A DNA stretch of 64,000 bases from Acetobacteroides hydrogenigenes. Lineage in GTDB: Bacteria; Bacteroidota; Bacteroidia; Bacteroidales; ZOR0009. Position 1 is the stretch's first letter; each line of letters starts with the position of its first letter. Positions 1-64,000 of this stretch are shown here, in pieces. Location: the NCBI RefSeq assembly GCF_004340205.1, contig NZ_SLWB01000009.1, forward strand, positions 1 to 64,000. The letters are read 5' to 3'. Both the position numbers and the translations under genes were made by a program. The notes under the pieces were generated by a model. It saw only the letters and a program-made list of their open reading frames with translations. It did not search any database and was not told the DNA's origin.

Positions 1-540
1 ACAGTTGCTCTCTATCCTTCTCCAATCGTCTTCCGAAAATACAACTCTCAGAGTACAATTGGTCCTCTCTTTTTTGGGCATGCAAACATACGAGGAATGA
101 TGGTGTCCAAAAAGGAATATTACGTAGCACGATATGCGTATCACGAAAACGCCCCACTCCTTAGAATATGCTCTGGGGCTGGTTTAAAAGTATTATTGAT
201 ACGTGATACGTTTGTCTTGATACTTTTTGGACAGCCTCTCGCAGCCGAAGGTTGCACTCTGTGTTCTAAAGTATTAATGGATCAAAAACCTCAAACCAGA
301 AAAACTCCCTCCGTGAACTCTGAGTCTCAGAGTCTCAGTGTATCCGTGTTTTGTTTTTTATTTTCACCTAGTTTCGATGTTCAACTTTCAAAACATTGGG
401 AGGTACTATGTGAGCCTACTTGTTTAACGCTCCTATATTTTTAAATGCATTTGCCCGGAATAAACAACCACGACGTGGTTAAATGTATTCTACAAGATGC
501 AGCAATCCACAGGTTCTACTGCCATCCTATTCGTTATGGA
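1..540. other. gene-less stretch with short palindromes
   Basis: No credible gene is seen: the open frames here are short, lack homology-like composition and cross the repeats. The stretch holds a perfect palindrome CTCTGAG-T-CTCAGAG at 318-332. It has a hairpin at 466-480 with arms AACCAC and GTGGTT around GAC, and an inverted pair CGTATCACG (137-145) / CGTGATACG (202-210). TCTCAGTGTATC (333-344) is the reverse complement of a 12-mer in the repeat between metH and metF (62152-62163), so part of this is probably a dispersed intergenic repeat. Confidence 0.5.
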
Positions 541-585
541 ACAAAAAATTGGCGAGCCCCAGAATTCACTCTATCGACTCGCCAA
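541..585 (-). terminator. rho-independent terminator of the GH20 gene
   Basis: On the minus strand, 21 nt past the stop codon of the hexosaminidase gene, arms TTGGCGAG and CTCGCCAA (549-556 and 578-585) pair perfectly over 8 bp around a 21-nt loop. A T-rich run (AATTTTTTGT read on the minus strand) follows. Confidence 0.7.
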
Positions 586-606
586 CAACTCATTTTTGTA
601 ACTCTA

Positions 607-2187
607 CTACTCGGTATAATAGGTAATACCCTTGCTATCCCAATAGCGCTTTAGCGTGGTAAGCGACTTAGTAAAGCGATCGTAGTCCTTATTGGCGGTT
701 TGTGTCCAACCAACCTCGGCATATGCGGCAATACGAGGGAAAACATGGCTGTAAAGATCAGTAACCTTAGGGATAAACTCGCACCACATTTGGCATCCAA
801 GACCCAATACCTGCTTAGCCTCGTTCTCGCTTATGCCTTGAGGTACGGGGTTAAACGAATAGGCTTTTGACAAAGGAATTGCCTTATGGTCGTAATCGAG
901 ATAGGTATAAGGATTATCGGAATTAACCACACTATATCCTCTGGTAATAGCATCCTTTAGCATCTCCGATTTGCCCTTCCAGAAGTGAATAATGGAGCTC
1001 TTAGCCAAGGAGCCGGTAGCGTCGCTCTCGCTCGACCATTCGTGCACATTCTTACCTAAGATCTCGTTCCATCCCATCATGCTGCGCTTCTGGCTATCGA
1101 TAAAGTTAGACACGCGATTGGTAAAGTAGATTTGCACATCGGAGTAGTTCTTAAAGCCCTCGCGCTCCATGAGCTGGGTTATGGCTGTACATTGCTTCCA
1201 TGGATCGTAGTTAACCTCATCGCCTCCAATATGAATCACTTTGCTGGGGAAAAGCGCCATTACCTCTTTAAGCACATCCTCTATAAAGGTATATACGCGC
1301 TCGTCGGCAATATTGTAAACTACCGGTTTAAGGAAACCGTAGCTGCTAGGCACCTTAATGGCTTCGCCTGTAGTGCCCAACCAAGGGTAAGCGGCAACAG
1401 CAGCCGAAGCATGTCCGGGCATCTCTATCTCGGGGACAATGGTAATATGTCGTGCTGCAGCATAGGCTACAATCTCGCGAATATCATCTTGGGTGTAGTA
1501 CCCACCGTGGGCGTTGGGGTCGAACGTTGTGCTCTTCCATCCGGTAGGCCATATGCCGCTTTGGGTGCTATCTCGCCAAGCGCCGACCTCGGTAAGTAGA
1601 GGGTACTTCTTTATTTCGATACGCCAACCCTGATCGTCGGTTAGGTGCCAATGGAAAACGTTCATCTTAAGCAGCGCCATCTGATCGAGCATCTGCTTAA
1701 CAACAGCCTTACCCTTAAAGTTACGCGACTCGTCGAGCATAAAAGCGCGCCACCCAAAGGCAGGCTTGTCCTCTATCTTACAAGCCGCAATGCGGTAGTT
1801 CCCTGTGCCGGTAAGCTGCATAAGATGACGTAGCGACTGTACCGCATAAAAACAGCCAGTAGGTGTTGCTGCCTCGATGGCTATTTTATCCGAAGCCACT
1901 GTCAAGCGATAAGCCTCATTTGCCATCGTCTTATCCTGCTTAAAGACAACCTGTCCTTTAGCGCTCGTGGCTATAGCAATACCATATTCGTCCTTAAAAG
2001 TTGCAGTCAGCCACTTTAACTCCGAGGCAAAAGAACGAGGAAGAGTTACGCTAAGATTTTGCTTAAACTCAAAAGCACCACTCAGCTTATCCAACTGGTT
2101 GGGATAGGGAATAATGGTGTAGGGTTGCTGCCCAAACGAGACAAAACTCATGGCTAAAAGCAGCGCACAGATTAGTAGTTTCTTCAT
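607..2187 (-). CDS. secreted beta-N-acetylhexosaminidase, glycoside hydrolase family 20
   Basis: Removes terminal N-acetylhexosamine from glycans or chitin-type oligosaccharides, probably in the periplasm or at the surface. The 526-aa protein starts MKKLLICALLLAMSFVSFGQ, a clear signal peptide; a longer frame reaches 2265, but its extra 26 residues are charged and would bury the signal peptide, so I use the ATG at 2187. An N-terminal GH20b-like domain (about 25-145) precedes a TIM-barrel domain. The barrel carries the FHWHLTDDQGWR motif and HIGGDE, with the catalytic Asp323-Glu324 pair of substrate-assisted GH20 catalysis. PEIEMPGHA is another family hallmark. The gene stands alone: it is divergent from the OmpA-domain gene and has its own terminator. 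Substrate is not predictable from the sequence. Confidence 0.92.
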   Translation of the reverse strand: MKKLLICALLLAMSFVSFGQQPYTIIPYPNQLDKLSGAFEFKQNLSVTLPRSFASELKWLTATFKDEYGIAIATSAKGQVVFKQDKTMANEAYRLTVASDKIAIEAATPTGCFYAVQSLRHLMQLTGTGNYRIAACKIEDKPAFGWRAFMLDESRNFKGKAVVKQMLDQMALLKMNVFHWHLTDDQGWRIEIKKYPLLTEVGAWRDSTQSGIWPTGWKSTTFDPNAHGGYYTQDDIREIVAYAAARHITIVPEIEMPGHASAAVAAYPWLGTTGEAIKVPSSYGFLKPVVYNIADERVYTFIEDVLKEVMALFPSKVIHIGGDEVNYDPWKQCTAITQLMEREGFKNYSDVQIYFTNRVSNFIDSQKRSMMGWNEILGKNVHEWSSESDATGSLAKSSIIHFWKGKSEMLKDAITRGYSVVNSDNPYTYLDYDHKAIPLSKAYSFNPVPQGISENEAKQVLGLGCQMWCEFIPKVTDLYSHVFPRIAAYAEVGWTQTANKDYDRFTKSLTTLKRYWDSKGITYYTE

Positions 2188-2382
2188 AATGTTTAGATTA
2201 AAACGATTAGGGCATACATCCTCAAATTCAGTAACACGCTTTTTGTATTCGACAATGCCTTGCAATAAATATAACCATTCGGAGCAATAATCAAACCAAC
2301 AGAAAAACAGAGAAACTGCCTAGCCCTGCATCGTATATCAACTGCACTTAACAGACTATACCAACCTTACCGAGGCCTCTCG

Positions 2383-2414
2383 TGACGCATTTGTCGTGCG
2401 TCATGATATCATGA
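2383..2414. promoter_or_regulatory. paired palindromes in a divergent promoter region
   Basis: The 326-bp gap between the divergent GH20 gene (start 2187) and the OmpA-domain gene (start 2514) contains two adjoining symmetric elements. TGACGCA (2383-2389) is repeated inverted as TGCGTCA (2397-2403), and TCATGATATCATGA (2401-2414) is a perfect 14-bp palindrome that overlaps it. Position and symmetry suit an operator for a dimeric regulator, but no regulator is assigned. Nothing else stands out in the gap. Confidence 0.4.
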
Positions 2415-2513
2415 ATAAAAACTACGAACAAAAGAGGTTTAGTTAAAACCAGCACACTTTTTGTACACTTTGTTTCTTTTTTACTATTTTTAAGCCAATT
2501 AAAACCGGATATT

Positions 2514-3791
2514 ATGAATAAACAAAGAACTACAATTCTAACAAAAAACGCATTACCGTTAATTGTTGTGGCTTTTCTCCTATTTGGAACCTCCAATAGC
2601 CTATCGGCCCAAACTTGGATCGAAAAAATGGGCAACCGGGTAAAAGAAAAGGCTGTCGAAAAAGTTGAAGAGCGCATCGAGAACAAAAGCGAAGAAGCCA
2701 TAGACAAAGGGCTTGATAAAACCGAAGATGCCGTAAAGAAGTCGGCTAAAAAAGGGAAAAAAGGTGCTTCTACCCAAAAAGGTGGAGAAACAAGCAACGA
2801 AGAAATGGAGGCATCATCGCCAAAAGCCACACAGCAACGAGCTGATGTTTCCTATACAAAATACGACTTTGTACCCGGCAACGAGGTGATTTTTGAAGAC
2901 GACCTAAAAGGAGAACAGAAGGGCGAATTCCCAAGCAAATGGGACTTAGTGGAAGGGAATGCCGAGGTTGCCCAAGTCAACGGCGAGAATACACTTGCCA
3001 TTGTTGGTTTTACCTATATCACGCCTCTTTTTAGAGACAAATCTTTCAAACTTCCCGATGAATTTACATTGGAATTTGATTTGCTCATCGACGGGGCGGA
3101 AGGTGAAACCGCCGTTGAGTTTATAAACAACAGTGATGAAGTAATCGCCAATTCGCAATTTTGGAAAGACAACACCCGATTCTTGTTTAACTGGAACAAC
3201 AATACCAACGAAAGAACAAGCGAAGACACATACGACAACAGTCAAGGATGGCATCATTACGCTTTGTCGTTCAACAAACGGGCAATGAAGGTATATATGG
3301 ACGCCAAGCGTGTAGCCAACATCCCGAACATTACCGAAAAACCTGTAAAAATAAAATTATTTGCCCGCGGACCGGAAGACAATAGCGTTTTCCACATTAA
3401 GAACATTCGCATCGCCAAAGGCGCCGTGCCTCTGTATAACAAGCTGCTTACCGATGGTAAAATTGTAACCTACGGCATCACATTCGACGTAAACAAGGCA
3501 ACCATCAAGCCACAGTCGATGGGAACCATCAACGAGATATTTTCCATTCTCCAGAAATACCCAGACCTGAGATTCTCCGTGGAAGGACACACCGACAATA
3601 CTGGCAACACAACCCAAAACCAAACTCTTTCCGAATCACGCGCTAAGGCAGTGTGCGAAAAACTGAAGGAAATGGGAATTAGCGCCAGTCGTCTTTCGGC
3701 TAAGGGACATGGAATGAGCAAGCCCATAGATAACAACGACACCCCCGAAGGCCGCGCGAAAAACCGCAGGGTGGAGTTTGTGAAGCAGTAG
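2514..3791 (+). CDS. secreted protein with LamG-like middle and C-terminal OmpA domain
   Basis: A 425-aa exported protein. Residues 1-33 form a signal peptide ending at SLSAQ. Residues about 36-95 are an extremely Lys/Glu-rich amphipathic stretch (VKEKAVEKVEERIENKSEE), probably helical. Residues about 125-300 look like a jelly-roll of the LamG/concanavalin type (FTLEFDLLIDG, GWHHYALSFNKRAMKVYMD). Residues 313-425 are an OmpA family peptidoglycan-binding domain: ITFDVNKATIKPQSM, VEGHTDNTG, LSESRAKAV, KGHGMSKPIDNNDTPEGRAKNRRVEF. It probably tethers to peptidoglycan with the jelly-roll facing a sugar or protein ligand. It heads a run of four exported-protein genes on the same strand. TTTG at 2459 with TACTATTT at 2482 could be its promoter, weakly. 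Confidence 0.85.
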   Translation: MNKQRTTILTKNALPLIVVAFLLFGTSNSLSAQTWIEKMGNRVKEKAVEKVEERIENKSEEAIDKGLDKTEDAVKKSAKKGKKGASTQKGGETSNEEMEASSPKATQQRADVSYTKYDFVPGNEVIFEDDLKGEQKGEFPSKWDLVEGNAEVAQVNGENTLAIVGFTYITPLFRDKSFKLPDEFTLEFDLLIDGAEGETAVEFINNSDEVIANSQFWKDNTRFLFNWNNNTNERTSEDTYDNSQGWHHYALSFNKRAMKVYMDAKRVANIPNITEKPVKIKLFARGPEDNSVFHIKNIRIAKGAVPLYNKLLTDGKIVTYGITFDVNKATIKPQSMGTINEIFSILQKYPDLRFSVEGHTDNTGNTTQNQTLSESRAKAVCEKLKEMGISASRLSAKGHGMSKPIDNNDTPEGRAKNRRVEFVKQ

Positions 3792-3896
3792 CTTACACTC
3801 CATTTTTTCGTATAAACAAACCACCGGGTATACACAAGCAACAAGGTAATAGTATAATCCGGTGGCTATTCAATGTTTAATTTTAAATTGATAGCC

Positions 3897-4379
3897 ATGC
3901 GTAAAACGCTACTTCTTCTATGCGCAATTGTGCTTACCCTTGGGGTATTTGCACAACGGAGCAAAGGTAACATTACAGTTACCACACCTCCAGGATGGGC
4001 CAAGGTACAAGGATCGGTGCTCGAGCACCAATATCTAAAGAATGGGGCATCGTTTATGATTAAGGAGGAAACTCAACTAAACGGGAAAACGCTGGGTAAT
4101 GCCGTAAATACTGCCAAACAGCAAATTGGCAAGTACTTTTCCGATGCATCCTTTGCAAAAGATGAATTCCTAAAAGTTGACGGACAAGACGCCCAAAGCA
4201 CAACCTATACCTACACAGCAAAAGCAGGAGGTATGGTACTAAAGATGAAGATGCAAAGCATCTACGTAATGGTAAACGGGAAGTGCCAGAACATATCGTT
4301 TGGAAGCACGGCCGACAGCTTTGGCATGCTAGCCAAAGACATTCCTATAATACTGAAAGGAATAAAATTCAAAAAATAA
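3897..4379 (+). CDS. small secreted protein, possible PsbP/DcrB-like fold
   Basis: A 160-aa protein. The open frame begins at 3873, but the ATG at 3897 gives MRKTLLLLCAIVLTLGVFAQ, a clean signal peptide, so I choose that start. The mature part opens ITVTTPPGWAKVQGS and runs through alternating strands to IPIILKGIKFKK. This plan of a lipid-like signal, 'TPPGW', a central variable loop and a terminal helix resembles PsbP/DcrB/DUF1795-type small periplasmic proteins; that resemblance is my inference, not a firm family call. No catalytic motif is visible. It lies 105 bp behind the OmpA-domain gene and is probably co-transcribed with it. Confidence 0.7.
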   Translation: MRKTLLLLCAIVLTLGVFAQRSKGNITVTTPPGWAKVQGSVLEHQYLKNGASFMIKEETQLNGKTLGNAVNTAKQQIGKYFSDASFAKDEFLKVDGQDAQSTTYTYTAKAGGMVLKMKMQSIYVMVNGKCQNISFGSTADSFGMLAKDIPIILKGIKFKK

Positions 4380-4384
4380 AACAG

Positions 4385-4446
4385 GAAACACCCATATAAA
4401 AAGCCCTTTAAAATGAAGCAATCATATGGGTGTTTCATGCACTAGC
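4385..4446. repeat. 13-bp perfect inverted repeat between two secreted-protein genes
   Basis: GAAACACCCATAT (4385-4397) and ATATGGGTGTTTC (4434-4446) pair perfectly over 13 bp around a 36-nt loop. It fills most of the 78-bp gap and ends 11 bp before the next ATG. No T-run follows, so a simple intrinsic terminator is not supported. It may be an mRNA-processing or attenuation structure, or a small mobile palindrome. Confidence 0.55.
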
Positions 4447-4457
4447 AATTTTTTCAG

Positions 4458-5405
4458 ATGAAAACCACCTTAATCATTGTTTGCACGCTGCTTTGGAGCC
4501 AAACCCTCTTAGCTCAGAATCTAGCACAAAAGCATTTATCGCAGCTGCCACCCCTACCCGAGAACATCTGCAGCATTTCGAGCGCAGATGAAGACAGCTA
4601 TCGATCCCTCATTCTAATGGTAATAGAGGCGATAGAGGTCGATGTTGAACGCATTGAGCAGCTACAACCCACGCAAAACCAGATGATGCAAAGCCTCTCT
4701 AAGAAGACCGGCATATCGCAGCAAAAGTTAAATAAGCTTTCGAACTCCGACAATGAGGCCGAAGGCGAAAAGCTGATGCAGCAAAAAGTACTCGAGCAAT
4801 ACGGCATGAGCGTAGAGGATATAAAAAAGATCGAGAACATGAGCGAAGCCGAGCAAGAGCAGTGGGCCAAAGCCTACGCAAAAACGGGGAAAGCCAAGCA
4901 GAAACAGGCTCAGGACAAAAAACTCTACAACAATAGCGAAGAAATCAGCAAACTAGAAAAAGAGTTTGCCGCATATACCACCAGCTGGTCGGCCATGCAG
5001 CTCGACTTCGACAAGCAAGAAAGATTAGCAAAAACCAAACTCGACACCTGTCTCGAAAAAGTGCGCAGAAACGCTCCTGAACCTAGGTATCAGGGAGAAC
5101 ACTGCATTAACGAGAAAGCTATAGAAGAGTATTTGGCTAAAAACGAGCAGCCCTGCTACGAAGCATACTGCAGCCACATGACTCCTAAGAAAAAGCTGCT
5201 TATCGCCAAAAAAGAAGCAGACCTGCCCAAAATGATTGTACTGATTACCCAGATACAAACCCTGAAGAATAACTTGCTGAACGAGCAAACCGGCATCAAC
5301 CTAAATGCAACCCAAACACCCGAGGTGGCAGCACTGGCATTGGTAAAAGAATTTGCAAAGGATATGTACGATGTATTCTTGCCCATAGCAAATCCCTATA
5401 GGTAG
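4458..5405 (+). CDS. secreted helical protein of unknown function
   Basis: A 315-aa protein with signal peptide MKTTLIIVCTLLWSQTLLAQ. The mature chain is almost entirely predicted helix: Gln/Lys/Glu-rich stretches at about 65-190 (SKKTGISQQKLNKLSNSDNE, NMSEAEQEQWAKAYAKTG, EEISKLEKEFAAYTTSW) suggest coiled coils. Four cysteines between about 198 and 238 (DTCLEKV, EHCINEK, QPCYEAYCSH) could form two disulfides in the periplasm. No enzyme motif is seen and I do not recognise the family. It sits between two other secreted-protein genes on the same strand, 44 bp before the next, so a shared role in the envelope is likely but unproven. Confidence 0.7.
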   Translation: MKTTLIIVCTLLWSQTLLAQNLAQKHLSQLPPLPENICSISSADEDSYRSLILMVIEAIEVDVERIEQLQPTQNQMMQSLSKKTGISQQKLNKLSNSDNEAEGEKLMQQKVLEQYGMSVEDIKKIENMSEAEQEQWAKAYAKTGKAKQKQAQDKKLYNNSEEISKLEKEFAAYTTSWSAMQLDFDKQERLAKTKLDTCLEKVRRNAPEPRYQGEHCINEKAIEEYLAKNEQPCYEAYCSHMTPKKKLLIAKKEADLPKMIVLITQIQTLKNNLLNEQTGINLNATQTPEVAALALVKEFAKDMYDVFLPIANPYR

Positions 5406-5449
5406 AATAGGAAATTTCCATCAAACCAACAACCCCTAATCATTCTCGA

Positions 5450-6502
5450 ATGAAAAAGCATATCCTCTATATCGTTGCATTTGCGCTTATGCATATGCCA
5501 TCCTTCGGTCAGGACACAAACGAGGAAGAAAATGGAGTAACCTTTCTACCCCACTATAAAGGCGAAGTGGTAAATAAGATATCGGGCATCCCCAGTAGCA
5601 ATGCAGCAAAGATATTTTCGGTTATCTCCTCGTGGCAACCATTCATATCTCCACAAGGCTTTAAGCTAACAGCCCACGGGGACAACACCCAATTAGAAGT
5701 AATGGTCGAGCCCTACTTTTCGCAGGATGGGATAACCCTTACCAACGGAGGAGCCTCGCTAAACGTTTACTTCAACGATCCTTTAAAGATATTCCGTAGT
5801 TCGGTGGTTGCTGATATCTACATTAAGCCTCTGAAGGTAGCCGAATTTTTCGGTTACCCTATTTACTACAACGGGTATTTTGAAACCACCATTATCGGGA
5901 AATCCCACAAGCCGCTGTTCGTTCCGGTTACACGAGAAGAATACCTTAAAGCGCTAATAGCCGAAGAAGAAAAAAAGCAAAAAGGCTACGGACAAACAAT
6001 GACTGCCGACGAATACCAAAAAGAGATAGATAAGACTTACAGAGAACTGTTGAAAACGGACAAACAGGCAGCAGCCGAGTTTAAGAAAGAGATGGAAGGT
6101 GTGGTAAAAGAGTACGCTGCTAGCAACAAAACCCCAGATGTGATTTCCTTATTAAAAGAGGAACTACAGAACCTATCAGCCCAGGAACGCCAGCAGCAAG
6201 CCTACTATGCCTTGGGTGCGATGGAAAAATACGACAACTTTTCGGGACTGGTTCCCGAAAGCGACAAGGATCAGGGCGAACCCCTAGTACGCCCTAACTA
6301 CAACCTAATTGAGAAGGGCAAAGGCACCATACAGCTAATGGTGATGAGATGGAACATAAAAACTGAGGTAATAGAGAACGAATCATCGCCCCGCCTATAT
6401 ACTCCAAAACAGAATATTGGGTACGAACTTTCCGACAACAAAATAGCCGAGCTATACAATAGCCCTACCATATGGGCTCGGATATTTGCACTGGTAAAAT
6501 AG
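5450..6502 (+). CDS. secreted protein of unknown function
   Basis: A 350-aa protein with signal peptide MKKHILYIVAFALMHMPSFG. Two strand-rich regions (about 30-155 and 275-350) flank a helical, Lys/Glu-rich centre (about 160-260: EEEKKQKGYGQTMTADEYQK, ELLKTDKQAAAEFKKEMEG). The N-terminal part contains TLTNGGASLNVYFNDPLKIF. I do not recognise a family. It is the last gene of the four-gene secreted cluster and faces the first giant gene tail to tail, with a shared hairpin between them. Confidence 0.68.
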   Translation: MKKHILYIVAFALMHMPSFGQDTNEEENGVTFLPHYKGEVVNKISGIPSSNAAKIFSVISSWQPFISPQGFKLTAHGDNTQLEVMVEPYFSQDGITLTNGGASLNVYFNDPLKIFRSSVVADIYIKPLKVAEFFGYPIYYNGYFETTIIGKSHKPLFVPVTREEYLKALIAEEEKKQKGYGQTMTADEYQKEIDKTYRELLKTDKQAAAEFKKEMEGVVKEYAASNKTPDVISLLKEELQNLSAQERQQQAYYALGAMEKYDNFSGLVPESDKDQGEPLVRPNYNLIEKGKGTIQLMVMRWNIKTEVIENESSPRLYTPKQNIGYELSDNKIAELYNSPTIWARIFALVK

Positions 6503-6531
6503 TATCACCCCTCGCATAAAACAACAAAAAG

Positions 6532-6560
6532 GAAGGCTGCCCCAACAAGGTGCAGCCTTC
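6532..6560. terminator. bidirectional terminator between convergent genes
   Basis: Arms GAAGGCTGC (6532-6540) and GCAGCCTTC (6552-6560) pair over 9 bp around an 11-nt loop. An A-rich tract lies to the left and TATATTATTT to the right, so it can end transcripts from both the secreted-protein gene (stop at 6502) and the giant gene (stop at 6565). Confidence 0.75.
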
Positions 6561-6564
6561 TATA

Positions 6565-9500
6565 TTATTTTGCAACGTTGTTGCCAACGTGGTAGGGTGG
6601 GCCGGTACGTGGAATACGATGAACCTTAATCTTAGCGTCAACTTCTGTACTGCCATTCGTTACCGAATTCTGACAGCCATTGGTATTTGTAACTATAACC
6701 TTAACATCAGGATACGAAACCAAATCAGTATTACCAGCAGGGAATAGCTGATCGTTAGTTGGAGTATGCAATACTGGAGTTTCGCTGTTTAACTCGGCAG
6801 GTAAAATAGAATAGTTGGAAGTTGTTACCGACCATTGGTAGGTGTATCCAACTGCCCCATTCGTGATGCTAAGAGCTGGAGCGTCACCAGCACACTTACT
6901 AATCTCCGAAAGTATAGGAGCCGGAGGCAACGAGTTTACCGTAATACTAATATCGCGCGATAGCGAACTCTTCCCGCAACTATTTACTCCCTTTACCTTT
7001 AGCGTACCACTTGTTGCATTTGCAGCAAAATCTAGTGTAACGCTATTGCCAGTACCGTTAATGGTAGCATTAGTTCCCGTATAACTCCACTCGTAGCTGG
7101 TTGCAAGCGCATCAGCAGGAACAGTATAAGTCACTCCAGTTTCGCCCTTACATACCGAGACATCACTCACTGTAAAGGCACCCAACTGATCGGGTATTTT
7201 ATTCCACGATATCTCACGCTCGTCGTATACATCACTACAACCGTTAGTTCCTGTAAGCGTAAGCCTTACCGTTGCAGTACCCGATGGCGATGAAGGGGTA
7301 AAGGTTGCCAACGCAGGATCGGGACTTTGTGTCCAAGTACCACCAGTTCCACTCCATGTAGGAGTACCACTATATGAACCTGTAGCGGTAGCCTCCGACA
7401 TCTGTATTGGTGATTTTCCTGTACAAATACCTAAAGCATCAGGACCAGCATTAGCAACAGGAGCCTGGTTAACAACAACTGTGGTAGTTGCTGTACCAAC
7501 ACACCCTTTACTATCTGTAACCTTATAAGTAAGGTCGTAAGAACCTCCTGTTGCATTGGCAAACGATGGAGCTAATTCCGTCGTACTTGATAACGATCCT
7601 GCGCCTGTACCTGTCCAACTGTGGGTATAGGTACCTGTTCCGCCAGCAGGTGCTGCCGTAATAACGACTAAAGACCCACTACATACAGAAGGCGCAAGGG
7701 GAGATATGGTTGCCGTTGGTGGAGTGTTGACGGCAACAGAATAAGCATCAGAAAGAGGACCATCACCTGCCGTACAACCGCTTACACCTCTAACTGTTAA
7801 GTATCCAGACGAAGCCGTAGGTGAATAGCTTAAGGTTATGCTATTAGTAGCAGTAACCAATCCCCCTTGAATATCCGAACCTGTGGTATGTTCTACCGCA
7901 CCAGCGTTACTATAGTACCACTTATACCCCGAAGCATTCGCTATTACAGGAACCGTATAGGTATAGGCAACATCACCTTTACACACCGATTGCGCTCCGC
8001 TACTTATATTTTTCTTTTCGGTTACCGAACCTCCATTCGATACATTGATAGCATACGTAGAGGCTGTTCCGATTCCACAACTATTCTTACCGCTTACCGA
8101 GATTGTTGTAGGACCTGCCACACTAAACGAAAGAGATGCCGCCCCCCCCGTAGGGCCAACCGCCACCCCGTTTACCTTCCATTCGTATGATGATGCATTA
8201 TCAATGGCTGGCACAGTATATACAACCGTAGTATTCTTACAAACCGACACATCGCCACCAATCAACCCAGCGGCAGCCGGCTTTGGGTTTACCGTAACCA
8301 CAACGGCACTACTGGTTGACGAGCAGCCCCCAGAATTGGTTGCAATAACATCAACAGATTGAGTTCCGGCAGGTAATAATGTAGTCGGTGGAGTATAAGT
8401 ATTGCTTCCTCCATTTTGCACTACAGCACCGTTTACCCTAAAGGTATAGTTGGTTAAACCACTTGTAGCTGTAAACGTAATGCTAGACCCTTCGCAGATG
8501 GTGTTATCGGCATCGTTACTCGACACCACAACGGTAGGCATAGGGTTCACATTTACGACAACCGATGTTGTACCTGTAATGGTACCAGCAATTCCATTAG
8601 CTGTAATTCCTGTAAGCGTATAGGTAGTAGAGGCTGCAGGCGTAACGGTAATGCTGTATGGACTGGTTGCCAACGGGGGAGTTGTTATGGTTGTTGCCCC
8701 AGCCTTATAGGTAAGGACCCAAGGAGGAGTTCCCGAAAAGGTTACTGTCATAGTGGTAGAACTACCGCTACAAAGATTAACCGTACCCGGGCTAGTAAAC
8801 GATGCCGAACTAGCAGACAATGGCATCACAGAGCCTAGGGTAAAGTGGGTATAGCTCCCAAAACTTACCGACGAGGTGGTGGTTACTGTACCGTTGGTAC
8901 TAGACCCGGAGACAGCAGCCCCATCTCCAACCACCTCCCACTTTGATGTAGTAGCATTCCATCCCACAACCCTTAGGTTGCTCATATCAGGAATCGTACT
9001 CGCAACATCGCTCGAACCGTCGAGAGCTATACTAATTTGCGATTGACCTCCATTAGGAGCCTGTATCTTCCAGTACTCAGAGTGGCTAACGGTAGAGATA
9101 GGCGCTTCGAAACTATCAGTTGGCAAGCCTACGTTAGTCGCATCGGCATAAGAATACGAGGCACTCCAGTCGGTTATTCCGGCAGGACCCGACACGTTAA
9201 GCAACGATATAGGACCATGTGCTTTGGTGTCAGAAAAGTTACCAATAGGGAACGTAAAGTTATTACCCGTCATCATAGCCTTAGTAAGCACACCATTTAC
9301 AAACGACAATGGTATTCCTGCGGATGGAGAAGCGGTAGCGCCATAGTTGAGCTTAAACTGAGTTCCAGAAGGAACCGTAATTAACCCACCAGTAAGCTTT
9401 AGGTCTCCATCAATCTCAATATTGTTAACCACCGACACCCCATTCAAATTATTTACCACAAGATTATTTAGGGCATTTCCATCTACAAAAGTTCCCTTAA

Positions 9501-12500
9501 TAGTTTGAGGTAGGCTCCCAACCATAGCAACAGTAGCATTCACACCACTTCCCGCATCGAAAGTCCCTCCAACCCGTTCTATATTGCCCTTAACACTCAA
9601 GGTTCGGTTGTAGTAGTTTACCAAATCTAATCCAGTATCACCGTCAATAATAAGATTGCCATTTAGCGTTAGGTTATTATTAGGGAAGCGACGCACGCCA
9701 CTTCCGGTAAACAAGAGGTGGTTTACCTCAAAGATGTTCCCCAAAAACTCGTAGCTTTTGTTGGTACCTCCAAACTCTAGCGTTCCTCCTGCTGTAGAGA
9801 AGAAGTCATCGTAAACAGCTGCAGGTATTTCGCCAATCTCACTATAAATGGTACCATTACCGTTTACAATACCCAAACGATGTCCGTAGGTGGAGTAAAG
9901 CATCAGCTTACCGTACACCTCAGTCATGTAGCCAGCAAGGTTATTAGTAGAAACGTCCACTGTATGGGGTGCATTAATCTTAGCAATAGCACCTCTAGGG
10001 CCACCTGCTACATTGGGAGTCCAAACTGTTGCTGTAGTCCAATCACCATTATCTATAGTTTCATATTTAGCTACCTTATCGGGTATTGCACCATTCTTAG
10101 TGGCATCGCAGGCTCCTGCAGTATAGTCGCCGCTTACTCCAGCAGCATCAGTATTAGAGAATAAAAAAATCAAATCTTTGGTACTTTCATCAAATTCATC
10201 TACAGTGAACTTATTCCATGTCCCCGAACCATCCGATAAAAGCCGTGCGGTAATGTAGTCTGCCACCGTATAGGGCGATGTAACCTTCACATCGGCATCA
10301 ATGTACCTCATTCTTGCGGTACCACTAAAGCTGCTCAAGTTATCGGCCTTTAGGGTCCAATAGTATTGAAGCGCATTATCCTTATCTACAATTTGGGTAC
10401 CCGTTTCGGAATCTTCCACAATGCTTGGATGAACCTCATTGGCAGGCTTTACGGTAATACTACCTGTACTACTAGTGTTGCCATCAACCTTTATAGCTAC
10501 TGGGGTGTACTTATCAGCCGACCCCACAGGAAATATAAAGCTGGACTGTGCGCCCGAGGGGAAAAACTTACGCACCCCATTATCGGTAAACGAAATATTG
10601 GTGGTAATCATATTGCTCTTTGAGAAGGTTGATGCCTGCTCGATAACAGCCCCCGACAATAAATCGAGCAGATTCTTTCCTATGTTTAATACACCAGCCT
10701 GCATTTTAAGAGAATTGGTAATCTTTAGTTGGTTGCCCACCGGAATATCTACCCCACTAGGGTTATTTATGGTTAGTTTCCCAAATGTTCCATTACCTGT
10801 TAGTATCTGATTTACGGTACCATTTAGAATAATACCATTGGTTGCTCCCAACGAACTTACATGTAGCGCATCATTTAGCACATTACCTTTTGCCTCTACT
10901 GTATTAGCATTTGTAGTAAAAGTGCCCGCACGTAGCAGAAGCTCATTGCTAACCAGCAACGGAGTATTTATAGCTAGCGTTACATTACTGGAGGATGTTT
11001 TATCAAGATTGTAGAAATCAATAGTACCACCTCCACTTGATACGGTTTGCGTGCCAGTTCCCGAAAAGTAAGTGGTATTCCCCTTCGGAATAAACGTTCC
11101 CTGACAGTTCATATTGCCATTAAGCGTAAGCCCAAGGCCGTTGGCATCGAAGGTTGCACCAGCATCAACCGTAAGCAGGCTGGATATGGTTGCGGGTACA
11201 ACCAGCAGCTGAGCCGTAGGCTTATTTCCACTCTGGTTGTTTACCCTTATCGATGGGAATGGCTTGCCAGCATAAATGCCAATAGTTTGCCCTGCTGGTG
11301 TAGTGCTGTGCCCTATATTAATGTTAGCACCTCCACCAATGTTATAGGTTGTCGGATTAAAGTAGAAAGAAGCAATCTCAGGACTAACTTGCGCACGGGC
11401 GATGTAGAGATCGCCCGCCGTCATGGTAAACGAGCTTCCCGCATTAAGAATCTCAAACACCCCACGAGAGTTGGCTGTTGCCGCATTCTGCCCTACCACA
11501 ACGCTACCGCCAGTTTGCTTGTACTTAAGAATACCCGCATCGGAGGTAAGGCTGCGACGAATCTGCCCGCCAACATTTAGGTTTCCGCCTGAAATATCAA
11601 TGGTTGCATTACCCGAAGCCGAGTATTCTATGGAGTTCTCGCCTCCACCAGTAACCATATCGAGCGTACCGCCGCTAATGGTTAGCGTACCATCGAGAGA
11701 AATGCCCGAATTCCCTATAGCACGTGCAGTACCCCGTTTTATCTCGAGCCCTGCAGTAGAGGGTATATCAAAGTAATCATTCCCTGTTGTTAGGTTTAAG
11801 ATATGCCCAGCGCTCGGGTTGGAGATAAAGGTACCATTCCTCAACTCCAGCGCCTTTGCTACCCCAACGCCCGAAGTTAGACCATTAAGGTTGTAATCCG
11901 TATTAAACTGCGCCGTGGTAGATTGGTTATTCCCCTTGCTAACGACCAAGCGGTACAGATCGGGAACAGTCCCATTTACCCGGTTATACGTCATGCTATT
12001 GGGGCCATCGAGGTAGAGCGTAATACGGTCGTTGTTGTCGCCACTCCATAGGTCCAAACCTGTAGAGGATAGCGTTGATGTTCCTTGAACGATATTACCC
12101 TCAACATGCAGTTCATGGTCGACAAGGGGTGCTGTAGCATTTGGATTCAGAACCTGTATAATGCTATTGCTATTCTTCATCAGCAAGTCTCCTCTAACAA
12201 CAATCTTACGGCGGGTACCCGTATTGCCATAGTTTACCTGAGCGCCACCACCAGAACCATTTTCGAACATGATAAGGTTCCTACCAATGGTTAGATCACC
12301 AGTTGCGCCTGTTGGCAGAACGAGGTTAACATTCCCAAGCAACTCTATATTACCCGTTGTTTCTAACGAATTATCAAAAGTAAAATTCCAATTCTGTCCA
12401 CCCCAGTTGTCATTTGAGATGTACAAGTTTGGGAACAATGCCGGAGTCTTTGAGATATGCCTATTGTCGCTAAAGTTCTCGTAGATGACATACGAAGAGT

Positions 12501-15500
12501 CCTGACGAGCAAAGTCTCCAATATCCATCTTGGTATAGTCGGGATCGCTCTGCCTATTCCAGAATAGCCCCTCACCCTTAACTAACTTGGCTACCAACTG
12601 TCCGGCAGGTTGATCAATACAAAGCGTTGGCCTAAACTGGAAGTTCGATCGATACTTCCTTGGCACTGGATTGCCAGCAGCATCTGTCATTTTTGTAAAT
12701 ACAACCTCTGCCACTTGCTGGCTTACCCCGCCAATCCAAATACAGTGCGGTTGCCCTAACAAGGTGGGTCGGCCAGCATCATCCCAAGGAACCCAACCGA
12801 CAACGGCAACATCACCTGCGCCAGGTATAGTACCAGCAGCAGGCTGTCGGCTATCATGTGGCTTGTATAGAGGGTTGAGTTTATCGCTTCGTGTCCAAGC
12901 ATTTGGATTTGTCCACTGTGCTTGTTGTTCTACATCTCTAGTATAGTATATAAGCACGCTACCCGTGAACCTATTCTGCACCCCTGCTGTATAGTTGGCG
13001 TTTTCGAGGGTAATTCCTGCCGCGGAAGGTGTAAACAGCGCCCCCGTGCTTGTACCATTAATGGTTATAAAGCGAGAGTTACCTCCACCAAACGTTTTGT
13101 AAATATCATCGGAGGTTTCATACAAGCGGGTGTAGGGGCTTTCGTCTAGTACCTTACCGGGAACGTAACTTGCCTCATTGGTAGCCCCAGCTACTAAATC
13201 GACGTTGGGAACAGTCTTCTGGTTACGATAGTAGAAGCGGTACGACACCGTAGGCTTAGTAGCAAACCCGCTATGCGACACGCGCCAGTAGTGCTGCAGT
13301 ACCTCGCCCCCAGTCTGATTGGTGGTTTGTAGAGATCCGAACACCGGGCGAATGGTTACATAGCCATCATCAGCATAGCCCTTAACTACCATCTGCGCAG
13401 GACGGAAGTAGAGCGTTGAACCAGCATCGGTGGTAAAGCCGACCGGATAGGTTAGTGGACCAAAGTTGTTAATGATATTATTCTGATTTTCGGCAAGGGA
13501 ATTGGCGGTAACCTTAAGCGACAAACCACCATCGCTGGCCTTACCATCGGTAATTATCATGGAGCTACCAGATGCTCCGCTATTGGCTACCGACAGGTAG
13601 CTGTTTGCGGTACTATTTTCGAATAGCCCCGGATTAAAGTTCCACATGTAGTCTACCTTAAGGTTGTAGCCCTTTAGGTAGATAAGCCCCTTTACGTATT
13701 CCATACGCTCCACGTAGGTATCGCTAGTAAGTGACAGCATAGCAGGAGGGGTAACGTTAACCTGAATGTTACCAAAGACGGCATCGCTGCTGGTAGTAAG
13801 GATTAACGAGGGGTTTTCCATTATCTGAATCTGCGCACGGCTAGGCGTTACACCCGGATACCAGGTACCCATACGGCCTTTGTTCTCAATGGCTCCCCAT
13901 GTTCTAATTGTATAAAGGTTTTGGTTAAGCGTACCCGACAGCACCGAGGCAGTACCGTTTACATCAACGGCAACCGACTCGTTGGCACGTCCCGAGCCCG
14001 AGGTAACCTTAACCTCGTAGCCGGTTGTACGATCGACAACGATATTCCCCAGCTCTAGCGGGCTTGAAGTTTCGCCCCAGTAAAGCTCCTCTACGGCAGC
14101 AGTACCCGCTGTTTTATTAAAGTAGGTGGTATTGCGTGAGGTTGGCTGGCTGGCGGTAGCATCGTACGGAGCGGCACCTCCGCTTATTGGCCTATAGGTT
14201 GCCCCCTTCTCTACAATAAACGAACCTCCAATATATACGTCGTTGGTAGAAGGATCGAAGGTGATGGCCTTAGAGGTTACTTCGCCTGTTCCCCATAGCT
14301 TAAGGTCGTTAAGCACCCTTAGGGGCTGCACCCCTACATTTATATTCGCGGCCCCAATATTGCTAGCAGCACCAAGGGTAAAGAAGCCACTACCGGCAGC
14401 GGTACTCTTCATCTCCAAGTTCCAGAAAGGAGCACGCGAGGTGATACGGAAATTGTCAGCGGCTGTAGTCTCGCCAACTACAGTACCTCCAACAACCTTC
14501 ACGTTTTCGGGATCGGAGTTTATAAGTATGGCCCCATTACCTGCTGCTGTATTTACCTTAAGCGTACCACCCGACATATTGAAAACGCTGGCTGTGCTGG
14601 GCAGGCTAAACACGTAGTGGTCGTTGTTAACGGTTCCACCTAATACGTTTACGGCTCCACCCGACTGTACATATGCGCCGTTATGTGGCCCCCCCGTCTC
14701 GTCGGAGGTGCGCAGCTGGTTAATATTCACCGTTCCACCATCTACGTTCAACGAGCCGTTGCTGCAAAGGGTAATACCATTCTGTATTTTAGCTTCAAGT
14801 AGCCCAGTAGTAGCTTTAAGCTTGCCATAAACGGCAATGGTTTGCCCGCTATTCTTCTGTACCGTTCCTCCATTTACCCACAGCTGGGCCGCTTCCGAAA
14901 TGTTGTAACGGTTGGCTGTTGATAGCGTTGGGATGACAATGCTATTCCCTATACGCACCGTACCACGTATCAAACCAAGAGCATTATTGTTGGCAGTGAG
15001 CTGCGCTACTGGTGCATGATCCTCGTTGGCATAGCCAAACAGGTTGAAGTTGGCAGGAGCTGTAGCATCGAGGTTAAGGGTATAGGTATTATCGACCCCC
15101 TTATCAACCTCTATGCGGTAGAAGTTGGTTAGTCCCTTACAGAGTACGCTTTGGCTGGCTGCTGTATTCAAGAAGTTAACGTCCACAATACCATCTGTGG
15201 CCTCGGCGGCATAGTTTGAAGCTGCACGGTTGGTAAAACGAACCTCCCCGCTATTGGTAAAGTTCCCATAAAGGTTCATCTGGTGACGAGCATTGGCCTT
15301 ACCCGTTGCTATTTTACCCGAGGCAGCCACAATAACATCACCCTTAACCGTAATAGCTAGCGCTGTAGTAGCAGCAGCATCGCTTATGCTGAAGGTGCCG
15401 TTGGCAACGGTAAGGTTTCCGTTTAGGGTATGGTTGGCCAGCAAGGTAAGCACCTTACCCGCATCCATATTAACCTCCACGCTATAAAAAGTTCTTGGAG

Positions 15501-17454
15501 TGGTTATGCTGCGGGTATCGCCGTAGTACTCTACGGTACCTTGGCCTGCTGTTATAAAATCGGTGGCATCGCCAGCGGGGAAGTTATCCCCTGCCAAGCG
15601 GATACGACCCGTACCATCTATATAAGTAAAGCTATGCCCTGTTGTAAGACCAAAGTCTAGCGAACCTACTACGTTAATGCGCTTGTTGATTTTCCCATTG
15701 GTTGGAACAGTAACCGTACGACCCGATAGAATAAACACCTCGTCGAAGTCTGAAGTCACCGACGTAGTTGGGGTCAGGTTGTTGGGATTCAACGGTTGGG
15801 TTCCCGAAGGATCGAGCGTCCAAGTAGTGGGATCGTCCCAACTGCCGCTCTTAAGCGAGTAGAATATTTTCTTATCGGGTACAGTTGCCGTCCAAACAGC
15901 ATCAAGGGTTGCAGCAGCCGATGCCCTCAACGGGTTTACCCCAGTAGCGCTAACACCTCTAGGGTAAGCCCAGTTCCCCAACACGGGCTTGTACACCATA
16001 TCGTGTGTACCAAATGTACCTATAGGAGCGTCTCCTCCAAGGTAGGGAAAGCTTACATCGGCCAGAACTGATCCTCCAAAACCGCTGGTGCTGGTAATCC
16101 AATAGCGGAGTAGGGGGGTATTACCCGTAACTCCTACTGCTGGCGTTGCAGAACTGCCGACCCTTACCCACGAATCTGGTGCAACCGTTGCAACTGATAG
16201 GCTGCCCAGCTGCATTGGGGTGTAGGCGCTACCGATACCTATCGGATAGGTCATCACGAAATCGGGGCTGCCATTTCCCTGCTTTACCATGCCGCCGCCA
16301 CCACCAACATCAACCATGCTGGTGCCGCTAAAGGTTCCCACAACGGAGGCAGCAGCACCCAGAGTTAGGTCGTTAGCCCCCAGCACCAGCTTACCGCTGG
16401 TTAGCGTGAATGCTCCATTTATGGTAAGCGGAGTTCCAAGAGTTGCAGTACCCGAAGTTGCCCGATTAAGCGTAAGATCGTTCAGCAGCTGTGCTCCATT
16501 CTCAAAGTATAAAGTTCCCAAATCTCCACTACCAGTAATACTTAGGTTGCTGGCAGCTCCACCAATTAGGGTTCCGGCCGCAGCTCCCGTTCGGGTAGCT
16601 GTCCCCGATAGGTTAAGAGTATTGTCAGCAATTGCAAGGGATCCTTGCTGCAGATCGAGGTCATTATTAACAGCAACGTCTCCCTGCATAGTTTTAGCCC
16701 CTATATTGGAAGTGGTAAGGTTGTAGTAGGTGTAGGCCCCAACACTTTGCGCTCCCGCACCATTGTAGTTAACGGCACCTTGGGTAGGGGCTGATGATCC
16801 CCCGCCTGTAGCACTAGTAATAGTACCGCCAAACATATCGCCTCCCACATTAAGCGTACCAGCCCCTGTGAATAAGATATAGGTTCTAAGATTAGAACTA
16901 TTTAGAGTCACATCTCCATCAACGGTTACACTACCTGAACTTATTCGAACATAAGCATCACGTGTATTACCAGTACCTTCTGAACTAAGAGTAATAGACC
17001 CAGTCCTAAATAATCCTGCATCTACACGTATTGCCTTTTCATCATCATCACTATCAGAATTTAGATAGGTTCCACCAGTAACTTGCAAACTACATCCTGA
17101 ATTAAACTGAAGGTAAGAGTCGTTACCACCTCCATTAATGGTGAGGGATCCTATACTATTTGGAACATCTGCAGTTACTCTAACTGTTGTATTATTTCTG
17201 ATTGTTATGTTTCCTGTTCCTGCATGTTGTCCGGGATATGTTGTTGTTGTAGCCCCTGCCCATGTTCCTGCAGTAACGCATCGCTGCCAGTTTGCTGCGT
17301 TATTCCAATTCCACGTCCCTGTTACTCTCGTACGATAATCACCAACATTCTGCCCCCACCCCACACCCGGAGCGAGCACAAGAGCAAATAGCAGTAAAAT
17401 AGCGACAAGCGTAGCGCGTCGTTGAGCGGCAGTAAAAATGTTTCCCTTACCCAT
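6565..17454 (-). CDS. giant secreted multi-block adhesin-like protein with TGPPYHV tail (copy 1)
   Basis: A 3629-aa exported protein, start taken at 17454 because MGKGNIFTAAQRR and the following hydrophobic stretch match copy 2; cleavage is likely near GVGWG-Q (34/35). Four blocks follow, each starting with a W-rich turn (at about 36, 531, 1511 and 2465; for example FYSLKSGSWDDPTTWT). Each runs through long beta-helix-like repeats (LTINGGG, GNLTVANG, LNVDGGTVN) and closes with an FPxG/YPxG motif (about 405, 1335, 2308, 2735), often followed by a YW motif. From about 2885 on come PKD/Ig-like modules with paired Cys (SVCKG, GCSST). The chain ends RIPRTGPPYHVGNNVAK. No type A or type B T9SS sorting domain is recognisable. 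Role inferred: surface adhesion or matrix, export probably by T9SS. It is the downstream copy of a tandem pair. Confidence 0.85.
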   Translation of the reverse strand: MGKGNIFTAAQRRATLVAILLLFALVLAPGVGWGQNVGDYRTRVTGTWNWNNAANWQRCVTAGTWAGATTTTYPGQHAGTGNITIRNNTTVRVTADVPNSIGSLTINGGGNDSYLQFNSGCSLQVTGGTYLNSDSDDDEKAIRVDAGLFRTGSITLSSEGTGNTRDAYVRISSGSVTVDGDVTLNSSNLRTYILFTGAGTLNVGGDMFGGTITSATGGGSSAPTQGAVNYNGAGAQSVGAYTYYNLTTSNIGAKTMQGDVAVNNDLDLQQGSLAIADNTLNLSGTATRTGAAAGTLIGGAASNLSITGSGDLGTLYFENGAQLLNDLTLNRATSGTATLGTPLTINGAFTLTSGKLVLGANDLTLGAAASVVGTFSGTSMVDVGGGGGMVKQGNGSPDFVMTYPIGIGSAYTPMQLGSLSVATVAPDSWVRVGSSATPAVGVTGNTPLLRYWITSTSGFGGSVLADVSFPYLGGDAPIGTFGTHDMVYKPVLGNWAYPRGVSATGVNPLRASAAATLDAVWTATVPDKKIFYSLKSGSWDDPTTWTLDPSGTQPLNPNNLTPTTSVTSDFDEVFILSGRTVTVPTNGKINKRINVVGSLDFGLTTGHSFTYIDGTGRIRLAGDNFPAGDATDFITAGQGTVEYYGDTRSITTPRTFYSVEVNMDAGKVLTLLANHTLNGNLTVANGTFSISDAAATTALAITVKGDVIVAASGKIATGKANARHQMNLYGNFTNSGEVRFTNRAASNYAAEATDGIVDVNFLNTAASQSVLCKGLTNFYRIEVDKGVDNTYTLNLDATAPANFNLFGYANEDHAPVAQLTANNNALGLIRGTVRIGNSIVIPTLSTANRYNISEAAQLWVNGGTVQKNSGQTIAVYGKLKATTGLLEAKIQNGITLCSNGSLNVDGGTVNINQLRTSDETGGPHNGAYVQSGGAVNVLGGTVNNDHYVFSLPSTASVFNMSGGTLKVNTAAGNGAILINSDPENVKVVGGTVVGETTAADNFRITSRAPFWNLEMKSTAAGSGFFTLGAASNIGAANINVGVQPLRVLNDLKLWGTGEVTSKAITFDPSTNDVYIGGSFIVEKGATYRPISGGAAPYDATASQPTSRNTTYFNKTAGTAAVEELYWGETSSPLELGNIVVDRTTGYEVKVTSGSGRANESVAVDVNGTASVLSGTLNQNLYTIRTWGAIENKGRMGTWYPGVTPSRAQIQIMENPSLILTTSSDAVFGNIQVNVTPPAMLSLTSDTYVERMEYVKGLIYLKGYNLKVDYMWNFNPGLFENSTANSYLSVANSGASGSSMIITDGKASDGGLSLKVTANSLAENQNNIINNFGPLTYPVGFTTDAGSTLYFRPAQMVVKGYADDGYVTIRPVFGSLQTTNQTGGEVLQHYWRVSHSGFATKPTVSYRFYYRNQKTVPNVDLVAGATNEASYVPGKVLDESPYTRLYETSDDIYKTFGGGNSRFITINGTSTGALFTPSAAGITLENANYTAGVQNRFTGSVLIYYTRDVEQQAQWTNPNAWTRSDKLNPLYKPHDSRQPAAGTIPGAGDVAVVGWVPWDDAGRPTLLGQPHCIWIGGVSQQVAEVVFTKMTDAAGNPVPRKYRSNFQFRPTLCIDQPAGQLVAKLVKGEGLFWNRQSDPDYTKMDIGDFARQDSSYVIYENFSDNRHISKTPALFPNLYISNDNWGGQNWNFTFDNSLETTGNIELLGNVNLVLPTGATGDLTIGRNLIMFENGSGGGAQVNYGNTGTRRKIVVRGDLLMKNSNSIIQVLNPNATAPLVDHELHVEGNIVQGTSTLSSTGLDLWSGDNNDRITLYLDGPNSMTYNRVNGTVPDLYRLVVSKGNNQSTTAQFNTDYNLNGLTSGVGVAKALELRNGTFISNPSAGHILNLTTGNDYFDIPSTAGLEIKRGTARAIGNSGISLDGTLTISGGTLDMVTGGGENSIEYSASGNATIDISGGNLNVGGQIRRSLTSDAGILKYKQTGGSVVVGQNAATANSRGVFEILNAGSSFTMTAGDLYIARAQVSPEIASFYFNPTTYNIGGGANINIGHSTTPAGQTIGIYAGKPFPSIRVNNQSGNKPTAQLLVVPATISSLLTVDAGATFDANGLGLTLNGNMNCQGTFIPKGNTTYFSGTGTQTVSSGGGTIDFYNLDKTSSSNVTLAINTPLLVSNELLLRAGTFTTNANTVEAKGNVLNDALHVSSLGATNGIILNGTVNQILTGNGTFGKLTINNPSGVDIPVGNQLKITNSLKMQAGVLNIGKNLLDLLSGAVIEQASTFSKSNMITTNISFTDNGVRKFFPSGAQSSFIFPVGSADKYTPVAIKVDGNTSSTGSITVKPANEVHPSIVEDSETGTQIVDKDNALQYYWTLKADNLSSFSGTARMRYIDADVKVTSPYTVADYITARLLSDGSGTWNKFTVDEFDESTKDLIFLFSNTDAAGVSGDYTAGACDATKNGAIPDKVAKYETIDNGDWTTATVWTPNVAGGPRGAIAKINAPHTVDVSTNNLAGYMTEVYGKLMLYSTYGHRLGIVNGNGTIYSEIGEIPAAVYDDFFSTAGGTLEFGGTNKSYEFLGNIFEVNHLLFTGSGVRRFPNNNLTLNGNLIIDGDTGLDLVNYYNRTLSVKGNIERVGGTFDAGSGVNATVAMVGSLPQTIKGTFVDGNALNNLVVNNLNGVSVVNNIEIDGDLKLTGGLITVPSGTQFKLNYGATASPSAGIPLSFVNGVLTKAMMTGNNFTFPIGNFSDTKAHGPISLLNVSGPAGITDWSASYSYADATNVGLPTDSFEAPISTVSHSEYWKIQAPNGGQSQISIALDGSSDVASTIPDMSNLRVVGWNATTSKWEVVGDGAAVSGSSTNGTVTTTSSVSFGSYTHFTLGSVMPLSASSASFTSPGTVNLCSGSSTTMTVTFSGTPPWVLTYKAGATTITTPPLATSPYSITVTPAASTTYTLTGITANGIAGTITGTTSVVVNVNPMPTVVVSSNDADNTICEGSSITFTATSGLTNYTFRVNGAVVQNGGSNTYTPPTTLLPAGTQSVDVIATNSGGCSSTSSAVVVTVNPKPAAAGLIGGDVSVCKNTTVVYTVPAIDNASSYEWKVNGVAVGPTGGAASLSFSVAGPTTISVSGKNSCGIGTASTYAINVSNGGSVTEKKNISSGAQSVCKGDVAYTYTVPVIANASGYKWYYSNAGAVEHTTGSDIQGGLVTATNSITLSYSPTASSGYLTVRGVSGCTAGDGPLSDAYSVAVNTPPTATISPLAPSVCSGSLVVITAAPAGGTGTYTHSWTGTGAGSLSSTTELAPSFANATGGSYDLTYKVTDSKGCVGTATTTVVVNQAPVANAGPDALGICTGKSPIQMSEATATGSYSGTPTWSGTGGTWTQSPDPALATFTPSSPSGTATVRLTLTGTNGCSDVYDEREISWNKIPDQLGAFTVSDVSVCKGETGVTYTVPADALATSYEWSYTGTNATINGTGNSVTLDFAANATSGTLKVKGVNSCGKSSLSRDISITVNSLPPAPILSEISKCAGDAPALSITNGAVGYTYQWSVTTSNYSILPAELNSETPVLHTPTNDQLFPAGNTDLVSYPDVKVIVTNTNGCQNSVTNGSTEVDAKIKVHRIPRTGPPYHVGNNVAK

Positions 17455-17923
17455 GGTCAAAGAGTGTATAAAGTAGAAAGCGAATAAGTACAATCAGCGA
17501 ACAACCGGATCGTTGCTCAAACGGGGGGATTCTGAAAATACTGCGATAGCGGCACAACGACGTATACGCATACGCCAATCAGCCAACATCTGTAAGATGC
17601 TGCTAACAAAAACCTCTTTAATTTAAACTGTATAGGTAAGGTTTGATTAAAACCAATGCAAAGCCATGTGCTATTGCAATCTTCAATTCTAAATCAGTTA
17701 GTTGCTATTTTCCCTCCTATTAATCCAATTAAATTATTCAAAAGTAATTTCAGCCTGAATGCCCATTTCTATTACAGCCATGGAACATCCCCCATTTTAC
17801 CTACAAATATCAACCTTTTATCTGAAAAGCTAATAGGCATTACTAACAATTTCATATGCCTTAAACATAAAATATGCAATACAAACAACCCTCTTGTCTA
17901 TAGAATAAAGGTATAATAAATCA
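17455..17923. other. gene-less spacer between the two giant genes
   Basis: About 470 bp of AT-rich sequence between the start of copy 1 and the terminator of copy 2. It should carry the promoter and leader of copy 1, but I find no convincing TAnnTTTG box on the minus strand. One small hairpin is present at 17587-17599 (CATCT and AGATG around GTA). The open frame at 17656-17916 has no protein-like features. Confidence 0.5.
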
Positions 17924-17948
17924 TAGGGCCACCCATTGGGTAGCCCTA
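17924..17948 (-). terminator. terminator of giant gene copy 2
   Basis: Just past the stop codon of copy 2 on the minus strand, TAGGGC and GCCCTA pair, then after one mismatch ACCC and GGGT continue the stem to a 3-nt loop. The sequence that follows on the minus strand is T/A-rich (TGATTTATTATA). Confidence 0.6.
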
Positions 17949-17955
17949 CATATAC

Positions 17956-20900
17956 TTACTTTGACACGTTGTTGCCAACGTGGTAGGGTGGACCGGTAAT
18001 AGGTATCCTGAAAAAGTTCAGCATTTGAGTAGCAGTACTCGAGCACCCATTCGCATCCGTTACCTTAACGCTAACCGTTGGTGTTTTAAGCGTACCTGAG
18101 GCAGCATCAGGAAAGAGAGTATTATTGGCTGGCGCTGTAACTCCAAATATCTGTTTATCGGCATCGGTAAGATTATAGGAGGCGTCATCGATGCTCCAAC
18201 TATATGAATAGCCACTTTCCTTAACCTGAACATTAATTGTACCTCCAGCACAAGCTGAGTATGGACTTGCATCTGTGGGCTTTGACACCTGCTCGATAGT
18301 AACAGTAGGAGGATTATTAACGGTAACGTTCCCCTTATCGGTAAGCTCTACGCTACAATTATACTCGTTAGTTGCCCATACGTTGTAAGTTACATTTGAT
18401 GTACCTGCAGTAAATGGCAAATTAGTGTCACCTCCAGGACCACTGCTTACCGCGTTCCCTACATTTGAATTATCAGAAAGCCGTAGCTGGTAATCAATAC
18501 CTGGAGCAGCAGCAGCGACAACCACATTCCCACTTGCTCCCGCACAAACCGATGGATCGGATACAGTATTTATAGCAGAAGGAAGAGGATTAACAGTTAC
18601 GACCAAAGTATTTGGAACAATAGAGGAACCTTTCTCATTCACAGTTACACTATTATTACCAGTATTATCAGCAGTAGTCCAAGTAACATTTATAACATTT
18701 GATGTTGCCCCATTAGTATAGGTACCACCAACAACAGACCAAGTATAGGTATGCGTACCAACCATTGGAGTCGAATAGGTATTTACAGAATTTAAGCAAA
18801 CCGAACTATTCCCACTAACCTTCGGTTCTGGAATATCAGTAATAGACACCTTATACTCAGGCGTAGTTACGCTACATCCATTAATTGTCTCGGTTAGTTT
18901 AAGCGTTCCTGTTGGTCCTGCTCCCCAAGTAACATTCACAGAATTGGTAGTTGCAGAAGTTGGCGTACCTCCTGTTATCGTCCACGAGTAAGTATTACCA
19001 CTACTAGCAGTGCTATATGCTACAACAGAACCTGTAGGAGTTGTGGTTAATCCTGTAATTGCAGGTGTTGGTGATGGCTTAAGCGTTATGGTTGCTGATG
19101 TTGTAAAATCGCTAACACCAGTACTGCCCGTATTATCCTGAACGTATGAGATGGTAAACACGTAGTTGCTAGGGCCACCACTTGCCAACACAGGCAATGC
19201 ATTCGAAACAACTAAGCTATAAGGCGAAGTTGCAATATTTGCCACTGTAGTCTCATTCCCTCCATTAATCTTATACTTAATAGTCCAAGGCCCAGTTCCT
19301 GTTAAGGCTATAGGGATAGAGGTAGTGGAACCATCGTTACAAATACTTGTCGTGCCCCCCGTGATTGTTGCAGTAGGCAAGCTCTCAACCCCTATTGTCA
19401 TAATATGATTTCCATCCAAAGAGGTTGTTGGCGATGTTTTAATTGTACCGCTGGTTTGTCCTCCATCGGTTACAACATTCCCCCTATTTACCCACGATGA
19501 GGTTACCCACTCTACCACGCGCAGCTTACTACGCGAACCTGCTGTTGGAGGAATAATACCACTTGCATCATCCCATCTAAGAGTCACATTGCCAGCTGCA
19601 CCTCCAGGTCCTATAACCTTCCAATACTCATTCGTACTTACCTTGTCAACAGGTGCGGTTCTTGCTTCAGGATCATATCCCGCTGCTTTCGTATCTTGCT
19701 TATAGTACTGAGAGGTATAATACCCAGATACTGAAACTTCAGAAAGCACAACCCTACCAATTCTAGAGTCGGAAGCATCACCAACGGGGAATGCGAAGCT
19801 TCCACCTGCATTCATCTTCTTTTGGAGCGGACCATTTACGAATGATGACGAGCTGCCACCTACCACTGCACTAGAGCTGGTGTTGGTAATGCTAAGCAAG
19901 TTTGTGGTAGAGGTTGTTATATTACCTTTGGTAAGATAAAGCAAATTTGCAACAGCCGCTTTACCAGAGCCAGCGATAGTCAAACCTGCTGCATTATCTA
20001 TTTTAAGGTTGTAAAACTGCTCGGTAGTTGTTCCATTCGCAACAGTTAATGTCTGAGCGGTTGTTCCGTTGAAGTTTACAAGTCCCTTACCAGGAATAAA
20101 GCCCCCCGTTACAGACGTATTGTTATCGATCCAATTACCTAAAGCGGTAATAGTTCGATTAAAGAGTTCGTTGCTTAAGGTTGCACCTGAATTTATAGTA
20201 AGATTCCCCAGCACTTTTAAATCCTCCGCAGTAATCAGCTTTTTACCCGTACCCGAGAATATTACATTCTGGTAAGGCTTATAGTTATTACCAGGCTTTA
20301 GAGGCAGTGTTGCCTCATTATTGCCAGTAAACTCAATTGTACTACCTGCAGTTGACGTAAAGACATCAAAATTACCTCCAGGAAATACAAAAATTCCATC
20401 ATTAGTCGAGGTTAAAACCAGCTTACCACCACCAGTAACATGACCAATACTATGGTAAACCGTCAAGCCTACATCTAAAGTACCCTGAATATCTACCGAA
20501 AAAGCTTTTGCCTCGTTGCTACCTAGGTAAACACGGTGTTCTGCTTTAATAACAACAGGGTTACCATCTGGAATACAATCGCAAGAGGTGGTTCCAGTAG
20601 GAGAATAGGACCATGTTCCCTTTTCGAACCAGTTAGCATTTGTTTTTATGCTATACAATGTTTTCTTATTCCAAAAGTTTTCCTTTAGTCCAGCGGTATA
20701 CTCTCCATCTAGGTAGCCTACATTTGTCAGATTGATTGTATGCAATGCGCTACTAACACTTGCATTAGCAGCAACCCCATTCTCCTCAATCCAAACTCCA
20801 TTTAGATAACGGCCTACTTTGTACTGCGCCTCATTGCCTAATACATCAGATGCTTTGTAGCTGTACGCCTGGGTTACAGAATAAGCGCTGGAGAAGTTCT

Positions 20901-23900
20901 TTACAGCCACATTCCAGTAATACTTCAGCTGGTCACCTTCAGGAGCAAGCGCCGCAGGATGCACATAGTTTACAGGTTTTACCGTTAGCTCGCCCGCACT
21001 ATTTGCATTTGTAGCGAAGCTATAAGTAGCAGGCGTATACTTCCCTGCGACTCCAAACGGATAGGTAAACGTTGAAGCACCAGCATTAAATATCTTCTTT
21101 ACTCCAGCATCGGAAATCACACCATTAAGGATAATCATCCTACTACTGTCATTAGTACCAGCAATAGTAGCATCCTTACCTAGCGTTAGCAGGTAATCGT
21201 CGAGGTAGATGCTTCCTGTAGTAAAGGTAAGCTTACCGTCTATTCCAAAATTATCTCTAATAACCAACCCTAGAGAATTATTAACGATAACATTCCCAAA
21301 GATTGCAGCCCCGTTACCTGACACCACCTGAGGCTGTCCTCCCTCGAAGCTAATACCTCCATCGCCACTAGGGCTTACATGCTTTGCCTGGCTGTAAACA
21401 TTTCCTATTTGGGTAATGGAGTTACCGCCATCGCTTAAAACACCCGAATTTAACGAAAGATTACCGTTAACCCGGATATTCGAGTTTGGATTTAAGGTAA
21501 GGGTACCCGATGGGGCAACTATCAAATTGGCGAAGTTCGTAAGGTTTGCTCCGTTACCCGATATGGATTGATTGGTGCCGTTAAAGGTTGTTGTTTGGGT
21601 TAGAGAACCAGCTTGGTAGCCGCCCGTTGTAACCCCCGTTGCAGCATTGCCATTCTTATTGATTAAGCCTCCTGCAATGGTAACATCCAAACCATTTGCC
21701 ATAAAGGATGAGTTCCCATTAATGGTAAGATCACCCTTCAGAACTAACGGATAGATATTAAGAGCGCCTTTCTTGCTACTGGTGGTTCCATCTACGGTTA
21801 AATTCCATAGAGGAACAGATGTAACTATATTAAAGGTAGAATTTGCAGCGGATACACCAGATCCAAGAACGACGGTACCACCCGTTACCGTGCTATTTTC
21901 GGGAGCAAGGTAAAGATCGGGAGAGCTCGAACTATTAAAGTTCCCCGTAATGGTTAGCTTGCTATCCCCGCTCATGTCGAACTTACTGCCGGCATTCAGG
22001 ATCTCGAGCATCGATCGTGAATTATTGGCATTACGTCCTGCTATGGTAACCTCGCTACTCCCCGATTGCGAGTAGTTAAGCGATCCGGTGTTAATCGTAG
22101 TAACCCTTCTGATCTGTCCATTGACAAATAGCTTACCTGTACCGCCTACAATAATTTCGGGAGTACCTCCTGAAGAGTATTCTATGTCGTTGTTAAGATT
22201 ATTACCTAATGTACCAATATTTACAGCACCTGCCAGTACCTCTAAACGACCATCGAGCTTAAGGTCGGTTGCATCATCAGCAGCAGTTCCTCCAATATTA
22301 ATGGTGCCACCGTTAGCCGAAAGACATCCCGAAATAGGAATCGTAAAGCTACCCGAGTTCGTTAGCCCCAAGGTAATAGGACTTGTAAGCCTAAAGGTAC
22401 CGCTAGTGAGCGTTAACGCTGTTGGCAACGACGTATTTAGCGATAGCGCAGCTGATTTAACCTCTAGGAGCGTATTGCGCGAGGTTCCCTTGTTTACCGT
22501 TATCGTATTAAAGTTGGTCGTAGTGCCAGTACCGTTTATCTCCTTATCCGTATCGCCCGTAAAGGTTACATCGCACAGCCTAGTTGAACTTTTATACATA
22601 TCGAAGGTTCCATTGTTGGTAAGGTTACCCTGAATCGTCATCTTGTTTAAGGCGCTACCTCCGTTATTAACATCAAATGTTCCATCGACTACAACATTGC
22701 CATTAGCTACAACATTTTGCACACCACCATTGACGAATCGGAGGGTTCCGCTTGCCTTCACTTCGAGCAACGTGTTCACTGTAAGAGTTCGAGAAGTAGC
22801 CGTACTATTTAACTGCGAAACACCTGCTCCACCAGCCGAATAGGTACCGTATACCAAAACTTCGGAATTAGGGAGTGTAACTGTGTTACCTCCAGCAGGA
22901 GCCGTAACGAGGTTATTGTAGGTAGCAATATTCACGGTTGTACCAGCCGACACATAGGTAGTAGGCAGCACAAACGAGCTGCCAAGCGTAGATGTACTAT
23001 AGTACTCTACCGTACCACCTCCACTTGAGAGGAAGTTTCCAAAGTCTCCCCCGGGGAATTCGGCTGTTGCTGCAGAAGAGGATATTCGCAATGTTCCTGT
23101 TCCTAACACCTTAGAATCGGGAATGGCTCCAAAGTTATGGCCAGTTGTTGTGGTAAGATCGAGCGTAGAGCCAGAACTAATCTGCAAACCTCCAGTTGTA
23201 ATAGTTTTGTACCCAACAGGAACAGTAACCTTATGGTTGTGTGTAGCATCACCAATTACAACAGGGTTGTTAGGACCTGGGATATTCACACCTTCCACCG
23301 ATCCTGTAGCAACCGCAGCACCTCCTACCGAATCAGTAGACCATGTATCGCTATTGCCCCATTCACCTTCATCAACCCTACTATAGAATACCTTCACAGG
23401 CATAAATGCATTTGGTTCTCCTGCAGTATAGTCGCCATCAACATAGCTAATGCCACTAAAGTTGATAGTATTAGTATTGTCGACAACCTTCGATGGGTCG
23501 TTAATTGGCACCCAGCTATATGGACGGTAGGCTGCTGGAATATAGCTTGCTTCAACACCATTGGTAGCATCAGCATCTACATACTGGTAGCTATGCGTTA
23601 CCGAACTGGGCTGCAAGCCTCCAAAACCAGAGCTGGTTACCTTCCAGTAGTAGGTTAGCGCATTAGTAGATGTTGCAAATGGCTGTATCTGTGCCACAGG
23701 GCGTACCGTTACAGCCCCCCAAGCCGCTGGGGCTGTACCTATCCTAATATTGGCAGGGGTATAGTCGCTTGCCGTACCAATTGGGTATAGGAAGTTGGCT
23801 GTCGTGCTATACGCCTTAGTGACACCAGCATCGCTCTGCAAACCGGCAAGCTTTATCATTTTAGCTCCACCGAAGCTTGCCGTAGTAGTACCCGTAAGCG

Positions 23901-26900
23901 CATCGTACACGTTACTGGCACTACCTAGCTTAAGGTTATAGCTGCCGATATCAAGCACTCCAGCAGCAAGCCTAAGGTTGCCCTCTACCGATTGGTTTGC
24001 TGTAAGCTTAGCGCCTGCCCCATTGTTCAGATTTAGGTTGCCAAATATGCCGTTGCCATCTCCACCTACTATTTGGTTGGCAGTACCATTTAATAGTATT
24101 GCCCCTGACGCTTGGCTGGTATGCGTCCCCGAGTTGGTAACATTCCCGTTTACACTTATGGTATGCCCCACATCGTTTAGGAAGCAACCCGAATCGAGGG
24201 TTAGGTTGTTACGAACTATTAGGTTATTCGAGTAAATGTCGAGGTTGGACTTACCAGCAACTGTAAGGTTATAAAGACCATTACCACCCGTTCCTACGGT
24301 TCCAAGATTTGTAAAACGCTGCCCAGACAAACCATTAAAGGTGGTTGTATTACTTCCAGAAAGATAGTACGTTCCTGTATTAAGAAGAAAATCACCACCA
24401 ATAAGTACATCCTTACTATTTGTATTTAATGTGCTGGATCCGTTTAAAGATAGATTATGAAGAACAATCAAAGAAGGAGCTGTAATTGCTGGAACGTAGG
24501 GCAAACTTCCATTTTGTAAATAATCTTGTAAGTAGGCAGTTCCTGCTCCCTGAATATTTAAATCCCAAAAAGGAGCGGATGAATTTATGTTTCCCTGCCC
24601 TCCTGTTGGTGTAGTAATATTAATTGTACCACCTGTAACATTAATATTACTTGGATTAGCACCTATAATAAGACTAAAATTTCTTCCACGACCTGTGGCA
24701 GAAGAGGGTGCCAAAATGTTAATTGTGCCCCCACTCATTTTAAAAGCCATTGCACTGTATGGGAGCATAAAACTAGCCGCAAAGTCAGTCTTACCTCCTG
24801 TTACATTAACAGTACCTCCCGTCTGATAATAGGCCCCACGGTGTGCACCAAGACCATCCTGTGATGAAACACGAAGAGACGTAATATCAAGTTGACCGCC
24901 TTCAACACTTAGTAGGCCTGTAGTTCTCATTACTAGACCATTGGTTCCATTCTTTATGTCAAAATAAGAATTTTCTGAAATTCGAAGCGTTCCGTATACT
25001 ACTGGAGTAAAATTCTGATTATTAGCATTCCAAATTACTGTTGCACCATCCAACCACAACCTTGCATCTTCATCTATATTGTATACACCATGGTCTCCAT
25101 CCCAATTGTCTGTTCCTAAGCATGGAATTAAAACATTATTCCCTAAACGTACAGTTCCAGCAAGAAGACCAAGCGCATTGAGGTTTGGCAGATTTGGTGG
25201 CGTTTCGCTAGGCAGATAATGCTGTTGATCATTCCTTCCAAACAACTTAAAGTTAGCAGAAGCACTTGCATCAATATTCAGCACATAGGTTTGGTCGAAG
25301 CCCTTATCAATCTCTATGCGGTAGAAATCGCTCTGTCCGTTACAGAGCAGGCTTTGGTCGGCAGTGGCATTATTGAAAACAACATCAGAACGACCGTTAG
25401 CAGGCGTAGCAGTGTACTGAGGAGCAGCTTGATTGGTAAATCGTACCACCCCATCGTTGGTAAAGTTTCCCTTAACCTCAATTCGGTGCTTGGCATTACC
25501 CGTACCAATACCTATGCTACCATTAGCCGAAACATACACATTACCCATTACGGTAAGGTTCCGGCTGGTGGTTGAGGTATTACTATTTATCTGTAGCTTA
25601 CCTCGGGTTACCGTTAGGTTGCCGTTTACAGTCATATTGCCTACCAACGTTGCAACATTAGTATTCGCCGAAAGATTTAGAATAAGGTTATTGTAGATTA
25701 GCTGCCCAAAGTTGAAGTCAGCACTATTGTAGTACTCCACCGTACCGCCACCTGCCGAAACAAAGCTAGACCAATCGGCGGTTGGAAATGCGGAATTGCT
25801 AAGGCGTACCAAACCCTGACCACGAACCACCGTAAACGACTGCGTAGTAAAATTGCCAAGGTCTAGGGTACCACCCTCGTTCACCTGTACCGATAGTACG
25901 TTGTAGTTGTTCTCGGTTGTCGCTACCGTTCTACCGTTAAGGATAACCACCCTATCGTTAGGAGTTGGTATCGCTGGTGCCACCGACAGCGTACCCGAGG
26001 GGTCGGTTGTCCATGTGGTGGCAACATTCCAATCGCCCGATTGGTACGAGTAGTAGGTGGTGTACTTGGGCTGCTCGCGCGCAGTCCACTGCCCTGTTAG
26101 TCTGGTTGCACCGGTTACCGCCATAGGGTTTGCACCGGGGCCGCTTGCCGTAGTAGGCACGCTCCATGTAGTACCATTATAGTACCAGGGTATATAGTTG
26201 GCCTGATCGCCACCTGCACCTACCTCACTATTGTTGTAGGCCATCCTTACGTTGGCGGCAATGCCCGATAGGCCAGAGGTTGCTACAGCCCAGTACTTCG
26301 TTAGGTCGGTATCGTTAGCACCCGTAGCCTTCGATGCTACAGCCCTAACCGCAACGCTGCTGGTAGCCGTTGCCGTAGCCGTAAGCGATGTTATTTCGTA
26401 TGGGGTATAGTATGCTCCAGTACCCACTGGGTACACCATAACAAAATCTGCAGCTGAGTTTCCCTGCTTAACGAGGCTTCCGGTTCCATCACAAATCACC
26501 ATATGGTTGCTGTCGAAGCTGCCGGATAGGGTTGCCCCATCGGCAATTGTTAGGTTGTTTGTCCCTGAGCCAAGGCTGATGCTTCCGTTGCTAAGGTTTA
26601 GCGTACCGTTCACGGTAACGCTTCCCTGCATGGTTTTAGTTCCGCCACCCTCTATGGTAAGGTTGCCATAGTTCAAAGCCGCCACATTCTGCGCCCCACT
26701 TGCCCCATAAACAACCGTTGAGGCAGCATCTAACACCTCTGTACCCGACCAGATAGCATCGCTGGCTACGTTGTGGTTGTAGGTAGCGTTGGCATCGAGC
26801 TGGAAGGTGGTGTTGCCTGATAGGGTAACTGCTCCACTGGTAGCCGTTAGCACTCCACCTCCTTGTACCTGTACCTTAGTATTAGCACCAGAGACAGACC

Positions 26901-27768
26901 AACCAGCTGCTGTAGTAGTCATGGTATGGCCAGGCTGTACAATAAATATTTGATTAGGCAGAGTAAAACTTGTAGGAGATAAGCCTCCCATTGTTTTCCA
27001 ATTACCTAACACATTGGGATCACCCGACCCTTGTGAAAAGAAAACAGGAGGTACAAAGGCATAAACCTGACCCGTTACAGGTCTTGTGCTAATATTAGTA
27101 ATTTCGTTCGTCGTACTTGTTGTTGGCGAAGCAGAAACATCTTGTAAGGATATAAAATTCCCGTTGCCAGTCGATCCATTTGTTATGCCAATTGATGCAG
27201 TTCCCGAATTTACAGCAGCTGCCTCCCTCTTATATATGAACTCTATCTTACCCGATGTCTCATATAACTTTACTTGAAATGAGATAACTTGGCTATTTGC
27301 TTTCCAATTCCATTCAGCCCCATACCATTCGAGAGTAAAGACCCGGTTAGGATACACACCCGTAGTTGCCGAATTCATAGTCCCCGATGTCATGTCTAAA
27401 TCGTCCCATAGAGGTGCAATAACTGGTCGTGTACCTCTACTTGCCAAACCATTATTACTTGCAGCATCAGTAATATTTTGACCAAATGTCATCCACCCAT
27501 TAGTAGATGCAGACACCGAAGTATAATCAACGCCACAATACCTAAAGGTAAAACCTATTGGGATTGAGTTACTCACTTCATCGTCTCCTCCAGTCAATTG
27601 GGTACTACCAGCACCTAAAGCACTAAACGTACCCGAACTTGCAGAAAAAGTATACTGTGATAGCGTTTGCCCCCACCCCATGCCCGGAGCGAGTAGAAGA
27701 GCAATCAGAAGAAGAGCGACACGCGTAAAGCGTCGTTGAGTGGTAGTAAAAATGTATCCCTTACCCAT
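17956..27768 (-). CDS. giant secreted multi-block adhesin-like protein with TGPPYHV tail (copy 2)
   Basis: A 3270-aa exported protein, paralogous to its downstream neighbour. The signal peptide starts MGKGYIFTTTQRR and ends about residue 34 (GMGWGQ). Four blocks open with W-rich turns at about 240 (VLGNWKTMGG), 570 (YYSYQSGDWNVATTWT), 1461 (FYSRVDEGEWGNSDTWST) and 2369 (LYSIKTNANWFEKGTWSY). They continue as beta-helix-like repeats and close with YPxG/FPxG motifs at about 446, 1328, 2234 and 2659. Ig/PKD-like modules fill about 2800-3150. The last ~110 residues match copy 1 in spacing (Cys-Ala-Gly, Tyr-x-Trp-Ser, LFP, NGC) and end RIPITGPPYHVGNNVSK. No known T9SS C-terminal domain is seen. Long disordered-looking Thr/Ser/Asn/Gly content fits an extended surface protein. 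Function is inferred from architecture only. Confidence 0.85.
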   Translation of the reverse strand: MGKGYIFTTTQRRFTRVALLLIALLLAPGMGWGQTLSQYTFSASSGTFSALGAGSTQLTGGDDEVSNSIPIGFTFRYCGVDYTSVSASTNGWMTFGQNITDAASNNGLASRGTRPVIAPLWDDLDMTSGTMNSATTGVYPNRVFTLEWYGAEWNWKANSQVISFQVKLYETSGKIEFIYKREAAAVNSGTASIGITNGSTGNGNFISLQDVSASPTTSTTNEITNISTRPVTGQVYAFVPPVFFSQGSGDPNVLGNWKTMGGLSPTSFTLPNQIFIVQPGHTMTTTAAGWSVSGANTKVQVQGGGVLTATSGAVTLSGNTTFQLDANATYNHNVASDAIWSGTEVLDAASTVVYGASGAQNVAALNYGNLTIEGGGTKTMQGSVTVNGTLNLSNGSISLGSGTNNLTIADGATLSGSFDSNHMVICDGTGSLVKQGNSAADFVMVYPVGTGAYYTPYEITSLTATATATSSVAVRAVASKATGANDTDLTKYWAVATSGLSGIAANVRMAYNNSEVGAGGDQANYIPWYYNGTTWSVPTTASGPGANPMAVTGATRLTGQWTAREQPKYTTYYSYQSGDWNVATTWTTDPSGTLSVAPAIPTPNDRVVILNGRTVATTENNYNVLSVQVNEGGTLDLGNFTTQSFTVVRGQGLVRLSNSAFPTADWSSFVSAGGGTVEYYNSADFNFGQLIYNNLILNLSANTNVATLVGNMTVNGNLTVTRGKLQINSNTSTTSRNLTVMGNVYVSANGSIGIGTGNAKHRIEVKGNFTNDGVVRFTNQAAPQYTATPANGRSDVVFNNATADQSLLCNGQSDFYRIEIDKGFDQTYVLNIDASASANFKLFGRNDQQHYLPSETPPNLPNLNALGLLAGTVRLGNNVLIPCLGTDNWDGDHGVYNIDEDARLWLDGATVIWNANNQNFTPVVYGTLRISENSYFDIKNGTNGLVMRTTGLLSVEGGQLDITSLRVSSQDGLGAHRGAYYQTGGTVNVTGGKTDFAASFMLPYSAMAFKMSGGTINILAPSSATGRGRNFSLIIGANPSNINVTGGTINITTPTGGQGNINSSAPFWDLNIQGAGTAYLQDYLQNGSLPYVPAITAPSLIVLHNLSLNGSSTLNTNSKDVLIGGDFLLNTGTYYLSGSNTTTFNGLSGQRFTNLGTVGTGGNGLYNLTVAGKSNLDIYSNNLIVRNNLTLDSGCFLNDVGHTISVNGNVTNSGTHTSQASGAILLNGTANQIVGGDGNGIFGNLNLNNGAGAKLTANQSVEGNLRLAAGVLDIGSYNLKLGSASNVYDALTGTTTASFGGAKMIKLAGLQSDAGVTKAYSTTANFLYPIGTASDYTPANIRIGTAPAAWGAVTVRPVAQIQPFATSTNALTYYWKVTSSGFGGLQPSSVTHSYQYVDADATNGVEASYIPAAYRPYSWVPINDPSKVVDNTNTINFSGISYVDGDYTAGEPNAFMPVKVFYSRVDEGEWGNSDTWSTDSVGGAAVATGSVEGVNIPGPNNPVVIGDATHNHKVTVPVGYKTITTGGLQISSGSTLDLTTTTGHNFGAIPDSKVLGTGTLRISSSAATAEFPGGDFGNFLSSGGGTVEYYSTSTLGSSFVLPTTYVSAGTTVNIATYNNLVTAPAGGNTVTLPNSEVLVYGTYSAGGAGVSQLNSTATSRTLTVNTLLEVKASGTLRFVNGGVQNVVANGNVVVDGTFDVNNGGSALNKMTIQGNLTNNGTFDMYKSSTRLCDVTFTGDTDKEINGTGTTTNFNTITVNKGTSRNTLLEVKSAALSLNTSLPTALTLTSGTFRLTSPITLGLTNSGSFTIPISGCLSANGGTINIGGTAADDATDLKLDGRLEVLAGAVNIGTLGNNLNNDIEYSSGGTPEIIVGGTGKLFVNGQIRRVTTINTGSLNYSQSGSSEVTIAGRNANNSRSMLEILNAGSKFDMSGDSKLTITGNFNSSSSPDLYLAPENSTVTGGTVVLGSGVSAANSTFNIVTSVPLWNLTVDGTTSSKKGALNIYPLVLKGDLTINGNSSFMANGLDVTIAGGLINKNGNAATGVTTGGYQAGSLTQTTTFNGTNQSISGNGANLTNFANLIVAPSGTLTLNPNSNIRVNGNLSLNSGVLSDGGNSITQIGNVYSQAKHVSPSGDGGISFEGGQPQVVSGNGAAIFGNVIVNNSLGLVIRDNFGIDGKLTFTTGSIYLDDYLLTLGKDATIAGTNDSSRMIILNGVISDAGVKKIFNAGASTFTYPFGVAGKYTPATYSFATNANSAGELTVKPVNYVHPAALAPEGDQLKYYWNVAVKNFSSAYSVTQAYSYKASDVLGNEAQYKVGRYLNGVWIEENGVAANASVSSALHTINLTNVGYLDGEYTAGLKENFWNKKTLYSIKTNANWFEKGTWSYSPTGTTSCDCIPDGNPVVIKAEHRVYLGSNEAKAFSVDIQGTLDVGLTVYHSIGHVTGGGKLVLTSTNDGIFVFPGGNFDVFTSTAGSTIEFTGNNEATLPLKPGNNYKPYQNVIFSGTGKKLITAEDLKVLGNLTINSGATLSNELFNRTITALGNWIDNNTSVTGGFIPGKGLVNFNGTTAQTLTVANGTTTEQFYNLKIDNAAGLTIAGSGKAAVANLLYLTKGNITTSTTNLLSITNTSSSAVVGGSSSSFVNGPLQKKMNAGGSFAFPVGDASDSRIGRVVLSEVSVSGYYTSQYYKQDTKAAGYDPEARTAPVDKVSTNEYWKVIGPGGAAGNVTLRWDDASGIIPPTAGSRSKLRVVEWVTSSWVNRGNVVTDGGQTSGTIKTSPTTSLDGNHIMTIGVESLPTATITGGTTSICNDGSTTSIPIALTGTGPWTIKYKINGGNETTVANIATSPYSLVVSNALPVLASGGPSNYVFTISYVQDNTGSTGVSDFTTSATITLKPSPTPAITGLTTTPTGSVVAYSTASSGNTYSWTITGGTPTSATTNSVNVTWGAGPTGTLKLTETINGCSVTTPEYKVSITDIPEPKVSGNSSVCLNSVNTYSTPMVGTHTYTWSVVGGTYTNGATSNVINVTWTTADNTGNNSVTVNEKGSSIVPNTLVVTVNPLPSAINTVSDPSVCAGASGNVVVAAAAPGIDYQLRLSDNSNVGNAVSSGPGGDTNLPFTAGTSNVTYNVWATNEYNCSVELTDKGNVTVNNPPTVTIEQVSKPTDASPYSACAGGTINVQVKESGYSYSWSIDDASYNLTDADKQIFGVTAPANNTLFPDAASGTLKTPTVSVKVTDANGCSSTATQMLNFFRIPITGPPYHVGNNVSK

Positions 27769-28072
27769 GGCCGTAATGGTATATAAAAAAAAGAAAGTAA
27801 GCGTATATACTATAGCTGCAGGCGTTAGACAAGGCTAGCAGCATGGAGAATGGCCCTGAGCCGACAAGCCGGACAAGTACACCACCCCCATCTTAATTGC
27901 AAATATTAACCTTTTTTTTAATACCGCCAAGAGAATAGGCGACTACATCCTAAAAATTAACATCATAGCCAGCCTACGATCCTCCGACTGCTACCGCAAG
28001 GGAAAGGCTTACCCTGCAGTCGCTCCCTTTTAATCTGAACGTTTAATTCTAAAACGACCAAAACCATGCAAC
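27769..28072. other. leader region upstream of giant gene copy 2, with a long hairpin
   Basis: No gene is seen. The main structure is at 27985-28022: outer arms CGACTGC and GCAGTCG pair over 7 bp, and an inner stem AGGG/CCCT directly adjoins the right arm, leaving a bulge on the left. On the plus strand it is followed by CTCCCTTTT, but no plus-strand gene precedes it. On the minus strand it would lie about 220 nt upstream of the copy 2 start, so it may be a leader structure. Confidence 0.4.
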
Positions 28073-28105
28073 AAAAAAAGGTACCCGCTTATGCAGGTAC
28101 CCCTT
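28073..28105 (-). terminator. rho-independent terminator of the DUF6261-like gene
   Basis: On the minus strand two GGTACC sequences (28080-28085 and 28096-28101) pair around a 10-nt loop. The stem extends outward through G-T and A-T pairs into a run of seven T. It lies about 100 bp past the stop codon of the gene ending at 28204. Confidence 0.65.
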
Positions 28106-28203
28106 AAAGTCAAATAACTCAAAAAAAACAAACAGCGATCTATCCATCCTAGCTAAAGTAAATGCTAGCTTCCACCCGCTTTTATATTTTGTAAAGTATA
28201 CGT

Positions 28204-29130
28204 CTATTCGGTAGTGCTGGTATCCCCTAACGCCTTCTTCTCCTGAGGTAGCGGCTCTATGGCCAGCTGATCGGCATTGGGCAGCTGCTGCCCAACCAGC
28301 TGATCGGCATCGGGCTCAGCAATGGGCTGCGAGGGCACCTCCTGAGCCAGCGGCTTCCGCTTGGCTGCCTTTGGGGTTGGCTTATCCTTACCGTTCTCCT
28401 CGGCCTCCTTCTTGGCGTTTTCGGCACGGGTAGCCTTGGCCTTTATGGTCTGCTTCTTGGCCTCGGTGAGCACGTTAAGTCGAGCCACCAGCTCCTTAAC
28501 CTGCGGATCATCCGAGGTTAGGATTAGCCCCTCTATGGCGGTGTTCAGCTTACCGTACTCGTCGTAAACCAGCTTCATGGCCTCGCTTGGCGACACCTCG
28601 TTGAGGGCAGCCTTGGCCTCGGTGCACTGCTTTTCGGCAGCATCGTACTGCTGATGGGCCGCAACCAGCTTGGCAAAAGCCTTATCAGCTCCAATAGTGG
28701 CAATTGCCGCCTTTAGGTTCGGGCTCTCGAATGCCGTAATGGTAGCATTCAGCTTGCTCGAAAACTTGTCGGCAGGCAGCGCCTGCATTCTCCAATCGTG
28801 CAGCTTAAGGGTGCTAACCAGCAGGTTGGCGGCCTGCCGCTCTGCCGCATCGGAGCTCCTTACCGCCGAGCTTACAATGCCCCTAAAGTAGAGGTAGCAG
28901 TCGGCTCGTATCTTGTTCTTTTCGTTTTTCGAGAGTATTAGGTTCGACAGATCAACCTTTACGGCCGAGCTTGTTGCCAAGGCAACGGCAGCAGCAAATG
29001 GGGTAACTACCTTCTCCAAGGTCTTCTCCAAAGTAGGATATAGGAGGATGGTAGAACGCATTTCGGACACATAGGTTATAGCCTCGTCGTTGGTTAGCTT
29101 TCGTAAGTCTAAATGTGTAAATTCCGACAT
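28204..29130 (-). CDS. DUF6261-like helical protein
   Basis: A 308-aa protein without signal peptide or membrane segment. The opening FTHLDLRKLTNDEAITYVSE, a conserved LYP, then 'LILSKNEKNKIRADCYLYFRG' split across the helical body are what I associate with the DUF6261 family of Bacteroidota, whose function is unknown. Residues about 230-308 form a charged, Lys/Ala/Glu- then Pro/Gln-rich tail that may be disordered. The frame could start at GTG 29136 (GTG-ACT-ATG); I choose the ATG at 29130. It is monocistronic by its own terminator. The 42-bp palindrome array lies upstream of it. Confidence 0.75.
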   Translation of the reverse strand: MSEFTHLDLRKLTNDEAITYVSEMRSTILLYPTLEKTLEKVVTPFAAAVALATSSAVKVDLSNLILSKNEKNKIRADCYLYFRGIVSSAVRSSDAAERQAANLLVSTLKLHDWRMQALPADKFSSKLNATITAFESPNLKAAIATIGADKAFAKLVAAHQQYDAAEKQCTEAKAALNEVSPSEAMKLVYDEYGKLNTAIEGLILTSDDPQVKELVARLNVLTEAKKQTIKAKATRAENAKKEAEENGKDKPTPKAAKRKPLAQEVPSQPIAEPDADQLVGQQLPNADQLAIEPLPQEKKALGDTSTTE

Positions 29131-29432
29131 AGTCACTTCTTTTAGTTATTATTTGCAATAAATTTAAATAGAACACTAATTAACGCGCAAGCCTATGTTT
29201 TAAAATAATTTACTTTTAACTTGATATTTAACCATATTTAGCTGGTGAAAGCCGAGTGATTATCCTTTGGTGATAAAAAACGCCCCATAGTCAAAAAGCT
29301 TTAGGAAAACCCTAATACAAATGCATTTCTTTGCTAAACAACCATATTAACCGAATAAAAAAGAAAACGAAGCATTTCTGTAACTGATTTTTACCATATA
29401 GCGGAAGCCATATTGGGTGTCTCCGATATGGT

Positions 29433-29658
29433 TTTCCGAAGTTCGGAAAGTTGCTCTTGCGCCTCAAAAAGCTAAATCCGAATTTCGGAATTAGCTATCA
29501 GTGAAGACAAATCGCATTTCCGAAATTCGGAAGTTGAAATCGTTGCCACCAAATTCGCTTTCCGAGATTCGGGAAACAGCTTCGATGCCCCTAAAAGCTA
29601 AATCCGAATTTCGGAAATGGGAATTGATGCCATCAAATTAGGGTTCTGAACTTCGGAA
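29433..29658. repeat. array of six palindromes at exact 42-bp spacing
   Basis: Six copies of a palindrome with consensus TTCCGAAnTTCGGAA are centred at 29441, 29483, 29525, 29567, 29609 and 29651, that is exactly 42 bp apart with no indel. The second copy is extended to 25 nt by flanking GCTAA/TTAGC arms. Between palindromes the sequence is only partly conserved (AAAAGCTAAA, GATGCC). In one plus-strand frame the units read as a 14-residue repeat starting SEFRK or SEIRK, but stop codons interrupt it at 29492 and 29639, so it is not an intact gene. The flanks 29131-29432 and 29659-29768 show no other feature. Confidence 0.85.
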
Positions 29659-29768
29659 AGCTGAATCTCTGCGGCTAAATGCTAAAAGAAGAAGCTCAGC
29701 GTTTAAATACGGCGCTGCCTAATGCCCTTCCCTAATATCGGGTGCTAGCAATCGGCACCTGTAAGCAG

Positions 29769-30368
29769 CTACCGTATGCTTGTTCGCCTCCGTTCCATCC
29801 TTATCCTTCGCGCACATTCAACACTATCCTCAATCTCCTCTTGTCTTGTTCTTTTATATCGATATACCTGAAAAATAGGCTTCCTATATTCTGGAATTTT
29901 TACCGGATTTCTCATTTGCACGTAGATCAGCTGATCGTACTTAAGAACGTGGGGAGCAATGATTTTTTCGACAAATTCCTCGGCAGGGGTATTCTTGTAG
30001 TATTTCCACTTCGAATCGGGATCGGGAATATGCACTAGATGCTGGAGGGTGTCTGGGACAATAAAACCTTTCATTATGGCGCTATCCCTTTTAGCCTTGG
30101 TATAGTCTACAGGAATGTCAAACTTATAGTCGAAGTAGTAGGTACCGTAGCGAGGACGCTTGCGGATAACCCCATAAGAAACTCCTGCAACTTCGACATC
30201 CAAACGTTTGGGAAGGCTAATCGGACTCGATGACTTTACCATCTTATCTAGATTAAGGATACGAGTCCTATTTTTAAGCGTATCAACAATTCGTTCTTGG
30301 GCAAATAGCGAAAAAGAACCTAGGGTAAGCAGAGCTGTAGCACCAATATTTTTTCGAAGCATAGGCAT
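29769..30368 (-). CDS. small exported protein of unknown function
   Basis: A 199-aa protein with a signal peptide (KNIGATALLTLGSFSLFAQ). Two in-frame ATGs, at 30368 and 30362, are equally possible starts. The mature part is basic and aromatic-rich: RPRYGTYYFDYKFDIPVDY, a proline-rich HIPDPDSKWKYYKNTP, and a very basic end (RRIRMERRRTSIR) that could bind the cell surface or nucleic acid non-specifically. I do not recognise the family and see no catalytic residues. It has no close neighbour on its strand. Confidence 0.6.
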   Translation of the reverse strand: MPMLRKNIGATALLTLGSFSLFAQERIVDTLKNRTRILNLDKMVKSSSPISLPKRLDVEVAGVSYGVIRKRPRYGTYYFDYKFDIPVDYTKAKRDSAIMKGFIVPDTLQHLVHIPDPDSKWKYYKNTPAEEFVEKIIAPHVLKYDQLIYVQMRNPVKIPEYRKPIFQVYRYKRTRQEEIEDSVECARRIRMERRRTSIR

Positions 30369-30500
30369 ATAATTTCTATCATAACGCCCTGTGTAGGATA
30401 TTATTGCGTTAATGGTTTGTTAAAAGAAAGGCTTACTATTTCAAACAACAATCTATGGTTAATCTACAGGCAACCTCAGATTAACGTCTGTTCGACTTAA

Positions 30501-30666
30501 GGCGATAATATCATTGAATATCGCCTACGAAGAAAAAAGCAGGGCAGGAATGATATGCGACAAGGCTATAACCGCTATGCGGTATTCTTGCTGTTCTACA
30601 TTTGTCCGTAGGACATTAAGGTGTGTAGTAAAGCAACCGTAAACCACCTATTCTCCTCGTAGAGGA
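30501..30666. repeat. cluster of short hairpins in a gene-less stretch
   Basis: The 588-bp gap 30369-30956 has no gene. Four hairpins fall within 166 bp: GGCGATA/TATCGCC with an 11-nt loop (30501-30525), ACCGC-TAT-GCGGT (30571-30583), TGTCC-GTA-GGACA (30603-30615) and TCCTC-GTA-GAGGA (30654-30666). Three of the four have 5-bp arms and a 3-nt spacer. This resembles REP-type palindrome clusters. The rest of the gap shows only a possible promoter near 30776. Confidence 0.5.
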
Positions 30667-30775
30667 TAAACTTGCGATTGGCTTATCACAGCCATTTATA
30701 AGGCTTACTGCTATCGAGCTGATGTTAGACTAATAAAATACAAGTTGAATATGTACATCATGCTAGTAATAATTA

Positions 30776-30783
30776 TATATTTG
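30776..30783 (+). promoter_or_regulatory. possible -7 box (TATATTTG) for the aminopeptidase gene
   Basis: TATATTTG fits the Bacteroidota -7 consensus TAnnTTTG. No matching -33 box is seen at the usual distance, and it would leave a leader of about 170 nt. Confidence 0.25.
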
Positions 30784-30956
30784 AAACCTAAGTGCACCGA
30801 AATGATTCTATACAATCGTTTTTTACTCCGCTACAACGCCTCATACAAAGGGCTATTTGAGTGCTGGATTTGCTAGTTCTCCCCTCGCGTGCGCATATTT
30901 CGTACTTAGCTTCGTGCATTACTACGTTTCTATAAACCTGTAAACCTAAACCTTTC

Positions 30957-32336
30957 ATGTTTTCAGCAAAAACTTACATCGACAGGCGTAAGCGCCTGCA
31001 ACAGGATGTTGCATCGGGCATACTACTATTCCTAGGCAACGACGACTGCGGCATGAACTATGCCGACAACACCTACCATTTCCGTCAGGATTCGACATTC
31101 CTCTACTTCTTTGGCTCCGATTACGCTGGACTATCGGCCATTATCGACATCGACAACAACCAGGAGATTATCTTTGGCGATGAGCTTACCATCGATCATA
31201 TCGTTTGGATGGGGACACAGCCTACAATTCGAGAAAAAAGCTTGCAGGTTGGCGTTAATCGTACAGAAACCACCGTCCGTCTTCGCGAAATTCTTGGTGA
31301 AGCCATCCGCAAAGGACGAAAAGTTCACTACTTACCGCCCTACAGGGCCGAGCATCAGCTAAAGCTAATGGATCTGCTCGGGATAGCGCCCAGCCAGCAA
31401 GCAGGAGCAGCCTCCGTCGATTTCATCAAGGCGGTAGTCAACCAGCGTAGCTACAAAACCGAAGAGGAAATCGTACAAATTGAAGAGGCCGTTAACATAT
31501 CCGCGGATATGCATATCCACGCCATGCGAATGGCCCGTCCAGGAATGAAGGAGGTCGAAATTGCAGCGGCCGTTACCGAAATAGCGCTGGCCAACGAAGG
31601 AAACCTCTCCTTCCCTGTTATTGCCACCATCAACGGCCAAACGCTTCACAACCACTACCACGGGAATGTTCTAAAGGAGGGCGATATGCTTCTGCTTGAT
31701 GCCGGCGCCGAAAACAGGATGCACTATGCAGGCGATCTTTCATCGACCATCCCGGTAGGCAAGCGCTTTACCGAACGTCAAAAGGAAATCTACCGAATTG
31801 CCCTTGCGGCGCATAAGAATGCGGTTGCAGCGCTTAAACCCGGCATTCCTTTTAAGGAAGTACACCTTCTTGCAGCACGAACCATCGCTAATGGCATGAA
31901 AGATCTTGGCCTAATGAAGGGCGATATCCACGAAGCGGTAAATGCGGGAGCCCATGCGCTGTTTTTCCAGTGCGGTTTAGGCCATATGATGGGCTTAGAC
32001 GTGCACGACATGGAAAACCTAGGCGAAGTATGGGTAGGATATGATGGCGCCCAAAAAAGTACGCTTTTCGGCATAAAATCGCTAAGGCTTGCCCGCAAGC
32101 TCGAGCCAGGCTTTGTACTTACCATCGAACCCGGAATCTACTTCATCCCCGAACTAATCGATATGTGGAAGGCCGAAAAGCGCTTTGCCGAATTTATCAA
32201 CTACAATAAGGTGGAGGAGTACCGAAACTTCGGAGGACTACGCAACGAGGAGGACTACCTGATTACCCCCGATGGTGCTCGTCGCCTCGGCAAGCATGTT
32301 CCTACTACCATAGAGGAGGTAGAAAGCATGCGCTAA
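30957..32336 (+). CDS. Xaa-Pro aminopeptidase (peptidase family M24B)
   Basis: A cytosolic metallo-aminopeptidase that removes N-terminal residues preceding proline. The 459-aa protein has the two expected domains: an aminopeptidase P N-terminal domain (about 1-165, FLGNDDCGMNYADNTYHFRQ) and a pita-bread M24 domain (about 175-445). All five metal ligands are in place: Asp248 (LLLDAGAE), Asp260 (YAGDLSS), His343 (GLGHMMGLDVHD), Glu391 (LTIEPGIY) and Glu431 (GLRNEEDYL). Length and layout are normal for the family. No signal peptide. It is a single gene ending at a shared terminator with the convergent PorP/SprF gene. Confidence 0.93.
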   Translation: MFSAKTYIDRRKRLQQDVASGILLFLGNDDCGMNYADNTYHFRQDSTFLYFFGSDYAGLSAIIDIDNNQEIIFGDELTIDHIVWMGTQPTIREKSLQVGVNRTETTVRLREILGEAIRKGRKVHYLPPYRAEHQLKLMDLLGIAPSQQAGAASVDFIKAVVNQRSYKTEEEIVQIEEAVNISADMHIHAMRMARPGMKEVEIAAAVTEIALANEGNLSFPVIATINGQTLHNHYHGNVLKEGDMLLLDAGAENRMHYAGDLSSTIPVGKRFTERQKEIYRIALAAHKNAVAALKPGIPFKEVHLLAARTIANGMKDLGLMKGDIHEAVNAGAHALFFQCGLGHMMGLDVHDMENLGEVWVGYDGAQKSTLFGIKSLRLARKLEPGFVLTIEPGIYFIPELIDMWKAEKRFAEFINYNKVEEYRNFGGLRNEEDYLITPDGARRLGKHVPTTIEEVESMR

Positions 32337-32349
32337 AACTAATAGAGAT

Positions 32350-32383
32350 AAAAAAGGCGGGCAAAAAACAGCCCGCCTTTTTT
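32350..32383. terminator. bidirectional terminator between aminopeptidase and porP/sprF-like genes
   Basis: GGCGGGC (32356-32362) and GCCCGCC (32371-32377) form a GC-rich stem around an A-rich 8-nt loop. Six A lie to the left and six T to the right, so it works in both directions for the two convergent genes. Confidence 0.9.
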
Positions 32384-32399
32384 AAGTTTAGATATCAAT

Positions 32400-33362
32400 C
32401 TACTTAATTTTATCAAAGAGAACTCCAATCATCACCTCGTGGGTTCCATTCGAGTAGCGACCCAGCTGCGTATACGACCAGTCGAAAGAGTAACCAAAGA
32501 GGTACTTCTTCTCGTACACGATGCCGAACATCAGCGCAGCAGCATCGCCATACCTAAACGAAATTCCTCCCCACAGCTCGCTTTCAACACGGCGATACTC
32601 TAAACGATACTTGGCCTTACAGTTGAGCTCAGGAACCAACGGGGCTCCACTCATAAACTTCGCCAACACGGTAGGCTCTATTGCAAACTCCCGGTTAATT
32701 GGCAAAATATAGCCACCCGACAGGTATAGGTGCTGGCGGAGACGGTTAACGCCAATTGTTTCGTTGTTAAAGTTGAGCTTACTTCCAAAAAGGTGCTGTG
32801 CCGAAATTCCGAAGTGCATATTAGAAGCATACAGGTAAAGCCCTAGGTTTGCATCAGGGGCAAATGCGCTAATGGTAGATTTTAGCAACGACGGATCGTT
32901 TTGCCACAAGTCAAAAAGTTCGGGGTGGTTTTGCAGATCGCCAGCATCGAGCTTAGTTCCATCAACCTTATACTGCAGCCCACCGATGGAAAGGCCTCCG
33001 GATAACGAAAACATCTCGCTCAGCTGAATGTTATAGCCATACGAAGCCAAGAAGCCCGTTGAGCTTATCGGTCCTAAAATATCGCTGTAGAGCTGTGCAC
33101 CCCACCCCATACGCCGACGCACATCAGGTCCGTATGCACATATCTGGTACGTCTGAGGAGCATCGTTAATGCCAGCCCACTGAAAGCGGCTGTTAAATCG
33201 AACCTGATAGTTACCCAACGTTCCAGCAACAGCAGGATTCAGAATGTAAGGATTCCACATGTACTGCGAGAGCTGAGGATCTTGCTGCGCTCTAGCGCCA
33301 TCAACCCCCAACAACATCACTACTGTTGTGCACAATATGTAGGCAAATCGTTTCATCGTCAT
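32400..33362 (-). CDS. T9SS-associated outer membrane protein, PorP/SprF family
   Basis: A 320-aa outer-membrane barrel protein of the PorP/SprF family. In Flavobacterium, SprF is needed to bring the adhesin SprB to the surface. Evidence: a signal peptide ending ARAQ, then the family's typical opening QDPQLSQYMWNPYILNPAVAG, and many alternating strands with aromatic girdle residues to the end (EVMIGVLFDKIK). The start may be 33362 (MTMKRF) or 33356 (MKRF). It begins 11 bp after the stop codon of the giant SprB-like gene, so the two form an operon and probably a substrate-partner pair for type IX secretion. Confidence 0.92.
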   Translation of the reverse strand: MTMKRFAYILCTTVVMLLGVDGARAQQDPQLSQYMWNPYILNPAVAGTLGNYQVRFNSRFQWAGINDAPQTYQICAYGPDVRRRMGWGAQLYSDILGPISSTGFLASYGYNIQLSEMFSLSGGLSIGGLQYKVDGTKLDAGDLQNHPELFDLWQNDPSLLKSTISAFAPDANLGLYLYASNMHFGISAQHLFGSKLNFNNETIGVNRLRQHLYLSGGYILPINREFAIEPTVLAKFMSGAPLVPELNCKAKYRLEYRRVESELWGGISFRYGDAAALMFGIVYEKKYLFGYSFDWSYTQLGRYSNGTHEVMIGVLFDKIK

Positions 33363-33373
33363 ATTGACTCTAA

Positions 33374-36300
33374 TTAGCGTATGATTGATACGGATCCGCT
33401 GATATTAGGCAGCTTACCCTTATGCAGCTTGATTACGTAGTAGTAGGTTCCCACGGGTAGGTCCTTTCCATTATGCTTGCCGTTCCAATCGTTCTTATAT
33501 GGTTTAGAATGGTAAACCAGCGATCCCCAGCGGTTGTATATTTCAACCTCAAGGTTAGGATACTCAACCATCTCTTCGTCGTATATCACCCTCCAGGTAT
33601 CGTTATATCCATCGCCATTAGGAGTAAAGGCATTAGGAGGATAGATAGTACTCATTGGCACTATCTTTAAACCTGCATACTCTTCGCAGGTTTCGGTTTC
33701 GTTAACCTTATAGCTTACTGTCGCAATCAGGCTCGCCTCTTCTCCAAACTTATCGTTAATGGTAATTTTTGTATTATCATCAGCGTCAACGTCCAACCAC
33801 TCAGACTCTGCAGGATTCCACACAAGTGCTGGTGAGAATCCAGATGCACCATACTTAAGCTGCAAGCTTTGCGTAGCGCCATACGGCATTCGCATAAAGT
33901 AGCCAACACCTTCGACCTCCTTAACAAGTGGTCCAGAGAAGTATGGACTCGAGTATGGATGAACCGAAACCTTAGCAGTATCGACATCGTAGCAGCGATT
34001 ATCGTGCGAGATTACCCTAAAGATGTAAGGATGAAGAAGCTTATAAGGGGCTTTTGTCATCACCTTATCCGGCGAAAGTTTCTCTGCTTTCGTAAATCCA
34101 GTCAGTACGCCATCCGTATACTCAACGTCCAGCTTAGAATTTTCAACATTCGTCCATTCGCCAAAATACCTTTTAGGAACGGGATTGAAGTTGTTATCCT
34201 GCTTGATTACGCCATTTTCGAACTCGTACTTGCTCTCGTCGGTATTGCCCTTTATTTGAGCATTAAAATCGAGAGTAGTATTAATACAAACAGTCTTATC
34301 GGGATCGGCAATGGCTGTAAAATCGTTCTGCGGCTTAACCCCAACCTTAAATGGAACCTCCTCTTCACAAGTCCCCTTTAGAGGATCAACAACCTTAACA
34401 AAAATCGAATAGCCAACACCCTGAAGCTGAGAAATAGTCCGAGGTTTCCCTGCCTCAAAGGTATAGTAGCCGTCTTGACCTGGCATTGCTGTTGGCTCTA
34501 CCGGTTCAGAAAGCAGGTTAGCACCCTTTTTAAAGTAGTAGGTAGAAGCAGCATCAAATTCTCCACTAATAGACTTTAGCGTGAATACGCCACCCGAAGT
34601 TTTTGCATCATCTGGATTTACAAATCTACGGCACTCCGAAGGTGATGTAGAATAATCAACCACGATGTGTTTCCCATCTATTGCTTGTTCTACCGCCTTT
34701 TCACAGCCATTTTTATCAATAGCTACCAACTTGTAGTTTCCTACCCTTAAAGCCTCGAAAGCGCCATTACCTGCAGCATCCAAATTCTTTGGTTCACCAA
34801 CCAAGTTATTTCCGGCATCGTAAAGCGATATGGTGTAGCCCGGCGATGCGTCGGCCACATTAAAGGCAAGCTTACCTTCTGCATTAGCAGCACACCAAAG
34901 GCTTGTACTGCTATTTCCTGCATCCAACGCAAACACCAATTCTGTAGGCTGAGAAATCTCCACCTCGGCTTTAAAGTAGCATCCAGCAGCATCTACGGTT
35001 CGAGCCACATACTTTCCGGCAAGCAGCCCATCAAATACTGGAGAATCCTGGAAGGTTTCGGCAGCAAGATTGTCGGCAAGCGTCAGGCTGTACTTTAAAG
35101 GTTCCGTTCCGCCTGTAGCCTTAAGTTCTACTTTCCCGGTAGCACCTCCATGACAAAGCACATTGGCAATAGAAGGATCTTCAACCTTCATTTCGGGCAA
35201 AGTAGCAATCTCAACGGTTAGCACATCCGAAGCACAACCAACAGCATCAATCACTCTAATCGAGTATGTCTTATTGGGTTGCAGTTTGGTAATACGATGC
35301 GTAACAGGATCGTAAGAGTTATACTCTACTCCATCAGCATCTGTACACTTCACTGTATAATCCTTAAGCCCTTCAGGCACCGCAATTTCAATGTAGTAAT
35401 CGTTGTTCATGAAGCACTTTGCGACTAGTGATATTGTTGGTGCTGTGTATGCAGAAACGGTTACATCAATCGTACGTTCTACATTGCTGGCATCTACCAC
35501 CTTTACAGTATAATCGCCAGGATCCACATCGGCAAAGACAACCTTACCATCCAAATCAGCATCTAGGTCCATCCCTAGCTGAGCGACATCCCCTTTACGG
35601 GTATAGGTTACCGTGTACGGTTTAACACCTCCTGTCACGGTAACTTCGATTGAGCCTTTTGGATTGTTACAGTTACCGCTAATGCCTTTTGCTTCGACAC
35701 CTAATGTACCTATAACAACTGTTTCTTCGTAAGTACAGCCATTTAGGACGTCGGTAACTACAACCTTATAAGAACCCAACAATAGCTTACTAAATAGCAC
35801 TGGTGATGCTCCTACTCCAGCATACTCTGTTCCGGTTTCAACACTCGTAAGAGTAACCTTATAGGTTCCAGAACCTCCAGATGGAGTTACCGAAATTTCG
35901 CCTGTTGCATCTTCCTTATTTAAAGGAACCTTTGTTACCCTTACCGCCGCTGTTACAGGGCTCTTTACGGTTATCGTTGTTGTGTAAACCGAATTAGTAG
36001 CATCAGAAATCGATAGCACATAATCACCCGCAGCTAGGTCTGGAATAGCATAAGTTCTTTCGGCAAGATCGAAAGGACCTTTAAGTTCTCCACCCTTAGG
36101 CTGCCAGGTCAGCTTAAATGGCCCAACACCGCCTACAACAGAGATATCGAGTTTACCAAGAGCTGCATTATTACAAGCTACATCTGTTACTGTGACATCT
36201 AGCGAGAGTTCCTCTAGTGCAATTGGCCCCACCTCTCCAATACAGCCATTTTCATCAGTAGCTATAATACGATAGGTTCCACTAGGAAGCTTGTTGAAAT

Positions 36301-39300
36301 TCACCTCCACGCTTCCTGTTGTTGCATTAGAAAGTTCCTGACCTGTATTTTCGTTTACTAAGGAGTAGGAATATAAGCCTGTTCCCCCTGTTGCAATAAC
36401 AACAATACTTCCATCTGTTGCCCCATCGGCAGATGGTGTCTTAATCCTCACAACCTTTACAACAATAGGATCAGGATCGGCAAGAGTCACCTGCTGAGTA
36501 ACTCGTACACCAGCAGCATCTTCTACAACCACTTCATAAACACCCGCCTTCAAATTGCTAAAGAGTTGCTCATTCTGGAAGGTTGCTCCACCATCAATAG
36601 AATACTTCATTGCACCAGTTCCTCCCGAAGCGTAAATATCTATCGAACCATTTGTTTCGGCATGACACTTAGGACTGGTGATAATAATATCATCGATATT
36701 TAGGTTGGACAAAGCAACTAATTCAATTTCATCGCTTGTTGCTAAACAGTGATTCTTATCCTCTACCACTACTCTATACTTACCTGGGTTAAGACCAGTA
36801 AAGATTCCCGTAGTGTTCTTAATGGCGGTTCCTTCGAGCGAATAGGTATAAAGCGCCATCCCACCTGAGACCACAGCGGTAATAGAGCCATTAGCAGAAG
36901 TCTTAGATGCTGGATCCACCTTAGTCAACGAATCAAACACGAGCTTGGTTGGGGCAGAAATTCCAAATGGGAACTTCTGAGGACAGGCGTTATCATCGCT
37001 GATAAACATATTGTAGCTTCCCGCATTAAAGCCACTTACTTCAATGAGATAATCCCCAGGATTAGCTCCTGCTGTAGCCTTAAATAAGTAATCAACACCC
37101 TCGGTAAGGGTAATGCCCGTTTTTCTATCAACAAAGACGCACGAAAGCGTTCCTTGAACACCCGTAACAGAAATTGATGCGCTTCCCTTATCGCCAAAGC
37201 ACTTAATATTATTTACCGTGTAGGTTATAACCTTTATATTGGTTGTTCCTCCACCGCTTACAATTGAAATGGTATTTGGCCAAGTAGCAGGGCATGTTCC
37301 ACCATCGGTAACTTCAACTATATAATTTCCAAGAGCAACATCAACAAACTGTCCGGTTGTATTTGAAGTAACTAGAACTTTGCTGCCTGCACGAAGCAAC
37401 TTATAGGTTAGCACACCACTACCTCCAGCAGCTACTACGGTTACAGTACCTCCAATGGAGCACTTGGTATCCGTTTTATCAACCGACACTATATTTATGG
37501 CTGTTGGAGCAGTGAGCGTAACATCTTGTGTAGAAGATTGACAACCTAGACCATCCTTTACAGCAACCTTATATGTTCCAGCAGTAAGTCCTGTATAAGC
37601 TCCTGTAGTATTATTAAATGTAACGCCATCACTAGTATAACTATATACACCATTACCTCCAGCTGCAGTAAGCGTAATAGTTCCCGATGTAGGATTCCCG
37701 CATTGAGGGTTGGTAGATGTTACAGTCAAGTTTAAAACAGGATTTCCTGCAATTGTATGTTCGGCAGTTTGGGCACACCCATTAGCATCTGTAACCGTAA
37801 CTACATAATGAGCCGCTACCAAATCAGTTATAGATTGACCTACAAGAGTTCCTCCTAGTACAGGAGTACCTGCATTGTCGCCAACCCACGTAATTGTATA
37901 TGGAGCAGTACCTCCATTAATAGCAACATCAATTTTACCAGTGGTTGCACCAGCACATAGGCTTACAGTTCCATTTTGAAGAGCCATTGTAAGCGCTGCG
38001 GGTTCGGTTAAAGTTGCAGTCTTCGTAACGGAGGTCCCATTATTATCCGTTACAACAACAGAATAAGCACCTTTATCTAAACCTGTTACAACCTGTTGCA
38101 AGGTTGCAACTACGAATGTCTGATTATAACTATTTGGCCCTGTTACCTTCACAGAATAAGGGGCAACACCACCAAGGATATCCACCGTTATCTCCCCATT
38201 CTTAGCGCCATAGCAACTTACATTTTTAACAGCCAACGTAGCGCTAAGATTAGAAAGCACAACGTTGACAGGAGCTGCAGCACAGCCATTCTTATCGGCA
38301 ACTGCAATAGTATACGCTCCTGCTGCTAAGCCGCTAAATATTCCTGTTGTGTTATTTACGCCTCCTGGGTTCAGCGTATAGGTATATGGTTGAGTTCCAC
38401 CACTAGCAATTATAGAGATACTCCCATTATTACCTGATGTTGGAGGAACAACAGTAGGAGCACCCAGCACTAATGCGGTTGGCTCAACAATATCAATCGA
38501 TTGACTTTGTGAACAGGTAGGATCATTGCTATCTGTAACAGTAATAATATATGCCCCTCCAGTCAAATTATTTGCAGCAACGGTATAGTCGGCACCAACC
38601 TTGGTTACCGTTGGTGCTGGAATTACGGCAACACCACCCTTTGTGAAGGTTACTGTTGGCGTTCCTACAATTCCGGAAACTGTTAGAGATATATTTGAAG
38701 TTCCTCCATTACAAGTAATCGCAGATGCAGCAATATTGCTAAACTTAATTGTTGACGGAGAAGTTAGCGCCATCGCTGGAGTTACCGCTTTAGTACAGTT
38801 ATTTGCATCGGTAACCTCAACAGTATAAGACCCTGCACTAACATTTGTAAATGCACCGGTTGCATTAGTTGCAATTGCAGCACCGCCCTGCATCAAACTA
38901 AATTTTAGAGGATTAGTTCCTCCTGTTGCAGTCACAGTTATTGTTCCTGCAGCAGTACAAGTTGGATTAGTAAACTTATTTGATGTTATACTAATTGGGG
39001 CTGGTTGAGTAATAGATGCTTGCTCTGTAACCAGACAGTTATTTGCATCTTTTACAGTAACGGTGTAAGTATTGGCTGTCAAACCATTAAATGCCCCACT
39101 TACAAAAGTAGCAGTAGGATTCAGCGTTACCGTATAGTTAGGTACACCACCTGTTGGGGCCACCAAAATACGCCCATCTGCTAGCCCATTACAGCTAACA
39201 TTAAAGACCTGTAAGTTAGGCTTGATTAGATTAGGCTGAGTAACCGTAACCGGAGCTGTTTGTAGACAGCCAGAATTATCCTTTACGCTTACGGTATAGG

Positions 39301-42300
39301 TGTTTGCTTGTAAACTATTGAACTTATTGTCCGCCTGGTATGCTCCGCCTATTGAATAGGTTAACGGTGCAGTACCACCTGTAGCAACAACAACTATAGC
39401 ACCCGTAGCATCTCCATTACACTTAACATTGGTAGCAGTAGTTGCATTAAGATCAATTGTAAGAGGATTTGGTGCAGTTATTGTCACACTTCCACCATCG
39501 ACAACACAGCCGTAATTATTTTTAACCTTAACATGATATGTACCAGCGCCTAAACCGGTAATATTGTTAGTGGTAACATAGGTAACGCCATTGTCCACGG
39601 AATAAGAAAGCTGATCGGCACCTGCACCTGCTGCAATAAATATGCTCCCGTTCGGAGTGGTAGCACAACCGGTTACATTGGCTGGTGTTATACCTGTAAT
39701 TTGAATAGGTGAAGGTTCACTAATAACAACCACACCTAAATTCTTTACACATCCCGCTCCATCTGTTATGGTTAAATTATAGTTCCCTGCTCCTAATCCT
39801 ATTATTGAAGTTCCCACTAGAGGTTTATTGCCAGCTCCAATATTATACTGATAGGGTGCAGTTCCCGAATTAATGGTTAAATTTATAGCACCACTCTTAT
39901 CCCCATTACAAGGACGAACATCAACAGGCACAGCGACAGCATCGAGAGTAACAGCTCCTTTCACTACTAACGAAATAATATCCGACTCACAACCGTTAGC
40001 ATCTTTTACCCTTACATTATAAGTTCCTGCTGCAAGGTTAGAAAAAGTAGTAGTAGAAAAATATGTTCCTGTAGCACCTCCTTGAATGGAATATTGGTAC
40101 GGTGCAATTCCGCCCGTTACACCGGTTATTGCAATCTGTCCAGTATTAGGACCTGCACAAGTTACATCCGTTTTCGTAGCAGTTGGAACGATCTTTTGCG
40201 GAGCATTAAGCGTTACATCCGACTGCTTTGTACACCCTGCGTTATCTTTTACCGTTACCGTAAACGATCCTGCAGCAAGATTACTAAATAAGTTTTGGGA
40301 TTGGAATAGCCCTCCTATAGAGTAGGTTAACGGAGCCGTACCTCCTGTCGCATTAACAGTAATAGAACCATTACTATCTCCAAAGCATTTAGGATCGACT
40401 GGAACAACTGAGTTTATACTGATATTAGCCGGTTGAGTAACCGTATAATCCCCCAACTTTACTGAACAAGTTTTATTAGCCACATCTCTTATATATAAGG
40501 TGTAGCTTCCTGCTGCAAGATTGGTAAATGAGCCCGATGTTACCCAAGTAGTATTATCTTTAGAGTACTCATATCCACCACTTCCCCCCTGAGGATTAGT
40601 AATATTAAGAGATCCATTAAGAGATCCAAAACATCCTGTAACGTTCACAACACTTACGGTAGCAGTTATTGCAGCGGCCTGAGAAATGGTGTAGCTTCCA
40701 AGTACTTTTGCACATGTCTTATTCCCAGCATCGCGTATTACAACCTGATATGTAGCTGCAGGAAGATTCGTAAATGATCCACTAGCCTGCCATGTTGCCC
40801 CATTGTCCTTCGAGTACTCGAAAGTACCAGAACCTCCAGTTGCAGCAGAGACAGTAATTGTTCCTGTAGAAGTTCCAGCACAAGCAATGTTCCCAGTCGT
40901 TACCGTTGCCGCTAATGTTACGGGTTCTATTATGTTAGCTGAACCTACGGCAGCAGTACATGTTGGAGCCAGCCTATCACGAACAACCAGTGTGTAACTT
41001 CCTGCAACTAAACTAAGAAACGAACCACTCTGCTGCCAAGTAGCACCATTATTAATGGAGAAGTCGTATACACCACCGCCACCAGTAGTTCCTGTAAAGG
41101 TAATGCTACCATTATTATTACCAGCACATCCAGTAACATCAACCTTTGTAAATGTAGACACAAGTGGAGCTGGAGATAAAAGAGTTACACTCCCCAATGG
41201 TTTGACACATGCAGGAGCCTGCTTATCGCGCATAGAAACCGCATATGTTTTAGCAATAAGATTAGTAAACGAAGATGTACTAACCCAGGTTGTTCCATCA
41301 ATAGAAAACTCATACTGACCGGAGCCACCTGCGGCAGCATTTATAGTAATGCTACCATTGCTGGCATTACTACATCCTGTTACATCAACCTTAGCTATAG
41401 TTCCACTTAAGCCTACTGGTTCAGTTATAGTTATGGTTGCTATTGTTTTTGAACAAGTAGGATTATTTTTATCCCTAAGCTTTACGGTATAAGTTGCAGG
41501 AGCCAAATTAGTAAACGCCCCATTTGCGACCCAAGTGCCAGTTATAGAATATTCGTAGACTCCAGAACCTCCTTGTGGGGTCGTAATGTTGATAGATCCG
41601 TTATTAGAGCCTTTACATGTTGCATTTGTTGAAGAAACCGTAGCGGTAAGTTCGGGTTTTGCAGTAACCTGAAGCGCAGCATCCAAAATTCTGATACAGG
41701 TTGGATTATTTGCATCGCGAATCTGAACATTGTAAGTTGCCGCGGTTAACCCTGTAAAAGAGCCAGAAGTGCTCCAATTACCACCACCATCAATAGAATA
41801 CTCAAATACTCCAGAACCTCCAGCTGCTGCAGAGATAATAATTTGCCCATCAGGAGTTGCGCTACAGCCAGAAACGGGATTTGCCACAACAGTAGCCGAG
41901 AGTTGGGCTGGTTGGTTTATTATCACATCAGCCGTACTCACACAGCTGTGATCATTAGCACGACGAACTGCAACTGTATATGTTTTAGCTAAAAGGTTAG
42001 TAAAAGAAGACTGTATCCCAAAGGCAGCACCATCTATAGAGTACTCCAAAGGACTAGCAGCAGTACCCCCACTTGCTGTTATGGTAAGTGTTCCATTGCT
42101 ATTTCCAAAACATCCAGTAACATCTGTTTTTGAAGTCGTGATATTTATAGCGTCAGGCTGGTTTATTACAATAGGATTGTTGGGATAGTTATAAACGCAT
42201 AAATTTTTATCCTTTATAACTAGATTATACGTCCCTGCTGCCAATCCTGCAATTGCTAATCCTGGAACAGTTTCCGTAGTGAAATTCGTTCCATTATCCA

Positions 42301-43282
42301 AAGAGTAGGTATACTGAGGCGTACCCCCAACTAAGCTTGAGTTAAGTATTCCTGTAGAACTACCATTACAGGTTGGCTCAATCACTGTAAAGTTATCAAA
42401 TGTTAAAGGATTAGGATCTTGTACGCCCACCTTCACCAAGTCTACCTTAGGAGTCGGCGTACTTGAATCTGTGATTTTAACAATATAAAAGCCTTGAGAC
42501 AAACCTGAAATCGAAGCAGATGTTTCTCCTGGAATATCAACATAGGTTGCATCTTTCCACTGATACTTATAAGGAGCCGTACCATTCTCCACCGAAGTAA
42601 CCGTAGCCTTACCATCCGAACCGCCTGGACATTTAGGATTATCAACAGTAATATTCACTTTATAAACACCACCATCCGACTGGGTTGCCTTAAGGAATCC
42701 TGATTTTGCGGTGGCCTTTACTGTCGAAGATGAAACTACAAGAGGTTTAGCCTTGATGATGTGCTTCATGAAATCAACCTTATCCCCTTTCACCTCTAAC
42801 CTGCCAAGAGTATTAATGCCTGTGATAAAATTGTAAGAAGCCTGAGATTCAAAGATTACATTTGCACGGATCGTAGTACTAGGGAAAGACACATAGGAAT
42901 TTTTTGCGGAAGAAAGAACAAGCGTTCCATCCCAACTTTTTGCCGTGCCGAAATTCAGAACTCCATTTATGGAAATCTCATAATTACCCTCGAAGCCTGA
43001 CTGTGCAACATCATCAGACCAAATTAGGCCAGAGAGCACAACATCATGTTCAAGAACTATAGTTCCTTCCGATTTAAATGAATTCTTATCAACGACAACT
43101 ACATCGGTTGCTGCTGGAATTGAAGCTCCGCCTTGCCCTCCTGACTGATAGGACCAGTGTCTAGTATCCGACCAATTCCCTGATCCGCCAACCCAATAGC
43201 GAGACTGTGCTAAACCCTCAAACCCCACAAGCCAAGCAATGCAAAACAATGCTATTCTGGCAAATACATAGAAGTTCCTCAT
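33374..43282 (-). CDS. giant SprB-like repeat adhesin with type B T9SS sorting domain
   Basis: A 3302-aa cell-surface protein. Signal peptide 1-25 (ends GLAQ), then RYWVGGSGNWSDTRHWS, a common start in such adhesins. From about residue 210 I count roughly 32 tandem SprB-type repeats of 75-95 residues. Each has a pattern like VTGCxGxxNGSI, a GG-x-x-Y-x-YS centre, FTNLxAGTY and RDxxxxxC or KDxxGC. Repeats 3-9 are the most alike, suggesting recent internal duplication. After about residue 2800 less repetitive Ig-like sequence leads to a gliding-motility-type (type B) C-terminal domain at 3210-3302: YPPNAFTPNGDGYNDTW, EIYNRWGSLVY, WNGKHNGKDLPVGTYYYVI. Secretion by T9SS and surface attachment follow from family knowledge; adhesion or gliding is inferred. 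Confidence 0.93.
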   Translation of the reverse strand: MRNFYVFARIALFCIAWLVGFEGLAQSRYWVGGSGNWSDTRHWSYQSGGQGGASIPAATDVVVVDKNSFKSEGTIVLEHDVVLSGLIWSDDVAQSGFEGNYEISINGVLNFGTAKSWDGTLVLSSAKNSYVSFPSTTIRANVIFESQASYNFITGINTLGRLEVKGDKVDFMKHIIKAKPLVVSSSTVKATAKSGFLKATQSDGGVYKVNITVDNPKCPGGSDGKATVTSVENGTAPYKYQWKDATYVDIPGETSASISGLSQGFYIVKITDSSTPTPKVDLVKVGVQDPNPLTFDNFTVIEPTCNGSSTGILNSSLVGGTPQYTYSLDNGTNFTTETVPGLAIAGLAAGTYNLVIKDKNLCVYNYPNNPIVINQPDAINITTSKTDVTGCFGNSNGTLTITASGGTAASPLEYSIDGAAFGIQSSFTNLLAKTYTVAVRRANDHSCVSTADVIINQPAQLSATVVANPVSGCSATPDGQIIISAAAGGSGVFEYSIDGGGNWSTSGSFTGLTAATYNVQIRDANNPTCIRILDAALQVTAKPELTATVSSTNATCKGSNNGSINITTPQGGSGVYEYSITGTWVANGAFTNLAPATYTVKLRDKNNPTCSKTIATITITEPVGLSGTIAKVDVTGCSNASNGSITINAAAGGSGQYEFSIDGTTWVSTSSFTNLIAKTYAVSMRDKQAPACVKPLGSVTLLSPAPLVSTFTKVDVTGCAGNNNGSITFTGTTGGGGVYDFSINNGATWQQSGSFLSLVAGSYTLVVRDRLAPTCTAAVGSANIIEPVTLAATVTTGNIACAGTSTGTITVSAATGGSGTFEYSKDNGATWQASGSFTNLPAATYQVVIRDAGNKTCAKVLGSYTISQAAAITATVSVVNVTGCFGSLNGSLNITNPQGGSGGYEYSKDNTTWVTSGSFTNLAAGSYTLYIRDVANKTCSVKLGDYTVTQPANISINSVVPVDPKCFGDSNGSITVNATGGTAPLTYSIGGLFQSQNLFSNLAAGSFTVTVKDNAGCTKQSDVTLNAPQKIVPTATKTDVTCAGPNTGQIAITGVTGGIAPYQYSIQGGATGTYFSTTTFSNLAAGTYNVRVKDANGCESDIISLVVKGAVTLDAVAVPVDVRPCNGDKSGAINLTINSGTAPYQYNIGAGNKPLVGTSIIGLGAGNYNLTITDGAGCVKNLGVVVISEPSPIQITGITPANVTGCATTPNGSIFIAAGAGADQLSYSVDNGVTYVTTNNITGLGAGTYHVKVKNNYGCVVDGGSVTITAPNPLTIDLNATTATNVKCNGDATGAIVVVATGGTAPLTYSIGGAYQADNKFNSLQANTYTVSVKDNSGCLQTAPVTVTQPNLIKPNLQVFNVSCNGLADGRILVAPTGGVPNYTVTLNPTATFVSGAFNGLTANTYTVTVKDANNCLVTEQASITQPAPISITSNKFTNPTCTAAGTITVTATGGTNPLKFSLMQGGAAIATNATGAFTNVSAGSYTVEVTDANNCTKAVTPAMALTSPSTIKFSNIAASAITCNGGTSNISLTVSGIVGTPTVTFTKGGVAVIPAPTVTKVGADYTVAANNLTGGAYIITVTDSNDPTCSQSQSIDIVEPTALVLGAPTVVPPTSGNNGSISIIASGGTQPYTYTLNPGGVNNTTGIFSGLAAGAYTIAVADKNGCAAAPVNVVLSNLSATLAVKNVSCYGAKNGEITVDILGGVAPYSVKVTGPNSYNQTFVVATLQQVVTGLDKGAYSVVVTDNNGTSVTKTATLTEPAALTMALQNGTVSLCAGATTGKIDVAINGGTAPYTITWVGDNAGTPVLGGTLVGQSITDLVAAHYVVTVTDANGCAQTAEHTIAGNPVLNLTVTSTNPQCGNPTSGTITLTAAGGNGVYSYTSDGVTFNNTTGAYTGLTAGTYKVAVKDGLGCQSSTQDVTLTAPTAINIVSVDKTDTKCSIGGTVTVVAAGGSGVLTYKLLRAGSKVLVTSNTTGQFVDVALGNYIVEVTDGGTCPATWPNTISIVSGGGTTNIKVITYTVNNIKCFGDKGSASISVTGVQGTLSCVFVDRKTGITLTEGVDYLFKATAGANPGDYLIEVSGFNAGSYNMFISDDNACPQKFPFGISAPTKLVFDSLTKVDPASKTSANGSITAVVSGGMALYTYSLEGTAIKNTTGIFTGLNPGKYRVVVEDKNHCLATSDEIELVALSNLNIDDIIITSPKCHAETNGSIDIYASGGTGAMKYSIDGGATFQNEQLFSNLKAGVYEVVVEDAAGVRVTQQVTLADPDPIVVKVVRIKTPSADGATDGSIVVIATGGTGLYSYSLVNENTGQELSNATTGSVEVNFNKLPSGTYRIIATDENGCIGEVGPIALEELSLDVTVTDVACNNAALGKLDISVVGGVGPFKLTWQPKGGELKGPFDLAERTYAIPDLAAGDYVLSISDATNSVYTTTITVKSPVTAAVRVTKVPLNKEDATGEISVTPSGGSGTYKVTLTSVETGTEYAGVGASPVLFSKLLLGSYKVVVTDVLNGCTYEETVVIGTLGVEAKGISGNCNNPKGSIEVTVTGGVKPYTVTYTRKGDVAQLGMDLDADLDGKVVFADVDPGDYTVKVVDASNVERTIDVTVSAYTAPTISLVAKCFMNNDYYIEIAVPEGLKDYTVKCTDADGVEYNSYDPVTHRITKLQPNKTYSIRVIDAVGCASDVLTVEIATLPEMKVEDPSIANVLCHGGATGKVELKATGGTEPLKYSLTLADNLAAETFQDSPVFDGLLAGKYVARTVDAAGCYFKAEVEISQPTELVFALDAGNSSTSLWCAANAEGKLAFNVADASPGYTISLYDAGNNLVGEPKNLDAAGNGAFEALRVGNYKLVAIDKNGCEKAVEQAIDGKHIVVDYSTSPSECRRFVNPDDAKTSGGVFTLKSISGEFDAASTYYFKKGANLLSEPVEPTAMPGQDGYYTFEAGKPRTISQLQGVGYSIFVKVVDPLKGTCEEEVPFKVGVKPQNDFTAIADPDKTVCINTTLDFNAQIKGNTDESKYEFENGVIKQDNNFNPVPKRYFGEWTNVENSKLDVEYTDGVLTGFTKAEKLSPDKVMTKAPYKLLHPYIFRVISHDNRCYDVDTAKVSVHPYSSPYFSGPLVKEVEGVGYFMRMPYGATQSLQLKYGASGFSPALVWNPAESEWLDVDADDNTKITINDKFGEEASLIATVSYKVNETETCEEYAGLKIVPMSTIYPPNAFTPNGDGYNDTWRVIYDEEMVEYPNLEVEIYNRWGSLVYHSKPYKNDWNGKHNGKDLPVGTYYYVIKLHKGKLPNISGSVSIIR

Positions 43283-43461
43283 TCCAACTGACAGATTTAT
43301 TTCATGAATGATACCGGCAAAACCCTTGAGAAAAGTAAAAAGGTCACTATTCCCCGTACGAATTTAACTTTAATAAGCATTACTACAAAATATCTTCACT
43401 ATTTTTTGTTAACTAAACCGAACAATATGTTTAACTGATGTGTTTTTTAGCTTTAATATTC

Positions 43462-44670
43462 CTAAGCTAGCTGCTTCTTTAACGTAGAAACAGGATAACG
43501 AGCAGCAAAGTACCCTATAAGAACAACCGTAAAGAATACGGATAGCATATCAACAAACTCTATTTTTACCGGATAAGCATCCAAAACGAAAGCACCGTCG
43601 GTTGATAGCTTAACAATTTTATAGTACTTCTGGATAAGAGCAATAGCTAGCCCTAACACGACGCCAATGGAGGCCCCAAATATGGATATCAGCCAACCTT
43701 CAAGCAAGAAAATGCGCTCAATTAACTTTGAAGAAGCCCCTAACGAACGAAGCACAAAGACATCCTCCTGCTTATCGAGCATAAGCATTGATAACGAACC
43801 AATAATATTAAACGAGGCGATAATAAGAATCAGCGACAAAATCATGTAGATAATCCACTTTTCCGATTTCATTATTCGAAAGAGCACCTCGTTCTGCATG
43901 AAACGATCCTTAACAACAAACTTGTTTCCTAACGCATCTTTCACCCTACCATATACGCTCGAGAGGTCGGCACCCTTTCTTATTTTGATTTCCAAAGCAG
44001 AAGCCTCATTAGAGAAACCATATGCAGCATCAAGCAAACGAATGGGCACAATCACGTACTTCATATCGTACTCTAGGTTTGTCTGAAAAACGGATGTGGG
44101 AAAAACATACTCTTCCATAAATGCGTCGGGAGAGTCCATGCTGGTTGCCGATCGGTTGGGTAGATAAAGGAACAATGGGTCCATGAAGTTTACCCCTACT
44201 CCTAGCGACTGGGCTATCATGGCACCTACCGAGGCCTGATTTAAATCGCCATGTTTTAATACGAAGCTTCCAGCAGCCATCATAGAATCGATGCCTACAA
44301 CCCTAGAGTAGCTATCGTCGACACCTCTAATGGTTACAATCTGCTGCTTGCTGGCATACTTCACCAAGGCATTCTCCTCGAGGGTACGGCTAACGGTTTC
44401 GACGCCGTCTACAGCCATTAGCTTAGCCTTTAGGGCTTCGTCGTACTTAAAGAACTTGCCCTCAGCAGGGGTGATCTTTAGCTCGGGATCGAAGGTGCTG
44501 TATAGTGAGCGAACGTAGCTGTCGAACCCGTTATAAACCGAAAGAATTACAACCAGCGCCATTGCACCTACGGCGACTCCCACGAGGCTAATCATCGACA
44601 TGATGTTGATGGAGGAGTGCTTCTTCTTGGAGAAGAGGTATCGTCGGGCAAAAAAGAGCGGCAGCTGCAT
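43462..44670 (-). CDS. ABC transporter permease of the LolC/LolE (FtsX-like) family
   Basis: Inner-membrane permease of the type that, with an ATPase, releases lipoproteins from the inner membrane or drives envelope processes. The 402-aa protein has one N-terminal membrane segment (ISLVGVAVGAMALVVILSVY, about 26-48). A periplasmic MacB-like domain follows (about 55-265), then three C-terminal segments (about 270-300, 318-345, 375-395) in the FtsX layout. LFFARRYLFSKKKHSSINIMS is split across the usual cytoplasmic N-terminus. The ATPase partner is not in this window. It is the third gene behind rbfA and the methyltransferase gene (21-bp gap). Confidence 0.85.
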   Translation of the reverse strand: MQLPLFFARRYLFSKKKHSSINIMSMISLVGVAVGAMALVVILSVYNGFDSYVRSLYSTFDPELKITPAEGKFFKYDEALKAKLMAVDGVETVSRTLEENALVKYASKQQIVTIRGVDDSYSRVVGIDSMMAAGSFVLKHGDLNQASVGAMIAQSLGVGVNFMDPLFLYLPNRSATSMDSPDAFMEEYVFPTSVFQTNLEYDMKYVIVPIRLLDAAYGFSNEASALEIKIRKGADLSSVYGRVKDALGNKFVVKDRFMQNEVLFRIMKSEKWIIYMILSLILIIASFNIIGSLSMLMLDKQEDVFVLRSLGASSKLIERIFLLEGWLISIFGASIGVVLGLAIALIQKYYKIVKLSTDGAFVLDAYPVKIEFVDMLSVFFTVVLIGYFAARYPVSTLKKQLA

Positions 44671-44691
44671 TACGTCTTCTTAGGTTACTTT

Positions 44692-45465
44692 CTATTGAGG
44701 CTTTTTACAAAGGTAGATGATCTCTTGTGGAGGAAGCGCATAGCGCCTGCGCTGCTCTGGAGTAAGCTCCATAAGCAGGTTATCCTCGGTAACATCGAAG
44801 CCAACTGAGCGGAGCTTATCGGCGTAGTCGAGGCCGTAGAGGCGAACGTGATCGTCCTGCCAGTAGTGCTTTTCGCGCAGCTCGGGCGTATTGATGGCAG
44901 GATCTTCGAGCGTTTTAGGGTTGCTGTAATCTACAGGAACCTCGAAGATACCCCATCCCCCAGGCTTCATCACACGGAAGAACTCGCTCATGGCCTTCCT
45001 ATCGTCGGGAACGTGCTCCAACACGTGGTTGCACATGATGATATCAAACGAATTATCGGAAAATGGAATCTCCTGAATATCCATCTTCACATCGGCCCAA
45101 GGCGAGATTAGGTCGCCGGTGATGTACTCAATATTGCGCTGCTTCTTAAAAAGCGGAATAAAGCAGTACTCGGGAGCGACGTGCAGCATCTTAGCCGGCT
45201 TACTGAAGATGTCGGTTTTCTGCTTAAAGAAGAGCCACAGCAGCCTATGGCGCTCCAGCGACATGGAGTATGGCGCAAGCGCATTTTGGCGGGGCTTCAA
45301 TCGCCCGTAAGGAAGAAGCTTACGGTAGGTGCGCCCATCTATAGGGTCTTCGAAATTGTTGCCAGCATAGAAGGGCGTAATTGCCTTCATAAACGTATGG
45401 GCAACCTTTTGTAGCTGGTGGCGCGGTATAAAGCGTGTTGCTAGCGCAATGACGTATTTTATCAT
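44692..45465 (-). CDS. class I SAM-dependent methyltransferase
   Basis: A 257-aa soluble methyltransferase with unknown substrate. The Rossmann core lies at about 90-215. MLHVAPE is a variant motif I (the usual GxGxG is replaced, as in the 'VAPE' subgroup common in Bacteroidota). ITGDL carries the acidic ribose contact, IPFSDNSFDIIMCNHVLEHV is the motif II region of Methyltransf_11 proteins, and VMKPGGW is motif III. The lead region to about residue 85 is basic and helical (RHQLQKVAHTFMKAITP). The gene lies between rbfA (30-bp gap) and the permease gene (21-bp gap), so it is probably co-transcribed; no functional link to either is evident. Confidence 0.82.
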   Translation of the reverse strand: MIKYVIALATRFIPRHQLQKVAHTFMKAITPFYAGNNFEDPIDGRTYRKLLPYGRLKPRQNALAPYSMSLERHRLLWLFFKQKTDIFSKPAKMLHVAPEYCFIPLFKKQRNIEYITGDLISPWADVKMDIQEIPFSDNSFDIIMCNHVLEHVPDDRKAMSEFFRVMKPGGWGIFEVPVDYSNPKTLEDPAINTPELREKHYWQDDHVRLYGLDYADKLRSVGFDVTEDNLLMELTPEQRRRYALPPQEIIYLCKKPQ

Positions 45466-45495
45466 GAATATCTTAAGCCAATTAATAGAGGATGC

Positions 45496-45831
45496 TTACT
45501 TCAAAAGGTTGTCGATGCGCTCCACGTAGTCGAGCGAGTCGTCGATGTAGAAGGCCAGCTCGGGAACGATGCGCAGCTGATGGCGTACGCGCTGCCCCAG
45601 CTCGAAGCGGAGCATCTTGGTGTGCTCGTCGAGCTTTACCTTTACCTCCTTGGCCTTAGCCGAGGGAAATATGCTTACGTACACCTTTGCAAAGCTGAGG
45701 TCGGGCGATACGCGAACGGTGGTTACCGAAACCATCGCGCCATCGTACGCCTGTAGTCCTTGTCGTTGAATGAGCTCTCCAAGATCCTTTTGGAGAAGCC
45801 GCCCTATCTTGAGCTGTCGAGTTGAGTCCAT
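45496..45831 (-). CDS. rbfA: 30S ribosome-binding factor RbfA
   Basis: A 111-aa KH-type protein that binds the 30S subunit and assists late 16S rRNA maturation and cold adaptation. The sequence fits the family along its length: STRQLKIGRLLQKDLGELIQ at the start, VTTVRVSPDLSFAKVYVSIF in the centre, and RFELGQRVRHQLRIVPELAF with DDSLDYVERIDNLL at the end. It is the first gene of a three-gene operon and has a good -7 box directly upstream. Confidence 0.93.
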   Translation of the reverse strand: MDSTRQLKIGRLLQKDLGELIQRQGLQAYDGAMVSVTTVRVSPDLSFAKVYVSIFPSAKAKEVKVKLDEHTKMLRFELGQRVRHQLRIVPELAFYIDDSLDYVERIDNLLK

Positions 45832-45847
45832 TTTACCAAAATTTGGC

Positions 45848-45855
45848 CAAAGATA
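45848..45855 (-). promoter_or_regulatory. -7 box (TATCTTTG) for the rbfA operon
   Basis: On the minus strand TATCTTTG matches the Bacteroidota consensus TAnnTTTG exactly. It sits 16 bp before the rbfA start codon, implying a very short leader. No clear -33 element is visible upstream. Confidence 0.5.
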
Positions 45856-45863
45856 CGAAAGAT

Positions 45864-45941
45864 ATTAGACGTTAGAAGGTAGACGTTAGATTTTAGACGC
45901 TAGACATTAGAGTTTAGAGCTCAGAAAACACGAGTTTTCTG
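45864..45941. repeat. TTAGACG short repeats and a hairpin behind the XRE gene
   Basis: TAGACGTTAGA occurs twice, and TAGACGC, TAGACAT and TAGAGT follow in the same spacing class (45864-45918). This is a degenerate short tandem repeat of a kind often seen between Bacteroidota genes. Adjacent to it, CAGAAAAC (45922-45929) and GTTTTCTG (45934-45941) form an 8-bp stem with a 4-nt loop, a possible terminator of the XRE gene although no T-run follows. Confidence 0.5.
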
Positions 45942-45989
45942 TAAAATTAGGAGTAGTAGTACTATAAAAAAGACACTCTAACCTAGCGC

Positions 45990-46340
45990 TTACTCCGCCA
46001 GTTCGCGCTTAATAAGGGCTTCGATTCTGGTGAGCTTATCCAGCGAAGCAGAGTTGAGCAGCTGGGTTAGCCCTTCTACCGTATTGGTTCGCAGGAGGGG
46101 CTTAAGAGGATGATCCTCCTCGGCAGCCTGTTCGGCAGATGGTTTCCACTCCAGCAAGTCGTTAGGGGTGCACTTGAGCAGCTCGCAGAGGCGCTCCACC
46201 TCGCGTAGGTTCATTTGGTGCTTGCGCCCATTCATGATGCCGGATGAAAAGTTATCGGAGAAGCCCCGACGCACCATATAGGTAAAGGGTCTTTGAACTC
46301 CACGTGCGGCAAATATGCGCTTAAGGTTAAATGTTAGCAT
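45990..46340 (-). CDS. XRE-family helix-turn-helix transcriptional regulator
   Basis: A 116-aa DNA-binding protein. Residues about 4-66 form a Cro/C1-type helix-turn-helix: NLKRIFAARGV, then SDNFSSGIMNGRKHQMNLRE with the recognition helix, then VERLCELLKCTPNDLLEW. The C-terminal 50 residues (LTQLLNSASLDKLTRIEALI) look helical and could dimerise. The 21-bp repeat array starts 8 bp upstream of its ATG and lies between it and the divergent efflux operon, so it may regulate itself, the efflux operon or both through that array; this is inference. Confidence 0.85.
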   Translation of the reverse strand: MLTFNLKRIFAARGVQRPFTYMVRRGFSDNFSSGIMNGRKHQMNLREVERLCELLKCTPNDLLEWKPSAEQAAEEDHPLKPLLRTNTVEGLTQLLNSASLDKLTRIEALIKRELAE

Positions 46341-46348
46341 GGCGATTG

Positions 46349-46705
46349 GTTAAGTTTATTGTTTGAACTGCTTGAATCTACAAATTACTTGTGTAAAATT
46401 CAAACATACTTGTACAGAATCATTAGTGAACTTTTTTCAATCAATATAAAACTATCAAGAATCAATACTTACCAGTATTGATTCAACAGTGAGCTGTGCG
46501 ATATCAACATTAACCAGTGCGATATCAACAGTAACCTGTACGATATTTCTACTAACCCGTGCTGAATTGATAGTTAAAACCCTGTTTTACATATCAACTT
46601 GTGCAGTATCAATACTCACTTGCCCTTTATCAATATCTACCTATATGTTTTCAATATTTTACCGTGCGTTTTAAAGATTGAACCGTGCGTTTTTAAAATA
46701 AACGA
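46349..46705. repeat. 17 degenerate 21-bp tandem units
   Basis: Seventeen successive 21-bp units align without a single indel, starting at 46349, 46370, 46391 and so on to 46685. The best conserved positions are GTGCGATATCAAC at the start of the unit and TAACCT or TAACTT at its end; the units at 46496 and 46517 differ at only two positions. Outer units keep only part of the pattern (GTGCGTTTT at 46664 and 46685). Plus-strand frames give a 7-residue repeat like AISTLTS, minus-strand frames one like VNVDIAQ, but no frame is open over the whole array. The rest of the 563-bp gap (46706-46892) shows no feature. Confidence 0.85.
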
Positions 46706-46892
46706 TAGCACAACCGTTACATACAATAGATTAGTGCTGACATTACACTGAAGGTAAAGCCCGTTTAATGTATCGTCGTACTTTCAACTTCGTCGCTCGC
46801 TATTCCGTTTCGGAGGTCGATTTGTCGGTTTCGTACTATTTCTTCTAGCAGGGTTCTCGTCTCTTCTCTTTTTTTGCGCCAAACTAAATGAT

Positions 46893-46897
46893 AGGAG
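46893..46897 (+). promoter_or_regulatory. Shine-Dalgarno sequence AGGAG before the efflux adaptor gene
   Basis: AGGAG ends 6 nt before the ATG at 46904. Such a motif is unusual in Bacteroidota and supports this start over the in-frame ATG at 46952. Confidence 0.45.
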
Positions 46898-46903
46898 AAT
46901 AGT

Positions 46904-48025
46904 ATGAACCGAACTTTTTATACCGCTGCTCCAGCATCAGCAAAAAGGATTATGCAGGCAGCTGTTGTTGGCCTACGCCCAAATCGAACTTGGATTAAAG
47001 CCTTTTGGTGTGCCTGTACGGTGGCGCTTTTATCGTCGTGCGGCTCTTCGGAAGGTGCCAAGCAGGAGGAGCCAACTTCGATAAAGGTGTTTAAGATTGC
47101 AGAGGTTGCTGACGATGCAAAGCGCGAATTTCCGTTTATCTCTAAGCCCAACAAGAGCACCGAACTCTCCTTCCAGGTAAGCGGTAGGCTCGATGTTTTT
47201 GATGCCCATCCTGGGAAGTTCTACCGAAAAGGTGAGGTTATTGCGGCGGTAGATAGCCGTGACTATGGCGTTGTGGCCATGCGCGCCAAGGCCGTTTACC
47301 ATCAGGCTAAGGCCGAGTATGGCCGTATTGCAGCCCTTTACGGAAAGGGTAACATTTCGGAAAGCAGCTTCGAAAAGGCTAAGGCCGATTTGGCTATTGC
47401 TAAGGCAGCCTTCGAGACGGCGGAAAATCAGGTTACAGATACGCGCCTAAGAGCCCCTTTCGATGGCTACATACAAACGGTAAGCGCCCAGCGCTACCAG
47501 GAGGTAAGACCAATGCAGCCCATTGTAACATTTATTGATATGAGCAAGCTGAAGCTTGAGGCTTCGATTCCAGAAGATGTGGCTGCTGCTCCCAGCTCTA
47601 TTGGCAAAGTAACGGCTCGCTTTGAGGCAGCTCCGAACAAAGAGTATACAACATCTTCAATAGAGGTATCTAAGAGTGCCATGACCAATAATATCTCCTT
47701 TTTGCTTACTGCATTGCTCGACAATCCGAGGGGGAAGGACGAGCTGCTTGGGGGGATGACCGGCACTCTATCCTTCGAAACGCATAAGCCCACAAAAACA
47801 GGAGTGCTTGCCATTCCTCAGCGCGCGCTTTGCAACCGCCCATCTATGGGTACATACGTGTGGGTAGTTGATGCCAACAGCCGTGTGAAGCCTGTAAAGG
47901 TAGGTGTTGGTAAGCTAATCGGCGGTGGTATGGTTGAGCTGCAGTCGGGGTTAAATGGCTCTGAGACTATTGCCATTACCGGGTTGAATATGCTTACGGA
48001 GAACAAACAGGTAAAGATACAGTAG
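46904..48025 (+). CDS. RND efflux periplasmic adaptor lipoprotein (membrane fusion protein)
   Basis: A 373-aa adaptor that links the inner-membrane RND pump to the outer-membrane channel. The N-terminus is long and basic, then a membrane segment ends in the lipobox LLSSC (Cys46), so it is probably an acylated lipoprotein. Lipoyl/barrel-sandwich halves (FQVSGRLDVFDAHPGKFYRKGE and DTRLRAPFDGYIQT) flank a helical hairpin (about 125-180, AKADLAIAKAAFETAENQV). A beta-barrel and membrane-proximal domain follow (GVLAIPQRAL, VVDANSRVKPVKVGVG). First gene of the efflux operon, 117 bp before the pump gene. Confidence 0.92.
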   Translation: MNRTFYTAAPASAKRIMQAAVVGLRPNRTWIKAFWCACTVALLSSCGSSEGAKQEEPTSIKVFKIAEVADDAKREFPFISKPNKSTELSFQVSGRLDVFDAHPGKFYRKGEVIAAVDSRDYGVVAMRAKAVYHQAKAEYGRIAALYGKGNISESSFEKAKADLAIAKAAFETAENQVTDTRLRAPFDGYIQTVSAQRYQEVRPMQPIVTFIDMSKLKLEASIPEDVAAAPSSIGKVTARFEAAPNKEYTTSSIEVSKSAMTNNISFLLTALLDNPRGKDELLGGMTGTLSFETHKPTKTGVLAIPQRALCNRPSMGTYVWVVDANSRVKPVKVGVGKLIGGGMVELQSGLNGSETIAITGLNMLTENKQVKIQ

Positions 48026-48142
48026 CCGACTGTACAACTACTTTTTCTTAACAGGATGGCGATGGCCTACGACGATACATCACTGGCAATAGCAAAATCA
48101 TCGTTAGGGAATAGAGGTTGAAAAACATTAACAAGATTACAG

Positions 48143-51100
48143 ATGAAAGTTGTAAAGTATTTTCTTCAGAATAAAGTTTTTACACATCTTCTTTTGGTGC
48201 TGGTCCTTTTTGGAGGTGTTTTTGCCTATACGAAGATGGGCAAGCTCGAGGATGCTCCGTTCACCATTAAGCAGGCGCTGGTGGTAACCTCCTATCCAGG
48301 GGCATCGCCAATGGAGGTGCAGAAGCAGGTAACCGATGTGCTGGCAGAATCTATCCAATCGCTCGACGACCTGTACTATCTAAAGACCGAAAACCGCGAG
48401 GGGCTCTCTAAAATTACCGTTTACGTAAAGAAGGAGATTAGGGCCGATAAGATGCAGCAGCTTTGGGATAAGCTGCGCCGTAAGGTAAGCGACGTGCAGG
48501 CCAAGCTACCCAAGGGGGCTGGACCATCGCTGGTAAAAGACGATTTTGGCGATGTGCTGGGCGTGTTCTACGGGCTTAGCGGCGAGGGTTACAGCTATCG
48601 CGAGCTGGAGGATCATGCAAAAAACATCAAGAACAATATCTTAAAAGTAAAGGACGTAGGGAAGGTGGAGATTTTTGGAGCGCAAACTCCAACCATCGAT
48701 GTGCTGGTTTCGCCCGCCGCTATGACGCAGCGAGGCATAACCGCCAACGATATTGCTGCTGCCTTCGATAAGCAGAATAGGGTGGTAGATGGCGGTGCTA
48801 TAGAAACCGAAGAGAATAGAATTCGCATAGATGTTACGGGCAGTTTCTCGACCATCGAGGAGATCGAAAACCTGACCGTTGTATCGAAGAACGGTGAAAG
48901 CTACCGATTAAAGGATGTTGCACAGGTAAGCGAAAGCTACCTTAAGCCTGCCCGTAGCATTATGCGCATTAATGGAGCCGATGCCTTGGGTATTGCGGTT
49001 GCCACTACACCAAACGGTAATGTGGTAAACATGTCGAAGGGCGTAAAGGAGTGCATGGATTCATTTTCTTCAAAGCTGCCCGATGGGCTTTCGATCTCCT
49101 GCATATACGATCAGGGATATGAGTCGGAGGTTGCCAACGATGGCTTCATCATAAACCTCATTGTATCCGTTCTTACGGTTGTTGCTCTTCTGCTCTTTTT
49201 TATAGGACTAAAGAATGGGCTACTGGTAGGAAGCGGGCTCGTCTTTTCGATATTCGCTACGCTAATTTACATGCAGGCAACGGGGATTGCCCTACAGCGT
49301 ATGTCGTTGGCGGCAATCATTATTGCCATGGGGATGCTGGTTGACAACGCTATTGTGGTAACCGACCTAACGCTGGTGAATATGCAACGCGGTATGCGCA
49401 AGCGTGTGGCCATTCTTCGTGCAGTTTCAACCACAGCGCTGCCTCTGCTAGCTGCTACGGCAATTGCCATCCTTACGTTTATGCCTGTTTACCTTTCGCC
49501 ACATGTCTCCGGCGAGCTGCTGTCGTCGCTGTTTATTGTGATTGCCGTATCGCTCTCTTTTAGCTGGATATTTGCCATGATGCAAACGCCCTTCTACATG
49601 GAGCAGTATGTTGCCCGCCCACGTAGGGAGGACCTAAAGGCGGAGCTGAATCAGGGAAAGCTGTACGATTGGTTTAGAGGTACGCTCGATAGGGTAATTC
49701 GACGAAAGTATGCGGTGGTAACCTCGCTGGTAGTTCTTCTTGCGCTATCGGTGTATGGATTTCGTTTTATCCCGAAGGTATTTATGCCGCAGCTTAACAA
49801 GCAATACTTTACCCTCGATATGTGGATGCCCGAAGGTACGCGCATCGAACGTACGGATAAGGAGGTGGATGAGGTTGTACGCTACCTACAGGAGTTGGAT
49901 CAGGTGGAGATGGTTTCGTCGTATGTGGGACAAACGCCGCCACGTTACTACTTGGCAAACTCGAGCTTTGGTCCGCAGCCTAACTATGCCAACTGCCTGA
50001 TAAAAACATCGACGCCAGAAAAAGCTCGCGAGCTGCAGAAAGTGCTCTATGAGTCGTTACCGCATAAATTCCCCGAGCTATTTGTTAGGGCAAACCGTTT
50101 CGAGCTCAACTTTATTCCCGAGGCGCTTATCGAGGCTCGCTTCTGTGGCAACGATCCAAAAGTGCTCGACTCGCTTACTAATGTTGCCCTTACCATAATG
50201 CGCAACAATCCGAAGGTAACCAATGCCCGTAACGAATGGGGAAATATGACAATGATTGCCCGACCTGAGTTTGATCCGATCAGGGCTGGATTACTGGGCA
50301 TATCCAAGAGCAACCTAGTTGAGGCTACCAAATCGGTGAATGATGGGCTTCCTGTAGGTATCTATCGCGACGAAGAGAAGAAGGTTCCTGTTCTGCTAAA
50401 GACAAATCAAGATAAGCAGATGGGATCGACTCAGCTGGCCGATTTTGCAATATGGAACGGAAAAGGATCGGCTCCTCTATCTCAGGCTACAAAAAGTATT
50501 CGCATGGAGTGGGAGTATCCACTCGTAAAGACCTACAATAGGGAGCTTACGATGGCAGCTATGTGCGATGTAAAGCCAGATTATACCATGAAGGAGGTGC
50601 ATGCCGAGATCCGCGCAGCAATAGAGAACATTAAATTGCCTCAGGGCTACTCCTTCTTTTGGGATTCGCAGTATAAAGATCAGAACGAAGCAATGGCAGC
50701 ACTTACTAAGTATTTCCCATTGGCGTTTCTGTTACTGGTAATAATTCTAGTTGCCCTCTTCAGAAATATTAAGCAGCCGCTAATTATTCTGCTCATTCTT
50801 CCTCTATCCATCATAGGTATAGTGTTTGGGATGCTGCTTACGGGATTCGACTTTGGCTTCTTTTGTATTGCCGGTTGGTTGGGCCTTCTAGGTATGATTA
50901 TTAAGAACGTAATTGTGCTTATCGATGAGGTAAACATACAGCACCGCGAGGGGGAGTCGCTGCGTAAGGCCGTGATAGAATCTACCGTATCGAGGGCAAG
51001 ACCTGTAATAATGGCTGCAGGAACTACCATCTTAGGTATGGTTCCGCTACTCTTTGACGTGGTATTTAATGGGATGGCAACAACCATTGTTTTTGGATTA

Positions 51101-51169
51101 ACCTTTGCCACGCTGCTAACCCTATTTGTTACCCCGGCGCTTATTGCCATTTTCTACAAGCTAAAATAG
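48143..51169 (+). CDS. RND efflux pump, hydrophobe/amphiphile (HAE) type
   Basis: A 1008-aa proton-driven exporter of drugs or other amphiphiles, close in plan to AcrB. Twelve membrane segments are expected: one at the N-terminus (FTHLLLVLVLFGGVFAY), a group at about 335-535, and a group at about 855-1005. Two large periplasmic loops lie between them (SYPGASPMEVQKQVTDVLAE in the first). The proton-relay acidic residues of TM4 are present: Asp401 and Asp408 in GMLVDNAIVVTDL. The length is slightly short of AcrB but normal for Bacteroidota homologues. Only 6 bp separate it from the TolC gene. Substrate is unknown. Confidence 0.94.
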   Translation: MKVVKYFLQNKVFTHLLLVLVLFGGVFAYTKMGKLEDAPFTIKQALVVTSYPGASPMEVQKQVTDVLAESIQSLDDLYYLKTENREGLSKITVYVKKEIRADKMQQLWDKLRRKVSDVQAKLPKGAGPSLVKDDFGDVLGVFYGLSGEGYSYRELEDHAKNIKNNILKVKDVGKVEIFGAQTPTIDVLVSPAAMTQRGITANDIAAAFDKQNRVVDGGAIETEENRIRIDVTGSFSTIEEIENLTVVSKNGESYRLKDVAQVSESYLKPARSIMRINGADALGIAVATTPNGNVVNMSKGVKECMDSFSSKLPDGLSISCIYDQGYESEVANDGFIINLIVSVLTVVALLLFFIGLKNGLLVGSGLVFSIFATLIYMQATGIALQRMSLAAIIIAMGMLVDNAIVVTDLTLVNMQRGMRKRVAILRAVSTTALPLLAATAIAILTFMPVYLSPHVSGELLSSLFIVIAVSLSFSWIFAMMQTPFYMEQYVARPRREDLKAELNQGKLYDWFRGTLDRVIRRKYAVVTSLVVLLALSVYGFRFIPKVFMPQLNKQYFTLDMWMPEGTRIERTDKEVDEVVRYLQELDQVEMVSSYVGQTPPRYYLANSSFGPQPNYANCLIKTSTPEKARELQKVLYESLPHKFPELFVRANRFELNFIPEALIEARFCGNDPKVLDSLTNVALTIMRNNPKVTNARNEWGNMTMIARPEFDPIRAGLLGISKSNLVEATKSVNDGLPVGIYRDEEKKVPVLLKTNQDKQMGSTQLADFAIWNGKGSAPLSQATKSIRMEWEYPLVKTYNRELTMAAMCDVKPDYTMKEVHAEIRAAIENIKLPQGYSFFWDSQYKDQNEAMAALTKYFPLAFLLLVIILVALFRNIKQPLIILLILPLSIIGIVFGMLLTGFDFGFFCIAGWLGLLGMIIKNVIVLIDEVNIQHREGESLRKAVIESTVSRARPVIMAAGTTILGMVPLLFDVVFNGMATTIVFGLTFATLLTLFVTPALIAIFYKLK

Positions 51170-51175
51170 AATACC

Positions 51176-52471
51176 ATGAACAAAATAATAACCGTAGCGG
51201 CAGCTCTTTTGCTGTCGTCTACCGCCTTGCATGCGCAGGAGAGCGAGCTGCTTAAAAAGTATCGCACGATGGCCTTATCGTACAATCAGGATGTTAAGGC
51301 TGCCGATAAAGGTGTTGCCTACTACAAGGAGATGGAAAGTTCGGCTAAGGCAGATATGCTCCCAAAGGTGGCAGCCAATGCTACGGCTAGCTATGTAGGC
51401 AACCCAATGGAGCTGTCTATTACGCTACCGTCGCTTGGTGCGTTTTCATTTGAAGGAAAGCATGAAAACTACGGCACATCGGTATCGATGGTTCAACCAG
51501 TATATACCGGAGGAAGAAACCTCGAGCAGGTAAAGATTGCCCAAAAGGAAAGTGCACTATCGGAGGATCAGGCGGCGCTAACTCGTTCGACCGTTACCTT
51601 CGGAACCGACTACCGCTACTGGAATGCTGTTGCTGCGCAGGAGATGGTGGCAGTTACACAGCAGCTGGAAAAGTCGATGGAGAATCTGGTAAGGGTGGTG
51701 CGCGAGCGTGTTGATGCAGGATTGGTAAACAAGAACGATTTGCTAATGGCAGAGGTTAAGCTTAACGATGCACGCTTTCAGAGAAAGAAGGCGCAGGACA
51801 GCTTCGAGGTAAGCCGTATGGCGCTCAACTCGCAAATAGGCGTCAACCTAAAAGCTGCCACCGCAATTGATACTTCGATACCTGTACTCCGTTTAGCAGG
51901 GGACTTTGCTACCGAAGTTGAGGCTGCTTTAAACAATCGTGCCGAGGTACGTATGGCGCAGGGTAAGATTGCCATTCAGGAGTCTGCAGGTAAAGTGAAG
52001 GATTCGTACTATAAGCCCCAATTTTACCTTGGTGCAGAGGGGAGCTACTCTTCGCCGGGGTACAACTTTAAGCCGGATATGGATCCTAACTATGCGGTGT
52101 ATGCAAAGCTCAGCATCCCTGTTTTTGAGTGGGGAAAGCGCAAGAGCAGCCGAAGGGCTTCGAGCATTAGGGTAGATATGGCAAAGGAGAACCTCAACAA
52201 GGTGACGGATAATGTTCGTTTGGAGGCGCAGAGCGCCTACTATAGCTACAGCCAAGCGGTAGAGCAGGTGGTGCTAACCGAGAATTCGCTTGAGAAGGCG
52301 AAGGATAACGAGCAAATGGCCCTAGATCGCTATAAGGAGGGAAACCTTTCTATTCTGGAGACGCTGGATGCTCAGCTGTACCATCAAATGGCGCAGATTA
52401 ACCATATTCGTTCGCGTGCCAACGCGCAGATATACTATTCCGAGTTTCTTAGAGCATTGGGGAAATATTAA
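51176..52471 (+). CDS. TolC-family outer membrane efflux protein
   Basis: A 431-aa outer-membrane channel component. Signal peptide MNKIITVAAALLLSSTALHA. Two outer-membrane efflux protein (OEP) repeats follow, with long amphipathic helices at about 130-190 (QQLEKSMENLVRVVRERVDA) and 340-425 (EKAKDNEQMALDRYKEGNLS) and strands around PVYTGG and SIPVFEWG. It completes the tripartite set with the two genes upstream, transcribed together. Confidence 0.93.
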   Translation: MNKIITVAAALLLSSTALHAQESELLKKYRTMALSYNQDVKAADKGVAYYKEMESSAKADMLPKVAANATASYVGNPMELSITLPSLGAFSFEGKHENYGTSVSMVQPVYTGGRNLEQVKIAQKESALSEDQAALTRSTVTFGTDYRYWNAVAAQEMVAVTQQLEKSMENLVRVVRERVDAGLVNKNDLLMAEVKLNDARFQRKKAQDSFEVSRMALNSQIGVNLKAATAIDTSIPVLRLAGDFATEVEAALNNRAEVRMAQGKIAIQESAGKVKDSYYKPQFYLGAEGSYSSPGYNFKPDMDPNYAVYAKLSIPVFEWGKRKSSRRASSIRVDMAKENLNKVTDNVRLEAQSAYYSYSQAVEQVVLTENSLEKAKDNEQMALDRYKEGNLSILETLDAQLYHQMAQINHIRSRANAQIYYSEFLRALGKY

Positions 52472-52537
52472 AATGAGTAGTTAGAAGAAGTTAGATGGGA
52501 CTGTAGAAATGTTATCCCCTTCTAAAATCTATTTCCC

Positions 52538-52545
52538 TATTTTTG
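52538..52545 (+). promoter_or_regulatory. -7 box (TATTTTTG) for the LytS/LytTR genes
   Basis: TATTTTTG matches the TAnnTTTG consensus and lies 17 bp before the kinase start codon, inside the 91-bp gap after the TolC gene. It suggests the regulator pair has its own promoter. Confidence 0.4.
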
Positions 52546-52562
52546 TATTAAACTCGGAATAA

Positions 52563-53609
52563 ATGAAGTCGATTAAAAAGATATACAGCCTACTTGCCTA
52601 CCTTCTTCTCTTTTCGGGGTTGGGAGGCTTCTCTTATCTGCTGCTTATTCGGGATGTGATTATGGCCAAGGGGCGTCCTGTTGATTTATCGCCAATTTGG
52701 ATGCTAATGGGGTGTATCTTTTTCTTTAACATGCTGGGCTTTTTTCTGCTTCAGGTAAACAGCTGGCTAAATAGGAAGTTGCAATTCTTCTTTAAAAGAA
52801 AGAACATGCTTACTCTTCACTATGTGGGGATCGCAGCACTTCTTTTTCTGCTTAACTATGCGCTGCTGGTTTTTGTAAAGATGATGATCGAAGTTCCTAC
52901 TCCTTTTAGAGTAAAGAGCGAGGGTTGGGTGTTGCTTATTGTTATATGGCTGGTGGAGCTGGTTATTGTGAGTTTGGTGCTGGTAAACCAATCGTTTCGG
53001 CAAACGCTTAAGCTGTACCGCGAAACGGCCATACTGCAAGAATCAACCACAAAGGCCCAGTACGTTGCCCTACAAAATCAGCTGAACCCTCATTTCCTAT
53101 TCAACAGCTTAAACGTGCTTATATCGGAGATCGAGTACAATCCTCAGAGTGCAATTGAGTTTACCCGCAATCTTTCGGACGTCTACCGCTACATTCTTCA
53201 ATGCCAGGATCAGCGGTTGGCGCTGCTGGGCGACGAACTCGATTTCCTGAACTCATACATCGTTCTGCATCAGATAAGGCTAGGAAACTGCATCATATTA
53301 GATAATAAAATTGATAAAAAACTATACGATAGAAAGGTGCCACCGCTAACGCTTCAGCTGCTTGCGGAGAATGTGATAAAGCATAACTTTATTAGCATTA
53401 GCAAGCCCGTTAGGATAGAGCTGTCGTACTCCGTTGAGGATGATATGCTAATGGTGAGCAACGAGCTGCACCCCAAAAAGGATGAGCCGAAATCGGGGAA
53501 GGGACTTCAAAATCTTTCGAGCCGATACCAGCTGATATGCAATAGGACTATTGTTGTAGAAAAGAGCGATACCCATTTTACCGTTAAAACGCCATTGCTG
53601 TATGATTAG
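52563..53609 (+). CDS. LytS-like sensor histidine kinase
   Basis: A 348-aa membrane kinase of the His_kinase (PF06580) type. Four hydrophobic segments occupy about 10-30, 45-65, 88-108 and 122-142. A linker helix precedes the phosphorylation motif LQNQLNPHFLFNSLN with His177. The HATPase region follows (LLAENVIKHNF N-box near 268; SGKGLQNLSSRY G-box near 320). No separate periplasmic sensor domain is present, so the signal is likely sensed in or near the membrane. The reading frame overlaps the regulator gene by 8 bp, a sign of translational coupling and a cognate pair. Confidence 0.92.
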   Translation: MKSIKKIYSLLAYLLLFSGLGGFSYLLLIRDVIMAKGRPVDLSPIWMLMGCIFFFNMLGFFLLQVNSWLNRKLQFFFKRKNMLTLHYVGIAALLFLLNYALLVFVKMMIEVPTPFRVKSEGWVLLIVIWLVELVIVSLVLVNQSFRQTLKLYRETAILQESTTKAQYVALQNQLNPHFLFNSLNVLISEIEYNPQSAIEFTRNLSDVYRYILQCQDQRLALLGDELDFLNSYIVLHQIRLGNCIILDNKIDKKLYDRKVPPLTLQLLAENVIKHNFISISKPVRIELSYSVEDDMLMVSNELHPKKDEPKSGKGLQNLSSRYQLICNRTIVVEKSDTHFTVKTPLLYD

Positions 53610-54384
53610 TACTACCAAAGCAGTGATTATAGAAGATGAGATTCCGGCAGCTCGACTGCTGAAGAGCATGGTAGAAGCGATTAGGCCCAGCTGGGAGGTG
53701 GTTGTACTTCCCGGAAATATCGAAGAGTCGGTGGAGTGGTTTAATAGCAATCCTCATCCAGATATCATCTTTCTGGATATTCAGCTATCGGATGGCAACT
53801 CGTTTATGTTTATCGAGCAAGCTAAACCGGAGAGCATGATCGTTTTTACCACCGCCTACGACGAATATGCCGTACGCGCCTTTTCGCTAAATAGCATCGA
53901 CTACCTGCTAAAACCCATACATAAAGAGCGACTACAGGATGCCATTGTTAAGTTCGAGAACCTGACCTCACGCTACATCAAGGATTTTAACGAGAATAGC
54001 CAGATGTTGGAGGTACTGCAGTCGCTTTCGAATACCGAGAAGCGCTACCGTACAAGGTTCCTGATTTCGGGTGTCGATCGCCTTTTCACTCTTCAAGTAA
54101 ACGATATTGCCTACTTCTACTCGGAAAATAAGGAGACTTTTGCTGTTACAACTAGCGGAAAGGAGTATATCATCGACTTGTCGCTCGATAAGCTGAGCGA
54201 GCAGCTCGATCCTGATCGCTTCTTTAGGGCAAACCGACAAACAATGGTGAGCATTGATGCGATACAGAAGATTGAGCCCTACTTTCAGAATAGGGTTTCG
54301 GTTGCCGTTCAACCGCCATTTAAAAATAAGATTCTGGTTAGCAAGGAGAAAATTACAGCGTTTAAGCTGTGGCTTAACTACTAA
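53602..54384 (+). CDS. LytTR-family response regulator
   Basis: A 260-aa regulator. The receiver domain (1-125) shows the acidic pocket (VIIEDE), the phospho-acceptor Asp59 in PDIIFLDIQLSDG, and the conserved Thr/Lys regions (FTTAYDEYA, YLLKPI). The LytTR DNA-binding domain (about 150-258) carries DIAYFYSENKETF and FFRANRQTMVSIDAI. It is coupled to the LytS-like kinase gene. Its targets are unknown; the efflux operon just upstream is a natural candidate, since both lie on the same strand with only 91 bp between. Confidence 0.92.
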   Translation: MISTTKAVIIEDEIPAARLLKSMVEAIRPSWEVVVLPGNIEESVEWFNSNPHPDIIFLDIQLSDGNSFMFIEQAKPESMIVFTTAYDEYAVRAFSLNSIDYLLKPIHKERLQDAIVKFENLTSRYIKDFNENSQMLEVLQSLSNTEKRYRTRFLISGVDRLFTLQVNDIAYFYSENKETFAVTTSGKEYIIDLSLDKLSEQLDPDRFFRANRQTMVSIDAIQKIEPYFQNRVSVAVQPPFKNKILVSKEKITAFKLWLNY

Positions 54385-54534
54385 GGAATAAATTGATAAA
54401 AGAATAGAAGAAGAATATTTATCGATTTTTTCGAGTCTAGAATAAGCCTAAATACACCATTCCTTAGAAATTCAGTTCACCACATTATGTAGCCCAGTAA
54501 GGAATGATAATCGCCATGCTGAACGCAAATTTGT

Positions 54535-55239
54535 TTAGAACGAGTAGGCCAGCCCTGCCGTGATGCTATAGGCTTGATGCGCATCATCGGTAACCGATTT
54601 TCCTGTTTTGGTATCCACCGCTGTGATGGTAACATCGCCGTTGAAAAGAATGGAGTACTGCAGCCTCAGGTATAGCTGGACGTGGCTCACGATTAAGGAC
54701 TGTTTAGCGCCTAGGGTGATGGCCGGAACGTACTGGCGGTTTTTACGGGTAACGTTGTAGTCGAGCTCTTGGAAGGTTTTTTCGCCATCGGAGCCGGTAC
54801 CAATGGCTATGTTTTCCTGGTAGCTATCCTGATACCGCCCATCGTAAAAGCCTAGGGAGACGCCTCCCTCCAGCTCGAAGGGGTGGTATATGCCCACCAT
54901 TGCTTGGCCTAGCTGACCGTTAGGGCCTCCTTCTCGCAATCCGCTAAGGGCTCCCCGTTGGTTCAGCGCGTAGGATAAAATAAGTGGGATTCTGTAGAAT
55001 CGGCTGCCATTCCAATTACTGAAGTTCGCAACGGAAAATCCGCTATTTACGGCTAAACGAGAGGTTGGGTAGTAGGCTGCGGTGACGCCTATGGGAAACC
55101 CAAATATGCCCTCGTAGTAGGGTTCGCCGCTGCCCTTGCCTGCTGCGTAAAAGCCAAACTCGGTGCCCACCGCGTACTTTTGGGCTTTTAGTGGGAGTGC
55201 CGACAGGGCAAGTAGGGTGGCTAGGATAAGATGCTTCAT
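54535..55239 (-). CDS. outer-membrane beta-barrel protein of unknown function
   Basis: A 234-aa protein; the start at 55239 gives the signal peptide MKHLILATLLALSALPLKAQ, while the longer frame to 55281 only adds a basic stretch. The mature chain alternates hydrophobic and polar residues with many Tyr and Gly (FGFPIGVTAAYYPTSRLAVN, LYLRLQYSILFNGD) and ends in an aromatic residue (AGLAYSF), the usual C-terminal signal of an outer-membrane barrel. It resembles the broad porin-family/PorT-like group, but I cannot name a role. It is convergent with the LytTR gene. Confidence 0.72.
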   Translation of the reverse strand: MKHLILATLLALSALPLKAQKYAVGTEFGFYAAGKGSGEPYYEGIFGFPIGVTAAYYPTSRLAVNSGFSVANFSNWNGSRFYRIPLILSYALNQRGALSGLREGGPNGQLGQAMVGIYHPFELEGGVSLGFYDGRYQDSYQENIAIGTGSDGEKTFQELDYNVTRKNRQYVPAITLGAKQSLIVSHVQLYLRLQYSILFNGDVTITAVDTKTGKSVTDDAHQAYSITAGLAYSF

Positions 55240-55386
55240 GGCTAATGTTTTAATTTTCTTGTAAGGTAGATGTACGATCAAAAATCTTTCGAATATAGTA
55301 AAAGGGAATCACGTATCACGAAAGAGGAACAAGGAAGCGGCTGTCATTCCCTATTGCTCTGTTAGGTGAAGGTTCCTGCCCTTGCT

Positions 55387-55488
55387 AAGCGTAGGCTCTG
55401 CCTACGCTTTTGCTGCTTGCGGCCTTCGGCCGCTTTAAAAACAGGCCGGAGGCCTTGTCTACCCGAGTGTAGCGAGGACGCTACACTC
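55387..55488. repeat. cluster of four near-perfect hairpins
   Basis: Within 102 bp there are four short-loop palindromes. AAGCGTAGGC with its complement around TCT (55387-55409, 10-bp stem); GCGGCC/GGCCGC around TTC (55419-55433); AGGCC/GGCCT around GGA (55443-55455); GAGTGTAGCG with its complement around AGGA (55465-55488, 10-bp stem). The arms differ in sequence but share the design, as in REP-type clusters. No protein-coding frame fits. The surrounding gene-less stretch is 55240-56114. Confidence 0.65.
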
Positions 55489-55581
55489 AGCGGGAGATTT
55501 TCACCTGCCCTTCCACCACCCATGTAGGCAATGCCACTTAGTTGCATCTAACTTCCTTAATTACAGAAAATCTTACCTCTT

Positions 55582-55611
55582 CTTACTTTTTTGTTTGGGC
55601 AAAAAAGTAAG
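55582..55611. repeat. 12-bp stem hairpin of a dispersed Bacteroidota repeat
   Basis: CTTACTTTTTTG (55582-55593) and CAAAAAAGTAAG (55600-55611) pair perfectly over 12 bp around TTTGGG. In one frame the segment reads TFLFGQKSKQK, a pseudo-peptide I recall as recurring in spurious open frames of Bacteroidota; that recollection needs a search. Confidence 0.55.
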
Positions 55612-55623
55612 CAAAAAACCCTT

Positions 55624-55748
55624 GGTGAATATTAACTCGCTCGGTCGCGCTACAGCGTTATTCCCCTTTGTAGAATAAGTGCTGCTGTCATCCAAATCGC
55701 TTTAAATGTGCGTATAGAAGTTCCGCTCGCTCAAACAAGATATTCACC
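55624..55748. repeat. 125-bp segment bounded by 9-bp inverted repeats
   Basis: GGTGAATAT (55624-55632) and ATATTCACC (55740-55748) bracket a 125-bp segment without a gene. CTCGCTCGG near the left end and CCGCTCGCTC near the right end add partial internal symmetry. The layout resembles a small non-autonomous element. A further hairpin GTGGC-TTC-GCCAC lies just outside (55757-55769). From 55770 to 56114 I see no feature. Confidence 0.4.
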
Positions 55749-56114
55749 GTGGTGGAGTGGCTTCGCCACGTTGTCTACGGTAGAGCCACCGATTTTCAGT
55801 TAACGGTAGCATCCCGACATTTACCTAACATCCAAATTAAGAGCAAATCTATTATTAAGCTGATCACATTGCCCATGGAGGGTTTAATCAGGTTCAATCA
55901 TGCGCTGGTGCTTGATATCTATCCTTTCCTTTCTAAAATATGGTATTACATACCCTTATTTTGTCGGCTATGGGTTGTGCCACTGCCAAACAAGAACTTG
56001 TACTACTTACCGAGGCGACGATCTGCCCGATCATCTTTTTTTGAAAAAAATTATCCTGCCCTGTAACAATACTCCGCCGGCTGCATCAAAAGGCAAACTT
56101 AAAAAACAAGAACC

Positions 56115-56960
56115 ATGAAAAGACTAGCATTTGCAGCAATCGCCATCCTAATGGCATTTACAGGATTCTCTCAAAAGAACGCTATTCGCGTTGAAGTTAC
56201 CGGCAAGGGCTCTCCCGTTATTCTGCTTCCCGGATTTGGATGCCCCGGCAGCGTGTGGAACGAAACGGTAGCCGAGCTGAAGAAGAACCACGAGTGCCAC
56301 ATGGTAACCTACGCCGGATTCGATGGTGTTGCTCCAGTAGACACGCTTTGGTTGCCTACTGTTGAGAAGTCGATTGAGAGCTACATCAGCGAAAAGGGGC
56401 TAAAGGATGTAACCGTGGTTGGACATAGCATTGGCGGCACCTTTGGTCTGATGCTCTGCAAAGCGCCTCAAAGCAGGGTTACAAGATTGGTGGTGGTAGA
56501 CATGCTCCCCTGCATCGGAATGGTGATGATTCCGAACTTTAAGCCAGAGTACGTTACCTTCGATAATCCATACAATAAGCGGATGCTGGCCATGGATAAT
56601 GCCGCCTTTGGTGCCATGCAAAAGCAGATGGTTGCCAACATGTGCGCCGACACGCTCCGCCAGCGTCAGATTGCAGAATGGATGATGAAGGCCGACCGCA
56701 AGACCTACGTTTACGGCTATACCGAGCTGATGCGCACCGATCTTCGCGAAACCGTTAAGGATATCCAACAGCCTGTGCTCGTACTTGCGGCAGGTAAGTA
56801 CCCAACAAAGGAGCAGATCGTGAAGATGTACGACGAGCAGTACGTCAACCTAAAGAATAAAACCGTTAAGTTTGTTGACAACTCGGCGCACTTCGTAATG
56901 TACGATCAACCCGCGGTGCTGCTAAACGAGCTAAAGGGATTTATACCTGCAAAACGATAG
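56115..56960 (+). CDS. secreted alpha/beta-fold hydrolase
   Basis: A 281-aa hydrolase exported by the signal peptide MKRLAFAAIAILMAFTGFSQ. The alpha/beta-hydrolase core shows the oxyanion region LLPGFGCPGSVW, the nucleophile elbow GHSIGG with Ser105, and the catalytic His259 in NSAHFVMYDQP; the acid is likely the Asp in the strand region following VLVLAAGKYP, not certain. A helical lid occupies about 155-215. Substrate (ester, lactone or other) cannot be told. The next gene, an ECF sigma factor, starts 7 bp later, so the two are co-transcribed. Confidence 0.87.
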   Translation: MKRLAFAAIAILMAFTGFSQKNAIRVEVTGKGSPVILLPGFGCPGSVWNETVAELKKNHECHMVTYAGFDGVAPVDTLWLPTVEKSIESYISEKGLKDVTVVGHSIGGTFGLMLCKAPQSRVTRLVVVDMLPCIGMVMIPNFKPEYVTFDNPYNKRMLAMDNAAFGAMQKQMVANMCADTLRQRQIAEWMMKADRKTYVYGYTELMRTDLRETVKDIQQPVLVLAAGKYPTKEQIVKMYDEQYVNLKNKTVKFVDNSAHFVMYDQPAVLLNELKGFIPAKR

Positions 56961-56967
56961 CATAGGA

Positions 56968-57462
56968 ATGGAACAAGATATCTTTCAAGCCATCTACAAC
57001 CAGCACTACCCAAGCATATACCGCCTATGCTTGGGCTACGTGAGGGGCAACGCTGACCTTGCTGCCGATCTGGCCCAGGAGGTTTTCATCCGGGTATGGG
57101 AGAAGCACGACGAATTCAAGAACCAAAGCCAGGTATCGACGTGGCTTTACCGAATAGCGGTTAACTGCTGCCTCACCGAGATCCGCAGAAGCAAGAGCTA
57201 CCAAAACCGGATACAGAACTACCAAGCGCCAGAGGGCGACTCGGCAGAGAAGCAGCACAGCGATCAGGAGATACTACAGCAGTGCATCGCGCAGCTCGAC
57301 GAGCCCGACAGAGTACTGGCCATGCTGATTCTCGAAGATCTGCCTCAACCAGAAATAGCCCAAGTGCTGGGATTAAGCGAGGGAAACACGAGGGTAAAAA
57401 TCCACAGGCTAAAGGAGAAGCTCCGCACCGCCTACCAAACCAAGGTTGCCCAGAACGTTTAA
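56968..57462 (+). CDS. ECF-type RNA polymerase sigma factor (sigma-70 family)
   Basis: A 164-aa extracytoplasmic-function sigma factor. Region 2 (about 8-75) includes YPSIYRLCLGYVRGNADLAA and DLAQEVFIRVWEKHDEF with STWLYRIAVN; region 4 (about 105-157) includes VLAMLILEDLPQPEIAQVLG and EGNTRVKIHRLKEKLR. Middle gene of a three-gene operon with the hydrolase before it and a membrane protein after it. It probably directs a small envelope- or stress-related regulon. Confidence 0.92.
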   Translation: MEQDIFQAIYNQHYPSIYRLCLGYVRGNADLAADLAQEVFIRVWEKHDEFKNQSQVSTWLYRIAVNCCLTEIRRSKSYQNRIQNYQAPEGDSAEKQHSDQEILQQCIAQLDEPDRVLAMLILEDLPQPEIAQVLGLSEGNTRVKIHRLKEKLRTAYQTKVAQNV

Positions 57463-57484
57463 GATCAATTTAAAAGAAACGAAG

Positions 57485-58081
57485 ATGAACGAATTTGAAG
57501 ATATGGTATCGGGCTGGAAGAAACAAGCCGTACCAACCCCCAAAAATAGCGCAACCGCAGTTGCAGGCATTGCAAAAAAGAGAGTGAAGAGCTCGCGCCA
57601 AAAGCATGCTGCCACCATCATGGTGTTAGGAATTACCCTGATAGTGCTGGTCGCATTCGCCCTAATAACCAAAGGGAATAGCAGCCACATTGCAAAGGGC
57701 ATCCAGCTGATGATCGGAGCCCTGCTTATCCGTATCGGGGTAGAGTGGTTGAGCATTATGCTGCTGAACAAGCTTGATGTTACAAAGGGAACCACCGAGT
57801 ACCTTAAGATGCTGACCTCGTTCTACAACACCCGTCGCAAGATACACGGAGCGTTTACCTACATCATCTTTGGCCTATACGTAGCGGGATTCTGCATGAT
57901 GCTACCGCTGTTCAAGGCAACCCTTCCTGCATGGTTCTTCACCTACATTTGTATATCGGGCATCGTGATATTTGGAGTGCTGATCTTCTATATTCGCAAA
58001 AAGACCAAGCAGGAGCTAGATGAACTAAAGAAGGCAATGAACGAGGTTGCTGCAATAAGCAATGCGCTCGAAGAGGAGTAA
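57485..58081 (+). CDS. membrane protein downstream of the sigma factor, possible anti-sigma
   Basis: A 198-aa inner-membrane protein. I choose the ATG at 57485 (MNEFEDMVSGWKKQ), 22 bp after the sigma stop; the frame open from 57446 would overlap the sigma gene with a Lys-rich stretch. Four hydrophobic segments lie at about 44-62, 69-90, 121-142 and 147-166. The cytosolic N-terminus (about 40 residues) and a charged C-terminus (KKTKQELDELKKAMNEVAAI) could bind the sigma factor. Gene order suggests an anti-sigma factor, but I see no zinc-binding anti-sigma motif or other known anti-sigma signature. It may be a novel type. Confidence 0.7.
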   Translation: MNEFEDMVSGWKKQAVPTPKNSATAVAGIAKKRVKSSRQKHAATIMVLGITLIVLVAFALITKGNSSHIAKGIQLMIGALLIRIGVEWLSIMLLNKLDVTKGTTEYLKMLTSFYNTRRKIHGAFTYIIFGLYVAGFCMMLPLFKATLPAWFFTYICISGIVIFGVLIFYIRKKTKQELDELKKAMNEVAAISNALEEE

Positions 58082-58091
58082 GTTAATTTAT

Positions 58092-58119
58092 TAGGCTGAA
58101 GCGATGATGCTTCAGCCTA
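58092..58119. terminator. strong hairpin after the sigma-factor operon
   Basis: TAGGCTGAAGC (58092-58102) and GCTTCAGCCTA (58109-58119) pair perfectly over 11 bp around a 6-nt loop, 10 bp past the stop codon. No T-run follows, so it may end transcription with a factor or protect the mRNA end. Confidence 0.6.
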
Positions 58120-58447
58120 GGCGTTGAAGAAAATAAGTAATGACGATTTAGCGACTACGACTTGTTGTAGAAAAAGCCCCCCAACCCTACCCACTCAAAA
58201 GTAGGGGATTACGTACCACAATTAAATATTTCTCGATTTTTTTGACTTCGTCATTCCTTTTTCTCCCTCTAACTTTAGAGATAACATCTTCTCCGATGCC
58301 TCCCCTATCTACTAAACCTAGATTAACTCAAAAAGGTCGGAATTACAAGAATTTGGGATTCATGAGGTACTACCCGAGGGGAATGCTGCTCTTTTTTCGT
58401 ACTTTTAGCGGCTCAGATAACAACATTTCAATCAATTAGCGAAAAAT
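58120..58447. other. gene-less leader region before metH
   Basis: I see no open frame worth calling. A weak hairpin CCCTAC/GTAGGG lies at 58185-58206. There is no B12-box (GCCACTG) and nothing that looks like a SAM or cobalamin riboswitch. TACTTTTA at 58400-58407 is one base off the TAnnTTTG consensus and could be the metH promoter. Confidence 0.45.
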
Positions 58448-61400
58448 ATGTCGAACAGGAGCAATCTGGAGCAAGCGCTCCGCCGCAGGGTACTGGTGCT
58501 TGATGGCGCAATGGGTACACAAATCCAACGCTTTAAGCTTACCGAGGAGGACTACCGCGGCAGCCGATTTGCTAGCATAGCAGCACGGGTTAAGGGCAAC
58601 AACGACATGCTGGTGCTTACCCAGCCACAGGTTATTGCCGCCATTCACGAGGAGTACCTGCAGGCAGGTGCCGATATCATCGAAACCAACACGTTTAACG
58701 CCAACGCCATCTCGATGGCCGACTACGAGATGCAGGATTTGGTGTACGAGATCAACCTCGAGGCCGCCAAGTTGGCCAAGCAGGCATGTGAGAAGTACTC
58801 GACTGCCGAGCGTCCCCGCTTTGTTGCCGGCTCTATGGGGCCTACCAACAAAACGGCATCGATGTCGCCCGATGTGAACAACCCCGCCTACCGCGCCATC
58901 AGCTTCGATACGCTGGTACGCGCCTACTACGAGCAGGTTCGTGGTTTGGTAGATGGTGGCGCCGACATGCTGCTGGTTGAAACTGTTTTTGACACGCTAA
59001 ATGCTAAGGCAGCCCTATTTGCCATAGAGCAGTACAACGACGAGCACGGCACCGATATTCCCGTTATGGTATCGGGCACCATTACCGATGCTAGCGGACG
59101 CACCCTGTCGGGACAGACCGCTGAGGCATTTCTGGTATCCGTATCGCACGTAAACCTGTTAAGCGTAGGGTTCAACTGCGCACTTGGTGCAAAGCAGCTA
59201 CGCCCCTACATCGAAACGATTAGCGCGAAAGCGCCTTTCCACATAAGCGCCCATCCTAATGCCGGGCTTCCTAACCAGTTTGGCGAGTACGACCAAAGTC
59301 CGGAGATGATGGCCGAAATCATAGAGGAATTCCTAAAGGATGGTCTACTGAACATCATCGGCGGATGCTGCGGCACCTCGCCAGCCCATATTGCGGCCAT
59401 CGCCAAGGTGGCAGAGAGGTACGCACCTCGAGAGATGGTTAAGCGCGATCCCGTAACCACCTTCAGCGGATTGGAACCAGTTAGCGTAACCAAGGAGTCG
59501 AACTTTGTAAACATCGGCGAGCGTACCAACGTGGCCGGATCGAAGATGTTTGCCCGATTAATCCGCGAGGAGAAGTTCGAGCAGGCGCTATCGGTTGCCC
59601 AAGGACAGGTGGAGGGCGGCGCACAGCTTATCGACGTGTGCATGGACGATGCCATGCTCGACGCCAAGAGCGCAATGGTAAACTTCCTCAACCTTATCGC
59701 TTCCGAGCCAGAAATTGCTCGTCTACCTATCGTCATTGACTCCTCTAAGTGGGAGGTGCTTGAAGCTGGACTTAAGTGCGTACAGGGAAAATCGGTGGTA
59801 AACTCCATCAGCCTAAAGGAGGGCGAGGAGGAGTTCATCCGCAAAGCTAAGCTCGTGAAGCGCTACGGTGCCGCCACCGTGGTGATGCTCTTCGACGAAA
59901 AGGGGCAAGCCGACACCTACGAGCGCAAGATTGAGATTGCAGAAAAATCGTACAAGATACTTACCGAAAAGGTAGGATTCCCACCACAGGATATCATCTT
60001 TGACCCCAACATTCTGGCTATTGCCACGGGAATCGAGGAGCACAACAGCTACGGCCTTAACTACATCAAGGCCTGCGAGTGGATTAAGCAGAATTGTCCC
60101 TACGCCAAGATTAGCGGCGGGGTGAGCAACCTCTCGTTCAGCTTCCGCGGCAACGACACCGTGCGCGAGGCCATCCACTCGGTATTCCTCTACCACGCCA
60201 TCAAGGCAGGTATGGATATGGGTATTGTTAACCCCGGGATGCTTCAGGTGTACGACGAGATTGAGCCAGATTTGCTGAAGTTGGTGGAAGATGCCGTACT
60301 CAACCGCCGCAAGGATGCCACCGAACGCCTTTTGGTGTATGCCGATAAGGTTAAGACGCAGGCCAAGGGAGGCGAAGAGGAGCACAAGAAGGATGCTTGG
60401 CGCGAGCAGCCCGTTGCCGAAAGGCTTAAGCATGCGCTGATAAAGGGCATCACCGACTATATCGATGAGGATGTAGAGGAGGCTCGCCACAACTACCCTG
60501 CTACGCTTCACGTTATCGAAGGTCCGTTGATGGACGGCATGAACGTGGTTGGCGACCTATTTGGCGCCGGGAAGATGTTCCTGCCCCAAGTGGTAAAGAG
60601 CGCCCGCGTGATGAAAAAGGCCGTTGCCTATCTAACCCCCTTCATCGAAGAAGAGAAGGCCAAGAGCGGCAACCCATCATCGGCGGGTAAGGTGCTTATG
60701 GCAACCGTTAAGGGCGACGTGCACGACATCGGTAAGAATATCGTGAGCGTAGTGCTTGCCTGCAACGGCTACGAAATCATCGACCTAGGCGTAATGGTTC
60801 CTGCCGAAAAGATTCTGGAGGCAGCCAAGGAGCATAACGTTGATGTGATCGGCCTAAGCGCGCTTATCACCCCATCATTGGAAGAGATTATACACGTGGT
60901 TCGCGAGATGAAGCGTCAAGACTTCAACATCCCCGTATTCTTTGGGGGAGCAACCACCAGCAAGATACATACTGCCGTAAAGATTGCGACCGAATACAAC
61001 AGCGGAGCAATTTACGTTAAGGATGCCTCACGCGCTGTGGGCGTGGTGCGCAGCCTTATCTCGGAGAACAGAAAAGAGTACATCGACAAGGTTAACGAGG
61101 AGTACACCCATATGCGCGAGGAGCACAATCGCCTCCGTAGCGCCAACGAGTACGTTTCGCTTGCCGATGCTCGCGCTAACCGAGTAAAAACCGATTGGGC
61201 AACTTTACCTATCGCTGAGCCTAAGCAGAAAGGAACATTTGTTCTTGAGGATTACTCGCTCGAAGAGCTAGCGAAGTACATCGACTGGACCTACTACTTC
61301 TTTGCATGGGACATTACCGGAAGATATCCAAAGATATTCCATGATCCCGTAAAGGGCGAGGAGGCCAAGAAGCTTTACGAAGATGCTCAGGTGATGCTTA

Positions 61401-62119
61401 AGCGAATTGTAGAGGAGAAACTGTTTACCGCAAATGGCGTTTACTCTATACTTCCTGCTAACAGCATCGAAGAGGATGTGGCCCTGTACAACACCAAGGG
61501 CGATGAGGTTACCCGATTCCACTTCCTCCGCAATCAGGAGAAGCGTACCGAGGAGGCTAAGCCAAACTACTCGCTTGCCGACTATATCGCGCCACTCGAT
61601 AGCGGCCGTAAGGACTACCTTGGAACGTTTGCCGTTACCGTTCATGGTGCCGATAAGCTGGTAGAGGAGTTTAAGTCGATAGGCGACGACTATAGCGCCA
61701 TCATCGTAAAGCTGCTTGCCGATAGGTTTGCCGAAGCTTTTGCCGAGCGTCTGCACGAACGTGTACGCAAGGAGTTTTGGGGATACTCTGCTGCCGAGGA
61801 ACTGCCACTTGAGGAGCTACTCCATGAGGATTACCAGGGAATTCGCCCAGCTGCAGGTTACCCATCGTGCCCCGAGCATAGCGAAAAGCGCACCTGCTTC
61901 GACCTGCTTGAGGCAGGAAAGAATATTGGTGCTAAGCTAACCGAGAACTACGCCATGTACCCCGGAGCATCGGTTTGTGGATGGTACTTTGCCCATCCCG
62001 AATCCATGTACTTTAACCTTGGCCGCATAACCAAGGAACAGGTGGAGTTGTACGCGCAGCGTAAGGGTGTAAGCGTAGAGGAGGCTGAGAGGTTGCTGAG
62101 ACCGAATTTGGGATATTAG
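58448..62119 (+). CDS. metH: cobalamin-dependent methionine synthase MetH
   Basis: Transfers the methyl group of 5-methyltetrahydrofolate to homocysteine through cobalamin. At 1223 aa it has the full length and order of E. coli MetH. The homocysteine domain (about 1-325) has zinc ligands Cys244, Cys307 and Cys308 ([15 protein letters not shown]). The pterin domain (about 350-620) carries [13 protein letters not shown]. The cap and B12-binding domains (about 650-890) carry the His ligand motif DxHxxG as Asp757, His759 and Gly762 (GDVHDIGKN). The C-terminal S-adenosylmethionine reactivation domain (about 900-1223) carries [15 protein letters not shown]. All key residues are present. It is followed by metF 108 bp downstream, which supplies its methyl donor. 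Confidence 0.97.
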
Positions 62120-62126
62120 ATTATTC

Positions 62127-62210
62127 AACACAGAGGCACAAAGCACACAGAGATACACTGAGAGTATTTGTAAAAAACTGTGCTCTCTGTTCCTCCGTGC
62201 CTCTCTGTGC
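62127..62210. repeat. CACAGAG-type inverted repeat between metH and metF
   Basis: The left arm AACACAGAGGCACA (from 62127) and the right arm GTGCCTCTCTGTGC (to 62210) pair with a 2-base bulge, and the inner parts add further CACAGAG/CTCTGTG matches. It fills nearly the whole 108-bp gap. A 12-mer inside it (GATACACTGAGA) recurs inverted at 333-344, so this is probably a dispersed intergenic repeat. It also explains the false upstream extension of the metF frame. Confidence 0.6.
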
Positions 62211-62227
62211 TAAAAGAAAAAGAGAAT

Positions 62228-63181
62228 ATGAAAGTTATCGACATCATAAACAGGTCGCAATCGACGCTATTTACCTTCGAGCTGCTACCGCCGCTCAAGG
62301 GGGCATCATTTAGCGAGATAGAGGAAACCATCGAGCCGCTGCTTCCCTACTCGCCTTCGTACATCAACGTTACCTACCACCGACCAGAGGTAGTGCTTCG
62401 CGAACAGCCTAGCGGCTTGCTGGAACGGAGAATCATAAAGAAGCGCCCGGGAACCGTTGGCGTATCGGCAGGCATTAAGTACAAGTATGGCATTGATGTG
62501 GTGCCCCACCTTATCTGCGGTGGCTTTACCCGCGAAGAAACCGAGGATGCGCTCATCGACCTCAACTTTTTGGGAATCGACAACGTGCTTGCCCTACGTG
62601 GCGATGCCGAAAAGGGCGCTCACGGCTTTATGCCCGAACCCGGAGGCAACAAGCTCGCCGTAGACCTTGTTAAGCAGGTTAACGACCTTAACCACGGCAA
62701 ATATGTTGATCCAGAATCGACCAACATCCAGAAAACAGACTTCTGCATTGGCGTAGCAGGATATCCTGAGAAGCATTCGGAGGCGCCCAACCTGGAAACA
62801 GACCTTATGAGCCTAAAAGCGAAGGTAGATGCTGGCGCCGACTATATCGTTACTCAGATGTTCTTCAACAACGCCAAGTTCTTCGAGTTTGTAGAGCAGT
62901 GTAGAGCCATTGGCATTACCGTTCCAATAATTCCGGGATTGAAGCCAATCTCGCTGAAGAAGCACCTTACCATGCTTCCTCAGATCTTCCACATCGACCT
63001 TCCACAGGATTTGGTGGATGCCGTTAACCGATGTAAGAACAACGAGGAGGTCCGTCAGGTGGGCGTTGAATGGGGAATTGCGCAGAGTAAGGAGCTAAAG
63101 GCTGCCGGAGTTCCGGTGCTGCACTACTACACCATGGGCAAGCCAGACAATATCGAAAAAATAGTAAAGGAGGTTTTTTAA
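62228..63181 (+). CDS. metF: 5,10-methylenetetrahydrofolate reductase MetF
   Basis: FAD enzyme that reduces methylenetetrahydrofolate to 5-methyltetrahydrofolate, the methyl donor for MetH. I use the ATG at 62228 (MKVIDIINRSQ), giving 317 aa; the frame open from 62180 only translates the CACAGAG repeat. The TIM-barrel motifs are in place: FTFELLPPLKG with the catalytic Glu, the folate/FAD site NVLALRGDAEKG, FCIGVAGYPEKHSEA, and DYIVTQMFFNN. The length is normal. It is co-directional with metH and ends in its own terminator. Confidence 0.95.
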   Translation: MKVIDIINRSQSTLFTFELLPPLKGASFSEIEETIEPLLPYSPSYINVTYHRPEVVLREQPSGLLERRIIKKRPGTVGVSAGIKYKYGIDVVPHLICGGFTREETEDALIDLNFLGIDNVLALRGDAEKGAHGFMPEPGGNKLAVDLVKQVNDLNHGKYVDPESTNIQKTDFCIGVAGYPEKHSEAPNLETDLMSLKAKVDAGADYIVTQMFFNNAKFFEFVEQCRAIGITVPIIPGLKPISLKKHLTMLPQIFHIDLPQDLVDAVNRCKNNEEVRQVGVEWGIAQSKELKAAGVPVLHYYTMGKPDNIEKIVKEVF

Positions 63182-63192
63182 ACCTCCTTTTT
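63166..63192. terminator. terminator overlapping the metF stop codon
   Basis: AAAGGAGGTTT (63166-63176) and AAACCTCCTTT (63180-63190) pair over 11 bp around TTT, with T continuing to 63192. The stop codon 63179-63181 lies in the loop and right arm, so the last codons of metF form the left arm. By symmetry it can also serve the convergent gene ending at 63226. Confidence 0.85.
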
Positions 63193-63225
63193 AATTCCTA
63201 CTAAGAATAGCGTTGTTGGGTTATT

Positions 63226-63930
63226 TTACTTAATGGGGATATTTATAGAACCCTCGTCTCCTTTTATGATATTTTCGTCCCTAAATATAGGAAGGCATTC
63301 CGACCAAGCCTTCTCAAGAGCTTGCGTAAAGAAGACCTGCTCTTGCGCCCCTGATATGGCGTACTTCCTATCGAACACAAAGAATGGAACACCCTGAACG
63401 CCGAGTTGTCCCGCCTCCTCTATCTCCCAACGCACCTCTTCCATAAACTGATTACCGGTAAGCATCTGCCAAATAGCGTTTACCTCAAGCCCTACTTCGG
63501 CACCAATTTTGGCAAGCTCGTTGAAATCGTTGAGATCTTTACCATGGGTAAAGTATGCAGCAAAGAGCTGTTCCTCCACCTCCTCCTGCAATCCGTAGCT
63601 TTTTGCAAGATGCGAGAGCCTATGCGCATTAAACGTGTTGCAAACAACGGCATTGTTCAGGTTAAACTCTATACCATTATCTCTCGCCAGCTGAGAAACA
63701 TGCCCATATATACTCTGAGCCTCTACCTCAGAAATCTGCTTACGCTCGGCGAAGTGGGACACAACGCTTTTGCCTGGCTCTGGCCGTACATCAGGCGCCA
63801 GCTGGTAGCTCTTCCACTCCACCTTAACCCTATCCGCATGCGGAAAATCTTTAAGCGCTGCATCTAGTTTTCGTTTGCCTATGTAGCAGAAAGGGCATAC
63901 AACATCTGCCCAAATTTCTATCTTCATCAT
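63226..63930 (-). CDS. DsbA-family oxidoreductase, FrnE-like
   Basis: A 234-aa thioredoxin-fold protein with no signal peptide, hence cytosolic. The active-site CPFC (Cys12 and Cys15 if the first ATG is used) sits in IEIWADVVCPFCYIGKR, and the cis-Pro loop is QGVPFFVF. A helical insertion of the DsbA/2-hydroxychromene-2-carboxylate isomerase type lies between (FNAHRLSHLAKSYGL, AYFTHGKDLND). This matches the FrnE subgroup, linked in other bacteria to oxidative-stress tolerance or disulfide isomerisation. Start may be 63930 or 63927. The 70 bp to the window end hold no feature I can support. Confidence 0.88.
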   Translation of the reverse strand: MMKIEIWADVVCPFCYIGKRKLDAALKDFPHADRVKVEWKSYQLAPDVRPEPGKSVVSHFAERKQISEVEAQSIYGHVSQLARDNGIEFNLNNAVVCNTFNAHRLSHLAKSYGLQEEVEEQLFAAYFTHGKDLNDFNELAKIGAEVGLEVNAIWQMLTGNQFMEEVRWEIEEAGQLGVQGVPFFVFDRKYAISGAQEQVFFTQALEKAWSECLPIFRDENIIKGDEGSINIPIK

Positions 63931-64000
63931 CGTACTCTACTTTAACCGTTTCTATTAAAACAACCTTACACCTAAAATGGCATAGGCAACATTCCGTTTT

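Follow-up and report, generated by a model that had tools for sequence, protein, structure and literature searches.

The window analysed here, a stretch of 64,000 nucleotides of the Acetobacteroides hydrogenigenes genome (contig NZ_SLWB01000009.1, positions 1 to 64,000), contains two adjoining genes on the minus strand coding for giant secreted proteins. Giant 1 (P0001, 6565..17493) comprises 3642 aa when read from a TTG codon; an ATG near 17454 (MGKGNIF...), matching the start of its neighbour, is the more likely start. Giant 2 (P0002, 17956..27768), a paralogue of giant 1, comprises 3270 aa. Both begin with a signal peptide, judged by eye from a basic-hydrophobic N-terminal stretch up to GWGQ, which is followed in giant 1 by a long repeat region, PKD/Ig-like domains (with a Pfam PKD_6 match) and a short C-terminal tail, and in giant 2 by repeats, Ig-like domains and the tail.

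The C-termini read HRIPRTGPPYHVGNNVAK in giant 1 and FRIPITGPPYHVGNNVSK in giant 2. The tails proper, RIPRTGPPYHVGNNVAK (6568..6618, minus strand, 13 residues long when counted from TG) and RIPITGPPYHVGNNVSK (17959..18009, minus strand), are each preceded on the same strand by a domain with approximate limits of 6619..6906 (Ig/PKD-like, giant 1) and 18010..18297 (Ig-like, giant 2). Within their last 160 residues the two proteins align with 32% identity, and the CAG, YxWS, LFP and NGC landmarks are present. The longest identical DNA run at the tails is exactly 26 bp; among the four tails of this genome such an identity is peculiar to the adjoining pair, the other two tails belonging to a protein of 509 aa on contig 22 and to one of 319 aa on contig 1. 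The two open frames, their near-identical ends, the landmarks and the 26-bp run had all been described in the initial annotation of this locus, which also recognised neither a type A nor a type B T9SS C-terminal domain (CTD). This last point agrees with the profile searches: no T9SS sorting domain of Pfam or NCBIfam, the type A (TIGR04183) and type B (TIGR04131) profiles included, matches either giant at E<=1, and besides the signal peptide no export signal was found on the giants in these scans.

The pair had further been placed beside a T9SS locus, which holds only loosely. The window contains a PorP/SprF-like barrel (32400..33362, minus strand; TIGR03519, 244 bits) and, beside it, an SprB-repeat giant with a type B CTD (33374..43282, minus strand; TIGR04131, 73.8 bits), whereas no core secretion genes were found among the window proteins scanned, which represent part of its genes. 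SprF and SprB are treated in the accessible part of PMC12635249. Both genes are regarded as context only, the SprB-like protein being an ordinary type-B protein and the PorP/SprF-like gene being distinct from the PorP-like gene of the tail module described below (G000:C1:663095-664021). Nine type A CTDs above the cut-off were found in the window's genome, none of them on the window's contig; the corresponding type B search gave three matches, two of them above the cut-off, one being the SprB-like neighbour. A DUF6261 gene (28204-29136) adjoins the tail giants, and DUF6261-like genes, as judged by eye, also neighbour tail proteins on contig 22 (L055 598-1524) as well as in G001 (L047 9167-9919) and G002 (L043 15750-16739).

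A family of C-terminal tails

The tail is a real family, with the motif xPxTGPxYH[I/V]xN and about four further residues. A profile of 19 seed tails, those of both window giants among them, was used without anchoring to stop codons in a six-frame search of 295 genomes of the order, and it matched 80 places at E<=0.05 across 31 genomes; the tails of the window giants themselves were found with E=6.9e-14 and 9.0e-13. A stop codon follows at most 8 codons past the match in 55/55 cases at E<=1e-4, in 68/70 at E<=0.01 and in 74/80 at E<=0.05. Of the 55 strongest matches 36 are non-seeds, and these are C-terminal without exception. Internal hits, named beforehand as an observation that would speak against a sorting signal, are thus absent at E<=1e-4.

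Several other matches were rejected as tails: those in G266, G009 and G084:C189 are internal, the one in G221 lies in a frame that reads on past it, the one in G177 is out of frame within a transposase-like frame, the one in G155 falls in a short frame, and the one in G128 (E=0.042), a genome in which SprA is not found, contains a stop. Those in G177 and G155 belong to the 68 terminal matches at E<=0.01. In G084:C171, a protein of at least 1400 aa, the tail extends 12 codons beyond the match.

Curation removed three of 68 pattern rows (L127, L124 and the type-B protein of L045), and of the other 65 tails 62 entered the alignment (A4). T and G are invariant throughout this alignment; a few other terminal matches have AG, SG or PG instead. 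Counted from TG onwards, 42 of the 65 curated tails have 13 residues, and the others range from 10 to 16. All curated tails are confined to 25 of the 295 genomes. Matches at E<=0.01 among 296 genomes sampled from the phylum were obtained only in the window's own genome, a partial match in G546 (E=0.006) aside, and tblastn detected no relative in a first scan of named genomes.

Possible divergent tails were noted within the genus, namely RRPETGAVYGMKNQQ in a giant of G001 (contig 119, L124 5030-10000) that is matched nine times by Ig-like domains from the type-B protein introduced below, and, in G002, RRPETGAVYGQRNGI in a short frame (L177, G002:C1:1081625-1081678) and LPVTGPVYKIENNLPK at the end of a protein of another kind of at least 895 aa (L180 2812-5499).

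The small tail protein, its module and the secretion genes

Each of the 25 genomes with curated tails codes for a small, unannotated secreted tail protein of ~300 aa (lengths as read, about 260-440 aa), whose signal peptide by eye mostly ends AxAQ-like. Conversely, the full-length small protein (E<1e-50) is found in 25 of the 295 genomes of the order, and these are the same 25; in the 296 genomes of the phylum it is found only in the window's own genome, all other matches being partial. The small proteins share a mean identity of 29%, the tail being among their best-kept parts. The two examples scanned belong to no Pfam family above the cut-off and to no NCBIfam family. A match to the type C CTD (ChiA; NCBIfam NF033708) was likewise found neither in these two proteins at E<=0.1 nor in the window giants at E<=1.

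The gene of the small protein is followed in 25/25 genomes, on the same strand, by one for a protein with a type B CTD, with up to three further small genes in between. A PorP/SprF-like gene comes next in 21/25; the contigs of G185 and G247 end before it, and G119 and G170, which do have the tail and the type-B gene, have none adjacent. These neighbours were called by an HMM built from 7 of the operons. In two operons the type-B neighbours scored 52.6 and 50.4 bits with TIGR04131 (cut-off 35) and the PorP-like neighbours 221 and 228.2 bits with TIGR03519 (cut-off 90.55).

The same arrangement emerged when a more closely related set of small proteins was used for a second search, which yielded 23 loci, at least four of them contigs of the first set and all of them from metagenome-assembled genomes labelled Bacteroidales, Bacteroidota/Bacteroidetes, Marinilabiliales or Rikenella. 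The small protein, which in L157 is truncated where the contig begins and was identified from its tblastn match alone, is followed by the type-B gene in 23/23 loci (one broken by Ns) and this by the PorP-like gene, again in 23/23 (truncated by the end of the contig at two loci and about 5 kb off at one). Upstream of the small protein, 11 of the 23 loci carry a further protein with the tail at its end, in most cases a larger one (8 recognised by pattern and 3 by eye; several cut at their start).

In the window's genome, the module is located on contig 1 and the two tail giants on contig 9, where no adjacent PorP/SprF-like gene belongs to the module; the module would therefore act in trans. No sampled genome has a curated tail without the module. 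The converse is not exact, as the profile misses divergent tails. Deviating arrangements comprise a second small tail gene in G275 without a type-B gene beside it and, among weaker partial matches to the small protein, part of which were followed, cut small proteins with an altered tail followed by type-B and PorP-like genes in G045 and G243, and a divergent set in G270, in which a protein of at least 1418 aa ending PKTGVTYLLPNYGNKE and three small proteins with other tails accompany type-B and PorP-like genes. Further small paralogues, most of them with an altered PxPxTxPIxHIxN-like tail, occur in the operons of some lineages (L050 9865-12624; L102 6280-7185; L104 8453-9421; L107 7134-7958; L118 7382-8215; L121 8014-8964; L182 3-644; L184 6818-7108). 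Many of the module's PorP-like proteins (e.g. L151 12196-13191) end GDxARRYRWLNR[F/Y]-like, an end that the window's PorP/SprF-like protein (32400-33362) does not have.

A structure prediction of the small protein based on 22 sequences (mean pLDDT 83.6) depicts a strand-rich molecule, for which a structure search returned only generic tandem Ig-like folds and a sequence search of solved structures no match. The last strand of the model ends at residue 288, and over residues 291-305 the mean pLDDT drops to 68 and then 47; the tail is hence predicted to lie outside the fold, in a region of falling confidence. The model of the type-B protein (mean pLDDT 83.3) matches rows of Ig-like domains, GhpA first.

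In profile-profile comparisons (hhalign), the C-terminal ~120 residues from a set of 14 giants and larger tail proteins matched the type B-CTD protein of the module with a probability of 95 (E=1.7e-8), the alignment running through the Ig-like domain and about 9 residues into the CTD. In several giants the pair of Ig-like domains before the tail matches the pair preceding the CTD in the type-B protein, and therefore the tail stands about where the CTD would. Given the overlap of about nine residues, the tail may be akin to the start of a type B CTD, although hidden homology to that domain was not supported, its remainder staying outside the alignment. Hidden homology to the type A CTD was not supported either, eight of the nine type A CTDs of the genome giving a probability of 0.07. 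Against the small proteins, the giants' last domain aligns over 24 tail columns alone, which does not support the tail being a generic ending of an Ig-like domain. Consequently, the shared C-terminal region of the initial annotation shrinks to the last ~17-24 residues, the preceding ~100 residues being an Ig/PKD-like domain which, by profile comparison, the small tail proteins lack; a match to an existing CTD family, which had been named as a possible refutation, was not found beyond the few residues of type B mentioned above.

Hits had been expected only in genomes with PorU, PorV and SprA. This holds for SprA and PorV, which are present in 25/25 tail genomes, but not for PorU (NF033707), which is matched in 21/25; the genomes without a match are G151 and all three of the window's genus (G000, G001 and G002), where PorU may have diverged. 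Type A CTD proteins are processed by PorU. If PorU is absent from these genomes, the tail cannot depend on PorU processing. Despite this missing PorU match, SprA and PorV are present in the genus and nine matches to the type A CTD in G000; one of the three genomes is a single contig. A curated tail was found in none of the 19 genomes of the order in which SprA was not detected (incomplete genomes among them), nor is the G128 match a tail, so that the remaining refutation named beforehand, hits in T9SS-negative genomes, did not occur in this sample; since SprA is present in 276 of the 295 genomes, this co-occurrence is weak evidence.

Co-variation of tails and codon use

The tails of small proteins and giants resemble each other more closely within than between genomes, with mean BLOSUM scores of 31.1 and 19.0, respectively (28 genomes or loci; permutation p=5e-5, the smallest possible value), and 25 of the 28 lie above the mean of the others. 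Grouping by GTDB family where known, with each named locus counted as one group, left 17 groups and the same p=5e-5, relatedness above the family level remaining in the test. Without the window's family and within the class of 12-13 residues, 12 groups gave p=5e-4. The second small protein of L104 and the duplicate contigs L144, L151, L156 and L158 were left out of the analysis. Tail length co-varies between giants and small proteins as well (rho 0.73; by family 0.92). The 13 residues upstream of the tail, on the other hand, show no within-genome effect (p=0.99, 0.98 and 0.43).

Where small proteins and giants have identical residues in their tails, the codon is shared in 154 of 366 cases vs 155.8 expected from codon usage, and DNA exchange was therefore rejected as the cause of their likeness. 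Together with the missing upstream effect, this places the co-variation at the protein level. Among giants of the same genome codon sharing exceeds expectation (137/251 vs 103.6). The 26-bp run of the window pair, whose codons agree at 10 of 13 shared residues (other pairs of this genome: 3-4 of 9-11), fits this excess, and it may go back to DNA exchange. That the tails of otherwise unlike proteins are kept in step suggests a single common reader as the simplest explanation. As for its identity, a partial distance-matrix comparison singled out no component: PorP is the best correlate of tail distance (r=0.46), though it may simply be the best phylogenetic proxy; the signal of the Ig-like domains of the type-B protein disappears after allowing for PorP, and its CTD showed none.

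Possible role of the tail

The initial annotation interpreted the tail as a sorting or anchoring signal. Its terminal position, its strong conservation on signal-peptide proteins that share little else and its distinctness from type A and type B CTDs agree with this proposal. We consider it somewhat more probable than not (roughly 0.55) that the tail is a docking or targeting peptide which is carried by the giants and the small protein, is read by the type-B/PorP-like module and places the giants on the cell surface. It would act as a short C-terminal recognition peptide on giants and on the small (~300 aa) protein, in both of which no T9SS CTD was found, and would be presented on a flexible stretch after the last Ig-like domain. 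A common partner from the small protein's module would read it, the candidates being the ~350-aa type-B-CTD protein of Ig-like domains and the PorP/SprF-like outer-membrane barrel; the giants would then reach the surface either exported together with this CTD-bearing carrier or docked to it once it is anchored on the barrel. We infer the type-B/PorP-like pair as the reader, SprA as the route of export and anchoring as the outcome. According to the accessible parts of the literature, a type-B protein assembles with its PorP-like partner into a complex at the surface, for which neither PorU nor PorV is needed (PMC9143113), and type-B substrates require cognate PorP/SprF shuttles (PMC12618676).

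More tentatively, the tail could represent a fourth class of T9SS C-terminal signal next to types A, B and C named in a review (PMC10202324, accessible part), and one that is read in trans: a hook of ~13 residues on cargo without a CTD, whose matching bearers are carried or anchored by an adaptor set. Such a set would consist of the tail protein, the type-B-CTD protein and the PorP-like barrel, and one module would serve several giants.

A rather unlikely alternative is that the tail acts on its own as a minimal sorting signal ('type D') read directly by SprA or by a PorP-like shuttle, the small type-B protein being just another client. Its placement after homologous Ig-like domains, about where a type B CTD sits, would suit such a signal, as would the correlation of PorP with tail distance in the confounded test above and the precedent of one shuttle with several clients, three orphan type-B substrates sharing Fjoh_1677 in the accessible part of PMC12618676. 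With 13-17 residues, however, the tail falls far below the known CTDs, of which type C has about 100 residues and type B is reported to need >200 (PMC10202324, accessible part). Alternatively, another signal might export the giants and the tail might serve the assembly of subunits after export, e.g. by donating a strand to an Ig-like domain in either the small or the type-B protein. This is in keeping with the tail's predicted position outside the fold, with the Ig-like nature of both potential acceptors and with the co-variation of the giants' tails with that of the small protein; yet no export signal besides the signal peptide was found on the giants, and both the position of the tail and the operon fit targeting, which makes assembly unlikely.

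If the tails were domain ends kept alike by common descent or gene conversion, with no role in signalling, this would account for the codons and the 26-bp run shared by the window pair and for the giant-giant codon excess in general. This reading is very unlikely, however: small-protein/giant pairs lack this excess, the profiles of the two kinds of protein have only the tail in common, all 55 strong matches are terminal, and no curated tail occurs in a sampled genome devoid of the module. A divergent type A CTD, cleaved and attached by the PorU sortase, is barely conceivable. The presence of PorV (25/25) and PorU (21/25) in tail genomes speaks for it, but the three genomes of the window's genus are all rich in tails and have no PorU match, the comparison with type A CTDs of the same genome gave next to no probability, and the tail is too short for that fold.

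Compared with the known systems, the tail and its module most resemble type B (TIGR04131 / PF13585 CHU_C). Both signals are C-terminal, follow Ig-like domains on giant signal-peptide proteins and are linked to a PorP/SprF-like barrel (TIGR03519 / PF11751), in the case of the tail module in 21/25 genomes and 23/23 loci of the second search; for type B, complex formation is reported to be independent of PorU and PorV (PMC9143113, accessible part). In contrast to the 85-position TIGR04131 model, the tail has 13-17 residues, no predicted fold and no family match, and there is one module for several giants, with the type-B domain residing on a separate small protein. The type A CTD (TIGR04183 / PF18962) is likewise a C-terminal signal on secreted Bacteroidota proteins, but it has an Ig-like fold (PMC12618676, accessible part), a 72-position model and is read by PorV, whereas the tail has no profile match. 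The type C CTD (ChiA) is a further class of C-terminal T9SS signal, differing from the tail by its length of about 100 residues (PMC10202324, accessible part). Finally, the giant grappling-hook protein GhpA of Aureispira (9flp and related entries) has Ig-like domains that match those before the giants' tail and resemble the type-B model; the likeness is limited to these domains, as the aligned stretch (profile positions 1-76 of 119) stops before the tail.

The literature searched, which covers few subscription journals and no bioRxiv preprints, contains no match to strings of the tail motif and nothing on point concerning a further T9SS signal class, piggyback export or giants with PorP operons. 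If the docking role holds true, it shows how proteins without a CTD reach or stay on the Bacteroidota surface, adds unannotated giants to the predicted surface proteome and provides a very small tag for surface display. The shortness of the peptide makes it testable how type-B carriers choose and hold their partners.

Besides its module, G150 contains a second set of genes (contig 164, L186 1322-7000), in which another type-B-like gene is preceded by those of a larger protein with the end NPVTHN, of a small one with the end NPITHN and of two further small proteins that look secreted. This set possibly represents a second tail class (NP[V/I]THN) with a reader of its own, since a pairing of tail and reader would lead one to expect divergent sets in which a different tail comes with a separate type-B gene.
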